Source: Arenicola marina
Taxonomy: Eukaryota > Annelida > Polychaeta > Arenicolidae
Reading direction: 5' to 3'
Assembly: GCA_964019135.1 (NCBI GenBank)
Contig: OZ025248.1
Coordinates: forward strand, 71,368,119-71,432,118
DNA length: 64,000 nt
Every line of letters begins with the position of its first letter. Within the stretch, counting starts at the first letter, position 1. Shown piece after piece: positions 1-64,000 of the stretch. Below the pieces are notes generated by a model that had not been told where the DNA came from, ran no database searches, and saw nothing but the letters and a program-made list of their open reading frames with translations. The translations under genes were made by a program, and so were the position numbers.

Positions 1-1430
1 GCACGGGGGCCTCAACGGTAAGTGACGTCACTGTGACGCCTAGGGATTCTACTCCAGGCACGGGGGCATCAGCGGTACGTGACATCACTGTGACGCCTGG
101 GGATTCTACTCCAGGCACGGGGGCCTCAACGGTAAGTGACATCACTGTGACGCCTGGGGATTCTATCTACTCCACGCATGTTGGCCTAAACGGTAAGTGA
201 CGTCACTGTGACGCCTGGGGATTCTACTCCAGGCACGGGGGCCTCAACGGTAAGTGACGTCACTGTGACGCCTAGGGATTCTATCTACTTCACGCATGTT
301 GGCCTAAACGGTAAGTGACATCACTGTGACGCCTAGGGATTCTACTCAAGGCACGGGGGCCTCAGCGGTAAGTGACGTCACTATGACGCCTGGGGATTCT
401 ACTCCAGGCACGGGGGCCTCATCGGTCAGTGACGTCACTGTGACGCCTGGGGATTCTACTCCAGGCACGGGGGCCTCATCGGTCAGTGACGTCACTGTGA
501 CGCCTGGGGATTCTACTCCAGGCACGGGGGCCTCATCGGTCAGTGACGTCACTGTGACGCCTAGGGATTCTACTCCAGGCACGGGGGCCTCATCGGTCAG
601 TGACGTCACTGTGACGCCTAGGGATTCTATCTACTTCACGCATGTTGGCCTAAACGGTAAGTGACATCACTGTGACGCCTAGGGATTCTATCTACTTCAC
701 GCATGTTGGCCTAAACGGTAAGTGACATCACTGTGACGCCTAGGGATTCTACTCAAGGCACGGGGGCCTCAGCGGTAAGTGACGTCACTATGACGCCTGG
801 GGATTCTACTCCAGGCACGGGGGCCTCGACGGTAAGTGAAGTCACTGTGACGCCTAGGGATTCTACTCCAGGCACGGGGGCCTCATCGGTCAGTGACGTC
901 ACTGTGACGCCTGGGGATTCTACTCCAGGCACGGGGGCCTCATCGGTCAGTGACGTCACTGTGACGCCTGGGGATTCTACTCCAGGCACGGGGGCCTCAA
1001 CGGTAAGTGACGTCACTGTGACGCCTAGGGATTCTACTCAAGGCACGGGGGCCTCAGCGGTAAGTGACGTCACTATGACGCCTGGGGATTCTACTCCAGG
1101 CACGGGGGCCTCATCGGTCAGTGACGTCACTGTGACGCCTGGGGATTCTACTCCAGGCACGGGGGCCTCATCGGTCAGTGACGTCACTGTGACGCCTGGG
1201 GATTCTACTCCAGGCACGGGGGCCTCATCGGTCAGTGACGTCACTGTGACGCCTGGGGATTCTACTCCAGGCACGGGGGCCTCGACGGTAAGTGACGTCA
1301 CTGTGACGCCTAGGGATTCTACTCCAGGCACGGGGGCCTCATCGGTAAGTGACGTCACTGTGACGCTTGGGGATTCTACTCGAGGCACGGGGGCCTCAAC
1401 GGTAATGCTCTGGGTGAGTGACGTCGCTGT
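1..1430. repeat. 57-bp minisatellite with CRE-like palindromes
   Basis: Tandem units of 57 bp run from the window edge to about 1430; a few units are a 61-bp variant with a different middle (near 160, 280, 630 and 690). Most units end in GTGACGTCAC, which holds the perfect CRE/ATF palindrome TGACGTCA (about 18 perfect copies), and many carry GGTAAGTGA, a strong splice-donor match. Because 57 is 3 x 19, long open frames (19-residue Ser/Thr/Pro/Gly repeats) arise on both strands. I treat these as a by-product of the repeat and not as a gene, although a mucin-like exon cannot be excluded. Confidence 0.9.
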
Positions 1431-1627
1431 CAATGGTCAATGGTCTGACGACGGAACTGCCGTTATTTTGTGTCCGCCATCTTTGTAGCGTCGTCAGTGC
1501 CTTAAGCATCTATCTACACTGTGCCATAACCATGGATATAATGGGAACATCATTGTTAATGTATGTTCATTGAGCTTAATATCCATACAATTACGCCGCT
1601 AAGCAAGCGCTTGTTTTGTCCTTGCAG

Positions 1628-1831
1628 ATGACCGCGGGCGTTATGCGGATTCAAACTCCGGATCAGGTATTGTGTAGAGCCAAACCGGTGCCCATGCCAT
1701 GCCTGGCACGTACCCAGCCTATGCCTGGAGCTTCACCAGACATACACCAGTCAAGCTCCTACCTAGAAACAGTGCACCCCGTGCATAACCACCCCCCTTT
1801 ACACAATACCCCAATGACTAGTTATGCATAG
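1628..1831 (+). CDS. possible 3'-terminal exon, unrecognised
   Basis: A good acceptor (pyrimidine tract then TTGCAG, ending at 1627) is followed by an open frame that starts ATG ACC GCG and stops with TAG at 1829-1831. The residues are rich in Pro, Met and His and end ...NTPMTSYA. No domain is recognised. It may be the last exon of a gene that starts left of the window, or chance. Confidence 0.2.
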   Translation: MTAGVMRIQTPDQVLCRAKPVPMPCLARTQPMPGASPDIHQSSSYLETVHPVHNHPPLHNTPMTSYA

Positions 1832-1929
1832 ATAATCCAAGTGCATGCGTAAAACACTTATCCAATTCCTACATTACCCTAGCCGAAGAGAATTATCAAA
1901 CGTTTGATTTCCGTATCTTAAAAATCTTA

Positions 1930-2060
1930 AAAAAGATTTTTTTTTTGATGAAATGTCCTTGAGAGAGAGATCTGGGGGGGGGGAGGTCGAGATGGTGGGT
2001 GGAGGCGGGGGTGCGAGGCGAAGGTTACAGGTGCAGAAGAGCAAGACGTAAGTCGCTGTG
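1930..2060. other. G-rich non-coding stretch
   Basis: A run of about 11 G near 1974, followed by a GGTGGG/GGCGGGGG-rich segment. Between 1832 and 2680 I see no supportable gene. Confidence 0.4.
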
Positions 2061-2679
2061 GACATTTTGTTTATGGTTTTTGGTGTATGAGACACCCGTT
2101 GCCCTCAATTACTGTACCTTGGTTGGTTTTGTGCAGGTCTGTGAAGGTGACTCCTTAACATTAAAGGCCGTCTAATTCCCATCCACGGGTGGTCGGAAAA
2201 CATGGATTTGTCTCCCTGACATACGCGTAGGGACAGTGAGGGGCGCGAACCCTGTGGCACGCTGGACGGCCTGGCAGAGCTCACGGATTGCGTGATGATA
2301 TTTTTAATGATAAGGCGGGCTTTGGATTATTCAAATCCAAGCATATTTATCCATCTTATAAGTGTTCCATTTAGTCAAATTACCGGGTACTTATCCTGAT
2401 CTTCCATACTACAGTAATTGCCTTTGTTAGTAAATATAAATCTAGTCAAGTTTGATTACAATCCAACTATACTTGACATTGGTCTAGAAAGACTTCTGTC
2501 AATCGTTAAAAAAAGTACCCAGATCGATGATCTCCGTATATGGATTTTGCCCCTCCCCCTTCACCCGCCCGTCCATTTCACATTACCTACCTGGCGGGCA
2601 AGTAGTCAACATATTAGACGTCAAGTTCACACCGCCATCAAAAATTCATGTAAACGAGCTGGCAACGAATGATTAGAGA

Positions 2680-3060
2680 TAGGGTGGGAGGCGGGGGGGC
2701 GGGGGTGGAGGCGGCGGGGGAGAGGTCAAGGGAGTGGGCGGCAGAGAGAAGGCCAGGGAGCGGGAGGTGGAGTGGGGGGGGGGGGGGTCCGGGGTACAGT
2801 TGGGGAGGATGGGATGGAGGGACAGAGAACGCAGACAGAGGGGGTTGAGGGAAACGTTGGGTGGGGGTAGAGGGAGGGTCACTCAGAGAGAGGGGGTTGC
2901 GGGAGACGTCGGGTGGGGGTAGAGGGAGGGTCACTCAGAGAGAGGGGGTTGCGGGAGACGTCGGGTGGGGATAGAGGGCTGGTCACGCACAGACAGGGGG
3001 AGGGGTGGGGAGAAAGAGGCGGTGACGGGAGGAAGCAGGGTCACGATAGAGGAGGGGGCG
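2680..3060. repeat. purine-rich region with 52-bp tandem repeat
   Basis: The plus strand is mostly A and G. A 52-bp unit holding GGGTCACTCAGAGAGAGG and GGGAGACGTCGGG is repeated two to three times between about 2860 and 2975. Open frames on the minus strand here are Pro/Ser/Leu low-complexity shadows. Confidence 0.7.
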
Positions 3061-3061
3061 G

Positions 3062-4660
3062 AGATGGATGGAGGGCGAGGGAGTGATTGAGGGAGGGGGA
3101 GGGAGAGGGAGTGATCGAGGGAGGGCGAGGGAGAGGGAGTGATCGAATGAGGGCGAGGGAGAGGGAGTGATCGAGGGAGGGCGAGGGAGAGGGAGTGATC
3201 GAGGGAGGGCGAGGGAGAGGGAGTGATCGAGGGAGGGCGAGGGAGAGGGAGTGATCGAGGGAGGGCGAGGGAGAGGGAGTGATCGAGGGAGGGCGAGGGA
3301 GAGGGATTGATCGAGGGAGGGAGAGGGAGTGATCGGGGGAGAGCGAGGGAGAGGGAGTGATCGAGGGAGGGCGAGGGAGAGGGAGTGATCGAGGGAGGGC
3401 GAGGGAGAGGGAGTGATCGAGGGAGGGCGAGGGAGAGGGAGTGATCGAGAGAGGGCGAGGGAGAGGGAGTGATCGAGGGAGGGAGAGGGAGTGATCGAGG
3501 GAGGGAGAGGGAGTGATCGAGGGAGGGAGAGGAAGAGGGAGTGATCGGGAGAGGGCGAGGGAGAGGGAGTGATCAAGGGAGGGAGAGGGAGTGATCGAGG
3601 GAGGGAGAGGGAGTGATCGAGGGAGGGCGAGGGAGAGGGAGTGATCGAGGGAGGGCGAGGGAGAGAGAGTGATCGAGGGAGGGCGAGGGAGAGGGATTGA
3701 TCGAGGGAGGGAGAGGGAGTGATCGGGGGAGGGCGAGGGAGAGGGAGTGATCGAGGGAGGGCGAGGGAGAGGGAGTGATCGAGGGAGGGCGAGGGAGGGA
3801 GAGGGAGAGGGAGTGATCGGGGGAGAGCGAGGGAGAGGGAGTGATCGAGGGAGGGCGAGGGAGAGGGAGTGATCGAGGGAGGGAGAGGGAGTGATCGAGG
3901 GAGGGCGAGGGAGAGGGAGTGATCGAGGGAGAGAGAGTGATCGATGGAGGGCGAGGGAGAGAGAGTGATCGAGGGAGGGCGAGGGAGAGGGAGTGATCGA
4001 GGGAGAGAGAGTGATCGATGGAGGGCGAGGGAGAGAGAGTGATCGATGGAGGGCGAGGGAGAGGGATTGATCGAGGGAGGGAGAGGGAGTGATCGGGGGG
4101 GGGGGGCGAGGGAGAGGGAGTGATCGAGGGAGGGCGAGGGAGAGGGAGTGATCGAGGGAGGGCGAGGGAGGGAGAGGGAGAGGGAGTGATCGGGGGAGGG
4201 CGAGGGAGAGGGAGTGATCGAGGGAGGGCGAGGGAGAGGGAGTGATCGAGGGAGGGAGAGGGAGTGATCGAGGGAGGGCGAGGGAGAGGGAGTGATCGAG
4301 GGAGAGAGAGTGATCGATGGAGGGCGAGGGAGAGAGAGTGATCGAGGGAGGGCGAGGGAGAGGGAGTGATCGAGGGAGAGAGAGTGATCGATGGAGGGCG
4401 AGGGAGAGAGAGTGATCGATGGAGGGAGAGGGAGGGCGAGGGAGAGGGAGTGATCGAGGGAGGGCGACGGAGAGAGAGTGATCGAGGGAGGGCGAGGGAG
4501 AGGGAGTGATCGAGGGAGAGAAAGTGATCGAGGGAGGGCGAGGGAGTGAGAGTGATCGAGGGAGGGCGAGGGAGAGGGAGTTATCGAGGGAGGGAGACGG
4601 AGTGATCGAGGGAGGGCGAGGGAGAGGGAGTGATCGAGAGAGAGAGAGGGAGAGGGAGAT
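3062..4660. repeat. 28-bp polypurine minisatellite
   Basis: The unit GATCGAGGGAGGGCGAGGGA + GAGGGAGT (28 bp), with 22-bp and longer variants, is repeated over about 1.6 kb. The plus strand is almost all purine, broken only by the TGATC in each unit and the C of GGGCGAGGG. Such mirror-like polypurine DNA can form triplex or G-quadruplex structures. The 197-residue minus-strand frame (Pro/Ser/Leu) is low complexity. Confidence 0.92.
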
Positions 4661-4744
4661 GAGGGGTTTGATCAGCTCTACAGTGCTCGGTTTCCGCCCA
4701 CCTCACATGCGATCAATGGCATTTGATCGGTCTGAACGCGCCAT

Positions 4745-5080
4745 GAGAGACTGACCCGACAAGGGAACATATATATATATATTTATATTTATATCAATCC
4801 AGGATCCATTGGTTCAGCTAGAGGGGCTCATGAGAAGTCTTGACGTGGCATAGAGACTGACCCTGCAAACGAACTGCGGCTAATAAACATATAGAAATAT
4901 ATATACATGGATATATATATATCGTATGTATATATAAATCGTATGTTGGTGTAGACATGTATATATTTTTATATATATATATAAATATATATATATATCC
5001 AAGCCCCGATCCAAGCATACGATTTGGGTAGGACCCAGGATCTATTGGTTCCGCTAGGGGACGCATTGGTTGTTTTTCTA
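4745..5080. repeat. AT microsatellites inside a duplicated 100-bp segment
   Basis: Two or three imperfect copies share AGAGACTGACCC...CATATA, then (AT)n, then CCAGGATCYATTGGTTC and a CTAG-rich tail (4745-4830 and 4846-5070). The AT tracts differ in length between copies. No gene is seen. Confidence 0.6.
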
Positions 5081-5089
5081 GATTAGGAC

Positions 5090-6084
5090 CTGCTGGAGGC
5101 GGGGGATGTCCTACAGGAGTGACACTAAGGGACCAACAGGCTTTGGGTGGGAATTCAGCTACATTGCTATGAGGACTGGGGAGATGAAGATATGATTAGG
5201 TAGGACACAATACATTGACCCGTGTTTTTAATGTAGCACTTGTTGTGAAGTAAGTGTTTCAGAGAATTCACCCGACCCCTCTCCGGTGCACGATTCCACC
5301 CAAAGTAGACGCCTTCACTGTTTTCGGGGATCTCACCCCGTGTAAAATGCCTCTCACCGCCCTCCTCCCAAAAGTCGTCAAATTCTAGATCCGCCCTTGC
5401 AATGGGAGAGAGACGATTACGAATAGGGTTCACTTGATGTTAGTTTACATGGTGTTTCCACTTCCCTCCCTGAGACGGAGTCGGCGCCTCGTGCCATTGA
5501 CGACTTCGCAAATCATATTTCAGAATTTTCCACTGCGTGGCGCCACTGCATGTTAAGTGCATTCTGGGTATTATTTTGGTCTTTTGCGAGATGTCAATAT
5601 GGCTTCATCGCATGACAACGTGTTCTGTAGACAATGAAACATACGATATTGTCATCTAATATGTAAAGGAAAACTTTAAAAAAAAAATGTAATCTGGATG
5701 TAAGTTATACATGCTCTTTAATTTTATACATGCCTTGCCAATAACCAGGAAATATGGTATTTATCTCCGTAGAAAACATCAAGATAACACCAACATATTT
5801 ACCAGAATTTGTTTCGCCAGTCACGCTTTTTGCAAGATGGCGGATATTTGCGAAGTTATGTATCCAGGAACAGCTTCCAGCGCTAAGCTGGGATCTATTT
5901 CTTCCGGATCGTTCATTTTCCACAAAGATTCCGTGGCGTAATTTAACCCTCGTGGGCACAACACTCATTTCACGCACATTCATTTCATTTTCCAACTCGT
6001 AGCCTGCTTCGATCTTATCTTCTCTTTCGATGAACGACAGAACGTGTAATGGGATGTTCTATGGTCTGCATGGTGCTGAATGGT
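5090..6084. other. no firm gene; one hAT-like terminus
   Basis: 5385-5399 reads CTAGATCCGCCCTTG, the reverse complement of the CAAGGGCGGATC terminus seen at 59917. It may be one end of a small hAT-like element whose other end I cannot place. At 5836 ATGGCGGATATTTGCG opens a 34-codon frame with a good start context, and the opposite strand is open over 5705-5995; neither is recognised. Confidence 0.35.
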
Positions 6085-6337
6085 TGGTTGTATATTCAGG
6101 AAGCTTTAACCACGTTTGGTCATATGGCGTCAATGGGAGAAGGAAGGGAGAGTGGAGCCATGTCCCCGGGGGTAACCCCCTACTCTTTGCAAAAAGAATG
6201 ATATGGGATCTTTATCCTGCGACCACACAGACATGGCTACAGCGGGGCTCGAACCACCGATCCTCGCGCCGTTAGGCTGTCAGGTGACCAGAACACCCAA
6301 TGCGAGCGCTCTAGCCCACTGAGCTACAGCATATGCC
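6085..6337 (-). mobile_element. tRNA-derived SINE, full length
   Basis: Reverse orientation of the SINE at 10041. The tRNA-like head is at 6240-6335 (B box as GGGCTCGAACC on this strand, A box as CCACTGAGCTA), followed by the unique body with its GGGGGTAACCCCC hairpin. It is flanked by a perfect 12-bp target-site duplication, GTGCTGAATGGT, at 6073-6084 and 6338-6349. This is a Pol III-type retroposon and not a functional tRNA gene. Confidence 0.88.
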
Positions 6338-6742
6338 GTGCTGAATGGTGCTCAGCACTCCCAAGCGATGCCTTACCGCACTGCTGTAGCCATGGATACA
6401 ACACAGGGTCTCGCCACACGTTATGGATATCGTATGACGTAATCTTAATTACGTCATCGTAAATAATGACGTCTTAATTAAGACGTCATATTCGAAAGAG
6501 TGACGAGATCCTGTGATTAACAGGACCGAATTGATAAATTATCATGAAGCATGGGGTTTATTACCCCCAAGCGTTTCCTTGCCGCGTTTGCGTCCATAAC
6601 GCCAATCACTATGCGGCGGCGTAAGATAATTCACCTCATTAGCGTGGTTGATTGGTGGTATATAATCAAGACGCTTTTGTGGATACAACCCGCCCCACCC
6701 CAACTCCCCGGTCGCAACCCCGCTCCCGCTTGTCAAATTCTT

Positions 6743-6860
6743 GGAGCCATGTCCCCTGGGTAACCATACTCTGCGAAGAAAGACATTTGGTCTTTAACCA
6801 GCGACGACACAGATATGACCCCTTCGGGGCTCGAACCACCGATCCACGTGCCGTTAGGCT
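6743..6860 (-). mobile_element. tRNA-derived SINE, truncated and older
   Basis: About 118 bp matching the middle of the same SINE (GGAGCCATGTCCC through the B box to CCGTTAGGCT), with more substitutions. It lacks the A-box end and the 3' tail, and no target-site duplication is visible. Confidence 0.75.
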
Positions 6861-7569
6861 CTATTATTAGCGTAGAGTATAGTGTTAAGTCTGCGTATCG
6901 AGAAGGCTCTTAGTAGTATTGATTCATCAGGTGCACGCCCGAGGGTTCAGCGGACACTCCAAGCTGTGCCGTTACTATATATATATTGTTATGTATAGAC
7001 CGCCTTTACCGCCCCGAGCAAACAGAAGTTAAAGACTTTATGTTTACACTGAACAACATTGATTAAGGGCCGGCGACGGCAAGGCCCGGGTTTGTAGTGG
7101 GTGACCGCTAAACAAATCAATGTCGCCCGGGAGATTGGCACGTTACGGTCACCCCTCCTAGCGGCCGAGTGGGCGAGTGGTGTGATAATACGTGCTGATT
7201 AAATGAACGACGGGCGGTTCGGGCGGGACGGGTTTCGGATGGTGGCATTTTCATTTGCGTTATAACAAGACTATTATTTAAACAAGCTTCGACAATGTAG
7301 CGGCTGGGAATAACTTCAGAATGAAATTTGGGGTATATGTAACAACAGGCTGTCTTCAGACCTATACATTTAAAGCAATTGTAGTGTAATGAGGTATCGT
7401 ATTTCTATGGCATTATATGCAGCAGCGGAGTCTTCTCGGCTCTTCACATGAGAAGTTATTGCTATGTCATTATGTGTAATAACGAGGTCTCTTCAGACCT
7501 ATATATGTATGACTGGTTTCTTTGGCCGTCTGTACGCGTAACAGCGGGATATCTGTGGATGTATTTCAG
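6861..7569. other. non-coding stretch
   Basis: I see no supportable gene. If the candidate exon at 7570 is real, this stretch is its upstream intron; the end of it (GTGGATGTATTTCAG) is a good acceptor. Confidence 0.4.
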
Positions 7570-7832
7570 GGATGAGTGGTAGAAACTGGAACAACGGCTC
7601 CAGGACGTACAGCTACAGTAACTCCTCGGGTCAGACCGCGCCGAACCCCAGCCCCAGGCAGTCGGTGCCCGTCTCCCCCCGCGGTCACCACGGCTACCCG
7701 GCCATGTCGCAACCAGCGCAGCCAGCGACTCTGCCGCCAGTGGCGCCATCTAGCGAATCAAAATCAAAATCCACCGTCGGTAGATATGGCGGTTTCCAAA
7801 GTACTGGGCTACAAAATGGCTGCAAGTTTTAA
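7570..7832 (+). CDS. candidate last coding exon, Ser/Pro/Gln-rich tail
   Basis: An acceptor TATTTCAG at 7562-7569 is followed by an open frame (GG ATG AGT GGT...) that ends TAA at 7830-7832. It encodes about 86 residues rich in Ser, Pro, Asn and Gln, with Tyr and Arg (SGRNWNNGSRTYSYSNSSG near the start). This composition is typical of a disordered transactivation or adaptor tail. Codon use is GC-rich compared with its flanks. AATAAA at 8739-8744 could end a 3' UTR of about 0.9 kb. The protein is not recognised and the ATG may be internal. Confidence 0.4.
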
Positions 7833-8375
7833 AATAGTGTTGACGTCTCGATTACCGCTGCCACTGAATAGTGCTTGTTAAGCTAGATAAAACGAGAAGT
7901 GCATAGCGTTTTTACTCTGCTTATCGTAACAACGGTTGCATTTGAGGCCTGGCCAATGGCGTCAAAGAGTGAAAAGGTGCAAATGTCGGCTGATATTGCT
8001 AAAGGGCTCTTTTATACCCCAATACTAATAATTGCGCGTTTTTGTCGAACAATTTTTGCCGACACGTCGTATATTTTACCCTGTTGTCTTAATACCAAAT
8101 GACCGTTTACCTCCAGATAGGCAGGCGACTGAGAAAGAAGATCTGAAACCAATTTTACTTTGCAGAAATGTGACGTAATAATTTATATATGTGCCATTAG
8201 TATTCAGTCACCGACCAGGAACAGGACAGCTGTAATATCCTAAATTTTATATATATTTATGGGTTCCATCTCAGTATTAATGATCTCAATCGTTACGACA
8301 AGTCACTCGCCCAGTCTGGCTCACTTGAACTTTGCTTTACGTTGAACGGAACTCTGCCTGAATATTATAAAGACG

Positions 8376-8556
8376 TGTTCAGCAGTGTGAACAAGGTGTA
8401 TAAACATGATATAGACTTGTTCAGCAGTGTGAACAGGGTGTATAAGGATTATACAAACCTGTTCAGCAGTGAACAAGGTGTATAAGCATTATTTAGACCT
8501 GTTCAGCAGTGTGAACAAGGTGTGTAAGCATTATATAGACCTTCAGCAGTGTGAAC
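8376..8556. repeat. about 42-bp tandem repeat
   Basis: Four to five copies of TGTTCAGCAGTGTGAACAAG + GTGTATAA and an AT-rich spacer. The core is an imperfect palindrome (TTCA...TGAA). It would lie in the 3' UTR of the candidate gene ending at 7832. Confidence 0.75.
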
Positions 8557-8738
8557 AATACGTTAGGCTAGTTTGCCCAGAGGCATCGTATCGGCCGTCA
8601 CTTAGTGTACATATAAGTGTTGGTTTTCAAACCAAATAGGAATACGTGCACTTGATGTGTCAGATGTGTCAGATGTCCTCTGTTTAACGACCATGTTATT
8701 TGACGCGGCGATTTTCCAGTGTCCCGCAATTGTTTTAA

Positions 8739-8744
8739 AATAAA
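8739..8744 (+). promoter_or_regulatory. candidate polyadenylation signal
   Basis: AATAAA followed by a T/G-rich stretch (TTTCTAGTTTTGTTGTT). It fits the end of the transcript containing the 7570-7832 exon, but proof is lacking. Confidence 0.35.
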
Positions 8745-8904
8745 TGTGTATTTCTAGTTTTGTTGTTATCGTCGTCATTTATTCATGATTAAATAAGTTG
8801 CCGATCGTTTACTGGACTCAAAGTCATAACACACACAGCTACAGACCGATACATCTGTTGTAACAGTTATTATAAGCGTAAACTACCCAAACTTGGGCAC
8901 AACG

Positions 8905-9595
8905 TAACCCGCACGGTACAGGTTTAAGGCATAACGTAACCGGCTCTACCTGGCACGGCACAGGTTTAAGGAATAACGTAACCGGCTCTACCTGGCACGG
9001 TACAGGTTTAAGGAATAACGTAACCAGCTCTACCTGGCACGGTACAGGTTTAAGGGATAACGTAACCAGCTCTACCTGGCACGGTACAGGTTTAAGGATT
9101 AACGTAACCGGCTCTACCTGGCACGGTACAGGTTTAAGGAATAACGTAACCAGCTTTACCTGGCACGGTACAGGTTTAAGGCATAACGTAAGAGGCTCTA
9201 CCTGGGACGGTACAGGTTTACGGCATAACATAACTAACTCTTGCTAGCACGGTACAGGTTTAAGGAATAACGTAACCAGCTCTACCTGGCACGGTACAGG
9301 TTTACGGCATAACGTCACCAGATCTAGCTAGCACGGTACGGATTGAAGGAATAACGTAACCATATCCCGCTAGAACGGTATGGCTTAAAGGCATAACTTA
9401 GCCAGCTCCAGTTGGGACGGTTCAGGTCTAAGGCATAACATAACCAGCCCCAGCTAGCACGGTACAGGTTTAAGGCCAAATATAACCGGCTCAACTAGAC
9501 AATACAGGTTTAGGGCATAACGCATGCAAATAACGTCAGCACGGTACGGGTCTACGGCATAACGTAACTAGCTTCAGCTAGGATGGTACAGGTAA
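8905..9595. repeat. 42-bp minisatellite
   Basis: About 16 copies of a 42-bp unit with the core CTGGCACGGTACAGG followed by TTTAAGGAATAACGTAACC. Copies are near identical in the first half and decay to the right. The minus strand gives a 130-residue frame of 14-residue repeats; I regard it as a shadow. Confidence 0.88.
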
Positions 9596-9596
9596 G

Positions 9597-9990
9597 ACAT
9601 TGTAGGACATTACATTATAACATATGGCCTTCTGATCTTGTCAGCGCCACATTATAGGACACTACACTACAACATATAGCCTATTGACCTGGCCAGCGCC
9701 ACATTGTAGGACATTACATTACAACATAAAGCCTACTGACCTGGACAGCGCCACATTGTAGGACATTACATTACAACATATAGCCTACTGACCTGGCCAG
9801 CGCCACATTGTAGGACATTACATTACGACATATAGCCTACTGACCTGGCCAGCGCCACATTGTAGGACATTACATTACGACATATAGCCTACTGACCTGG
9901 CCAGCGCCACATTTTAGGACATTACATTACAACATATAGCCTACTGACCTGGCCAGCGCCACATTGTAGGACAGCCTACTGATCCGGCCA
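9597..9990. repeat. 52-bp minisatellite
   Basis: Seven to eight copies of a 52-bp unit (ACATTGTAGGACATTACATT...GCCTACTGACCTGGCCAGCG). It directly abuts the 42-bp array on the left and the SINE on the right. Confidence 0.88.
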
Positions 9991-10040
9991 GCTGAGCATT
10001 ATAGGACACCATATTACCACATATCGTTCCAAACAAGTCA

Positions 10041-10287
10041 GGGCCGGCCCGGTAGCTCAGTGGGCTAGACCGCTCGCATTGAGTGCTCTGGTCACCTGAT
10101 AGGCTAACGGCACATGGATCGATGGTTCGAGCCCCGCTGTGGCCATGTCTGTATGGTCGAAGGACAAAGATCCCATGTCCTTCTTCGCAAAGAGTAGGGG
10201 GTTACCCCCGGAGACATGGCTCCACTCTCCCTTTTTTCTCCCATTGCCGCGATATGACCAAAAATGGTTAAAGCGTCCTGAGACCAA
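10041..10287 (+). mobile_element. tRNA-derived SINE, full length
   Basis: Head: A box TAGCTCAGTGG (10053-10063) and B box GGTTCGAGCCC (10124-10134), with an extra-long region between them. The body carries a GGGGGTTACCCCC hairpin and TCTCCCTTTTTTCTCCC. It is flanked by a perfect 12-bp duplication, CCAAACAAGTCA, at 10029-10040 and 10288-10299, which fixes both ends. It carries no long poly-A tail. It is the reference copy for those at 6085 and 6743. Confidence 0.92.
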
Positions 10288-10401
10288 CCAAACAAGTCAA
10301 ATAAAGCTTTTGTTCACATTTTAATTGGACTACTCCGTCTGGTAATTCGCGGATTGTGGCAAAGCCACGCACCGAAAGTAAGCCTTATTCACCCAAAAGA
10401 G

Positions 10402-10790
10402 TAGGGTAGGGTGGGGCAAAACGCCTACCTTATAAGCAAATCTAGATAACGTCAGAAACGCATGGCTCTACGTTAACGATACATGAATTTCTTTGTCAAT
10501 ATTAACCGTAAGGTGTGGAAGACGCAAAGGTAAAATTCCATTTGGGGGCGTTTTTAAAGTCCTGATATCGGTGAATATTATATGTCTGATCAGCTTTAAG
10601 CATTTCTATTATGTTCTATTATGATGAACATTAATACAGTAGACGAATTTTCGTTTTATGTGTTAAACAAGAAATATAATTGGAGAATCGATAATGGGGC
10701 AACCTCTCTCTTACCAAGTGGGGTATAATGCCTACCCAATAATCTGGTAGGCGTTTTGCCCCAAAATAAAGTGGGCGTTTTTACCCCATC
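10402..10790. repeat. inverted/direct 17-bp motif set, MITE-like
   Basis: GGGGCAAAACGCCTACC at 10413-10429 is perfectly inverted at 10746-10762. A diverged direct copy (GTGGGGTATAATGCCTACCC, about 10720) and a diverged inverted copy (GTGGGCGTTTTTACCCC, about 10771) also occur. This could be a decayed non-autonomous DNA transposon of about 350-390 bp; no clear target duplication is seen. Confidence 0.45.
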
Positions 10791-11283
10791 AGACAACAGT
10801 AAAGTTTTTTGAGCCTAGCCCGCCATTATATAACTATCGCCCAAATTCACGGACACTTCCTGATAGCTTATACTCTTGTTATTGTGACCGATATGGTATT
10901 CAGACCTGACCAGTGAACCAATAATCCTCAAGCAATTTTTGCAACAAAGGAGGTCATAATGGTAAATTGTCAATGTTATACTTATTTTTGCATACTCGAC
11001 ACCACGCTTGCAGAAGACGTTCGGCTATGATCACGTGACACGTATGCGTCACTCATAGTCTTCCGAAACATGCGTCTGGGCTATTCTGGGCATGGGCGTG
11101 TTACCCCGACTGGGCGTCTTGCTCCACCTACCCTACCCTTTTCACCCGTCACCCCCATGCTCCCATGCATGCCTCCCACGCCCCCTGACCCCCTGGCCCC
11201 ACCACTCCCTGACAGAAGGCCTCCGCCTGAGGGGCAGTGTCATCATGATGAAATTTCTGTATGATATTCCAGTGGCCTATTGA
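10791..11283. other. non-coding stretch
   Basis: No supportable gene. The Pro-rich open frames at 11070-11283 come from C-rich sequence and have no family resemblance. Confidence 0.35.
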
Positions 11284-11289
11284 TATAAT

Positions 11290-11338
11290 TGGGGGGTGGG
11301 GGTGGGGGTGGGGGGTTGAAGGGGGGGGGGGGGGTGGA
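11290..11338. other. G-tract cluster, possible G-quadruplex
   Basis: Repeated GGGGGTGGGGG blocks followed by a run of about 14 G on the plus strand. The run lengths may be unreliable in an assembly. Confidence 0.5.
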
Positions 11339-11516
11339 GTGCACGAGCTGGTCCAATTCCCAAATCAAAATACTTATAGCAATTCATTATCAGTTCACGG
11401 GGATAATTAATTAAACTGTAATTGCTATTCATGGGGAAAATACGATCTCACAGTGTTATGTATCACTAAGGGTTTACGGTGACTTCCGTGTCACATTTAG
11501 GCGTCTGCCGAAAAAT

Positions 11517-11640
11517 GCATTTCTATTTTGAAATTCAAGATGGCTGTCTAACACCGTGGGGTGTCCATGGCAGCCTTTCTATCCTATCTTATATTGTGGC
11601 AAATTTGTTGTCTCAAGGTTTTGCACTTCTGTGACCTATT
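11517..11640 (+). repeat. dispersed repeat, copy 1
   Basis: Shares with 12075-12206 the words AAGATGGCYGTC, ACGCCGTGGGG-like, CCATGGMAGCCTTTCT, TTGTCTCAAG and TTTCTG/CTTCTG in the same order. The family is not recognised. Confidence 0.6.
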
Positions 11641-12074
11641 TCACGTACATATGTGAGCTCTAGCCGGCTAGCCCCCCTTAGCCGTCTACGCGAAATGACA
11701 GAAGGCGCGGTGACGCTTCGGCCTATAACTCGGTCGATATTGCATGCACATAGCTGCTATCGGTATTACATGTTTAATGCTTGACATCAAGGCTTGACGT
11801 TTGATCTCGTTTCTAATTCGATTACCAGTGATTAGATATTTACTGGCTATTAACAATTGAGCTTTTCTCCGCAGATAAAGGACAAAAAATGTGCATAGAA
11901 ATTAATAAACATTTATCGATTTTGAGAAAGGGCCATGGTGCTTATTGTTTATCGGAGTCAGGTGATAAGATAGTACGTTTTGCAGAAATTTATTCCTTGA
12001 CTTGAAATGTATGTTACAGACAGCAAAATCATTATCGTATGTTCTGTAGAAACCGATATACATTAGACACAATT

Positions 12075-12206
12075 ATTTCTATGGCGACCATTTTAAAGTT
12101 GAAGATGGCCGTCCGACGCCGTGGGGTTGCCATGGAAGCCTTTCTTTCCCAAATGGGAAATGGTTTCAAATGCGTTGTCTCAAGATTTTACATTTCTGGC
12201 CTTGAT
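12075..12206 (+). repeat. dispersed repeat, copy 2
   Basis: Direct-orientation partner of the 11517 copy, roughly 75-80 percent alike by eye. It has a small insertion (CCCAAATGGGAAATGG) that is itself palindromic. Confidence 0.6.
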
Positions 12207-13596
12207 ATTTAAACATTTTGAATAATGGTTTTCGTGTACCACTCTTTTGGCAGTTACACAACAGTACATGGTTAGAGTTAAAGGAGTAGGTAAAAGCCAG
12301 CGTGATTACACAGGGAAGGCCGTGAGTGCGACAATGCTATCAGTCATTTTTCATCTCCATGGTTGAATACCTTCCCGAAAATCCTCATGAGCATTCGCGC
12401 CATCAGATGGTAGCAATCAACCATACTGGCTCATATAGACTATATGGGCTATAATATGGATAGGTGCTACCTAAAAAATGCGAGTGTATATTTATTAATT
12501 CAGATATTCCGAGGGGTTACATCTAGATTAATATTAAAAATTAAAATCTCACTTCGGCTTGCCATAAAGAATATCTTTGACGGATACCATGCACGTGCTT
12601 GTGGCATATCATTCGGTTGCTTAGGAACTCCTATTGTGATGTCATGTTTATAACATTTTGACGTCACAACTACTCACTATGACAGCAGCCGATGGGCGGT
12701 CACCAAGAGCGCTCTGCTTGGCAACAGACATTTAGCCCGTCGCTTATAAATTAAAGTTACTATTACAACAAAAAGTAAACATTCATTGTGATCCAAATCT
12801 GGCGGAGAAAAAACGTGTGTACAGTGACGTTGATGTGCTGGTGACGTAACACGCATGAAGTAATCCCCGCCAGGGCGAGCGCCAACGACTAACTTTCCGG
12901 AAGTCACTGGTACCAACCATATATATACTAGACGTTATTGGCCAGGATTCGCGACTGGCAGCGCCTCCTTGAGGCAGAGTGTTATACAGTGTTTACAGCT
13001 GTTCCAACAGCCGCGGCGCCTCACGTGATCTGACGGAACACCCCCGCCGCAAAATTTGTTGAAATAGTAACTTTAACTTAATTTGAAGTATACATCCAGT
13101 GTTAACATTGAATAATTTATTCGTTAATTTTGTGGGGCAGCTTCTTTATTTATTAAAGACATGACATAATAGGCTCCGTCCTCTCTTTGCTTGGATATAT
13201 TTATGTACAGCTGATATTTACTCCGTATCCAAAAACGTCTCATGGGGGTTGTTACGCGAAATGAAAGTCCTAAGCCTATGCTTGAAATGGACTTTGAATA
13301 TGCATGCATGTTACCTTAAGAGCTCGCTTGCGCTTGCTATTAGGGCTGGATATGTGTAATACTTGGCCGACAGTACGGACTATCTTAGGCAGTGTTATAG
13401 CTCACACGGATGCGTATTGCTGCCAAATCAAAACAAATGACATTCATGCTGCCGCGTAGACAATGTGCTTTCAGTGGGCAATTAAGTGTCGACTCCCATG
13501 AGCCTCAGCGAGGGGGTGCGCGGACTTGCTTCCACCTTCACATTACGGCGAGCTCTTGACGACCGTTAAGATATATTACTGGCCAGAACACTCCCG
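12207..13596. other. non-coding stretch
   Basis: No supportable gene. 12900-13050 holds a TATATATAC-like word followed by a GC-rich segment, which could be a promoter, but no first exon can be attached to it. Confidence 0.3.
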
Positions 13597-13974
13597 GTGA
13601 GTTCATGCCCTTTCACTAGACGTGTACTATTATTTAAGATATGTCCCGTTGTGTTGCTTACACGGCAGTCATATGCATTGGGCTTGTTTTCTCATGCTGG
13701 TTTAATAAGATCCTTACCGGTATTAACAATTGTGAACTTTGTTATTTATGCGAGTCTTATGCTTGTGTTCGTGTGTTTCATGGTTAACAATTTGGGAATA
13801 AATGTGGGTATAACCCTCCATAAACGTCATTTAATTTATTTAATATTTACCTTTGCGGTCCTGGTAACTGAGATTTATTGGTACGTTTCTGTTTATATCA
13901 CTAGGTTGCAGCTTTGTTTGACGGAATGGCCTGAACTTTGTGCTTTTGAGTCTATAATTAACATTAATGAATAA
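13597..13974 (+). other. open frame with two hydrophobic segments, doubtful
   Basis: A 125-codon frame without an ATG at its start, with hydrophobic stretches VLTIVNFVIYASLMLVFVCF and LIYLIFTFAVLV. AT-rich DNA easily gives such frames. No family is recognised, and a splice-donor-like CCGGTGAGT lies at its beginning. I would not annotate it as a gene without transcript support. Confidence 0.12.
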
Positions 13975-14769
13975 TTGAGCGATAATTGTTTTATCGTGAA
14001 TAGTTTAGGGCGGGTGTATAGTTTTCGTTGTGGTTGAAATGAAATCAAGATTTTGTTTGGACCGATGAGAGAATGAATTTGTTTAACTAAACCAGTTATA
14101 TTTGTGCACATGTGCCCAGGCAAGATATATCGGAGGAAAAAATCAGGCCCAGATGTAGTTTTCTGCAAATTTCAAGGCCAGATCAAGGCAAAGAAAAACA
14201 TAGCCCCCCGCCCCCCATCGATATCAAAGGGTCCGCCCCTTAAAATGAAATTGCTATAATTATTGTTTTATGCCCGGGAAAGGAGGGTGTGTGTGTGTGG
14301 GGGGGGGGGGGGGGATCTTCGATTGATATGCTTCGTGATATTTATTGACCACAAATCGGCGACTGTAGGCCTATTAAAGCATAAAAATGTCGTTTCGACG
14401 ATATTAACGTAACGGGTTTGTTAGAAAGTTTCCCCAACATCGTAGGAGAAACCATCGGGTTCTTCGTTGTTTTAACTTAGCCTACGTGTGCCTCACGCCT
14501 ACCACTCAGCCATATTTCGTGGGCTCCAACAATTGGAAGATGGACCCATCATCGGACCATGCCTGCTCCGTAGGTTCAATGGCTCTATCGGCCAGCGATC
14601 GATGAACATTGGCTTATATTTGGCCATGGCCGGGGTAAAGACTAGGTATCACGGTTCAAAAGTAGCGCGATGGTGTGTCATGGATGTAGGCCTACTAAGG
14701 GTCTCATGTTTCTGAATGCAACACGCTCAACCGTGTCTGTTCTGGGCGCAAACGGAGAATAAAGCAGCT
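13975..14769. other. non-coding stretch with G run
   Basis: A (TG)n/G-run lies near 14288-14315. Otherwise nothing supportable. Confidence 0.3.
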
Positions 14770-15040
14770 GACGATTTAGAATCTTGACCACATTAGAATC
14801 CGACGATATTAGAATCCTGATGATATTATAATCCGGTGATATTATAATCTGGCGATATTACACTCCTGACGATATATTTAAAGCCTGACCATTTTAGAAG
14901 CCTGACGATAATGAAATCGTGAATATATTAAAATCGTGACGATATTAAAATCGTGACGATATTAGAAGACTGACGACATTAGAATCCTGATAATATTAGA
15001 AACCTGACAATGTAAAAAGCCTGACGAAACCTGATAATAT
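14770..15040. repeat. degenerate ~19-22-bp tandem repeat
   Basis: About a dozen diverged copies of a unit like CCTGACGATATTAGAAT with AT-rich variation. No coding potential. Confidence 0.65.
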
Positions 15041-15812
15041 AAGGCTCCATACGTTACACGGCCACTACATGGTGCGGTCTCATTTGTGCGGTTCGGTACC
15101 TGCCTACAAGCCCAAAGACTGATGTCTATTCTACGTGGCGAAACCATTTACATTCATAAAAAAACATCCACAAAGCAAATAATGCTGTTGCAATAAAACG
15201 CTGTATAGCACTGGGCAGTCACTGCGTGATCTGATCAAGACCTCACGAGACAGGGATACTTATACTGTATGTCAATGCCTATCATCAATGGCCTGTACGT
15301 GCTGCCTACATTCCGGTTGTTGGCCTTCTCTCGCTTAACACACGAACACACCTAAAGCTGTCCTTGGATGCACAACTAACCACTGAAGTTCTGTGCTATA
15401 TCAGAATTTTAACAATCCGGGCGAGTAAATTTATATTATATATGAACGGTTATACAGTTGATAAGCTAGAATGCGGTTGTCTCATGAATAAGGCTGTACA
15501 GCTCTCGCGGGTTCTATTTCCAGTTTAGGTCCTTTGGGGACCAAGAAAAAAACACGTGTTCTCAGAACGAGTGCGCATCACGATGGTGCCTTGATACAGC
15601 TGCGTGACCCGCACTCATTGTTACAGTAGCTAAACAGTTGGTGCCACGCCAAAACAGCTTGAGATCATATTAATCTTATGTGTTTCTACGCTTATATTAT
15701 CGAGCTATAACGCCCCCAATAGTAGACGGGAATACGTTTTCCACTTGTTTTCGCACCTACCGATTTCAATTCTGGGGGCGAGGAAAGTGACGTCAAATGG
15801 GAATACAAACGC
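15041..15812. other. non-coding stretch
   Basis: I see no supportable gene or repeat. Confidence 0.3.
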
Positions 15813-15832
15813 TTGTGCTTTTACATTGATGC

Positions 15833-16178
15833 TCAGATCCTATCTGCTGATTGGCTTGAACTCAGCATGAAGCAATCATCCATGAGAACAATACACGCCC
15901 TTGACAACAAATGCCTACGCATTGCCTCACCTTTCAATCTTGTGACATCAATTTGCTCAGTTGCAATGCTCCCAAAAATAAACCCGCCGGACTTCACTTT
16001 TCCTACTTTAACGAACGCGTTGATAGTGATGTCGTGGACTAAAAACTCTAAACTCCCATTAAAACAAATTCCTATTTGTTTATCTTCACTAAACAAAGTT
16101 AACTCTGAGCTTAAAAATCGTGGCACGAACCGTTTAACGTTTGAGTGTTGGGAACCGGCCGGCTGCGCGGTTTGTTAG
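15833..16178 (-). other. unresolved region open on both strands
   Basis: Both strands are open for about 300 bp. The minus reading (ending ...SSSQSADRI-stop at 15833) can be extended rightward to about 16175. The plus reading runs 15813-16178 without an ATG at its start. Neither reading is recognised. The mix of residues in the minus reading looks protein-like (for example ...GSLEFLVHDITINAFVKVGK). It could be a piece of an old gene or mobile-element protein. Confidence 0.25.
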
Positions 16179-17364
16179 TGGAGAATTGAGCGGGTGTGAA
16201 CTATTTTGTTTGCTTTGGTCCAGGCATTCTAAACTATAAAATCCTAATATAGTTAAAGATAAGACATTTATCACTCCATACTGCATGTGGTGCATTCGAT
16301 GAGACTGTAGGAAGCTTTGTATTTTGAGGCAAATCGTTAATGTTTACATTTCTGCGGTAAACGGAGTCTTCGCCTGGTTGCCTGGTCATAGAAGAACATT
16401 TTTAGTAAGAAAATGAGGACACATTTTACCGTAATTTCTTCAGAGTTGCTAAAAATAAATGAATACCATTGGGATAATTATTAAGTCTGAGAGCGACGCA
16501 AAAATAGTGCTTTGGCAATTGATATCTCACCAACCATTTCCATAAACAATTGTCAATTATAAATAGACAATGAGCTGGTAAAAATACTATGTACTCCAAT
16601 TTACATGGATAAAATCACCAATGCAAATTTGATTGAGGTGACCATCACTGGTACCTGTACCTGTACCTTCGTATGGATTTTGTCAGACGATAAATTACGT
16701 TTGACTGAAAATCAACTTTATTAGCATTCTCTTAGTATCAGTGGCTTGATTTAGAGGAATGTTTGTAGTTTGTAGTTTAATATATATTGAATATGTTCGA
16801 TCATTAGGCCACACAAAGGGTATTGATAAATTGTACGTTATTTCCCTTCCCCACACACATTTTAGAAATAGTAATGGAAATTACATCTGTAATATCTCAT
16901 ATAAGCCTACTGATTAACTTGCCAATGGGTACATGTATACCATACATTATCTGAATTAAACAAACAGGCCTACGTTTTCGTTTGCTTTCATTATGAATAA
17001 ATATATATACGCGATTACCGGTATTATAGTTGAATTGCACTAGAAATTTGCAACACTTGCCTTATTCTTCCTAGATATACCCACGGCAGGTAATTCACAC
17101 AATCAGCACTTTAGTCTAGAACAGTAGAACTTTTTCAATCCGGAAATAGTTGCGCTTGCCCTTATAGGTTTTACCTATATGCCATATTATCGCTGAGGGC
17201 GAATATAGGCCTACGCTTAGACAATCAGGAAGAAGATAATAAATACAGAAGCAATGAAAGAACACACATCTGCGTAGTTCGTTGGCAGAGCCACAGGCTA
17301 TCTGAGCAGCACGACCGAGGCGCCAAATATCGGCGGTGGCGAGAGGAGGCGAGCCACACTTGCG
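16179..17364. other. non-coding, upstream of the LicD-like gene
   Basis: No gene is seen. The last 100 bp before the ATG at 17365 are GC-richer and could hold the promoter or 5' UTR, but no clear TATA box is placed. Confidence 0.3.
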
Positions 17365-18285
17365 ATGGGTTGCAATGGGCTGAACAAGCGTTGCCCGCTC
17401 CACTCGTTCGCTACTTTACGATTTGTATTGGTCGCCAGCACTCCCGCGTCCTTCATCCTCATTACGCGCCAAATCTCTTATCGCAACAACTTCGCATCAT
17501 CACAGGGCGAGACTGTCCTCGTCGAACCCAGGTGCACTCGATTCATATGGAATGAAAACTCGGTGAGACGCGACTTGGTATTTAGGAGGAGGTTCTCCCC
17601 GTTTTGGCCGGTCATGAATGCCAGTTCAGTGGCTTTGTCCCTGGACACGCTGTCCGTCTTCGCAGGTATTCTGGATAACCTGGGCGTGACGTACTTCCTG
17701 TACTTCGGCTCCTTACTTGGCTCCTACAGACACCACGGCTTCATTCCTTGGGACGACGACATCGACATCGCCTTTAACCTGTCGCAAAGTGACGTCATCT
17801 TCGCTGCTCTGACGTCAGCGGCGCCGGGGTACACGCTTGGATACCGACACCTTCCGAAGTTTTATCGCTACGACCCCGACGCTCCGACTCAGCCGTCCAC
17901 GAGGGTAAGTGCGCGTTACATTACCGCGAGGGATAGCTTCCGTGACGTCATCCAATGGCCGTTCGTCGATATGTTTCACTTCGTGGATAACGGAAGTCAC
18001 ATCTGCGTCGATGATCGGAAGTGTTGGCCGCGAGAATCGATCCTCCCATTCCAGCGGCGCCCGTTCGAATGTATGATGCTGCCAGTGCCACGGAATCTTA
18101 GTCACGTGTTTAAAGTCATGGCACCTGAGTACTCAGACATGATGAGCGAATGTGAGACCACCCATTGGAACCACATACAGGAGAAACGTAGCCCCAACCC
18201 CATAATGTACCATATTCCCGTTTCAGGCAGGTGTTTCCTTTCGTCAAGAGACAAGTGCGGGAACAGTTCACTATGGAGACGTTAA
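17365..18285 (+). CDS. LicD/fukutin-like transferase, single exon, C-terminus disrupted
   Basis: A 306-codon frame. Residues 15-33 are hydrophobic after a short basic N-terminus, as in a type II Golgi membrane anchor. The LicD-family nucleotidyltransferase-like core follows: FGSLLGSYRHHG (114-125), then WDDDIDIAF (129-137) with the metal-binding Asp cluster D130/D131/D132/D134, then WPFVDMF (198-204). Family members (bacterial LicD, fukutin, FKRP and many invertebrate paralogues) transfer phospho-sugars or phosphocholine to glycans; the donor here is unknown. The start was chosen for its position just before the anchor and its context GCGATGG. The last ~18 residues of this frame (GRCFLSSRDKCGNSSLWRR) do not look like the family, while the frame at 18231-18332 does (see that entry). 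A donor-like AGGGTAAGT at 17902-17910 is probably cryptic, as translation continues sensibly through it. Confidence 0.82.
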   Translation: MGCNGLNKRCPLHSFATLRFVLVASTPASFILITRQISYRNNFASSQGETVLVEPRCTRFIWNENSVRRDLVFRRRFSPFWPVMNASSVALSLDTLSVFAGILDNLGVTYFLYFGSLLGSYRHHGFIPWDDDIDIAFNLSQSDVIFAALTSAAPGYTLGYRHLPKFYRYDPDAPTQPSTRVSARYITARDSFRDVIQWPFVDMFHFVDNGSHICVDDRKCWPRESILPFQRRPFECMMLPVPRNLSHVFKVMAPEYSDMMSECETTHWNHIQEKRSPNPIMYHIPVSGRCFLSSRDKCGNSSLWRR

Positions 18286-18332
18286 TGTTCGATGATAAAA
18301 CCATAAATACTGTCACAATCCGCTTGACTTAG
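18231..18332 (+). pseudogene. probable true C-terminus of the LicD-like gene in another frame
   Basis: Starting at GTG 18231 and shifted by -1 (or +2) relative to the 17365 frame, 33 codons encode VFPFVKRQVREQFTMETLMF and then DDKTINTVTIRLT, ending TAG at 18330-18332. As I recall the family, it ends with a [Y/F]PFVxR segment followed by a hydrophobic/Thr-rich strand, so this reading fits far better than the last residues of the main frame. Either a one-base indel near 18205-18230 has damaged the gene, or the assembly has an error there. Confidence 0.55.
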
Positions 18333-20560
18333 TAACCCTGCTGATGACGTCCATTTCGTCTTTCATTTTGACTTTTAATTGCCTATTATGTGCGAGACCT
18401 TGCTTACAAATTTGTCATGCCATATAACGCTTTACTTCACGCTCAGGACCGCTTGACGTACAATTTCTGGCCAATTCCGTTTCGTCATTCTTGGCGCTGC
18501 ATTAGAAACCCATTCACTATGGCGTTCACCGATGCACTGACACACTATCTCTACAGTAAATATGTAACACTTCCTGCATATTATATGGGCATAGCATGAT
18601 CCTTGTTATGTTACGTAATGAATTGCATTCTACTTAAAAAAAAACGTATTTATACTATTATGAAATTATGATATGATATTCATCTAAATTGGAACATTTA
18701 CATTTTGAAGATGACCAATATCCCATACACTTGCGAAACGTTTAACGCATACAAGATCAGACGATACATCCCATCAATGTCTAAACACCAAATATTAAAT
18801 ATTTTCGTAAGGCGAACTATGACTTTGGCGCCGACGTCAGGATTGCAATAACTACCATTCATTATGACACCGACACGGGTACCCCATGCACCGCCGATTT
18901 GTGTGGAGATCTGACAGCGGCAGGTTGATCCTTGTCAAGGGGAATCTCTATATAACAAAACAACGTTCCATCATGAAAAGTGAAAAGGGGGTTTTTACAA
19001 CGTGAAAGCTAATTTATGCGGGGGTGGCGTATTTCTCGTTCCTCTTCACTCTGGGGGCGTCGCTGATCCACATAGGCTTACGGTTAATTTGTACCGATTT
19101 TTGGCCAATCAGCGACGTCGCCATTCACCTTTCCGGTCAGCTATCGAGCAACTATAGCAATTCTCGATTCTATTGTGATCCGAGATTTTTAATCAGGTGT
19201 ATAGGTTTTCTACCTTAGAGGTCTAGCCTATAAGCTGCAGTGTCGTTTCTTTTTCCTGTTATGCTTCTGCGTTACTTTTGTTACGCGTTAGCTTCTTCGA
19301 TGGGGCTACATCTGTAGCTCCTCTGTCCGCCTCCGTCAGGCCACTTGTGGACCTTAGGGACTTAATTATGGTACTCATGCAGTAAAGCTGTACTCTTTGT
19401 CACCTTGTACTGTTGACTTACGCCCATTAACATTGTAAGCACGGCCTTGTGCTCTGCAAGATTACGAATGGCTTTGTGTAATTGTATTTTTTGTTTACAT
19501 TACCATGGCCTTTTGTCTCCCACCTCTGATGGGGGTCGGGCTCCTTGAACGCGCATGCGTCATTCAGCTTCGGGTTCGACTTAGCCACGACCACATAAAG
19601 GTATTTTTGCATTGTCACGTCTGGTTGGCTGCCAGGTTTCAGTAACCTACCAGACCAACATCACCAGTGAGGCTGATTTGTCTTTGCTCCTCGCGTGACA
19701 CCGCAAGTTTTTTTCACCGTGTCGTGGAGATTCTCTACCCACCCAGGAGAGTCTTGTTGTATAATAATCACGGAAATTGTGTGCCCTACGGGGTATTGGG
19801 CCCTGTCATTTAATATGTAATGCCATGATTTCTTACCCGCAACATTATCTCCGGGGACGCTTTTTTGTCCGTATTTAGGCCCCCATTGGAAATGTTGAAT
19901 CTTCGATTCTGTGTCAGTCTATTATCGTCATTCGGCCAATGGAAAAAAATAACCCCAAATTGACACTGTGCAGTTTTTTTAATCATTTTAACAAAGGCAA
20001 CAAAAAGACACGTAAGTTTAGTTTTCGATTTATTATTTTAAAGCTATTGTTGCCAAAAGCGTATCAGGATACAACATTGTTACATATTAAGGCCTGATTA
20101 TTTATTCTTGCCACTAGGTAAACCGGTGAATTACACACAAATCTGTGACGTAGTTCGAATAGCTTCCAATGTTCGGTCAGTTGGCACGCATTAAATACCT
20201 TCTCTTCCAGGTTTACCATTACATTTTGAAGCTAATGTTTCAGTTTTGTTAGATGTGAATGTTAATCATTCGTTTCCGTCTACCGTGCGGATGTTGTTGC
20301 ATTAGCAGGAAACAACTGTTAGAATTGCTTTAATTACGCTGCAAATTAAATAGATTAAAAAAAATGTGCAATTAAATAGTAGGAAGTCCTTACGATAACC
20401 GAACACACAGAGTGGTTGCCCCGAGCTCCTTTGACAAGAAGAGGGGGTTTAAAGCAGGTATTCCAATTACTCAAATACGTGAGTAACCAGCCTGAACTTA
20501 TGCAACCAACATTCCTAGTGTCCCGTCTGTGTTCGATACACGTGTTTTTCCTTTTATAGC
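18333..20560. other. non-coding stretch
   Basis: Several short open frames (18390, 19024, 19427) show no domain or splice support. Nothing else is supportable. Confidence 0.3.
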
Positions 20561-20739
20561 CAGTGTGTAAACCCCCCACCAAAATTGAAAATTCGCATGT
20601 AAAAATACGGTCTAAAAAGAGAAAAGTTGGTGCTGTGGCGAGCTGGCAAGCGGTGATAACAGACAGTAGGGTGAAACAGGAAATAGCCAGAAATGGTGGA
20701 GGTAGTAAACTCATTCGAAGTTGTACCTTTCAATCACAG
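20561..20739 (+). CDS. possible internal exon, unrecognised
   Basis: An acceptor-like TTCCTTTTATAG (ending about 20560) and a donor CAATCACAG|GTGACA (20731-20745) bracket an open frame of about 59 codons (VCKPPTKIENSHVKIRSKKR...). The start CKPPTKIENS faintly resembles a sushi module, but the later cysteines do not fit. The opposite strand is also open. Weak call. Confidence 0.2.
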
Positions 20740-22324
20740 GTGACAAGCAACGAACCTTCGGAAATAAATATACTTAAATGCGGCGTGTTTCAGACATTGC
20801 AACAGCCACTAAACGTGAACAATGTTTTAAAAAATGCATTTGTCGGCAGAGTAAGGACTTATTATGTGTGCTGAATAATAAGTCATTGACTCCGAGACAT
20901 CCACGGGTGAGTCCGGTCAGTGTCCGTGTTGGGTAGGCGCCCGGCCGTTATTGGTTGTGGTACAGGTTGAGCACATGGGCCGTGGTCAAGGCCTTGGCGA
21001 ACACGTCAATCAGCAAGAATTAACGAATACATTTAAATTGGGCTGATTGAGCTAAATTCGGTCACCATTCGATAGCAAATATATAACAATTTGATATATA
21101 CTCGTGAAGCTGTTACCTCAACTTCTAGCAATTGCTGTCCTGTCTTATACCACGAACTTACATCGAAACTACATGTATATATCATTCACGTGCAAATGGT
21201 ATGAAGCTGTGGTTTATATATGGGATGCAATATATTTTGTTTAAATATAATATAAATATAATCTTTGTTTATTTCAAAATGTTTACGACAACGTTTAGTA
21301 CATGAAAATGTTCACCCCTGGGAATGACGGTAGGTGATCATAAACTGAGATATTCAGACGACGTCAAAACGCTTGGTGTCACGTATATACAGGTGGATAC
21401 TGATGAACAATTGTTGGTTCTGCACGAGGTCCATTGCAACCGTGTAATAGCATGTTATTTAAATTCAATATTTCGCGCGTTGAAATTGGAGTAGTGCTGC
21501 TGATCTGGCGGGTGGCGGGGGCGGGGGGGGGGGGGGTGGCCGTGGGGACTTGACACCAAGAGCAGGGGACATATATCGCCCATTACTCTGCTACGGGAGC
21601 GGCGAGTCGGGGACATAGTAAAAGGCAATGCTTTGCATCTTCAGGGTTTAAAGCCACGCAAGGTACAAGAGCCGAAGTAAAATTGCAATTTGTATGTGCG
21701 TTCAGGGCGCTAAGGTAATAGACCACCCATGGGCACATTGAATAGCTCTGTTTGGGCCTTCTCTACAAACCTTTTCTTTTTGTGTGAATATGCAGTACTA
21801 TAAGATTAGTTTATACAATGGATATTCAATTAATGAAATCATATAATGGCTCGAGGCACAGTTACAAACAATTTATCAGAAGCTTACGCCACCGGAAGAT
21901 GAATACTTGTCTTACATACAGCATGGATTTTAGAGGATGGTTAACCATTATCAAACTTACATTCTCAGTTGGCTCGTTACACTTATATTCGAGATGAACA
22001 GTATTTACTATCAACAATACAATGACAATAAGTAAGTAATAATACACATAGTGATATTGATTAAATGAGCAATATGTATTGCATACGTATGTGTAATTGC
22101 GTGCCATTGAGAACTCGGGAGACAAGGAAAGTTTTGCTTATTATAGGGTAAATCTTTGTTTCTCGCCCCAACATTGGCAATAACCAGCCCATAATTTTCA
22201 GAATATGCCCCCAGAAGTAAAAAAAGAGGTAAATAGGGTCACACACAGCACGGGGGAACGTCAGAGTGGGTTCATTACCTCAATTAAATTGCCTTTTCTT
22301 ACAAGGCTTGAAGTCGAAGGATTA
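20740..22324. other. non-coding; no 3' end of the EGF gene found
   Basis: Downstream of the EGF array on the minus strand I looked for a terminal exon with a membrane segment and found none with splice support. A G-run lies at 21518-21537. A hydrophobic minus-strand frame at 22061-22246 lacks a convincing acceptor. Confidence 0.3.
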
Positions 22325-22340
22325 GTTCATGCCTGAAAAG
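22325..22340 (-). pseudogene. left edge of the EGF array: exon stub
   Basis: TTCATGCCTGAAAAG keeps only the acceptor and first codons of an EGF exon, and then non-array sequence begins. This marks the 3' boundary of the tandem duplications. Confidence 0.5.
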
Positions 22341-22550
22341 AAGAAACTACGTGTCACCTAACGTCTAAAATAGGGAAAGTTACTCATGTCTTAAATTTAA
22401 TGACTGGGAAAGAAGCAAATTCCTGGTGCCTCGTAACCTAAAAGTATAGTTTAGTTAGATAATCAATATTACCAGTATAATCATCATTTAATAAGATAAT
22501 GTTCGAGAGATGATTCATTCTTCTCTATTTTTAGTTGATTCGATACTGAC

Positions 22551-22664
22551 TTGTTTCACAATGTGTCCCAGTGTAGCCTGCAGCGCATAGGCATGAATAT
22601 CCGTTGACCAGACTGGTGCAGACTCCGCCATTTAGACATGGATTGTCGTCGCATTCGTCCATGC
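22551..22664 (-). CDS. EGF exon E1
   Basis: 3'-most complete exon. It reads GYSCLC and TGTHC near the end (not TGAIC), so it is the most diverged at the last loop. Donor ACAA|GTCAGT, acceptor TTTTCAG. Confidence 0.85.
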
Positions 22665-22885
22665 CTGAAAAGAGGGGAGGATGTGACTCTTTAACTTCCA
22701 ACATAGGGAAAGGTACTCATCTCTTAATTTTAATGACTGGGACAGAAGCAAAGTCATGGTGCCTCGTAACCTAAGATTATAGTTACGTAAGATTATCTTT
22801 ATTTTCCAACGTAATCATCGTTTAATAAGACATTGGGTTCGAGAGATGATTTATTGTTCTCTATTTGAGTGGACTCGATACTGAC

Positions 22886-22999
22886 TGGTTTCACAAGTCG
22901 CCCCAGTGTAGCCTGCAGCGCATAGGCATGAATATCCGTTGACCAGACTGATGCAGACTCCGCCATTTAGACATTGATTGTCGTCGCATTCGTCCATGC
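22886..22999 (-). CDS. EGF exon E2
   Basis: DDNQC with VCISL and TGATC. Both splice sites intact. Confidence 0.85.
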
Positions 23000-23378
23000 C
23001 TGAAAAGAGGGGAAGATGTGACTCTTTAACGTCCAACATAGGGAAAGGTATCATCTCTTAATTTTATTGACTGGGACAGAAGCAAAGTCTTGGTGCCTCA
23101 TAGCATAAAATGTTAGTTACGTTAGTTAATCTCTATTACCAGGATAATCATCGTGTAATAAGATATTGGCTTCGAGAGATGATTTATTATCATTCTCTTT
23201 TTTTAGTCGATTCTTCTAACTTTTAATGACTATTACAGAAGCAAAGTATTGGTGCCTCGTAACCTAAATTGATAGTTACGTTGGATCATCTTTATTACCA
23301 GCATACTCATCGATTAATAAGATATTGGGTTCGAGAGATGAATTATTGTTCTCTATTTTGTGTTGACTCGATACTGAC

Positions 23379-23492
23379 TGGTTTCACAAATCGCCCCGGT
23401 GTAGCCTGCAGCGCACAGGCATGAATATCCGTTGACCAGACTAGTGCAGACTCCGCCATTTAGACATGGATTGTCGCCGCATTCATCCATGC
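23379..23492 (-). CDS. EGF exon E3
   Basis: DECGDNPC (Asp to Gly), GYSCLC, acceptor ACTTTCAG. First member of the 824-bp dimer. Confidence 0.85.
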
Positions 23493-23868
23493 CTGAAAGT
23501 AGGAGATGTGACTCTTTAACATCCAACATAGGGAAATGTACTCATCTCTCAATTTTAATGACTGAGACAGAAGCAAGTCATGGTGCCTCGTAACCTCAAT
23601 TGATGGTTACTTTAGATAATCTCTATTACCAGGATAATCATCGTTTAATAAGATATTGGCTTCGAGAGATGATTTATTATCATTCTCATTTTTTTAGTTG
23701 ATTCTTCTAACTATTAGTGACTGGGACGGAAGCAAAGTCTTGGTGCCTCGTAACCTAAATTGATAGTTACGTTGGTTCATCCTTATTACCAGCATAATCA
23801 TCGTTTAATAAGATATTGGGTTCGAGAGATGATTTATTGTTCTCTATTTGAGTTGACTCGATACTGAC

Positions 23869-23982
23869 TGGTTTCACAAATCGCCCCGGTGTAGCCTGCA
23901 GCGCACTGACATGAGAACCCGTTGACCAGACTGGTGCAGACTCCGCCATTTAGACATAGATTGTCGTCGCATTCGTCCATGC
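23869..23982 (-). CDS. EGF exon E4
   Basis: DDNLC (Pro to Leu) with GFSCQC. Acceptor TTTTCAG. Confidence 0.85.
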
Positions 23983-24202
23983 CTGAAAAGAGGGGAAGAT
24001 GTGACTCTTTAACGTCCAACATAGGGAAAGGTACTCATCTCTTAATTTTATTGACTGGGACAGAAGCAAAGTCTTGGTGCCTCGCAGCCTAAAATTTTAG
24101 TTACGTTAGATAAACTTTATTACCCGTATAATAATCGTGTAATAAGATATTGGGTTCGAGAGATGATTTATTGTTCTCTATTTGAGTTGACTCGATACTG
24201 AC

Positions 24203-24316
24203 TGGTTTCACAAATCGCCCCGGTGTAGCCTGCAGCGCACAGGCATGAATATCCGTTGACCAGACTAGTGCAGACTCCGCCATTTAGACATGGATTGTCG
24301 TCGCATTCATCCATGC
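24203..24316 (-). CDS. EGF exon E5
   Basis: DDNPC, GYSCLC. 824-bp partner of E3. Confidence 0.85.
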
Positions 24317-24692
24317 CTGAAAGTAGGAGATGTGACTCTTTAACATCCAACATAGGGAAATGTACTCATCTCTCAATTTTAATGACTGAGACAGAAGCAA
24401 GTCATGGTGCCTCGTAACCTCAATTGATGGTTACTTTAGATAATCTCTATTACCAGGATAATCATCGTTTAATAAGATATTGGCTTCGAGAGATGATTTA
24501 TTATCATTCTCATTTTTTTAGTTGATTCTTCTAACTATTAGTGACTGGGACAGAAGCAAAGCCTTGGTGCCTCGTAACCTAAATTGATAGTTACGTTGGT
24601 TCATCCTTATTACCAGCATAATCATCGTTTAATAAGATATTGGGTTCGAGAGATGATTTATTGTTCTCTATTTGAGTTGACTCGATACTGAC

Positions 24693-24806
24693 TGGTTTCA
24701 CAAATCGCCCCGGTGTAGCCTGCAGCGCACTGACATGAGAACCCGTTGACCAGACTGGTGCAGACTCCGCCATTTAGACATAGATTGTCGTCGCATTCGT
24801 CCATGC
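24693..24806 (-). CDS. EGF exon E6
   Basis: DDNLC, GFSCQC. 824-bp partner of E4, protein identical. Confidence 0.85.
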
Positions 24807-25026
24807 CTGAAAAGAGGGGAAGATGTGACTCTTTAACGTCCAACATAGGGAAAGGTACTCATCTCTTAATTTTATTGACTGGGACAGAAGCAAAGTCTTG
24901 GTGCCTCGCAGCCTAAAATTTTAGTTACGTTAGATAAACTTTATTACCCGTATAATAATCGTGTAATAAGATATTGGGTTCGAGAGATGATTTATTGTTC
25001 TCTATTTGAGTTGACTCGATACTGAC

Positions 25027-25140
25027 TGGTTTCACAAATCGCCCCGGTGTAGCCTGCAGGGCACAGGCATGAATATCCGTTGACCAGACTAGTGCAGACT
25101 CCGCCATTTAGACATGGATTGTCGTCGCATTCATCCATGC
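25027..25140 (-). CDS. EGF exon E7
   Basis: CLCPAGYTG (Ala to Pro). Otherwise as E5. Confidence 0.85.
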
Positions 25141-25517
25141 CTGAAAGTAGGAGATGTGACTCTTTAACATCCAACATAGGGAAATGTACTCATCTCTCAA
25201 TTTTAATGACTGAGACAGAAGCAAGTCATGGTGCCTCGTAACCTCAATTGATGGTTACTTTAGATAATCTCTATTACCAGGATAATCATCGTTTAATAAG
25301 ATATTGGCTTCGAGAGATGATTTATTATCATTCTCATTTTTTGTAGTTGTGGTTCTAACTATTAGTGACTGGGACAGAAGCAAAGTCTTGGTGCCTCGTA
25401 ACCTAAATTGATAGTTACGTGGGTTCATCCTTATTACCAGCATAATCATCGTTTAATAAGATATCGGGTTCGAGAGATGAATTATTGTTCTCTATTTTGT
25501 GTTGACTCGATACTGAC

Positions 25518-25631
25518 TGGTTTCACAAATCGCCCCAGTGTAGCCTGCAGCGCATAGGCATGAATATCCGTTGTCCAGACTGGTGCAGACTCCGCCATTT
25601 AGACATGGATTGTCGTCGCATTCGTCCATGC
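25518..25631 (-). CDS. EGF exon E8 (P)
   Basis: SLDNGYSC variant (Val to Asp). Acceptor TTTTCAG. Confidence 0.85.
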
Positions 25632-25815
25632 CTGAAAAGAGGGGAGGATGTGACTCTCTAACGTCTAAAATAGGAACTGGTGCACATCTCTTCATTTAAA
25701 TTTAAATTATAGTTACGTTAGATAATCTTTATTACCAGTATAAGTATCTGTTAATAAGATATTGGATTCGAGAGATGATTTATTGTTCTCTATTTTGAGT
25801 TGACTCGATACTGAC

Positions 25816-25929
25816 TGGTTTCACAAATTGCCCCAGTGTAGCCTGCAGCGCATAGGCATGAATATCCGTTGACCAGACTGGTGCAGACTCCGCCATTTAG
25901 ACATTGATTGTCGTCGCATTCGTCCATGC
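25816..25929 (-). CDS. EGF exon E9 (Q)
   Basis: DDNQC, GYSCLC, separated from E8 by a 184-bp intron, among the shortest in the array. Confidence 0.85.
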
Positions 25930-26310
25930 CTGAAAAGAGGGGAGGATGTGACTCTTTAACGTCCAACATAGGTAAAGGTACTCATCTCTTAATTTTATTG
26001 ACTGGGACAGCAGCAAAGTCTTGGTGCCTCATAGCCTAAAATGTTAGTTACGTTAGTTAATCTTTATTACCAGGATAATCATCGTGTAATAAGATATTGG
26101 CTTCGAGAGATGATTTATTATCATTCTCTTTTTTTTAGTTGATTCTTCTAGCTTTTAGTGACTGGGACAGAAGCAAAGTATTGGTGCCTCGTAACCTAAA
26201 TTGATAGTTACGTTGGTTCATCCTTATTACCAGCGTAATCATCGTTTAATAAGATATTGGGTTCGACAGATGAATTATTGTTCTCTATTTTGTGTTGACT
26301 CGATACTGAC

Positions 26311-26424
26311 TGGTTTCACAAATCGCCCCAGTGTAGCCTGCAGCGCATAGGCATAAATATCCGTTGACCAGACTGGTGCAGACTCCGCCATTTAGACATG
26401 GATTGTCGTCGCATTCGTCCATGC
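26311..26424 (-). CDS. EGF exon E10 (P)
   Basis: GYLCLC (Ser to Leu before the fourth Cys). Confidence 0.85.
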
Positions 26425-26608
26425 CTGAAAAGAGGGGAAGATGTGACTTTCTAACGTCTAAAATAGGGACTGGTGCACATCTCTTCATTTTAGTTTTAAA
26501 TTATAGTTTCGTTAAATAATCTTTATTACCAGGATAATCATCGTTTAATAAGATATTATTATCGAGAGATGATTTATTGTTCTCTATTTAAGTTGACTCG
26601 ATACTGAC

Positions 26609-26722
26609 TGGTTTCACAAATCGCCCCAGTGTAGCCTGCAGCGCATAGGCATGAATATCCGTTGACCAGACTAGTGCAGACTCCGCCATTTAGACATGGA
26701 TTGTCGTCGCATTCATCCATGC
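26609..26722 (-). CDS. EGF exon E11 (R)
   Basis: Consensus DDNPC/GYSC. Acceptor CCTACTTTCAG. Confidence 0.85.
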
Positions 26723-27101
26723 CTGAAAGTAGGAGAAGATGTGACTCTTTAACATCCAACATAGGGAAATGTACTCATCTCTCAATTTTAATGACTGAGA
26801 CAGAAGCAAAGTCATGGTGCCTCGTAACCTCAATTGCTAGTTACTTTAGATAATCTTTATTACCAGGATAATCATCGTTTAATAAGATATTGGCTTCGAG
26901 AGATGATTTATTATCATTCTCATTTTTTAGGTGATTCTTCTAACCATTAATGACTGGGACAGAAGCAAAGTCTTGGTGCATCGTAACCTAAATTGATAGT
27001 TACGCTGGTTCATCCTTATTACCAGCATAATCATCGTTTAATAAGATATTGGGTTCGAGAGATGATTTATTGTTCTCTATTTGAGTTGACTCGATACTGA
27101 C

Positions 27102-27215
27102 TGGTTTCACAAATCGCCCCAGTGTAGCCTGCAGCGCACTGACATGAGAACCCGTTGACCAGACTGGTGCAGACTCCGCCATTTAGACATGGATTGTCGT
27201 TACATTCGTCCATGC
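27102..27215 (-). CDS. EGF exon E12 (S)
   Basis: DECNDN (Asp to Asn), GFSCQC. Acceptor TTTCCAG. Confidence 0.85.
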
Positions 27216-27596
27216 CTGGAAAGAGGGGAAGATGTGACTCTTTAACGTCCAACATGGGGAAAGGTACTCATCTCCTTATTTTATTGACTGGAACAGAAGC
27301 AAATTCTTGGTGCCTGTCAGCCTAAAATTTTAGTTTCGTTAGATAAACTTTATGACCAGTATAATCATCGTTTAATAAGATATTGGCTTCGAGAGATGAT
27401 TTATTATCATTCTCTTTTTTTTAGTTGATTCTTCTAGCTTTTAGTGACTATAACAGAAGCAAAGTATTGGTGCCTCGGAACCTAAATTGATAGTTACGTT
27501 GATTCATCCTTATTACCAGCATAATCATCGTTTAATAAGATATTGGGTTCGACAGATGAATTATTGTTCTCTATTTTGTGTTGACTCGATACTGAC

Positions 27597-27710
27597 TGGT
27601 TTCACAAATCGCCCCAGTGTAGCCTGCAGCGCATAGGCATAAATATCCGTTGACCAGACTGGTGCAGACTCCGCCATTTAGACATGGGTTGTCGTCGCAT
27701 TCGTCCATGC
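27597..27710 (-). CDS. EGF exon E13 (P)
   Basis: DDNPC, GYLCLC. Confidence 0.85.
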
Positions 27711-27893
27711 CTGAAAAGAAGGGAAGATGTGACTCTCTAACGTCTAAAATAGGAACTGGTGCACATCTCTTCATTTAAATTTAAATTATAGTTACGTTAG
27801 ATAATCTTTATTACCAGTATAAGTATCTGTTAATAAGATATTGGATTCGAGAGATGATTTATTGTCTCTATTTTGAGTTGACTCGATACTGAC

Positions 27894-28007
27894 TGGTTTC
27901 ACAAATTGCCCCAGTGTAGCCTGCAGCGCATAGGCATGAATATCCGTTGACCAGACTGGTGCAGACTCCGCCATTTAGACATTGATTGTCGTCGCATTCG
28001 TCCATGC
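27894..28007 (-). CDS. EGF exon E14 (Q)
   Basis: DDNQC, GYSCLC. Confidence 0.85.
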
Positions 28008-28226
28008 CTGAAAAGAGGGGAGGATGTGACTCTTTAACGTCCAACATAGATAAAGGTACTCATCTCTTAATTTTATTGACTGGGACAGCAGCAAATCTTG
28101 GTGCCTCATGGCCTAAAATGTTAGTTACGTTAGTTAATCTCTATTACCAGGATAATCATCGTGTAATAAGATATTTGCTTCGAGAGATGATTTATTGTTC
28201 TCTATTTGAGTTGACTCGATACTGAC

Positions 28227-28340
28227 TGGTTTCACAAATCGCCCCGGTGTAGCCTGCAGCGCACTGACATGAGAACCCGTTGACCAGACTGGTGCAGACT
28301 CCGCCATTTAGACATGGATTGTCGTCGCATTGGTCCATGC
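28227..28340 (-). CDS. EGF exon E15 (T)
   Basis: MDQCDDN: Glu to Gln in the DEC motif, which would weaken calcium binding. Starts the first 2,711-bp unit. Confidence 0.85.
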
Positions 28341-28524
28341 CTGAAAAGAGGGGAAGATGTGACTTTCTAACGTCTAAAATAGGGACTGGTGCACATCTCT
28401 TCATTTTAGTTTTAAATTATAGTTTCGTTAAATAATCTTTATTACCAGGATAATCATCGTTTAATAAGATATTATTATCGAGAGATGATTTATTGTTCTC
28501 TATTTAAGTTGACTCGATACTGAC

Positions 28525-28638
28525 TGGTTTCACAAATCGCCCCAGTGTAGCCTGCAGCGCATAGGCATGAATATCCGTTGACCAGACTAGTGCAGACTCC
28601 GCCATTTAGACATGGATTGTCGTCGCATTCATCCATGC
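28525..28638 (-). CDS. EGF exon E16 (R)
   Basis: Consensus; protein identical to E11. Confidence 0.85.
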
Positions 28639-29017
28639 CTGAAAGTAGGAGAAGATGTGACTCTTTAACATCCAACATAGGGAAATGTACTCATCTCTCA
28701 ATTTTAATGACTGAGACAGAAGCAAAGTCATGGTGCCTCGTAACCTCAATTGCTAGTTACTTTAGATAATCTTTATTACCAGGATAATCATCGTTTAATA
28801 AGATATTGGCTTCGAGAGATGATTTATTATCATTCTCCTTTTTTAGGTGATTCTTCTAACCATTAATGACTGGGACAGAAGCAAAGTCTTGGTGCCTCGT
28901 AACCTAAATTGATAGTTACGCTGGTTCATCCTTATTGCCAGCATAATCATCGTTTAATAAGATATTGGGTTCGAGAGATGATTTATTGTTCTCTATTTGA
29001 GTTGACTCGATACTGAC

Positions 29018-29131
29018 TGGTTTCACAAATCGCCCCAGTGTAGCCTGCAGCGCACTGACATGAGAACCCGTTGACCAGACTGGTGCAGACTCCGCCATTT
29101 AGACATGGATTGTCGTCACATTCGTCCATGC
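29018..29131 (-). CDS. EGF exon E17 (S)
   Basis: DDNPC, GFSCQC, acceptor TTTCCAG. Confidence 0.85.
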
Positions 29132-29489
29132 CTGGAAAGAGGGGAAGATGTGACTCTTTAACGTCCAACATAGGGAAAGGTACTCATCTCCTTATTTTAT
29201 TGACTGGAACAGAAGCAAATTCTTGGTGCCTGTCAGCCTAAAATTTTAGTTTCGTTAGATAAACTTTATGACCAGTATAATCATCGTTTAATAAGATATT
29301 GGCTTCGAGAGATGATTTATTATCATTCTCTTTTTTTTAGTTGATTCTTCTAGCTTTTAGTGACTGGGACAGAAGCAAAGTATTGGTGCCTCGTAACCTA
29401 AATTGATAGTTACGTTGGTTCATCCTTATTACCAGCATAATCATCGTTTAATAAGATATTGGGTTCGACAGATGAATTATTGTTCTCTA

Positions 29490-29690
<201 letters not shown>

Positions 29691-29810
29691 TTAAATTTAA
29701 ATTATAGTTACGTTAGATAAACTTTATTACCAGTATAAGTATCTGTTAATAAGATATTGGATTCGAGAGATGATTTATTGTTCTCTATTTTGAGTTGACT
29801 CGATACTGAC

Positions 29811-29924
29811 TGGTTTCACAAATTGCCCCAGTGTAGCCTGCAGCGCATAGGCATGAATATCCGTTGACCAGACTGGTGCAGACTCCGCCATTTAGACATT
29901 GATTGTCGTCGCATTCGTCCATGC
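29811..29924 (-). CDS. EGF exon E19 (Q)
   Basis: DDNQC. Confidence 0.85.
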
Positions 29925-30305
29925 CTGAAAAGAGGGGAGGATGTGACTCTTTAACGTCCAACATAGGTAAAGGTACTCATCTCTTAATTTTATTGACTGG
30001 GACAGAAGCAAAGTCTTGGTGTCTCATAGCCTAAAATGTTAGTTACGTTAGTTAATCTCTATTACCAGGATAATCATCGTGTAATAAGATATTGGCTTCG
30101 AGAGATGATTTATTATCATTCTCTTTTTTTTAGTTGATTCTTCTAGCTTTTAGTGACTATAACAGAAGCAAAGTATTGGTGCCTCGGAACCTAAATTGAT
30201 AGTTACGTTGGTTCATCCTTATTACCAGCATAATCATCGTTTAATAAGATATTGGGTTCGACAGATGAATTATTGTTCTCTATTTTGTGTTGACTCGATA
30301 CTGAC

Positions 30306-30419
30306 TGGTTTCACAAATCGCCCCAGTGTAGCCTGCAGCGCATAGGCATGAATATCCGTTGTCCAGACTGGTGCAGACTCCGCCATTTAGACATGGGTTG
30401 TCGTCGCATTCGTCCATGC
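30306..30419 (-). CDS. EGF exon E20 (P)
   Basis: SLDNGYSC variant, as E8. Confidence 0.85.
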
Positions 30420-30603
30420 CTGAAAAGAAGGGAAGATGTGACTCTCTAACGTCTAAAATAGGAACTGGTGCACATCTCGTCATTTAAATTTAAATTATAG
30501 TTACGTTAGATAATCTTTATTACCAGTATAAGTATCTGTTAATAAGATATTGGATTCGAGAGATGATTTATTGTTCTCTATTTTGAGTTGACTCGATACT
30601 GAC

Positions 30604-30717
30604 TGGTTTCACAAATTGCCCCAGTGTAGCCTGCAGCGCATAGGCATGAATATCCGTTGACCAGACTCGTGCAGACTCCGCCATTTAGACATTGATTGTC
30701 GTCGCATTCGTCCATGC
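30604..30717 (-). CDS. EGF exon E21 (Q)
   Basis: DDNQC, with a silent change in the CTSL codons. Confidence 0.85.
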
Positions 30718-30937
30718 CTGAAAAGAGGGGAGGATGTGACTCTTTAACGTCCAACATAGATAAAGGTACTCATCTCTTAATTTTATTGACTGGGACAGCA
30801 GCAAAGTCTTGGTGCCTCATAGCCTAAAATGTTAGTTACGTTAGTTAATCTCTATTACCAGGATAATCATCGTGTAATAAGATATTTTCTTCGAGAGATG
30901 ATTTATTGTTCTCTATTTGAGTTGACTCGATACTGAC

Positions 30938-31051
30938 TGGTTTCACAAATCGCCCCGGTGTAGCCTGCAGCGCACTGACATGAGAACCCGTTGACCAGAC
31001 TGGTGCAGACTCCGCCATTTAGACATGGATTGTCGTCGCATTCGTCCATGC
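30938..31051 (-). CDS. EGF exon E22 (T)
   Basis: GFSCQC. Opens the second 2,711-bp unit; DEC restored relative to E15. Confidence 0.85.
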
Positions 31052-31235
31052 CTGAAAAGAGGGGAAGATGTGACTTTCTAACGTCTAAAATAGGGACTGG
31101 TGCACATCTCTTCATTTTAGTTTTAAATTATAGTTTCGTTAAATAATCTTTATTACCAGGATAATCATCGTTTAATAAGATATTATTATCGAGAGATGAT
31201 TTATTGTTCTCTATTTAAGTTGACTCGATACTGAC

Positions 31236-31349
31236 TGGTTTCACAAATCGCCCCAGTGTAGCCTGCAGCGCATAGGCATGAATATCCGTTGACCAGACTA
31301 GTGCAGACTCCGCCATTTAGACATGGATTGTCGTCGCATTCATCCATGC
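31236..31349 (-). CDS. EGF exon E23 (R)
   Basis: Consensus, 2,711 bp from E16. Confidence 0.85.
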
Positions 31350-31728
31350 CTGAAAGTAGGAGAAGATGTGACTCTTTAACATCCAACATAGGGAAATGTA
31401 CTCATCTCTCAATTTTAATGACTGAGACAGAAGCAAAGTCATGGTGCCTCGTAACCTCAATTGCTAGTTACTTTAGATAATCTCTATTACCAGGATAATC
31501 GTCGTTTAATAAGATATTGGCTTCGAGAGATGATTTATTATCATTCTCCTTTTTTAGGTGATTCTTCTAACCATTAATGACTGGGACAGAAGCAAAGTCT
31601 TGGTGCCTCGTAACCTAAATTGATAGTTACGCTGGTTCATCCTTATTACCAGCATAATCATCGTTTAATAAGATATTGGGTTCGAGAGATGATTTATTGT
31701 TCTCTATTTGAGTTGACTCGATACTGAC

Positions 31729-31842
31729 TGGTTTCACAAATCGCCCCAGTGTAGCCTGCAGCGCACTGACATGAGAACCCGTTGACCAGACTGGTGCAGA
31801 CTCCGCCATTTAGACATGGATTGTCGTCACATTCGTCCATGC
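31729..31842 (-). CDS. EGF exon E24 (S)
   Basis: GFSCQC, 2,711 bp from E17. Confidence 0.85.
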
Positions 31843-32200
31843 CTGGAAAGAGGGGAAGATGTGACTCTTTAACGTCCAACATAGGGAAAGGTACTCATCT
31901 CCTTATTTTATTGACTGGAACAGAAGCAAATTCTTGGTGCCTGTCAGCCTAAAATTTTAGTTTCGTTAGATAAACTTTATGACCAGTATAATCATCGTTT
32001 AATAAGATATTGGCTTCGAGAGATGATTTATTATCATTCTCTTTTTTTTAGTTGATTCTTCTAGCTTTTAGTGACTGGGACAGAAGCAAAGTATTGGTGC
32101 CTCGTAACCTAAATTGATAGTTACGTTGGTTCATCCTTATTACCAGCATAATCATCGTTTAATAAGATATTGGGTTCGACAGATGAATTATTGTTCTCTA

Positions 32201-32401
<201 letters not shown>

Positions 32402-32521
32402 TTAAATTTAAATTATAGTTACGTTAGATAAACTTTATTACCAGTATAAGTATCTGTTAATAAGATATTGGATTCGAGAGATGATTTATTGTTCTCTATT
32501 TTGAGTTGACTCGATACTGAC

Positions 32522-32635
32522 TGGTTTCACAAATTGCCCCAGTGTAGCCTGCAGCGCATAGGCATGAATATCCGTTGACCAGACTGGTGCAGACTCCGCC
32601 ATTTAGACATTGATTGTCGTCGCATTCGTCCATGC
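32522..32635 (-). CDS. EGF exon E26 (Q)
   Basis: DDNQC. Its acceptor tract has CATTTCAG in place of CTTTTCAG. Confidence 0.85.
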
Positions 32636-33016
32636 CTGAAATGAGGGGAGGATGTGACTCTTTAACGTCCAACATAGGTAAAGGTACTCATCTCTTAATT
32701 TTATTGACTGGGACAGAAGCAAAGTCTTGGTGTCTCATAGCCTAAAATGTTAGTTACGTTAGTTAATCTCTATTACCAGGATAATCATCGTGTAATAAGA
32801 TATTGGCTTCGAGAGATGATTTATTATCATTCTCTTTTTTTTAGTTGATTCTTCTAGCTTTTAGTGACTATAACAGAAGCAAAGTATTGGTGCCTCGGAA
32901 CCTAAATTGATAGTTACGTTGGTTCATCCTTATTACCAGCATAATCATCGTTTAATAAGATATTGGGTTCGACAGATGAATTATTGTTCTCTATTTTGTG
33001 TTGACTCGATACTGAC

Positions 33017-33130
33017 TGGTTTCACAAATCGCCCCAGTGTAGCCTGCAGCGCATAGGCATGAATATCCGTTGTCCAGACTGGTGCAGACTCCGCCATTTA
33101 GACATGGGTTGTCGTCGCATTCGTCCATGC
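33017..33130 (-). CDS. EGF exon E27 (P)
   Basis: SLDNGYSC variant, 2,711 bp from E20. Confidence 0.85.
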
Positions 33131-33314
33131 CTGAAAAGAAGGGAAGATGTGACTCTCTAACGTCTAAAATAGGAACTGGTGCACATCTCGTCATTTAAAT
33201 TTAAATTATAGTTACGTTAGATAATCTTTATTACCAGTATAAGTATCTGTTAATAAGATATTGGATTCGAGAGATGATTTATTGTTCTCTATTTTGAGTT
33301 GACTCGATACTGAC

Positions 33315-33428
33315 TGGTTTCACAAATTGCCCCAGTGTAGCCTGCAGCGCATAGGCATGAATATCCGTTGACCAGACTGGTGCAGACTCCGCCATTTAGA
33401 CATTGATTGTCGTCGCATTCGTCCATGC
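33315..33428 (-). CDS. EGF exon E28 (Q)
   Basis: DDNQC. Confidence 0.85.
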
Positions 33429-33648
33429 CTGAAAAGAGGGGAGGATGTGACTCTTTAACGTCCAACATAGGTAAAGGTACTCATCTCTTAATTTTATTGA
33501 CTGGGACAGCAGCAAAGTCTTGGTGCCTCATAGCCTAAAATGTTAGTTACGTTAGTTAATCTCTATTACCAGGATAATCATCGTGTAATAAGATATTTTC
33601 TTCGAGAGATGATTTATTGTTCTCTATTTGAGTTGACTCGATACTGAC

Positions 33649-33762
33649 TGGTTTCACAAATCGCCCCGGTGTAGCCTGCAGCGCACTGACATGAGAACCC
33701 GTTGACCAGACTGGTGCAGACTCCGCCATTTAGACATGGATTGTCGTCGCATTCGTCCATGC
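33649..33762 (-). CDS. EGF exon E29 (T)
   Basis: GFSCQC. Opens the third 2,711-bp unit. Confidence 0.85.
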
Positions 33763-33946
33763 CTGAAAAGAGGGGAAGATGTGACTTTCTAACGTCTAAA
33801 ATAGGGACTGGTGCACATCTCTTCATTTTAGTTTTAAATTATAGTTTCGTTAAATAATCTTTATTACCAGGATAATCATCGTTTAATAAGATATTATTAT
33901 CGAGAGATGATTTATTGTTCTCTATTTAAGTTGACTCGATACTGAC

Positions 33947-34060
33947 TGGTTTCACAAATCGCCCCAGTGTAGCCTGCAGCGCATAGGCATGAATATCCGT
34001 TGACCAGACTAGTGCAGACTCCGCCATTTAGACATGGATTGTCGTCGCATTCATCCATGC
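33947..34060 (-). CDS. EGF exon E30 (R)
   Basis: Consensus. Confidence 0.85.
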
Positions 34061-34439
34061 CTGAAAGTAGGAGAAGATGTGACTCTTTAACATCCAACAT
34101 AGGGAAATGTACTCATCTCTCAATTTTAATGACTGAGACAGAAGCAAAGTCATGGTGCCTCGTAACCTCAATTGCTAGTTACTTTAGATAATCTCTATTA
34201 CCAGGATAATCGTCGTTTAATAAGATATTGGCTTCGAGAGATGATTTATTATCATTCTCCTTTTTTAGGTGATTCTTCTAACCATTAATGACTGGGACAG
34301 AAGCAAAGTCTTGGTGCCTCGTAACCTAAATTGATAGTTACGCTGGTTCATCCTTATTACCAGCATAATCATCGTTTAATAAGATATTGGGTTCGAGAGA
34401 TGATTTATTGTTCTCTATTTGAGTTGACTCGATACTGAC

Positions 34440-34553
34440 TGGTTTCACAAATCGCCCCAGTGTAGCCTGCAGCGCACTGACATAAGAACCCGTTGACCAG
34501 ACTGGTGCAGACTCCGCCATTTAGACATGGATTGTCGTCACATTCGTCCATGC
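34440..34553 (-). CDS. EGF exon E31 (S)
   Basis: GFLCQC: the P-type Ser to Leu change in an S-type background. Confidence 0.85.
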
Positions 34554-34934
34554 CTGGAAAGAGGGGAAGATGTGACTCTTTAACGTCCAACATAGGGAAA
34601 GGTACTCATCTCCTTATTTTATTGACTGGAACAGAAGCAAATTCTTGGTGCCTGTCAGCCTAAAATTTTAGTTTCGTTAGATAAACTTTATGACCAGTAT
34701 AATCATCGTTTAATAAGATATTGGCTTCGAGAGATGATTTATTATCATTCTCTTTTTTTTAGTTGATTCTTCTAGCTTTTAGTGACTGGGACAGAAGCAA
34801 AGTATTGGTGCCTCGTAACCTAAATTGATAGTTACGTTGGTTCATCCTTATTACCAGCATAATCATCGTTTAATAAGATATTGGGTTCGACAGATGAATT
34901 ATTGTTCTCTATTTTGTGTTGACTCGATACTGAC

Positions 34935-35048
34935 TGGTTTCACAAATCGCCCCAGTGTAGCCTGCAGCGCATAAGCATAAATATCCGTTGACCAGACTGG
35001 TGCAGACTCCGCCATTTAGACATGGGTTGTCGTCGCATTCGTCCATGC
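34935..35048 (-). CDS. EGF exon E32 (P)
   Basis: GYLCLC. Confidence 0.85.
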
Positions 35049-35232
35049 CTGAAAAGAAGGGAAGATGTGACTCTCTAACGTCTAAAATAGGAACTGGTGC
35101 ACATCTCTTCATTTAAATTTAAATTATAGTTACGTTAGATAATCTTTATTACCAGTATAAGTATCTGTTAATAAGATATTGGATTCGAGAGATGATTTAT
35201 TGTTCTCTATTTTGAGTTGACTCGATACTGAC

Positions 35233-35346
35233 TGGTTTCACAAATTGCCCCAGTGTAGCCTGCAGCGCATAGGCATGAATATCCGTTGACCAGACTGGTG
35301 CAGACTCCGCCATTTAGACATTGATTGTCGTCGCATTCGTCCATGC
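35233..35346 (-). CDS. EGF exon E33 (Q)
   Basis: DDNQC. Confidence 0.85.
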
Positions 35347-35726
35347 CTGAAAAGAGGGGAGGATGTGACTCTTTAACGTCCAACATAGGTAAAGGTACTC
35401 ATCTCTTAATTTTATTGACTGGGACAGCAGCAAAGTCTTGGTGCTTCATGGCCTAAAATGTTAGTTACGTTAGTTAATCTCTATTACCAGGATAGTCATC
35501 GTGTAATAAGATATTGGCTTCGAGAGATGATTTATTATCATTCTCTTTTTTTAGTTGATTCTTCTAGCTTTTAGTGACTCTGACAGAAGCAAAGTATTGG
35601 TGCCTCGTAACCTAAATTGATAGTTACGTTGGTTCATCCTTATTACCAGCATAATCATCGTTTAATAGGATATTGGGTTCGACAGATGAATTATTGTTCT
35701 CTATTTTGTGTTGACTCGATACTGAC

Positions 35727-35840
35727 TGGTTTCACAAATCGCCCCAGTGTAGCCTGCAGCGCATAGGCATAAATATCCGTTGACCAGACTGGTGCAGACT
35801 CCGCCATTTAGACATGGGTTGTCGTCGCATTCGTCCATGC
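35727..35840 (-). CDS. EGF exon E34 (P)
   Basis: GYLCLC. Replaces the LDNGYSC variant found at this place in the other two 2,711-bp units. Confidence 0.85.
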
Positions 35841-36024
35841 CTGAAAAGAAGGGAAGATGTGACTCTCTAACGTCTAAAATAGGAACTGGTGCACATCTCT
35901 TCATTTAAATTTAAATTATAGTTACGTTTGATAATCTTTATTACCAGTATAAGTATCTGTTAATGAGATATTGGATTCGAGAGATGATTTATTGTTCTCT
36001 ATTTTGAGTTGACTCGATACTGAC

Positions 36025-36138
36025 TGGTTTCACAAATTGCCCCAGTGTAGCCTGCAGCGCATAGGCATGAATATCCGTTGACCAGACTGGTGCAGACTCC
36101 GCCATTTAGACATTGATTGTCGTCGCATTCGTCCATGC
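36025..36138 (-). CDS. EGF exon E35 (Q)
   Basis: DDNQC. Confidence 0.85.
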
Positions 36139-36358
36139 CTGAAAAGAGGGGAGGATGTGACTCTTTAACGTCCAACATAGGTAAAGGTACTCATCTCTTA
36201 ATTTTATTGACTGGGACAGCAGCAAAGTCTTGGCGCATCATAGCCTAAAATGTTAGTTACGTTAGTTAATCTCTATTACCAGGATAATCATCGTGTAATA
36301 AGATATTTGCTTCGAGAGATGATTCATTGTTCTCTATTTGAGTTGACTCGATACTGAC

Positions 36359-36472
36359 TGGTTTCACAAATCGCCCCGGTGTAGCCTGCAGCGCACTGAC
36401 ATGAGAACCCGTTGACCAGACTGGTGCAGTCTCCGCCATTTAGACATGGATTGTCGTCGCATTCGTCCATGC
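36359..36472 (-). CDS. EGF exon E36 (T)
   Basis: GGDCTSL (Val to Asp before the third Cys), GFSCQC. Confidence 0.85.
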
Positions 36473-36656
36473 CTGAAAAGAGGGGAAGATGTGACTTCTA
36501 ACGTCTAAAATAGGGACTGGTGCACATCTCTTCATTTTAGTTTTAAATTATGGTTACGTTAAATAATCTTTATTACCAGCATAATCATCGTTTAATAAGA
36601 TATTGGGTTCGACAGATGAATTATTGTTCTCTATTTTGTGTTGACGCGATACTGAC

Positions 36657-36770
36657 TGGTTTCACAAATCGCCCCAGTGTAGCCTGCAGCGCATAAGCAT
36701 AAATATCCGTTGACCAGACTGGTGCAGACTCCGCCATTTAGACATGGGTTGTCGTCGCATTCGTCCATGC
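36657..36770 (-). CDS. EGF exon E37 (P)
   Basis: GYLCLC. Follows a T exon where the 2,711-bp unit would have R, so a rearrangement lies here. Confidence 0.85.
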
Positions 36771-36954
36771 CTGAAAAGAAGGGAAGATGTGACTCTCTAA
36801 CGTCTAAAATAGGAACTGGTGCACATCTCTTCATTTAAATTTAAATTATAGTTACGTTTGATAATCTTTATTACCAGTATAAGTAACTGTTAATGAGATA
36901 TTGGATTCGAGAGATGATTTATTGTTCTCTATTTTGAGTTGACTCGATACTGAC

Positions 36955-37068
36955 TGGTTTCACAAATTGCCCCAGTGTAGCCTGCAGCGCATAGGCATGA
37001 ATATCCGTTGACCAGACTGGTGCAGACTCCGCCATTTAGACATTGATTGTCGTCGCATTCGTCCATGC
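36955..37068 (-). CDS. EGF exon E38 (Q)
   Basis: DDNQC. Confidence 0.85.
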
Positions 37069-37449
37069 CTGAAAAGAGGGGAGGATGTGACTCCTTAACG
37101 TCCAACATAGGTAAAGGTACTCATCTCTTAATTTTATTGACTGGGACAGAAGCCAAGTCTTGGTGCCTCATAGCCTAAAATGTTAGTTACGTTAGTTAAT
37201 CTCTATTACCAGGATAATCATCGTGTAATAAGATATTGGCTTCGAGAGATGATTTATTATCATTCTCTTTTTTTTAGTTGATTCTTCTAGCTTTTAGTGA
37301 CTGGGACAGAAGCAAAGTATTGGTGCCTCGTAACCTAAATTGGTAGTTACGTTGGTTCATCCTTATTACCAGCATAATCATCGTTTAATAAGATATCGGG
37401 TTCGAGAGATGAATTATTGTTCTCTATTTTGAGTTGATTCGATACTGAC

Positions 37450-37563
37450 TGGTTTCACAAATCGCCCCAGTGTAGCCTGCAGCGCATAGGCATAAATATC
37501 CGTTGACCAGACTGGTGCAGACTCCGCCATTTAGACATGGGTTGTCGTCGCATTCGTCCATGC
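37450..37563 (-). CDS. EGF exon E39 (P)
   Basis: GYLCLC. The donor-side intron differs from other P exons (GTCAGTATCGAATC). Confidence 0.85.
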
Positions 37564-37747
37564 CTGAAAAGAGGGGAAGATGTGACTCTCTAACGTCTAA
37601 AATAGGGACTGGTGCATATCTCGTCATTTTATTTTAAATGTAATTTACGTTAGATAATCTTTATTACCAGTATAAGTATTGTTAAAAAAAGATATTAGAT
37701 TCGAGAGATGATTTATTGTTCTCTATTTAAGTTGACTCGATACTGAC

Positions 37748-37861
37748 TGGTTTCACAAATCGCCCCAGTGTAGCCTGCAGCGCACAGGCATGAATATCCG
37801 TTGACCAGACTAGTGCAGACTCCGCCATTTAGACATGGATTGTCGTCGCATTCATCCATGC
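37748..37861 (-). CDS. EGF exon E40 (R)
   Basis: Consensus DDNPC/GYSC. Confidence 0.85.
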
Positions 37862-38240
37862 CTGAAAGTAGGAGAAGATGTGACTCTTTAACATCCAACA
37901 TAGGGAAATGTACTCATCTCTCACTTTTAATGACTGAGACAGAAGCAAAGTCATGGTGCCTCGTAACCTCACATGCTAGTTACTTTAGATAATCTTTATT
38001 ACCAGGATAATCATCGTTTAATAAGATATTGGCTTCGAGAGATGATTTATTATCATTCTCCTTTTTTAGGTGATTCTTCTAACCATTAATGACTGGGACA
38101 GAAGCAAAGTCTTGGTGCCTCGTAACCTAAATTGATAGTTACGCTGGTTCATCCTTATTACCAGCATAATCATCGTTTAATAAGATATTGGTATCGAGAG
38201 ATGATTTATTGTTCTCTATTTAAGTTGACTCGATACTGAC

Positions 38241-38354
38241 TGGTTTCACAAATCGCCCCAGTGTAGCCTGCAGCGCACTGACATGAGAACCCGTTGACCA
38301 GACTGGTGCAGACTCCGCCATTTAGACATGGATTGTCGTCACATTCGTCCATGC
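38241..38354 (-). CDS. EGF exon E41 (S)
   Basis: GFSCQC with an R-like donor-side intron: a hybrid unit. Confidence 0.85.
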
Positions 38355-38735
38355 CTGGAAAGAGGGGAAGATGTGACTCTTTAACGTCCAGCATAGGGAA
38401 AGGTACTCATCTCCTTATTTTATTGACTGGATCAGAAGCAAATCCTTGGTGCCTGTCAGCCTAAAATGTTAGTTTCGTTAGATAAATTTTATGACCAGTA
38501 TAATCATCGTTTAATAAGATATTGGCTTCGAGAGATGATTTATTATCATTCTCTTTTTTTTAGTTGATTCTTCTAGCTTTTAGTGACTGGGACAGAAGCA
38601 AAGTATTGGTGCCTCGTAACCTAAATTGATAGTTACGTTGGTTCATCCTTATTACCAGCATAATCATCGTTCAATAAGATATTGGGTTCGACAGATGAAT
38701 TATTGTTCTCTATTTTGTGTTGACTCGATACTGAC

Positions 38736-38849
38736 TGGTTTCACAAATCGCCCCAGTGTAGCCTGCAGCGCATAGGCATAAATATCCGTTGACCAGACTG
38801 GTGCAGACTCCGCCATTTAGACATGGGTTGTCGTCGTATTCGTCCATGC
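38736..38849 (-). CDS. EGF exon E42 (P), first Cys lost
   Basis: MDEYDDN: TGC to TAC removes cysteine 1, so the C1-C3 disulphide cannot form. Splice sites are intact. Confidence 0.85.
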
Positions 38850-39033
38850 CTGAAAAGAAGGGAAGATGTGACTCTCTAACGTCTAAAATAGGAACTGGTG
38901 CACATCTCTTCATTTAAATTTAAATTATAGTTACGTTAGATAATCTTTATTACCAGTATAAGTATCTGTTAATAAGATATTGGATTCGAGAGATGATTTA
39001 TTGTTCTCTATTTTGAGTTGACTCGATACTGAC

Positions 39034-39147
39034 TGGTTTCACAAATTGCCCCAGTGTAGCCTGCAGCGCATAGGCATGAATATCCGTTGACCAGACTGGT
39101 GCAGACTCCGCCATTTAGACATTGATTGTCGTCGCATTCGTCCATGC
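39034..39147 (-). CDS. EGF exon E43 (Q)
   Basis: DDNQC. Confidence 0.85.
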
Positions 39148-39528
39148 CTGAAAAGAGGGGAGGATGTGACTCTTTAACGTCCAACATAGGTAAAGGTACT
39201 CATCTCTTAATTTTATTGACTGGGACAGCAGCAAAGTCTTGGTGCCTCATAGCCTAAAATGTTAGTTGCGTTAGTTAATCTCTATTACCAGGATAATCAT
39301 CGTGTAATAAGATATTGGCTTCGAGAGATGATTTATTATCATTCTCTTTTTTTTAGTTGATTCTTCTAGCTTTTAGTGACTGGGACAGAAGCAAAGTATT
39401 GGTGCCTCGTAACCTAAATTGATAGTTACGTTGGTTCATCCTTATTACCAGCATAATCATCGTTTAATAAGATATTGGGTTCGACAGATGAATTATTGTT
39501 CTCTATTTTGTGTTGACTCGATACTGAC

Positions 39529-39642
39529 TGGTTTCACAAATCGCCCCAGTGTAGCCTGCAGCGCATAGGCATAAATATCCGTTGACCAGACTGGTGCAGA
39601 CTCCGCCATTTAGACATGGGTTGTCGTCGCATTCGTCCATGC
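39529..39642 (-). CDS. EGF exon E44 (P)
   Basis: GYLCLC. Confidence 0.85.
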
Positions 39643-39826
39643 CTGAAAAGAAGGGAAGATGTGACTCTCTAACGTCTAAAATAGGAACTGGTGCACATCT
39701 CTTCATTTAAATTTAAATTATAGTTACGTTAGATAATCTTTATTACCAGTATAAGTATCTGTTAATAAGATATTGGATTCGAGAGATGATTTATTGTTCT
39801 CTATTTTGAGTTGACTCGATACTGAC

Positions 39827-39940
39827 TGGTTTCACAAATTGCCCCAGTGTAGCCTGCAGCGCATAGGCATGAATATCCGTTGACCAGACTGGTGCAGACT
39901 CCGCCATTTAGACATTGATTGTCGTCGCATTCGTCCATGC
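39827..39940 (-). CDS. EGF exon E45 (Q)
   Basis: DDNQC. Acceptor tract CTCTCTTTTCAG. Confidence 0.85.
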
Positions 39941-40320
39941 CTGAAAAGAGAGGAGGATGTGACTCTTTAACGTCCAACATAGGTAAAGGTACTCATCTCT
40001 TAATTTTATTGACTGGGACAGCAGCAAAATCTTGGTGCCTCATAGCCTAAAATGTTAGTTGCGTTAGTTAATCTCTATTACCAGGATAATCATCGTGTAA
40101 TAAGATATTGGCTTCGAGAGATGATTTATTATCATTCTCTTTTTTTAGTTGATTCTTCTAGCTTTTAGTGACTGGGACAGAAGCAAAGTATTGGTGCCTC
40201 GTAACCTAAATTGGTAGTTACGTTGGTTCATCCTTATTACCAGCATAATCATCGTTTAATAAGATATTGGGTTCGACAGATGAATTATTGTTCTCTATTT
40301 TGTGTTGACTCGATACTGAC

Positions 40321-40434
40321 TGGTTTCACAAATCGCCCCAGTGTAGCCTGCAGCGCATAAGCATAAATATCCGTTGACCAGACTGGTGCAGACTCCGCCA
40401 TTTAGACATGGGTTGTCGCCGCATTCGTCCATGC
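40321..40434 (-). CDS. EGF exon E46 (P)
   Basis: DECGDN (Asp to Gly), GYLCLC. Confidence 0.85.
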
Positions 40435-40618
40435 CTGAAAAGAAGGGAAGATGTGACTCTCTAACGTCTAAAATAGGAACTGGTGCACATCTCTTCATTT
40501 AAATTTAAATTATAGTTACGTTTGATAATCTTTATTACCAGTATAAGTATCTGTTAATGAGATATTGGATTCGAGAGATGATTTATTGTTCTCTATTTTG
40601 AGTTGACTCGATACTGAC

Positions 40619-40732
40619 TGGTTTCACAAATTGCCCCAGTGTAGCCTGCAGCGCATAGGCATGAATATCCGTTGACCAGACTGGTGCAGACTCCGCCATT
40701 TAGACATTGATTGTCGTCGCATTCGTCCATGC
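40619..40732 (-). CDS. EGF exon E47 (Q)
   Basis: DDNQC. Confidence 0.85.
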
Positions 40733-41113
40733 CTGAAAAGAGGGGAGGATGTGACTCTTTAACGTCCAACATAGGTAAAGGTACTCATCTCTTAATTTTA
40801 TTGACTGGGACAGAAGCCAAGTCTTGGTGCCTCATAGCCTAAAATGTTAGTTACGTTAGTTAATCTCTATTACCAGGATAATCATCGTGTAATAAGATAT
40901 TGGCTTCGAGAGATGATTTATTATCATTCTCTTTTTTTTAGTTGATTCTTCTAGCTTTTAGTGACTGGGACAGAAGCAAAGTATTGGTGCCTCGTAACCT
41001 AAATTGGTAGTTACGTTGGTTCATCCTTATTACCAGCATAATCATCGTTTAATAAGATATCGGGTTCGAGAGATGAATTATTGTTCTCTATTTTGAGTTG
41101 ATTCGATACTGAC

Positions 41114-41227
41114 TGGTTTCACAAATCGCCCCAGTGTAGCCTGCAGCGCATAGGCATAAATATCCGTTGACCAGACTGGTGCAGACTCCGCCATTTAGAC
41201 ATGGGTTGTCGTCGCATTCGTCCATGC
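41114..41227 (-). CDS. EGF exon E48 (P)
   Basis: GYLCLC, intron type as E39. Confidence 0.85.
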
Positions 41228-41411
41228 CTGAAAAGAGGGGAAGATGTGACTCTCTAACGTCTAAAATAGGGACTGGTGCATATCTCGTCATTTTATTTTA
41301 AATGTAATTTACGTTAGATAATCTTTATTACCAGTATAAGTATTGTTAAAAAAAGATATTAGATTCGAGAGATGATTTATTGTCCTCTATTTAAGTTGAC
41401 TCGATACTGAC

Positions 41412-41525
41412 TGGTTTCACAAATCGCCCCAGTGTAGCCTGCAGCGCACAGGCATGAATATCCGTTGACCAGACTGGTGCAGACTCCGCCATTTAGACAT
41501 GGGTTGTCGTCGCATTCGTCCATGC
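41412..41525 (-). CDS. EGF exon E49 (R/P hybrid)
   Basis: R-type donor side joined to a P-type acceptor side (CTTCTTTTCAG), a visible crossover product. Confidence 0.85.
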
Positions 41526-41709
41526 CTGAAAAGAAGGGAAGATGTGACTCTCTAACGTCTAAAATAGGAACTGGTGCACATCTCTTCATTTAAATTTAAA
41601 TTATAGTTACGTTTGATAATCTTTTTTACCAGTATAAGTATCTGTTAATGAGATATTGGATTCGAGAGATGATTTATTGTTCTCTATTTTGAGTTGACTC
41701 GATACTGAC

Positions 41710-41823
41710 TGGTTTCACAAATTGCCCCAGTGTAGCCTGCAGCGCATAGGCATGAATATCCGTTGACCAGACTGGTGCAGACTCCGCCATTTAGACATTG
41801 ATTGTCGTCGCATTCGTCCATGC
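41710..41823 (-). CDS. EGF exon E50 (Q)
   Basis: DDNQC. Confidence 0.85.
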
Positions 41824-42180
41824 CTGAAAAGAGGGGAGGATGTGACTCTTTAACGTCCAACATAGGTAAAGGTACTCATCTCTTAATTTTATTGACTGGG
41901 ACAGAAGCCAAGTCTTGGTGCCTCATAGCCTAAAATGTTAGTTACGTTAGTTAATCTCTATTACCAGGATAATCATCGTGTAATAAGATATTGGCTTCGA
42001 GAGATGATTTATTATCATTCTCTTTTTTTTAGTTGATTCTTTAGCTTTTAGTGACTGGGACAGAAGCAAAGTATTGGTGCCTCGTAACCTAAATTGGTAG
42101 TTACGTTGGTTCATCCTTATTACCAGCATAATCATCGTTTAATAAGATATCGGGTTCGAGAGATGAATTATTGTTCTCTA

Positions 42181-42387
<207 letters not shown>

Positions 42388-42501
42388 TTAAATGTAATTT
42401 ACGTTAGATAATGTTTATTACCAGTATAAGTATTGTTAAAAAAAGATATTAGATTCGAGAGATGATTTATTGTTCTCTATTTAAGTTGACTCGATACTGA
42501 C

Positions 42502-42615
42502 TGGTTTCACAAATCGCCCCAGTGTAGCCTGCAGCGCACAGGCATGAATATCCGTTGACCAGACTGGTGCAGACTCCGCCATTTAGACATTGATTGTCGT
42601 CGCATTCGTCCATGC
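42502..42615 (-). CDS. EGF exon E52 (R/Q hybrid)
   Basis: R-type donor side, Q-type DDNQC. The right-most of the 114-nt near-identical exons. Confidence 0.85.
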
Positions 42616-42860
42616 CTGAAAAGAGGGGAGGATGTGACTCCTTAACGTCCAACATCCAACGTCCTTTAACTCATACATAGGGAAAGGTACTCGTCTCTCA
42701 ATTTTGGTGACTGCGACAGAAGCAAAGTCATGGTGCCCCTGTAACCTAAAATTAAAATTACGTTAGATAATCTTCATTCCCAAGATAATCATCGTTTAAT
42801 AAGATATTGGGTTCGAGAGATGACTTATTATTCTCTACTTTTAGTTGATTTGATAATGAC

Positions 42861-42955
42861 TGGTTTTAAAAATCGCCCCCTTGTAGACTGCAGCGCACAG
42901 ACATGAGAACCCGCTGACCAGACTAATGCAGACTCCGCCATGGTGACATGGATTG
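42861..42955 (-). pseudogene. dead EGF exon D1
   Basis: Retains CHHGGVC and GFSCLCAAVYKGAIFKT-like residues: cysteine 6 is now Phe, and the acceptor and first loop are lost where the minisatellite begins. Confidence 0.75.
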
Positions 42956-44072
42956 TCTCTACCCTCGAAAACTGAGGGTCTCTTCCATCCCTTAACTTGG
43001 GGTACTGTCCCAACTTGGGTGTCTCCGTTTGCCTAATTTTGGATGTCTCCCTTCCCTTTAGTTCGGTGTCGACTCTCGCCTAAATTAGGTGTTTCCCCTC
43101 ACCTAACTTTAAGTGTATACCCTCTTCAAACTTTGGGCGTCCTTCCTCCCCTAACTTGGGGTGTCTCTCCTTCCCTGACTTGGGAGTCTACCCTCCCTGC
43201 CCTAACTTGGGGTGGCTCCGCTTGCCTAACTTGGGGTGTCGCCACTCCCCTAACTTAGGTGTTTCCCCTCCCCTAACTTTAAGTGTATCCCCTCCTCACA
43301 CTTTGGGCGTCTCTCTTCCCCTAACTTGGGGTGTCTCTCCTTCCCTAACATGGGTGTCTCCCCTCCCTACTTTAACTTGGGTGTCTTTCCTGCCCTAATT
43401 TAGTGTCTCCCCTCCCCTAACTTTGATGTCTTCTCTCCCTAACTTAGGGTCTCTCCCCACCCAAAACTTAGGGTCCCTTCCATCTCTTAACTTGGGGTAC
43501 AACCCCAACTTAGGGTGTCTCCCCTCTCTCTACTTGGGATATCTCCGCTTGCCTGACTTGGGGTGTCTTCCCTCCCCTAACTTATGGTGTCCCCCCTCCC
43601 CTAACGTTCGGTGTCTGCTCTCCCATAACTTCGCGGGTCTCCCCTACTCCAAAACTGTTCTTCTTCCTTCAAATTGATAGGGTTCTTCTCTGTAGTAGCG
43701 CAATGACCTGTCAACCACGCGGTAATGCAATTATAAAGACTGCGTTAAACTTGTTATACAGTTTATATTGGAGCATTGACCTTCAACCACGCGGTAATAT
43801 ACTAATATAGACGTTACAAAACTGAAGTAGTTGTCTGCTTCATTTCTGTGAGTGCACCATCATATTTGTTTAATGTTCTGGGAAGGTTCGCTCGTAATAT
43901 TAAAAAAAACATTGTCCGAATGTTTTCCGAATATTCCGCCAATGTTCCCGGAATATTACCAAACAACATTCCCCGAATATTAAGAAAAGTTTCCTGAAAA
44001 ACATTCCCGGAATGTTTTTTGGTAATGCTGCCGTAACATTGGCGGAATATTCGGAGAGTATTATTTTGTTAC

Positions 44073-44198
44073 CTGGGTAGTCACTGATTTCACAAGTCGT
44101 CCCAGTGTAGCCTGCAGCGCACTGACATGAGAACCCGTTGACCAGACTGGTGCAGACTGCGCCATTTAGACACGGGTTGTCGTCGCATTCATCCATGC
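44073..44198 (-). CDS. EGF exon E53, 126-nt type
   Basis: [26 protein letters not shown]...TCEISDYPG. It runs four codons past the usual donor to CCCAG|GTAACA and is still phase 1-1. Acceptor CTTTAAG. Confidence 0.85.
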
Positions 44199-44407
44199 CT
44201 TAAAGGAGGAGAAGATGTGACCTTTTAACATCATAACTCATCTCTCAATTTTGGTGCCTTCGACAGAAGCAAAGTCATGGTGCCCCTGTAACCTAAAATT
44301 AAAATTACGTTAGATAATCTTCATTACCAAGATAATCATCGTTTAATGAGATATTGGGTTCGAGAGATGACTTATTATTCTCTATTTTTAGTTGATTTGA
44401 TACTGAC

Positions 44408-44502
44408 TGGTTTTAAAAATCGCCCCCGTGTAGACTGCAGCGCACAGACATGAGAACCCGTCGACCAGACTAGTGCAGACTCCGCCATGGTGACATGGAT
44501 TG
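44408..44502 (-). pseudogene. dead EGF exon D2
   Basis: Same lesions as D1 (no cysteine 6, no acceptor). Confidence 0.75.
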
Positions 44503-45620
44503 CCTCTCCCCTCGAAAACTTAGGGTTTCGTTCATCCCTTAACTTGGGGTACTGCCCCAATTTAGGGTGTCTCCGTTTGCCTAATTTTGGATGTCTCCCT
44601 TGCCTTAAATTACGTGTCGACTCTCGCCTAAACTAGGTGTTTCCCCTCACCTAACTTTAAGTGTATCCCCTCTTCAAACTTTGGGCGTCTCTCCTCCCCT
44701 AACTTGGGGTGTCTCTCCTTCCCTGACTTGGGAGTCTACCCTCCCTGCCCTAACTTGGGGTGGCTCCGCTTGCCTAACTTGGGGTGTCGCCACTCCCCTA
44801 ACTTAGGTGTTTCCCTTCCCCTAACCTTAAGTGTATCCCCTCCTCACACTTTGGGCGTCTGTCTTCCCCTAACTTGGGGTGTCTCTCCTTCCCTAACATG
44901 GGTGTCTCCCCTCCCTACTTTAACTTGGGTGTCTTTCCTGCCCTAATTTAGTGTCTCCCCTCCCCTAACTTCGATGTCTTCTCTCCCTAACTTAGGGTCT
45001 CTCCCCACCCAAAACTTAGGGTCTCTTCCATCTCTTAACTTGGGGTACAACCCCAACTTAGGGTGTCTCCCCTCTCTCTACTTGGGCTATCTCCGCTTGC
45101 CTGACTTGGGGTGTCTTCCCTCCCCTAACTTATGGTGTCTCCCCTCCCCTAACGTTCGGTGTCTGCTCTCCCATAACTTCGCGGGTCTCCCCTACTCCAA
45201 AACTGTTCTTCTTCCTTCAAATTGATAGGGTTCTTCTCTGTAGTAGCGCAATGACCTGTCAACCACGCGGTAATGCAATTATAAAGACTGCGTTAAACTT
45301 GTTATACAGTTTATATTGGAGCATTGACCTTCAACCACGCGGTAATATACTAATATAGACGTTACAAAACTGAAGTAGTTGTCTGCTTCATTTCTGTGAG
45401 TGCACCATCATATTTGTTTAATGTTCTGGGAAGGTTCGCTCGTAATATTAAAAAAAACATTGTCCGAATGTTTTCCGAATATTCCGCCAATGTTCCCGGA
45501 ATATTACCAAACAACATTCCCCGAATATTAAGAAAACTTTCCTGAAAAACATTCCCGGAATGTTTTTTGGTAATACTGCCGTAACATTGACGGAATATTC
45601 GGAGAGTATTATTTTGTTAC

Positions 45621-45746
45621 CTGGGTAGTCACTGATTTCACAAGTCGTCCCAGTGTAGCCTGCAGCGCACTGACATGAGAACCCGTTGACCAGACTGGTG
45701 CAGACTGCGCCATTTAGACATGGGTTGTCGTCGCATTCATCCATGC
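45621..45746 (-). CDS. EGF exon E54, 126-nt type
   Basis: As E53. Donor CAG|GTAACA intact; the neighbouring hairpin has one arm mismatch. Confidence 0.85.
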
Positions 45747-45967
45747 CTTAAAGGAGGAGAAGATGTGACCCTTTAACTCATACATAGGGAAAGGTACTCA
45801 TCTCTCAATTTCGGGGACTGCGACAGAAGCAAAGTCATGGTGCCCCTGTAACCTAAAATTAAAATTACGTTAGATAACCTTCATTCCCAAGATAATCATC
45901 GTTTAATAAGATATTGGGTTCGAGAGATGACTTATTATTCTCTATTTTTAGTTGATTTGATAATGAC

Positions 45968-46062
45968 TGGTTTGAAAAATCGCCCCCGTGTAGACTGCAG
46001 CGCACAGACATGAGAACACGCTGGCCAGACTAGTGCAGACTCCGCCATGGTGACATGGATTG
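45968..46062 (-). pseudogene. dead EGF exon D3
   Basis: Donor-side TTTGAAAAATCG variant; otherwise as D1. Confidence 0.75.
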
Positions 46063-47177
46063 TCTCTACCCTCGAAAACTGAGGGTCTCTTCCATCCTTA
46101 ACTTGGGGTACTGTCCCAACTTGGGTGTCTCCGTTTGCCTAATTTTGGATGTCTCCCTTCCCTTTAGTTAGGTGTCGACTCTCGCCTAAATTAGGTGTTT
46201 CCCCTCACCTAACTTTAAGTGTATACCCTCTTCAAACTTTGGGCGTCCTTCCTCCCCTAACTTGGGGTGTCTCTCCTTCCCTGACTTGGGAGTCTACCCT
46301 CCCTGCCCTAACTTGGGGTGGCTCCGCTTGCCTAACTTGGGGTGTCGCCACTCCCCTAACTTAGGTGTTTCCCCTCCCCTAACTTTAAGTGTATCCCCTC
46401 CTCACACTTTGGGCGTCTCTCTTCCCCTAACTTGGGGTGTCTCTCCTTCCCTAACATGGGTGTCTCCCCTCCCTACTTTAACTTGGGTGTCTTTCCTGCC
46501 CTAATTTAGTGTCTCCCCTCCCCTAACTTTGATGTCTTCTCTCCCTAACTTAGGGTCTCTCCCCACCCAAAACTTAGGGTCTCTTCCATCTCTTAACTTG
46601 GGGTACAACCCCAACTTAGGGTGTCTCCCCTCTCTCTACTTGGGATATCTCCGCTTGCCTGACTTGGGGTGTCTTCCCTCCCCTAACTTATGGTGTCCCC
46701 CCTCCCCTAACGTTCGGTGTCTGCTCTCCCATAACTTAGCGGTCTCCCCTACTCCAAAACTGTTCTTCTTCCTTCAAATTGATAGGGTTCTTCTCTGTAG
46801 TAGCGCAATGACCTGTCAACCACGCGGTAATGTAATTATAAAGACTGCGTTAAACTTGTTATACAGTTTATATTGGAGCATTGACCTTCAACCACGCGGT
46901 AATATACTAATATAGACGTTACAAAACTGAAGTAGTTGTCTGCTTCATTTCTGTGAGTGCACCATCATATTTGTTTAATGTTCTGGGAAGGTTCGCTCGT
47001 AATATTCAAGAAAACATTGTCCGAATGTTTTCCGAATATTCCGCCAATGTTCCCGGAATATTACCAAACAACATTCCCCGAATATTAAGAAAACTTTCCT
47101 GAAAAACATTCCCGGAATGTTTTTTGGTAATACTGCCGTAACATTGGCGGAATATTCGGAGAGTATTATTTTGTTAC

Positions 47178-47303
47178 CTGGGTAGTCACTGATTTCACAA
47201 GTCGTCCCAGTGTAGCCTGCAGCGCACTGACATGAGAACCCGTTGACCAGACTGGTGCAGACTGCGCCATTTAGACACGGGTTGTCGTCGCATTCATCCA
47301 TGC
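47178..47303 (-). CDS. EGF exon E55, 126-nt type
   Basis: Nearly identical to E53, exactly 3,105 bp away from it. Confidence 0.85.
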
Positions 47304-47512
47304 CTTAAAGGAGGAGAAGATGTGACCTTTTAACATCATAACTCATCTCTCAATTTTGGTGCCTTCGACAGAAGCAAAGTCATGGTGCCCCTGTAACCTA
47401 AAATTAAAATTACGTTAGATAATCTTCATTACCAAGATAATCATCGTTTAATGAGATAATGGGTTCGAGAGATGACTTATTATTCTCTATTTTTAGTTGA
47501 TTTGATACTGAC

Positions 47513-47607
47513 TGGTTGTAAAAATCGCCCCCGTGTAGACTGCAGCGCACAGACATGAGAACCCGTCGACCAGACTAGTGCAGACTCCGCCATGGTGACA
47601 TGGATTG
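47513..47607 (-). pseudogene. dead EGF exon D4
   Basis: As D2, with a TGGTTGTAAAAAT donor-side change. Confidence 0.75.
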
Positions 47608-48725
47608 CCTCTCCCCTCGAAAACTTAGGGTTTCGTTCATCCCTTAACTTGGGGTACTGCCCCAATTTAGGGTGTCTCCGTTTGCCTAATTTTGGATGTC
47701 TCCCTTGCCTTAAATTACGTGTCGACTCTCGCCTAAACTAGGTGTTTCCCCTCACCTAACTTTAAGTGTATCCCCTCTTCAAACTTTGGGCGTCTCTCCT
47801 CCCCTAACTTGGGGTGTCTCTCCTTCCCTGACTTGGGAGTCTACCCTCCCTGCCCTAACTTGGGGTGGCTCCGCTTGCCTAACTTGGGGTGTCGCCACTC
47901 CCCTAACTTAGGTGTTTCCCTTCCCCTAACTTTAAGTGTATCCCCTCCTCACACTTTGGGCGTCTGTCTTCCCCTAACTTGGGGTGTCTCTCCTTCCCTA
48001 ACATGGGTGTCTCCCCTCCCTACTTTAACTTGGGTGTCTTTCCTGCCCTAATTTAGTGTCTCCCCTCCCCTAACTTTGATGTCTTCTCTCCCTAACTTAG
48101 GGTCTCTCCCCACCCAAAACTTAGGGTCCCTTCCATCTCTTAACTTGGGGTACAACCCCAACTTAGGGTGTCTCCCCTCTCTCTACTTGGGATATCTCCG
48201 CTTGCCTGACTTGGGGTGTCTTCCCTCCCCTAACTTATGGTGTCCCCCCTCCCCTAACGTTCGGTGTCTGCTCTCCCATAACTTCGCGGGTCTCCCCTAC
48301 TCCAAAACTGTTCTTCTTCCTTCAAATTGATAGGGTTCTTCTCTGTAGTAGCGCAATGACCTGTCAACCACGCGGTAATGCAATTATAAAGACTGCGTTA
48401 AACTTGTTATACAGTTTATATTGGAGCATTGACCTTCAACCACGCGGTAATATACTAATATAGACGTTACAAAACTGAAGTAGTTGTCTGCTTCATTTCT
48501 GTGAGTGCACCATCATATTTGTTTAATGTTCTGGGAAGGTTCGCTCGTAATATTAAAAAAAACATTGTCCGAATGTTTTCCGAATATTCCGCCAATGTTC
48601 CCGGAATATTACCAAACAACATTCCCCGAATATTAAGAAAACTTTCCTGAAAAACATTCCCGGAATGTTTTTTGGTAATACTGCCGTAACATTGGCGGAA
48701 TATTCGGAGAGTATTATTTTGTTAC

Positions 48726-48851
48726 CTGGGTAGTCACTGATTTCACAAGTCGTCCCAGTGTAGCCTGCAGCGCACTGACATGAGAACCCGTTGACCAGAC
48801 TGGTGCAGACTGCGCCATTTAGACATGGGTTGTCGTCGCATTCATCCATGC
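48726..48851 (-). CDS. EGF exon E56, 126-nt type
   Basis: As E54, 3,105 bp away. Confidence 0.85.
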
Positions 48852-49072
48852 CTTAAAGGAGGAGAAGATGTGACCCTTTAACTCATACATAGGGAAAGGT
48901 ACTCATCTCTCAATTTTGGGGACTGCGACAGAAGCAAAGTCATGGTGCCCCTGTAACCTAAAATTAAAATTACGTTAGATAACCTTCATTCCCAAGATAA
49001 TCATCGTTTAATAAGATATTGGGTTCGAGAGATGACTTATTATTCTCTATTTTTAGTTGATTTGATAATGAC

Positions 49073-49167
49073 TGGTTTGAAAAATCGCCCCCGTGTAGAC
49101 TGCAGCGCACAGACATGAGAACACGCTGGCCAGACTAGTGCAGACTCCGCCATGGTGACATGGATTG
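49073..49167 (-). pseudogene. dead EGF exon D5
   Basis: As D3. Confidence 0.75.
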
Positions 49168-50272
49168 TCTCTACCCTCGAAAACTGAGGGTCTCTTCCAT
49201 CCCTTAACTTAGGGTACTGTCCCAACTTGGGTGTCTCCGTTTGCCTAATTTTGGATGTCTCCCTTCCCTTTAGTTAGGTGTCGACTCTCGCCTAAATTAG
49301 GTGTTTCCCCTCACCTAACTTTAAGTGTATACCCTCTTCAAACTTTGGGCGTCCTTCCTCCCCTAACTTGGGGTGTCTCTCCTTCCCTGACTTGGGAGTC
49401 TACCCTCCCTGCCCTAACTTGGGGTGGCTCCGCTTGCCTAACTTGGGGTGTCGCCACTCCCCTAACTTAGGTGTTTCCCCTCCCCTAACTTTAAGTGTAT
49501 CCCCTCCTCACACTTTGGGCGTCTCTCTTCCCCTAACTTGGGGTGTCTCTCCTTCCCTAACATGGGTGTCTCCCCTCCCTACTTTAACTTGGGTGTCTTT
49601 CCTGCCCTAATTTAGTGTCTCCCCTCCCCTAACTTTGATGTCTTCTCTCCCTAACTTAGGGTCTCTCCCCACCCAAAACTTAGGGTCCCTTCCATCTCTT
49701 AACTTGGGGTACAACCCCAACTTAGGGTGTCTCCCCTCTCTCTACTTGGGATATCTCCGCTTGCCTGACTTGGGGTGTCTTCCCTCCCCTAACTTATGGT
49801 GTCCCCCCTCCCCTAACGTTCGGTGTCTGCTCTCCCATAACTTCGCGGGTCTCCCCTACTCCAAAACTGTTCTTCTTCCTTCAAATTGATAGGGTTCTTC
49901 TCTGTAGTAGCGCAATGACCTGTCAACCACGCGGTAATGCAATTATAAAGACTGCGTTAAACTTGTTATACAGTTTATATTGGAGCATTGACCTTCAACC
50001 ACGCGGTAATATACTAATATAGACGTTACAAAACTGAAGTAGTTGTCTGCTTCATTTCTGTGAGTGCACCATCATATTTGTTTAATGTTCTGGGAAGGTT
50101 CGCTCGTAATATTCAAAAAAACATTGTCCGAATGTTTTCCGAATATTCCGCCAATATACCAAACAACATTCCCCGAATATTAAGAAAACTTTCCTGAAAA
50201 ACATTCCCGGAATGTTTTTTGGTAATACTGCCGTAACATTGGCGGAATATTCGGAGAGTATTATTTTGTTAC

Positions 50273-50398
50273 CTGGGTAGTCACTGATTTCACAAGTCGT
50301 CCCAGTGTAGCCTGCAGCGCACTGACATGAGAACCCGTTGACCAGACTGGTGCAGACTGCGCCATTTAGACACGGGTTGTCGTCGCATTCATCCATGC
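50273..50398 (-). CDS. EGF exon E57, 126-nt type
   Basis: As E53 and E55. Splice sites intact. Confidence 0.85.
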
Positions 50399-50607
50399 CT
50401 TAAAGGAGGAGAAGATGTGACCTTTTAACATCATAACTCATCTCTCAATTTTGGTGCCTTCGACAGAAGCAAAGGCATGGTGCCCCTGTAACCTAAAATT
50501 AAAATTACGTTAGATAATCTTCATTACCAAGATAATCATCGTTTAATGAGATATTGGGTTCGAGAGATGACTTATTATTCTCTATTTTTAGTTGATTTGA
50601 TACTGAC

Positions 50608-50702
50608 TGGTTTTAAAAATCGCCCCCGTGTAGACTACAGCGCACAGACATGAGAACCCGTCGACCAGACTAGTGCAGACTCCGCCATGGTGACATGGAT
50701 TG
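50608..50702 (-). pseudogene. dead EGF exon D6
   Basis: As D2, with an added change in the TGCAG core (CTACAGCGCACAG). Confidence 0.75.
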
Positions 50703-51838
50703 CCTCTCCCCTCGAAAACTTAGGGTTTCGTTCATCCCTTAACTTGGGGTACTGCCCCAATTTAGGGTGTCTCCGTTTGCCTAATTTTGGATGTCTCCCT
50801 TGCCTTAAATTACGTGTCGACTCTCGCCTAAACTAGGTGTTTCCCCTCACCTAACTTTAAGTGTATCCCCTCTTCAAACTTTGGGCGTCTCTCCTCCCCT
50901 AACTTGTGATGGCTCTCCTTCCCTGACTTGGGTGTCTTGATCCCTGCCCTAACTTGGGTGTCTCCCCTCCCCTAACTTTAAGTGCATGCCCTCCTCAAAC
51001 TTTGGACGTCTCTCCTTCCCTGACATGGGTGTCTCCCCTCCTTGCCTTAACTTGGGTGTCTTTCCTGCCCTAATTTAGTGTCTCCCCTCCCCTAACTTTG
51101 ATGTCTTCTCTCCCTAACTTAGAGTCTCTCCCCACCCAAAACTTAGGGTCTCTTCCATCTCTTAACTTGGGGTACAACCCCAACTTAGGGCGTCTCCCCT
51201 CTCTCTACTTGGGCTATCTCCCCTTGCCTGACTTGGGGTGTCTTCCCTCCCCTAACTTATGGTGTCTCCCCTCCCCTAACGTTCGGTGTCTGCTCTCCCA
51301 TAACTTAGCGGTCTCCCCTACTCCAAAACTGTTCTTCTTCCTTCAAATTGATAGGGTTCTTCTCTGTAGTAGCGCAATGACCTGTCAACCACGCGGTAAT
51401 GCGATTATAAAGACTGTGCTAAACTTGTTATACAGTTTGTATTGGCGCAATGGCCTGTCAACCACGCGGTAATGCAATTATAAAGACTGCGTTAAACTTG
51501 TTATGCAGTTTATATTGGAGCATTGACCTTCAACCACGCGGTAATATACTAATATAGACGTTACAAATCTTAAGCAGTTGTCTGCTTCATTTCTGTGATC
51601 GCCGCATCATATTTGTTTAATGTTCTGGGAAGGTTCGCTCGTAATCATCAAAAAAACATTCTCCGAATGTTTTCCGAATATTCCGCCAATGTTACGGGAA
51701 TATCACCAAAGAACATTCCCCGAATATTAAGAAAACTTTCCTGGAAAACATTCCCGGAATGTTTTTTTGTAATATTGCCGTAACATTGGCGGAATATTCG
51801 GAGAGTATTATTTTGTTACCTGGGTAGTCACTGATTTC
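50608..51838. repeat. composite 1.55-kb unit, copy 6, decayed
   Basis: The minisatellite is shorter and the CAACCACGCGGTAAT spacer is expanded to three copies (51370-51560). The foldback is at 51674-51801. The live exon is deleted except for its donor-side end (about 51820-51842), where TTTCACACGTAACC joins intron sequence. Confidence 0.82.
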
Positions 51839-51969
51839 ACACGTAACCTGTAACCTAAAATTAGAATTACGTTAGATGATCTTCATTACCAGGATAATCA
51901 TCGTTTTATAAGATACTGGGTTCGAGAGATGACTTATTAATCTCTATTTTCACTTGATTTAATACTGAC

Positions 51970-52083
51970 TGGTTTGACAAATCGCCCCAGTGTAGCCTGC
52001 AGCGCATAGGCATGAATATCCGTTGATCAGACTTGTGCAGACTCCGCCATTTTCACAAGGATTGAAGTCGCATTCGTCGATGT
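51970..52083 (-). CDS. EGF exon E58, diverged, canonical cbEGF start
   Basis: A full 114-nt exon with acceptor ATTTCAG and donor ACCA|GTCAGT. It reads [20 protein letters not shown] then GYSCLC...ICQT. The first codon is split as N|AC, so Asp or Asn at the first calcium ligand is possible, unlike the Ser of E1-E57. Probably close to the ancestral module of the array. Confidence 0.85.
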
Positions 52084-52229
52084 CTGAAATGAGGGGGGAA
52101 TGGTAATCTAATGTCTAAAATAAGGGACGTTGTGCATCTTTATTTTTAAGAATCGGCAGGACTATTATTCTCCGAAAAGCGTCATATGACACAATATATG
52201 TACAAAACTATGCAAATATCATAGCGTCA

Positions 52230-52550
52230 TCTCCAAAGATCAGCGATTACATCGTATATTGGGTCCCACTTGTCTAAAAATCTCCCTGGCTCTTCCCGAT
52301 GTTTCTGCCACTCTGCTCTCGAGCTCGAAATAGTATTTTATAAGCCGAATTATAGCCGTTAGCTTTGGCGTAACTCCTTTCCACTTACAAACATATATAT
52401 GGTATTTTGTAACAATAAAAACAAGATTAATCAGTTCTTTATGTGGTGAAGCTGCCCCCAACATAGCAGATATGAAGTTTCACTATGACACAATTCCAAA
52501 ACATATGTTCCATTGGTTTGTCATGCTGGTTACATACAAGACACTAACTA
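52230..52550 (-). mobile_element. LINE 3' tail inside the EGF locus
   Basis: The minus frames read CNQHDKPMEHMFWNCVIVK (zinc-ribbon-like end of the reverse-transcriptase protein) followed by NLVFIVTKYHIYVCKWKG and IIRLIKYYFELESRVAETSG. This is the C-terminal pattern shared with the LINE at 56334. It is strongly 5'-truncated and lies in an intron. Confidence 0.7.
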
Positions 52551-52565
52551 ATTCTGGCTCTTTCT

Positions 52566-52604
52566 GCATTTCCTCTATTTGTACATTCGTCAATGTCGGA
52601 AAAC
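52566..52604 (-). pseudogene. EGF exon stub
   Basis: Reads DIDECTNRG and then loses the EGF pattern and meets a stop. The expected acceptor is TTTTCCG instead of TTTTCAG. Remnant of an older module. Confidence 0.5.
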
Positions 52605-52659
52605 AGGCCAAGACAGCAAGGTTATAATGTATTAAGACACAAAAAGGCACACAACTCTA

Positions 52660-52806
52660 CAAATCAGATAGTATCATAGCTGGGACACGGACAATCTCAT
52701 AGTAGGACACTATCATGGCGGGGACACTATCAAAGCGCGAACAAAATCATATGGGGGCACTATCCTAGCGGGGATACTATCATAGCGTGGATGCTATCAT
52801 AGCGGT
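52660..52806. repeat. ~18-bp tandem repeat
   Basis: Seven to eight loose copies of GGGGACACTATCATAGC. It runs into the exon at 52804 exactly where its sixth cysteine should be. Confidence 0.65.
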
Positions 52807-52893
52807 TTTCGCCGCTGTACTCAGGCAGACACGTGCACGAGAACTCGCTGACGTCAGTGCAAGTTCCGCCATTGTAACACTTGCCAGGGTCCC
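52804..52893 (-). pseudogene. partial EGF exon of a different subtype
   Basis: Acceptor TTGGCAG, then DPGKCYNGGTCTDVSEFSCT, CLPEYSGEN. It has cysteines 2-5 and a C-x4-T-C O-fucose consensus that the main array lacks. Cysteine 1 is absent from the exon, and cysteine 6 and the donor are replaced by the 18-bp tandem repeat. Confidence 0.65.
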
Positions 52894-53788
52894 CTGCCAA
52901 GGGCAGAATTGAAAGGGAAATCAATGAGAGAATAAAGTCTAAAGATACGTTTCTTAAGAGAAAATCGCAGAGGAAAAAAAAGCTCCGGGGTTAAAGATCC
53001 CTATTGATGAAGGACACTGCGCTACGGGAGCGGGTGACGGCGTACAAGTGCGTGAAACTAAAGTCCAGCAGATATGGACAGGTTTCTAGTTTTGTGATGA
53101 ATTCACCTGCAAAAATGGGCGTCCCTGATCAAATAATGTATTTTGCAGCCGTGAACTGTTTAACATGTTTAATGCCTTCATCATTCACTGGGTAACGAGC
53201 TTTGGAGTGTCTACTGACTAACCATCTAAACTTACGTTAGGAACATTAAGCCAATGACTGGATTGCGGTGGGTTATCGGACCGCTACCGTGACGTCATCA
53301 TCAGCTGCAATGCGCCACCTCTATGACTGGGGCGTTCAATCGATGATTACGTTATCAGATTTATCAAAAAAACGTGCTACTGGGGACGAACTTTGGTTTC
53401 ATACTTTCAATCAAAACTCATTCATCGCTGGTCTTGGTTTTCCCTTTAAGTGAGAATTATGTGCTTAAGACTGGTGGAACTGGGCGAAGCAGCGCATACC
53501 ACAGAAGTAACGGTGCCAGCTAGGACCGTTGGTCTTTAGCATGCTTAACAACAAGCAGGATATGTTATGGCACTGTTGCAAATTATATTTTCAAAATGTA
53601 CGTGCACAGAACTATGCCAATCAATCACTTTTTATAATCCAATGACAAATTGCCTAACAGAAAAACAAAATCCTATATATAAACTTAACTGTAGTTTTGA
53701 AAATACTATTTCAACAAGTTTAAGAAAAGTGTCTTTATGTTACTATATGCGCGCATCATGTAAGTGATATTGTAGATATATTATTTTA
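52894..53788. other. non-coding stretch
   Basis: No exon with splice support is seen between the partial EGF exon and the LU exons. The small open frames at 53004, 53268 and 53567 are not recognised. Confidence 0.35.
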
Positions 53789-53935
53789 AACCGTCGTTGC
53801 GTTATAATGCGTGGTGGTTTGTAAGCCCCAGAAGTACCACATAACCTCCAGTGCGCCCTGAAGTGTTTCTATAAATAGCAAAACCTGCGACACGGCACAT
53901 CGCATGAACACGTAGTCCAAGTTTTGCGGTTTAAA
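53789..53935 (+). mobile_element. CCGYCGTTG MITE-like element, copy 1
   Basis: Starts AAACCGTCGTTGCGTTATAA and shares TTTGTAAGCCCC, GCGCCCTGAAG and TTTCTATAAA in order with the reverse complement of the copy at 55199. It lies at the 3' edge of LU exon 4. Confidence 0.6.
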
Positions 53936-54152
53936 TGATATAAAGGTGATTCGTACAGACGAAGGGCTCCATTGCCTGGTAGTTGCAGAAGCTGTCCTGG
54001 CAGCAATAGGAACAAGATGGCGCCGGCAGCCAGTCGCAGTTGGCATTGTCTGCAGAGATCGCCTCACACACCGTGCTTGACTGACAGGACTTGGATACAA
54101 GCCGCACCGTGTCCGGGTAGTTGTCGTGGGAGGCGTACGTCGTCTGACACAC
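53931..54152 (-). CDS. LU-domain exon 4 (C-terminal half)
   Basis: Acceptor CACTTCAG, then GTG TGT CAG ACG (V-C-Q-T), phase 0, matching exon 3. The residues hold the second half of a three-finger fold: KSCQSSTVC, then SCSYCCQDSFCN, the CC-x4-CN signature of Ly6/uPAR domains. The frame runs to a stop at 53931, which would finish a 222-residue secreted protein. There is no hydrophobic GPI-type tail. If the gene instead continues into the EGF array, the donor is not obvious (a GC donor at CAG|GCAATG or a weak GT at CT|GTACGA), so the 3' limit is uncertain. Confidence 0.72.
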   Translation of the reverse strand: MCQTTYASHDNYPDTVRLVSKSCQSSTVCEAISADNANCDWLPAPSCSYCCQDSFCNYQAMEPFVCTNHLYII

Positions 54153-54207
54153 CTGAAGTGTGAAATGTCAAACTGCCGGGTCAAAGGATGAAAACTAGTT
54201 GTAGAGA

Positions 54208-54345
54208 TCCTTAAAACCGCCGTTGCATTGTAATACATAACGGTTTGCCAGCTCTCTTGTAAGTGCTTTCCGGGGCCTGCGACTGCATACCGTATGAATA
54301 CGCAACGGCGGTTCTGCGGTAGCCTAGGTAGTCTGGCGGTTTAAA
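54208..54345 (+). mobile_element. CCGCCGTTG MITE-like element, copy 2
   Basis: AAAACCGCCGTTGCATTG at the left and ACGCAACGGCGGTT (54298-54313) at the right form terminal inverted repeats. It sits in the intron between LU exons 3 and 4. Confidence 0.65.
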
Positions 54346-54942
54346 GGATATGTAACATGCGGAAAGGTGTACATATGTGGGGGAGAGAAAGGATGAGGGT
54401 TTGGCTAGCGCAAGTTCTATGGCGGTTTACAGCCATAGAACTAGGGTTTCGTATGCTTGGTAGTGAGGAGGGTGTATGCCGTGCTACCTTGTGGGAGAAA
54501 AGAGGCTGCTGTTGGATGTTTTGCAGGAAGGCGCCATTCCTACTCCCCCGGCCAAGGAAACGTATGCGACGTGCTGGAGACGTTTGGTAATAAAACATGT
54601 GTGTGACCTATTCCATCTGCACTCAGCGCCTTCCTCATATTGAGAAAAGAACAATATTTGGCAAGAAGGACAGAGCCCCACATGGCATCTTTAACCACAT
54701 AATATCGATTCCTCTGGCGAGCTAGAGACACATGACGCCATCAAGGTGTAAAGTCACCAGACGCCCCCAGCAAATGATGATGTATTCATGGTACTTGTAT
54801 GTTTATGTTCAAGATGAAAAACCGACTTTTACATCATAACGATGCATTCAAATTTCACGTAGCTTTAAAAGTCTTCATTCGCCATGCCGGCATCTTTGCA
54901 TCATATTTGAAGGTTTGAATTAGGATATTTAAAACCGTTTAC

Positions 54943-55043
54943 CTCGTCGGCAGCACAGTCCACGACACTTCCGGTCACGAAGTTACATTCGTAATTAGAC
55001 GAACTATTGCTACAGGAGAAACACCGCAGACCCGTCACAACGC
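54943..55043 (-). CDS. LU-domain exon 3 (N-terminal half)
   Basis: Acceptor CGCTTTCAG|GC (phase 1) and donor GACGAG|GTAAAC (phase 0), 101 nt. It reads VVTGLRCFSCSNSSSNYECN, then FVTGSVVDCAADE. LRCFSC is the typical start of a Ly6/uPAR domain. N-S-S is a potential N-glycosylation site. Its phases match exon 2 and exon 4. Confidence 0.78.
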
Positions 55044-55198
55044 CTGAAAGCGGGAAAACACGAAGGAAATTGCAATAAAAGCTAGGACAAAAAAAGGCTT
55101 CAACTTCGAAATTATACAAATGAACCTGTACCATTAAGACCTGTTTACGCGGTCTGCAGTTACCGGCTCCGGGGGGCCAGACATAGGATTACCCTAGA

Positions 55199-55332
55199 AC
55201 CGCCGTTGCGTGTTCATGGATCATGGATATGTGCAGGACATCCTTTTATAGAAACGCTTCAGCGCGCACCAGCGGTTCTAGTGTGCTCAGGGGGCCTACA
55301 AACAATACTCATTACAGCACAACGGCGGTTCA
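55199..55332 (-). mobile_element. CCGCCGTTG MITE-like element, copy 3
   Basis: AACCGCCGTTGCGT at the left and CACAACGGCGGTT at the right are near-perfect terminal inverted repeats. The inside aligns, in reverse, with copy 1. It lies in the intron between LU-gene exons 2 and 3. Confidence 0.7.
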
Positions 55333-55367
55333 AAGAATTTCTATATCGCCACAATATACTGACGTAC

Positions 55368-55598
55368 CTGGGCAGCAGATTTCGTCCCGGTGGGTTACTG
55401 TGCCATCGCCATTCTCCACACAGAACGATACTTTCGAGTTCCCCAGCATGTATGGAACCTCGCCTCCCATCCATCGCTGGCACTCCTCTCGGTACGTCAG
55501 TTCAAAGAGATCAGGGGGCTGGCCAATGACAGTCCCGCAGTCACTGCTTGTCGCCGTCATGAGGGGGCCGTATATATGTGTCTCGTTCGCCGCGCAAC
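55368..55598 (-). CDS. LU-gene exon 2, six-cysteine segment
   Basis: 231 nt, phase 1-1: acceptor CCCTACAAG|GT, donor TGCCCAG|GTACGT. It encodes a 76-residue stretch (CAANETHIYGPLMTATSSDC ... DEICCPG) with six cysteines and an N-E-T glycosylation site. I do not recognise the domain. It joins exon 1 as Ser and exon 3 as Gly without breaking frame. Confidence 0.7.
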
Positions 55599-55911
55599 CT
55601 TGTAGGGCGGGGGGGGGGGGGGGGGTAGGATTTTGTATTTGTGGTATGATCAAGTTCATGTTTTAGAGGGGTTCAGACATGGTCCCCAAAATGACCGACT
55701 CTGACCATTGCCTGTGAGGGTATTAAAGAATTAAGGATTGTTTTGTTGTACTAACAGACTTTTTTTCTTTATTATATTATTTCTCTTGGAATCTAGTACA
55801 GAGGCATTATCGTCGGCTGAATACAATCTCTGCAATCACTACATGGAAGCCCAAGTTAGATTTCATCGTCGTCAGAACTCGATGCGAAGAATGACGTATA
55901 TCTTGACTTAC

Positions 55912-56026
55912 TTAGACTTGTCGATCGTCTGAAGCGTCTGACTAAGTCAGCTCCCTGGGTCACGTGACCGGCGATGATGCCGCATAACATCACAACATAA
56001 AGCAGGAAGTGGGTATTGACCGCCAT
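55912..56026 (-). CDS. LU-gene exon 1, signal peptide
   Basis: ATG at 56026 in good context (CAAAATGGCG) opens MAVNTHFLLYVVMLCGIIAG HVTQGAD: a clear secretory signal peptide with likely cleavage after GHVTQGA. A basic stretch (RRFRRS) follows, then a strong donor CTAA|GTAAGT in phase 1. Exons 1-4 add up to 669 nt (223 codons with stop), an independent check that the phases fit. It is too short to stand out as an open frame on its own. Confidence 0.75.
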
Positions 56027-56333
56027 TTTGAATGTGACGGTTCTAAATATAAAAACAAAGATTTACGAAAGAGAGTTGAGCTTTGTTGATTTGTGCTACA
56101 ATATTGCACACATATATGCATGTTCATATCCGTTGTACGAATAATTAATGCGTTATTTACGTTTAATTCACATTTATTTCATTCTAAAAGTTATGTTTTC
56201 GAGCACTCACATATTTTGCAAGAAAAAACACGTAAATAGGACTAATTGAGAGTGATTCATTTTAAGTGAAACTATAAAGATAAAAAAATTGTGAAAAATA
56301 TATATAGATACCTATTTAACTTGACAAAAAAAA
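56027..56333. other. 5' flank of the LU gene
   Basis: AT-rich. It should contain the promoter or 5' UTR of the LU gene and, at its right end, the 3' end of the LINE. No clear TATA box is placed. Confidence 0.35.
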
Positions 56334-58740
56334 TTATATTAAGGATTTACCCCATTTTTTAATCATGCTTTTCTGTTTTTCATTGTCTTTGGAATTATGG
56401 TATTCTAAACAAATATAACTCTTGATAACCCTTATGCAACTGGTCAATATAAGTCTTTTGCCAGTACATCTGGCCACATATATGTATCTCTTGACTATTA
56501 ATATAATTATATTTAGAAGATCTTCATTGGTTACGTTAAAAACCCCTAACATTATGTCTTTTGCTGAGAACATAGTTATGTCTCTAATATTAGCTTGATT
56601 GCGTAACCAGTTATACAAATTCGTCCACAGTATTCTCACCTCGTCACATTCCACGAATAAATGGTCTAAAGTTTCCGGATGTTTTTCACAAAAGTTGCAT
56701 AAATTGTTCTCTATAATGTTACAGCGCTTTAGAAATACATTAGTCACTATTCTGTGTATAATGGCAAACTGAAAACTCCGAAGCTTTTCATTGATGGTTA
56801 CCAGATATGGTAATTTATATATCACGCTCCATTTATCTCTGAGTATAGTCGGGCCTAGTATTTCGCTCCACTTACGCTCGTTATTACAACTAAATTGCAG
56901 ACTAATAACCAACTTTTTATATACATAGTTGCATACTTTTTTGATCGATAATAATTCTTCTAAATGTAAACACGTAACAGAGTCTAATTTTCGTCCTTCC
57001 TGACGACACATCTTCACCCATTTTTTGGGGATGGAAAATACTAACGTATAGTTCTCCGCAAAATTGAGAATATTGCCAAATGTTTTTAGAAATCTATATC
57101 TCAACCATGATCTAAACACATCAGCCCAAAAAGGATTTTTAATTTGTGTAAATCTTTTTAGAGACTTTAAGTCTAACTCCCAACATAGGTTTTTGTCGTC
57201 GCATATTGTGCTACAAAACAACTGTTGCCAAGACCCAGTACATTTTACCAATCTGTCAATCCATGACTATATGAGTAAGATTAAGGCCACCTCGATCGAC
57301 CGTTTGAGATAGCCTATTCAAAGATAACTTTGGCTTCTTATTGTTCCATATAAACTTTCGTATACATTTGTTGATGTTATCAATGTAGACCTTATCAGGT
57401 GATGGTAAGGAAGACATAACGTGGATTAACTTTGGTAGAGCAATGGATCTCACAACAGTCGCTCTGCCTCTTACAGACAGTTTACGTTTGCCATATGCTT
57501 TTAAAATGTTTTCAAAATCCGTCAGTTTCTGATCGTAATTTAAAGAAACAATCTTTGGTAAATCAACATTAAATTTAATTCCAAGTAGGGTGAATTCACT
57601 GAACCATTCCAAGGGCAAATCAGGGCAACGAGATTTGTCAGTGGGTCTCGATATACCAATAGTTACTGCCTTTGTCTTGTCAATATTAACACATAGACCA
57701 GTACAGTAAGAAAATAACTCCAGGATTTTTAAAGATCTTCTAAGTGATAATTCATTATTCTCAGGTAGTAAAAATGTGTCGTCTGGGTACTGACCTATAA
57801 TATACTCTTTCCCATCGACGTAGATTCCTTTAATGGATTTATCTGCCTTAATGGCATCAGCCAGGGGTTCTATTGCCAGAATGAATATATAAGGGGATAA
57901 AGGGTCTCCCTGTCTGCAACCTCTACCTAGCGTAAAACCTTCCGAAATATGACCATTATTTATAACATAACTTATAGGCTCTTGATAAATTAGTTTCAAC
58001 CAATGAGTAATGATTCGCCGAAGTCATAGTATTTCAGTAATTCCATCACGTACTTCCACTTTAAGGTATCGAAAGCTTTCTCGAAATCGACCAGTAATAA
58101 CAGACCAGATTTATTATTATCGATAAGGTATTGCATCATGTCGAACAGTAATCGTGTATTTTCCCCAATAAATCGGTCCTTCAAAAAACCCTTTTGATCT
58201 TGAATTATAATATCAGGTAAGATATTACACAGTCTACGGGCAAGTACTCCAGCTAAGATCTTGTAATCGGCGTTCAATAACGAAATTGGTCGCCAAACAT
58301 CAAACCTTTGATTTTAGCGGCACGTATTTGTTCCAATTCTGATTTTAATGCCTCTAATTGGTCCGGATATCGTACCTCTGCGGCGCTCTCCATTACCTCA
58401 ATCTTTTGGTTCAACTCGGTTTCTTGTTTTAATAACATTTTCTTTTTGTAGCTAGAATAACTAATAGTTTTACCCCGCAAATCTAACTTTAACACTTCGA
58501 ACAATGCTTGATCGTTTATAAAAGTTCCCCGGTACCTATTCACTGTTTCATTTATACAAGTTCGTACTAATTTGCAATATTCTTGATCTCTCAGAAGTGT
58601 GTTGTTGAATATCCAATACCCTTTCCCCCTTTGAGCATAATAAAAATCCATATCTATCAGAACGAGCGAATGGTCCGTCCTGTAGCCCGACATTATATCT
58701 GTCCGCGAAACTATCTTAAAATTCACATATAGCGTAAATA
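56334..58740 (-). mobile_element. LINE (Tx1/L1-like), 5'-truncated and broken
   Basis: In minus-strand order: the end of the endonuclease with linker (58726-58274; SGYRTDHSLVL, RGKGYWIFNNTLLRD), reverse transcriptase (58277-57256; WRPISLLNADYKIL, DFEKAFDT, CRQGDPLSPYIF), and the C-terminal part with a zinc-ribbon-like CNFCEKHPETLDHLFVEC (57251-56334). The frame is broken three times. The sequence passes directly from the post-endonuclease linker to WRPISLL, so an internal piece of roughly the linker and RT start is deleted. The catalytic YADD box reads YPDD. It cannot be active. Confidence 0.9.
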
Positions 58741-59674
58741 AATATTATGACAATTCCCACAAAACGGTCCGACTGAAATCAACTGGAGTCATCTTATTCA
58801 ACGTTACCTATTACATATGCCGTCCAGTTGAGAAATGTCCTTCGGTCGCCTTAGTTAGAGGCACAACTTCAAGCAGCGGGTCTTCTCGGTCCGTCCAACG
58901 TCACCTAGCGCCTCCGCCACAACACAAAAAACATATGCGCCACTGCCAGGCGCCAATGCCGGTTTTATATAATAGTAACCTCGTATCTGGGCTGTCACCG
59001 ACATACAGGCACTCTGTCAAATTTTGATGGTTACCACAAGGTCGCTGAAATGACAAGTCCGGGAGGCTTTACGGCTTAACATTGTCATATAATGATTTAC
59101 AGCAAGCGCTGTTGACAACACGCCGGTTCCTAACAGTGTACCCGTGTCACCGGCGGCTGCATATGGATTGAAAAGGACACTTTAACCTGTTAGGGAGCCT
59201 CCATAGTTCACATAGTTCTTTTTTTTATCAGGGTGGCGGCAGAGGGGGGCTGGGGGAGGGGGGGGTGGAGGGTGGGAGGGGCACTACACGTACTTAGGTA
59301 TATACATATGTGCCACCCAAATGACCCCTTTTTCGCCTCTTTTCTCTTTTTTAACCAACAAATTCTCTCTCGATGATTACAAAATCGAGTATTTTTCTCT
59401 CGCTCTAAAACACTCTCTACGGCACGGGCGACACACCGTCACCACTGTAGTAATTTAGTGCCCCTCCCCCCTCTCCCCCGGGACTGGCACCTGCATCTCG
59501 GGCAGGTTTCATGTATACAAAAGAGACGTTTCTTTTGTTCAACCTGTAAAGGTCATATCGCTTTTAACTAATAGCAGGGATCAAGGTTGAGCGGAGCCAT
59601 GTTTCATCGTTTTGACATGTAACGGAGGTAGACATGTCACCTACCTAGTATTTAACATCAGCCATCATTCAGTT
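58741..59674. other. non-coding, with an inverted G-rich/C-rich pair
   Basis: GGGAGGGGCACTAC (about 59274-59287) and TTTAGTGCCCCTCCCCCC (about 59455-59472) are partly inverted copies about 180 bp apart, possibly a decayed small element. No gene is seen. Confidence 0.35.
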
Positions 59675-60945
59675 CTAGTAAAATATATTAACATTTTCGT
59701 GGTGATCTGTCCCTGTGATATGCTGAACAATTGCAACCAATATTTGATGCATTAGTCTACCGCCACATTCTCTTGGAGCTGCCACGTTACAAGCGCTCTT
59801 AGAAAATCCTAATATTTTTGTGCAAAATCTGTTTTTTTGTACTGCCTCAATGTGCTTACTTTCTTTATAACCCCAAATTAAAATCGGACCTATCATGTTA
59901 TCAAACAGTTCCCACACAAGGGCGGATCCAGTCCCCGGTCGCATGTTCTCAGTGGACCCGCCCGGTCCCAGGTTTTCAGTTGACCCCCCACCCTGTCTTC
60001 AAGAGATTGGTGGATCGCCCGGTCGCAATTTGTGACACCCCCTTTACCTAATTCTGAGATCCGCCCCTGCAGCATAACACTGGGAAGAATATTGTATTTA
60101 AACCTGTATATACAAGTGATAGTTTATTGCGCATGTTGGCATACCATTCGTTGAGTTAGTCCCCATTTAAAAGTACTTCCCATAGATTAGTAAGCATGCA
60201 CACTTGTACCTAGATATACCTTCTACTGTCTTGTTTCCCCGATACGATTTTTCATACTTCATCGAACTTCCGCATTTCTGATGACAACCACTTTTGTCTT
60301 AGCTAAGTTCACTTTCATTCCTCACAATTTACATAAGTGCACTACTGTGTTAATGTTACAGAAGACCAAAAACATTGTCGGCACAGATAACAATATAAGT
60401 TCATGTCCTGTATTTATACTGATTTCCTTGCCGTCACTATTATTTGTCATCTTTATAAGTTCATTTTATTACAATGTGAATGGTAATAACATCCTTGTCG
60501 CGTACCAACTGTACATTTACAAAATTACGATAACCTGCCACTAATTAGGCTAGTCGTACACATGAATAGAGTTAGCTCTACATACAACTTGACACGCTTA
60601 TAGCACGATCATATATTCCTCTATTTAACATCAGAATTTGATGTAGTATTCGGTCGAAAGCCTTTCACCAAATCGATAAACAGTGCATAGAGTGTGGCCC
60701 TTCTTTTTTGATAAATACGTTTGTGTCAACGCTTGCAGTACAAAAAATTGGTCTACTGTCCCCTATCCACTTCTATAGCCCGCATGTTTCTCATAATGTT
60801 GTTTGTTTTCTGCTGCGCATTTCACAAAATATATTTTATTTGAAATATTTGTGAACAGCTTTTCAAAAACAGATAACAGTGATATTCCTCTACAATTGGT
60901 TTCTTCCTTCTTATTTCCACCCTTAAATATTGGACACAATATCTG
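59675..60945 (-). mobile_element. second LINE relic, other clade
   Basis: Minus-strand pieces in order: FKGGNKKEETNCRGISLLSV and AGYRSG then TVDQFFVLQALTQTYLSKK (RT start, about 60930-60680), a decayed CADN (YADD) block and KTK region with GNKTVEGISRYK (about 60390-60190), then WELFDNMIGPILIWGYKESK and IEAVQKNRFCTKILG (59920-59700). Several stops and frame changes. The hAT-like insert at 59917-60069 splits it. Confidence 0.75.
59917..60069. mobile_element. small hAT-like MITE inserted in the LINE
   Basis: Ends CAAGGGCGGATCCAG (59917) and CTGAGATCCGCCCCTG (60054-60069) are inverted repeats of the kind common in hAT-like non-autonomous elements. The LINE protein reading resumes on both sides. 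A clear 8-bp target duplication is not visible. Confidence 0.6.
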
Positions 60946-61082
60946 TTATTTAAACCCTCATTTACCTTAACCCTCAGTTTATGCTTGTATTTTTCTTTAT
61001 GTCTATACATCACCTTAAAACGGGTGTCCAACCTAATCTAATCGCAATCTGCACCGAAAGTTTACATCTTAAAATTTATTTG

Positions 61083-62595
61083 GCGAGTGTCACTGTCCAG
61101 TCTGTCACTGTTCAGTCTGTCACTGTGTCCAGTCTGTCACTGTCCAATCTGTCACTGTCCAGTATGTCACTGTGTCCAGTGTGTCACTGTGTCGAGTGTG
61201 TCACTGTGTCCAGTCTGTCACTGTGTCCAGTCTGTCACTGTCCAGTCTGTCACTGTCCAGTCTGTCACTGTGTCCAGTCTGTCACTGTCCAATCTGTCAC
61301 TGTGTCCAGTCTGTCACTGTGTCCAGTCTGTCACTGTCCAGTCTGTCACTGTGTCCAGTCTGTCACTGTGTCCATTGTGTCACTGTGTCCATTGTGTCAC
61401 TGTATTCAGTCTGTCACTGTGTCCAGTCTGTCACTGTCCAGTCTGTCACGTTCCAGTCTGTCACTGTGTCCAGTCTGTCACTGTCCAGTCTGTCACTGTC
61501 CAGCGTGTCACTGTGTCCAGTATGTCAATGTGTCCAGTATGTCACTGTGTCCAGTGTGTCACTGTGTCCAGTCTGTCACTGCCCAATGTGTCACTGTGTC
61601 CAGTCTGTTACTGTCCAGTGTGTCACTGTCCAGTATGTCACTGTCCAGTATGTCACTGTCCAGTATGTCACTGTGTCCAGTCTGTCACTGTCCAATCTGT
61701 TACTGTCCAGTATGTCACTGTGTCCAGTGTGTCCCTGTGTCCAGTGTGTCACTGTGTCCAGTGTGTCACTGTGTCCAGTCTGTCACTGTGTCCAGTCTGT
61801 CACTGTGTCCCCTCTGTCACTGTCCAGTCTGTCACTGTCCAGTGTGTCAGTGTCCAGTGTGTCACTGTGTCCAGTGTGTCACTGTCCAGTCTGTCACTGT
61901 CCAGTCTGTCACTGTGTCCATTGTGTCACTGTGTCCAGTGTGTCACTGTGTCCAGTGTGTCACTGTGTCCAGTCTGTCCCTGTCCAGTCTGTCACTGTGT
62001 CCAGTCTGTCACTGTGTCCAGTCTGTCACTGTCCAGTCTGTCACTGTGTCCAGTCTGTCACTGTGTCCAGTCTGTCACTGTCCAGTCTGTCACTGGGTCC
62101 AGTCTGTCACTGTGTCCATTGTGTCACTGTGTCCAGTGTGTCACTGTGTCCATTGTGTCACTGTGTTCAGTCTGTCACTGTGTCCAGTCTGTCACTGTGT
62201 CCAGTGTGTCACTGTGTCCAGTCTGTCATTGTGTCCAGTCTGTGACTGTCCAGTCTGTCACTGTGTTCATTCTGTCACTGTGTCTAGTGTGTCACTGTCC
62301 AGTCTGTCACTGTGTCCAGTCTGTCACTGTGTCCAGTGTGTCACTGTCCAGTCTGCCACTGTGTCCATTGTGTCACTGTGTCCAGTGTGTCAATGTGTCC
62401 AGTCTATCACTATCCCTTCTGTCACTGTGTCCAGCCTGTCACTGTCCAGTCTGTCACTGTCCAGTATGTCACTGTGTCCAGTGTGTCGCTGTCCAGTCTG
62501 TCACTGTCCAGTCTGTCGCTGTGTCCAGTCTGTTACTGTGTCCAGTCTGTCACTGTGTCCAGTCTGTCACTGTCCAGTGTGTCACTGTCCACTGA
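61083..62595. repeat. 15/17-bp satellite, about 1.5 kb
   Basis: Roughly 90 copies of CTGTCACTGTGTCCAGT (17 bp) mixed with CTGTCACTGTCCAGT (15 bp). The mix of 15 and 17 rotates the frame, yet all three plus frames stay open (544, 502 and 357 codons) because the unit holds no stop in any frame. I treat the frames as artefacts. Confidence 0.92.
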
Positions 62596-62599
62596 CCGT

Positions 62600-62765
62600 G
62601 TTCAGACCCGGGTGACCAATGACGCGTAAGTGCTGATGCCCACTGGACGCGTTCGCGGCGCGGTGACGGAACTGACGCGGCGACGGAACCGAGGCGGCGC
62701 GGTTCGGTCGCGGTGGCTATAGCCCACTGCACGCGGTGGTCGCGCAGTGAGTGACCGTATAGCGA
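62600..62765. other. CpG-dense GC-rich segment
   Basis: Very CpG-rich (GACGCGTTCGCGGCGCGG, GGCGGCGCGGTTCGGTCGCG) between the satellite and a G-run. GCCCACTGGACGCG and GCCCACTGCACGCG occur as a direct pair at its two ends. It could be a small mobile element or a CpG island; no gene is attached to it. Confidence 0.4.
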
Positions 62766-62804
62766 GGGGGAGGGGGGGGGGGGGGGTAAGAGGGGTATCT
62801 CATC

Positions 62805-62915
62805 TCGGATCACAGAAATAAAATTCCTAAATCCCGCATCACGAAACAAGAATGATGGCAGTTCACGATCACGGAAATAAGGTGCCCATCACAGATCACG
62901 GAAATAAGCAGACTT
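62805..62915. repeat. short GATCACGGAAATAA repeats
   Basis: Three spaced copies of GATCACRGAAATAA (about 62811, 62867 and 62894). Confidence 0.5.
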
Positions 62916-63059
62916 GACTTCATGTATAACGTCAGTAAATTCAAAAGAATGTGTACGCCATAATGTGACAGATTATGACATTGGCAGTATGACAGTTGCC
63001 ACATGAATTTTCATTTATTACGAAATGGCTTAATGACAAGATACAATAAATCCCGTTTC

Positions 63060-63500
63060 GCACGTGACGATGTGAATGCTTTGTTTGTCGTGAGCATGAG
63101 AGCGATTGGCAGAAGTATTAAGAATGACCGTCAAATGGCTTTGCAAACGATATGAAGGCCTTGTTTGTCGTGAGCGTGAGAGGGTTTTGGCAGACGATGT
63201 GAATTCTTAGTTTGTCATGAGCGCAAGATGGCTTGGCAGACGATGTGAAATCCTCGGGGGGGGGGGAGCCACTATTATACAAATCTGGTGGGGGGGGGGG
63301 GGGGGTCCGCGGGTGTCTTGATGCCTGTCAGAGCGGATAGTTGTGATAGGCAGATGCTTGGCAGATGGTGTGAATGCTTGGTTTATCATGACCAAGAGAG
63401 GCTTTGAAATACCATGTGAATGTTTGGCTTGTCATGACCACCAGAAGGCTGGGCAGACGGTGTGCAAATGCATGTTTTGTCGATGTGAACACTTCGTGAA
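63060..63500. repeat. degenerate ~48-57-bp tandem repeat
   Basis: About seven diverged copies of GCAGACGATGTGAATGCTT, TGTTTGTCGTGAGC, GAGAGGCTTTG. A G-run pair (63256-63310) interrupts the array. Confidence 0.65.
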
Positions 63501-63564
63501 CACTTCGTATGTCATCATCGTGAAGGGAATGGGAGACTGCGGACAGGGGGTGGGGTCGAGTTAA

Positions 63565-64000
63565 TAGAAATTTATTATCGCTTCATCTCACATTCGGGAA
63601 ATACTTACACATACACAATCATAAATAAATGAAAGGTTGGTCTATCCCCTTTTGCTTGTCCCAGGAGTTTTTTGGTCTAATGTAACTTCAATGTGCGCAC
63701 AGGATGCCTAAGGCACCACCATTTCACTTCATGCGCCGCTGTCCTAGTTCCGAGTAGGTGGGGTCGCTGTATGCTGAGCATCCTTAAAAAGGACTTGGGG
63801 TCTTTATGGGCGTGAGTTTATTGCGCTTCAAGTCCATCACGCCCAAAATGCATATAGACATAACAGTACATATTCGTAAAACATGTGCAAGTTAAGCTTA
63901 GATTTACCGATGAGTTACCTTGAAACTATAAAAAGCACGAAGTCCAAGTCATTTAAACTCTAAATATTCACGTTTTAAGGTGGCTATACGTGGGTAGCTT
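63565..64000. other. non-coding end of window
   Basis: A minus-strand AATAAA (plus TTTATT near 63570) could end a gene lying to the right. A small palindrome GGCGTGA...TCACGCC lies at about 63809-63843. No exon is supportable. Confidence 0.3.

Follow-up and report, generated by a model that had tools for sequence, protein, structure and literature searches.

Background

Long tandem chains of EGF modules are characteristic of Notch and fibropellin-type proteins, in which the modules are old and diverged, as they are in EGF chains as usually described. The array reported here resembles these chains in its long tandem EGF order.

The near-identical repeat of Drosophila Dumpy is a 102-residue PIGSFEAST unit which, in the cited sections of the report, sits in one large exon, whereas our array is composed of EGF modules with their own introns (PMC2930355). 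Tandem EGF exons, duplicated between species and skipped in transcripts, are described for ADGRE1/F4-80; according to the cited part of that work, they encode 7 or ~14 modules of a membrane receptor, in contrast to the dozens of near-identical modules considered here (PMC6174849). EGF repeats are also present in ascidian egg-coat proteins (VC57 and VC70/VC120, with 24 or 12 repeats), and repeats 3-22 of the abalone egg-coat protein VERL are homogenised by concerted evolution. According to this review, these proteins possess a C-terminal ZP domain; their exon arrays are far shorter than the present one, and the relevant passages of the source mention no Ly6/uPAR-like (LU) domain (PMC9265791). 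No EGF exon array of an annelid was found in the open-licence literature among the matches listed.

Results and discussion

Structure of the EGF exon array

The analysed window is a 64,000-nt stretch of DNA from Arenicola marina, and the mitochondrial gene order of the genome agrees with the annelid ground pattern. The window carries 58 ordered EGF exons in tandem on its minus strand (22551-52083). This is the number given in the initial annotation, and both ends of the array (first exon 52083-51970, last exon 22664-22551) are the same as there. A window scan with the strict six-cysteine EGF pattern returned 57 matches, all on the minus strand; in the 58th exon (start 38838) the first cysteine is replaced by tyrosine, and six cysteines are accordingly present in 57/58 exons. 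Chance is far too weak an explanation for 58 ordered copies.

The array is made up of one first exon, five D exons in ~1547-bp units and 52 exons in short units with a spacing of 297-298, 333-335 or 490-495 bp. Each exon comprises 2 nt, whole codons and 1 nt, which gives a phase 1-1 exon of 114 nt; in the five D exons a second GT lies 12 nt beyond the first, making 126 nt possible. The symmetric exons of 114 or 126 nt reported initially are thus present, and any subset of them keeps the frame, as had been stated, since the phase is 1-1 throughout. The splice sites that the suggested splice competence calls for are in place in all exons but one: the GT donor is found in 58/58 and the AG acceptor in 57/58, the exon starting at 42317 having AT instead. 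Near-identity of the exons was likewise confirmed, with 28 distinct DNA types and 18 distinct protein types among the 58. The copies are not exact duplicates of a single block: at a shift of 2.71 kb the array is 98.3% identical to itself over 7148 aligned bases, and the longest exact repeat inside it is 1012 bp. An Rfam scan of the window gave 0 matches.

Two array modules reached 51.4 bits against the Pfam EGF model PF00008 (cut-off 21.5), whereas the score of array modules against the calcium-binding EGF model PF07645 was 20.5 bits, below the cut-off of 27. A module was regarded as calcium binding if it had a score above the cut-off together with the D/N-x-D/N-E/Q pattern and a D/N after Cys3. 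The N-terminal calcium pattern was found in at most 1/58 array exons, that one relying on an assumed split base, and the Cys3 pattern in 0/58; a calcium-stiffened rod was therefore rejected for the window array. In the 78 exons of three paralogues (G1-G3, see below), the N-terminal pattern was present in 0/78 and the Cys3 pattern in 77/78. The O-fucose and O-glucose patterns typical of Notch were found in 0/58 array exons.

Exons upstream of the array

The exons that precede the array in the same gene (gene A) and the surrounding features are presented in Table 1. This upstream part, together with the tandem copy, the 22-locus family and the absent 3' domains described below, goes beyond the initial annotation.

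Table 1 Position of the gene A exons and neighbouring features in the window
Feature	Position	Strand	Remarks
First exon of gene A, with ATG and hydrophobic, signal-peptide-like stretch (MAVNTHFLLYVVMLCGIIAG...)	55912..56026	-	Frame and GT donor assigned by eye
Exon 2, Cys-rich domain, phase 1-1	55368..55598	-	Relatives at 24 genomic positions
Exon 3, opening part of the Ly6/uPAR-like (LU) domain	54943..55043	-	Identical in copy B
Exon 4, remaining part of the Ly6/uPAR-like domain	53957..54152	-	End phase suits first array exon; present at 22 loci of the genome (24 rows)
Remnant of an additional EGF exon, outer cysteines gone, outside the 58	52805..52893	-	45-48% identity to paralogue EGF exon
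17-bp minisatellite cutting off the relic EGF exon	52689..52804	.	TRF, 6.9 copies
First EGF exon of the array	51970..52083	-	Copy B counterpart differs by one codon
Five D-type EGF exons, ~1547-bp units	44085..50398	-	114 nt, or 126 nt via second donor
52 short-unit EGF exons, including the last exon	22551..42615	-	~2.71-kb higher-order repeat through the middle
Stretch in A alone, with reverse-transcriptase-like frames	56276..58706	.	Frames judged by eye
Segment duplicated as copy B	19867..61090	.	Copy B at C1:71455725-71485783, to the right of the window

The Cys-rich domain of exon 2 had no match in Pfam. Exons 3 and 4 together scored 23.3 for Toxin_TOLIP (cut-off 21.2), 21.3 for UPAR_LY6 (cut-off 24.8) and 22 for UPAR_LY6_2 (cut-off 31.5), while the LU relative in G1 was below the cut-off for all three models. 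The predicted product would comprise, in order, a signal-peptide-like exon, the Cys-rich domain, the LU domain and the EGF chain.

Tandem copy and gene family

Gene A and copy B are 97.9% (3215 bp), 95.6% (2872 bp) and 89.1% (2413 bp) identical at the gene ends, and exon 1 differs at 3 of its 115 nt. The stretch holding the relic EGF exon is absent from copy B. The array of copy B consists of 15 EGF exons, namely the matching first and last exons and 13 D units, with none of the 52 short units of gene A between those two ends.

Near-identical units are difficult to assemble, and copy B has an exact repeat of 1544 bp; the array might therefore have been expanded artificially, or A and B could represent two haplotypes placed side by side. 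We consider mis-assembly of this kind highly improbable. The differences are scattered between units (98.3% identity over 7.1 kb), arrays of like kind exist in other genes, and the match between A and B is confined to a bounded block outside which the sequences are not colinear, with one stretch (56276-58706) present in A alone. A haplotype duplication in particular was judged unlikely in view of the non-colinear flanks.

The 5' signature of the family (exon 2 and the LU exons close together) was detected at 22 loci, A and B included. Four paralogues (G1-G4) at C1:70.15-70.49 Mb of the same genome share the LU domain and tandem, near-identical phase 1-1 EGF exons. G1, G2 and G3 have 7, 27 and 44 EGF exons, with AG and GT splice sites in 78/78, and G4 shows at least 45 EGF exon matches. 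A further relative lies on the plus strand at C1:70.193-70.207 Mb, of which 3 kb was analysed. Thus, array length varies by whole exons (58 in A, 15 in B and 7, 27 and 44 in the paralogues). The EGF modules of G1-G3 (DIDNCEMNPC...) form a group apart from those of A and B: the exon tree, which is based on 114 columns only and has many weak inner forks, separates the two groups with a support of 100/100. Such a split is expected if the arrays grew and were homogenised separately.

We propose that the array is probably the body of an extracellular-type protein gene, a family member shortened at its 3' end, whose exon number drifts by exchange. As every EGF module occupies a separate phase 1-1 exon, whole modules can be gained or lost without a break of the frame. 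Misaligned exchange between units of 0.3-1.5 kb would add or remove whole modules with the frame intact and would also keep the copies alike, so that exon number could drift fast while the amino-acid sequence stayed constrained. We infer unequal exchange as the agent from copy number rather than from observed breakpoints. Such a gene would yield a spacer chain rich in disulfides and variable in length, presumably secreted and with a putative role in a matrix or coat.

Several genes of one family bear long chains of young, near-identical single-module exons, gained and lost in frame. This makes them a natural setting in which to test how exchange drives the evolution of domain-repeat length, how splicing proceeds amid dozens of near-identical exons and introns, and whether module number itself is a selected trait.

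Absence of the 3' domains and past selection on the array

In G1 and G2, the EGF array is followed by CBM14 and LamG3 exons, and in G1 both CBM14 and Laminin_G_3 are above the Pfam cut-offs. A search of the 264 kb surrounding A and B gave no credible match to such exons, and LamG3 matches are absent from the 70.464-71.598 Mb interval of C1, although they are present in G1, G2, G3 and G4. A and B thus lack the CBM14 chitin-binding and laminin-G-3 half of the fuller family members, which they would have lost. The block shared by A and B, part of which resembles DNA near G2, contains phase-1 acceptor candidates for a 3' terminal exon; two candidate downstream peptides from it had no match in Pfam. 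The simplest end of gene A would be a read-through of the last exon to a nearby stop (QYRIN*). With these 3' domains missing, a 58-module protein may not be made at all.

In the short units of gene A, exons differ by 4.9% and intron flanks by 20.6% and 10.4%; in G2 and G3, exons differ by 6.5-6.7% and introns by 21-30%, the intron distances being derived from automatic alignment of introns unlike in length. The pN/pS ratio is 0.18 (0.07-0.42) in the gene A array, 0.25 (0.12-0.53) in G2, 0.21 (0.10-0.42) in G3 and 0.26 (0.03-1.27) in G1, where it cannot be told from 1. Since exons diverge less than introns and pN/pS lies at 0.18-0.26, historical purifying selection on a coding function is shown.

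The recent changes, in contrast to the older ones, look neutral: A and B differ by 8 nonsynonymous and 1 synonymous change over 643 nt of the upstream exons, and the rare variants of the short array (11N:2S) are close to the neutral 242:75. Given these changes and the missing CBM14 and laminin-G exons, gene A may be decaying. A and B could possibly be decaying, 3'-truncated duplicates whose array is now satellite-like, growing and shrinking without selection, with frames that were inherited and are kept alike by exchange; on balance this seems somewhat doubtful to us. Decay would be in line with array-type intron sequence ending ~180 bp beyond the final EGF exon, with the loss of an acceptor in one exon and of a cysteine in another, and with the adjoining EGF exon being a relic already. 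There are, on the other hand, no stops (0/58 exons) and no frameshift in the 643 nt compared between A and B, although few would be expected at such divergence, and older variation within the array shows strong constraint (10S:5N among common variants, in line with the pN/pS above). As to origin, decay overlaps with our proposal of a 3'-shortened family member with drifting exon number; the two readings differ on present function.

Possible significance of module number

In a wider form of our proposal, the whole family would provide a tunable EGF spacer of 7-58 modules or more, its length differing per individual or perhaps per transcript, serving in an egg coat, in mucus, in a tube or as an adhesive, with the window gene as the extreme and still expressed member. 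This seems unlikely to us. Should module number vary between individuals, this would amount to a coding length polymorphism of unusual size.

Programmed diversity, in which transcripts contain differing exon subsets or individuals have private exon numbers, e.g. for gamete or self recognition, would fit the frame retained in any subset and the strongly unequal exon number between copies. The cited parts of earlier work offer parallels in the EGF-exon skipping of ADGRE1 (PMC6174849) and in the individual polymorphism of the EGF-repeat egg-coat protein HrVC70 (PMC9265791). We nevertheless regard such a programme as distinctly unlikely at this locus: the modules are nearly alike, 37 of the 58 exons falling into four of the 18 protein types, and choice among exons would therefore alter the length of the product more than its sequence.

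Organization of the EGF exon array

The 58 EGF exons that the initial annotation had assigned to 22551-52083 could be confirmed on the minus strand, where they run from 52083 down to 22551 in three successive groups (see the table); 57 modules match the strict EGF pattern, and one carries Tyr instead of Cys1. The phase 1-1 structure proposed there also held, since each exon starts with two bases and ends with one base of a split codon. An acceptor AG is present in 57/58 exons and a donor GT seven bases past Cys6 in all 58, and none contains a stop codon. The D exons, i.e. those in ~1547-bp units, possess a second GT 12 nt further on, which explains the annotated 126-nt form. The array comprises 18 protein and 28 DNA sequence types, and a higher-order repeat of ~2.71 kb passes through its middle (98.3% over 7148 aligned bases).

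Table. Exon groups of gene A, other loci and tandem repeats (window positions unless prefixed)
Feature	Position	Strand	Number	Details
First EGF exon		minus	1	first in transcription order
D-type exons		minus	5	~1547-bp units; second in transcription order
Short-unit exons		minus	52	spacing 297-298, 333-335 or 490-495 bp; last in transcription order
Apparent serial copies G2, G3, G4	C1:70.15-70.50 Mb		3	spacing ~111-118 kb
Plus-strand relatives	C1:70.19, 70.28, 70.39 Mb	plus	3	LU exon split over two frames at 70.28 and 70.39 Mb
Second cluster	C20:9.31-9.93 Mb	both	9	three equal-scoring
Single-frame EGF locus	C1:7919943-7922312			1500 aa
Single-frame EGF locus	C12:8337786-8340614			1241 aa
Lone LamG3-type match	C1:71598205-71598309	minus	1	~113 kb upstream of copy B
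57-bp tandem repeat	L012:9046-10000 and 1-1405		~40 copies
Open frame in 57-bp repeat	715-1485	plus	1	257 aa
139-bp tandem repeat	L023:38-5008 (C1:71.532-71.537 Mb)		roughly 36 copies	two stretches
17-bp tandem repeat	61094-62588		92 copies	open frames up to 553 aa on plus strand

Upstream exons and the gene family

Exons 5' of the array on the minus strand were called by eye from reading frame and splice sites. The first is signal-peptide-like, the next is Cys-rich and matches no Pfam entry, and the last two make up a Ly6/uPAR-like (LU) domain, which scored above the cut-off in one of three related Pfam models. Their phases are compatible, and a possible end of exon 4, the second LU exon, fits the phase required by the first array exon. 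Between the LU exons and the array lies an EGF relic exon, similar to an EGF exon of the paralogues, in which the outer cysteines are gone and which is truncated by a 17-bp minisatellite; it was lost from the tandem duplicate, copy B, and is presumably skipped by gene A.

Genome matches place the Cys-rich and second LU exons close together at 22 loci, of which C1 has 13 and C20 nine. The second LU exon gave 24 matches, two loci being represented twice in different frames, and the Cys-rich exon also gave 24, two of which (one on C20, one on C2) had no LU partner. The nine C20 loci, with both upstream domain exons, form a second cluster, and on C1 the paralogues G2, G3 and G4 resemble serial copies.

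Three relatives, G1-G3 (C1:70.15-70.37 Mb), were read. Their arrays contain 7, 27 and 44 EGF exons of the DN type, respectively, with AG and GT present in 78/78. These counts leave out one odd G3 exon, one degenerate G1 module and, in every gene, the last EGF exon, which is unlike the others. Past its array, G1 encodes CBM14 (1.2e-6) and then Laminin_G_3 (4.2e-18), with a second CBM14-like piece below its cut-off, and these 3' exons are common to G2 among the matches listed. G1 also carries three more EGF exons, situated between its LU exons and its array, together with one further piece, which we take to be TIL-like. A plus-strand relative of A at C1:70.19-70.21 Mb has three EGF exons and LamG3-type exons within the 3 kb read. 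At two other loci, EGF modules lie within single open frames, whereas the present genes have one module per exon.

Copy B and the 3' end

A stretch of ~30 kb to the right of the window (copy B) repeats the same gene. The two copies match around the 5' exons (97.9% over 3.2 kb), farther upstream (89.1% over 2.4 kb) and at the 3' end (95.6% over 2.9 kb), and nothing colinear lies outside. The copy B array has 15 exons: the first and the last match those of A, and they enclose 13 D units but not a single short unit. Synonymous-site divergence among short types (14%) is far above the A/B divergence in common parts, so the short types are probably older than the duplication and were then lost in B. 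Gain and loss of whole exons has occurred.

The CBM14 and LamG pieces of the relatives had no credible match in the 264 kb surrounding A and B, and a search that detects single exons of G1-G4 returned no LamG3 match on C1 70.464-71.598 Mb. Past the last EGF exon, similarity ends after ~180 bases of array-type intron. A and B are thus both 3'-shortened compared with the family. Left unspliced, the last exon of A reads QYRIN* and that of B QYRLN*, and this candidate end, with an AATAAA ~1.3 kb beyond, could be that of a working message. The lone LamG3-type match, with no match to the Cys-rich exon (exon 2) or LU near it, may represent an unrelated gene or else a 3' half that has been displaced.

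Selection on the coding sequence

Mean divergence in short units is 4.9% in exons, 20.6% in upstream and 10.4% in downstream intron flanks. The pN/pS values are 0.18 (0.07-0.42) in A, 0.25 (0.12-0.53) in G2, 0.21 (0.10-0.42) in G3 and 0.26 (0.03-1.27, indistinguishable from 1) in G1; LU exon 4 gave 0.21 and 0.45 against two relatives. Judged by these values, the coding sequence has been important over the long term. Its recent importance is harder to judge: eight nonsynonymous changes and one synonymous change separate A from B over 643 bases, and the short array of A shows rare variants at 11N:2S, near the neutral 242:75 (18N:11S in G2, 15N:11S in G3). Gene A already lacks one acceptor and one cysteine.

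Proposed mechanism and product

The likeliest unit of unequal exchange is a single EGF exon together with its intron; such exchange would change module number in frame and spread variants along the array. The exon tree, based on only 114 columns and with many weak inner forks, agrees with this model, placing A and B in one group and G1-G3 in another (100/100).

The predicted product, if made, would carry ~2204 EGF residues or slightly more after the LU domain. Assuming one split base for all exons, C5xxGx(S/T)GxxC6, the pattern of EOGT O-GlcNAc sites, is present in 58/58 modules; under the same assumption, O-fucose or O-glucose patterns match 0/58 and the two calcium patterns at most 1/58 and 0/58. 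Such a product would probably form a flexible spacer, which may be glycosylated, and not a rod stiffened by calcium.

Comparable features are already known: near-identical repeats in concerted evolution in the EGF-rich giant Dumpy (PMC2930355), duplicated and skipped EGF exons in ADGRE1 (PMC6174849), and egg-coat proteins with EGF repeats as well as homogenised VERL repeats (PMC9265791). The open-licence papers searched gave no description of near-identical, single-module EGF exons that occur with their introns by the dozen, family-wide and in very different counts.

Other tandem repeats

Three further tandem repeats were observed. The open frame in the 57-bp repeat repeats a 19-residue Ser/Thr/Pro-rich unit (TVSDVTVTPGDSTPGTGAS) and, if coding, would be mucin-like. 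Short reading frames in the 139-bp repeat contain TCISGNGRPLCQC-like words, and the 17-bp repeat has long open frames.
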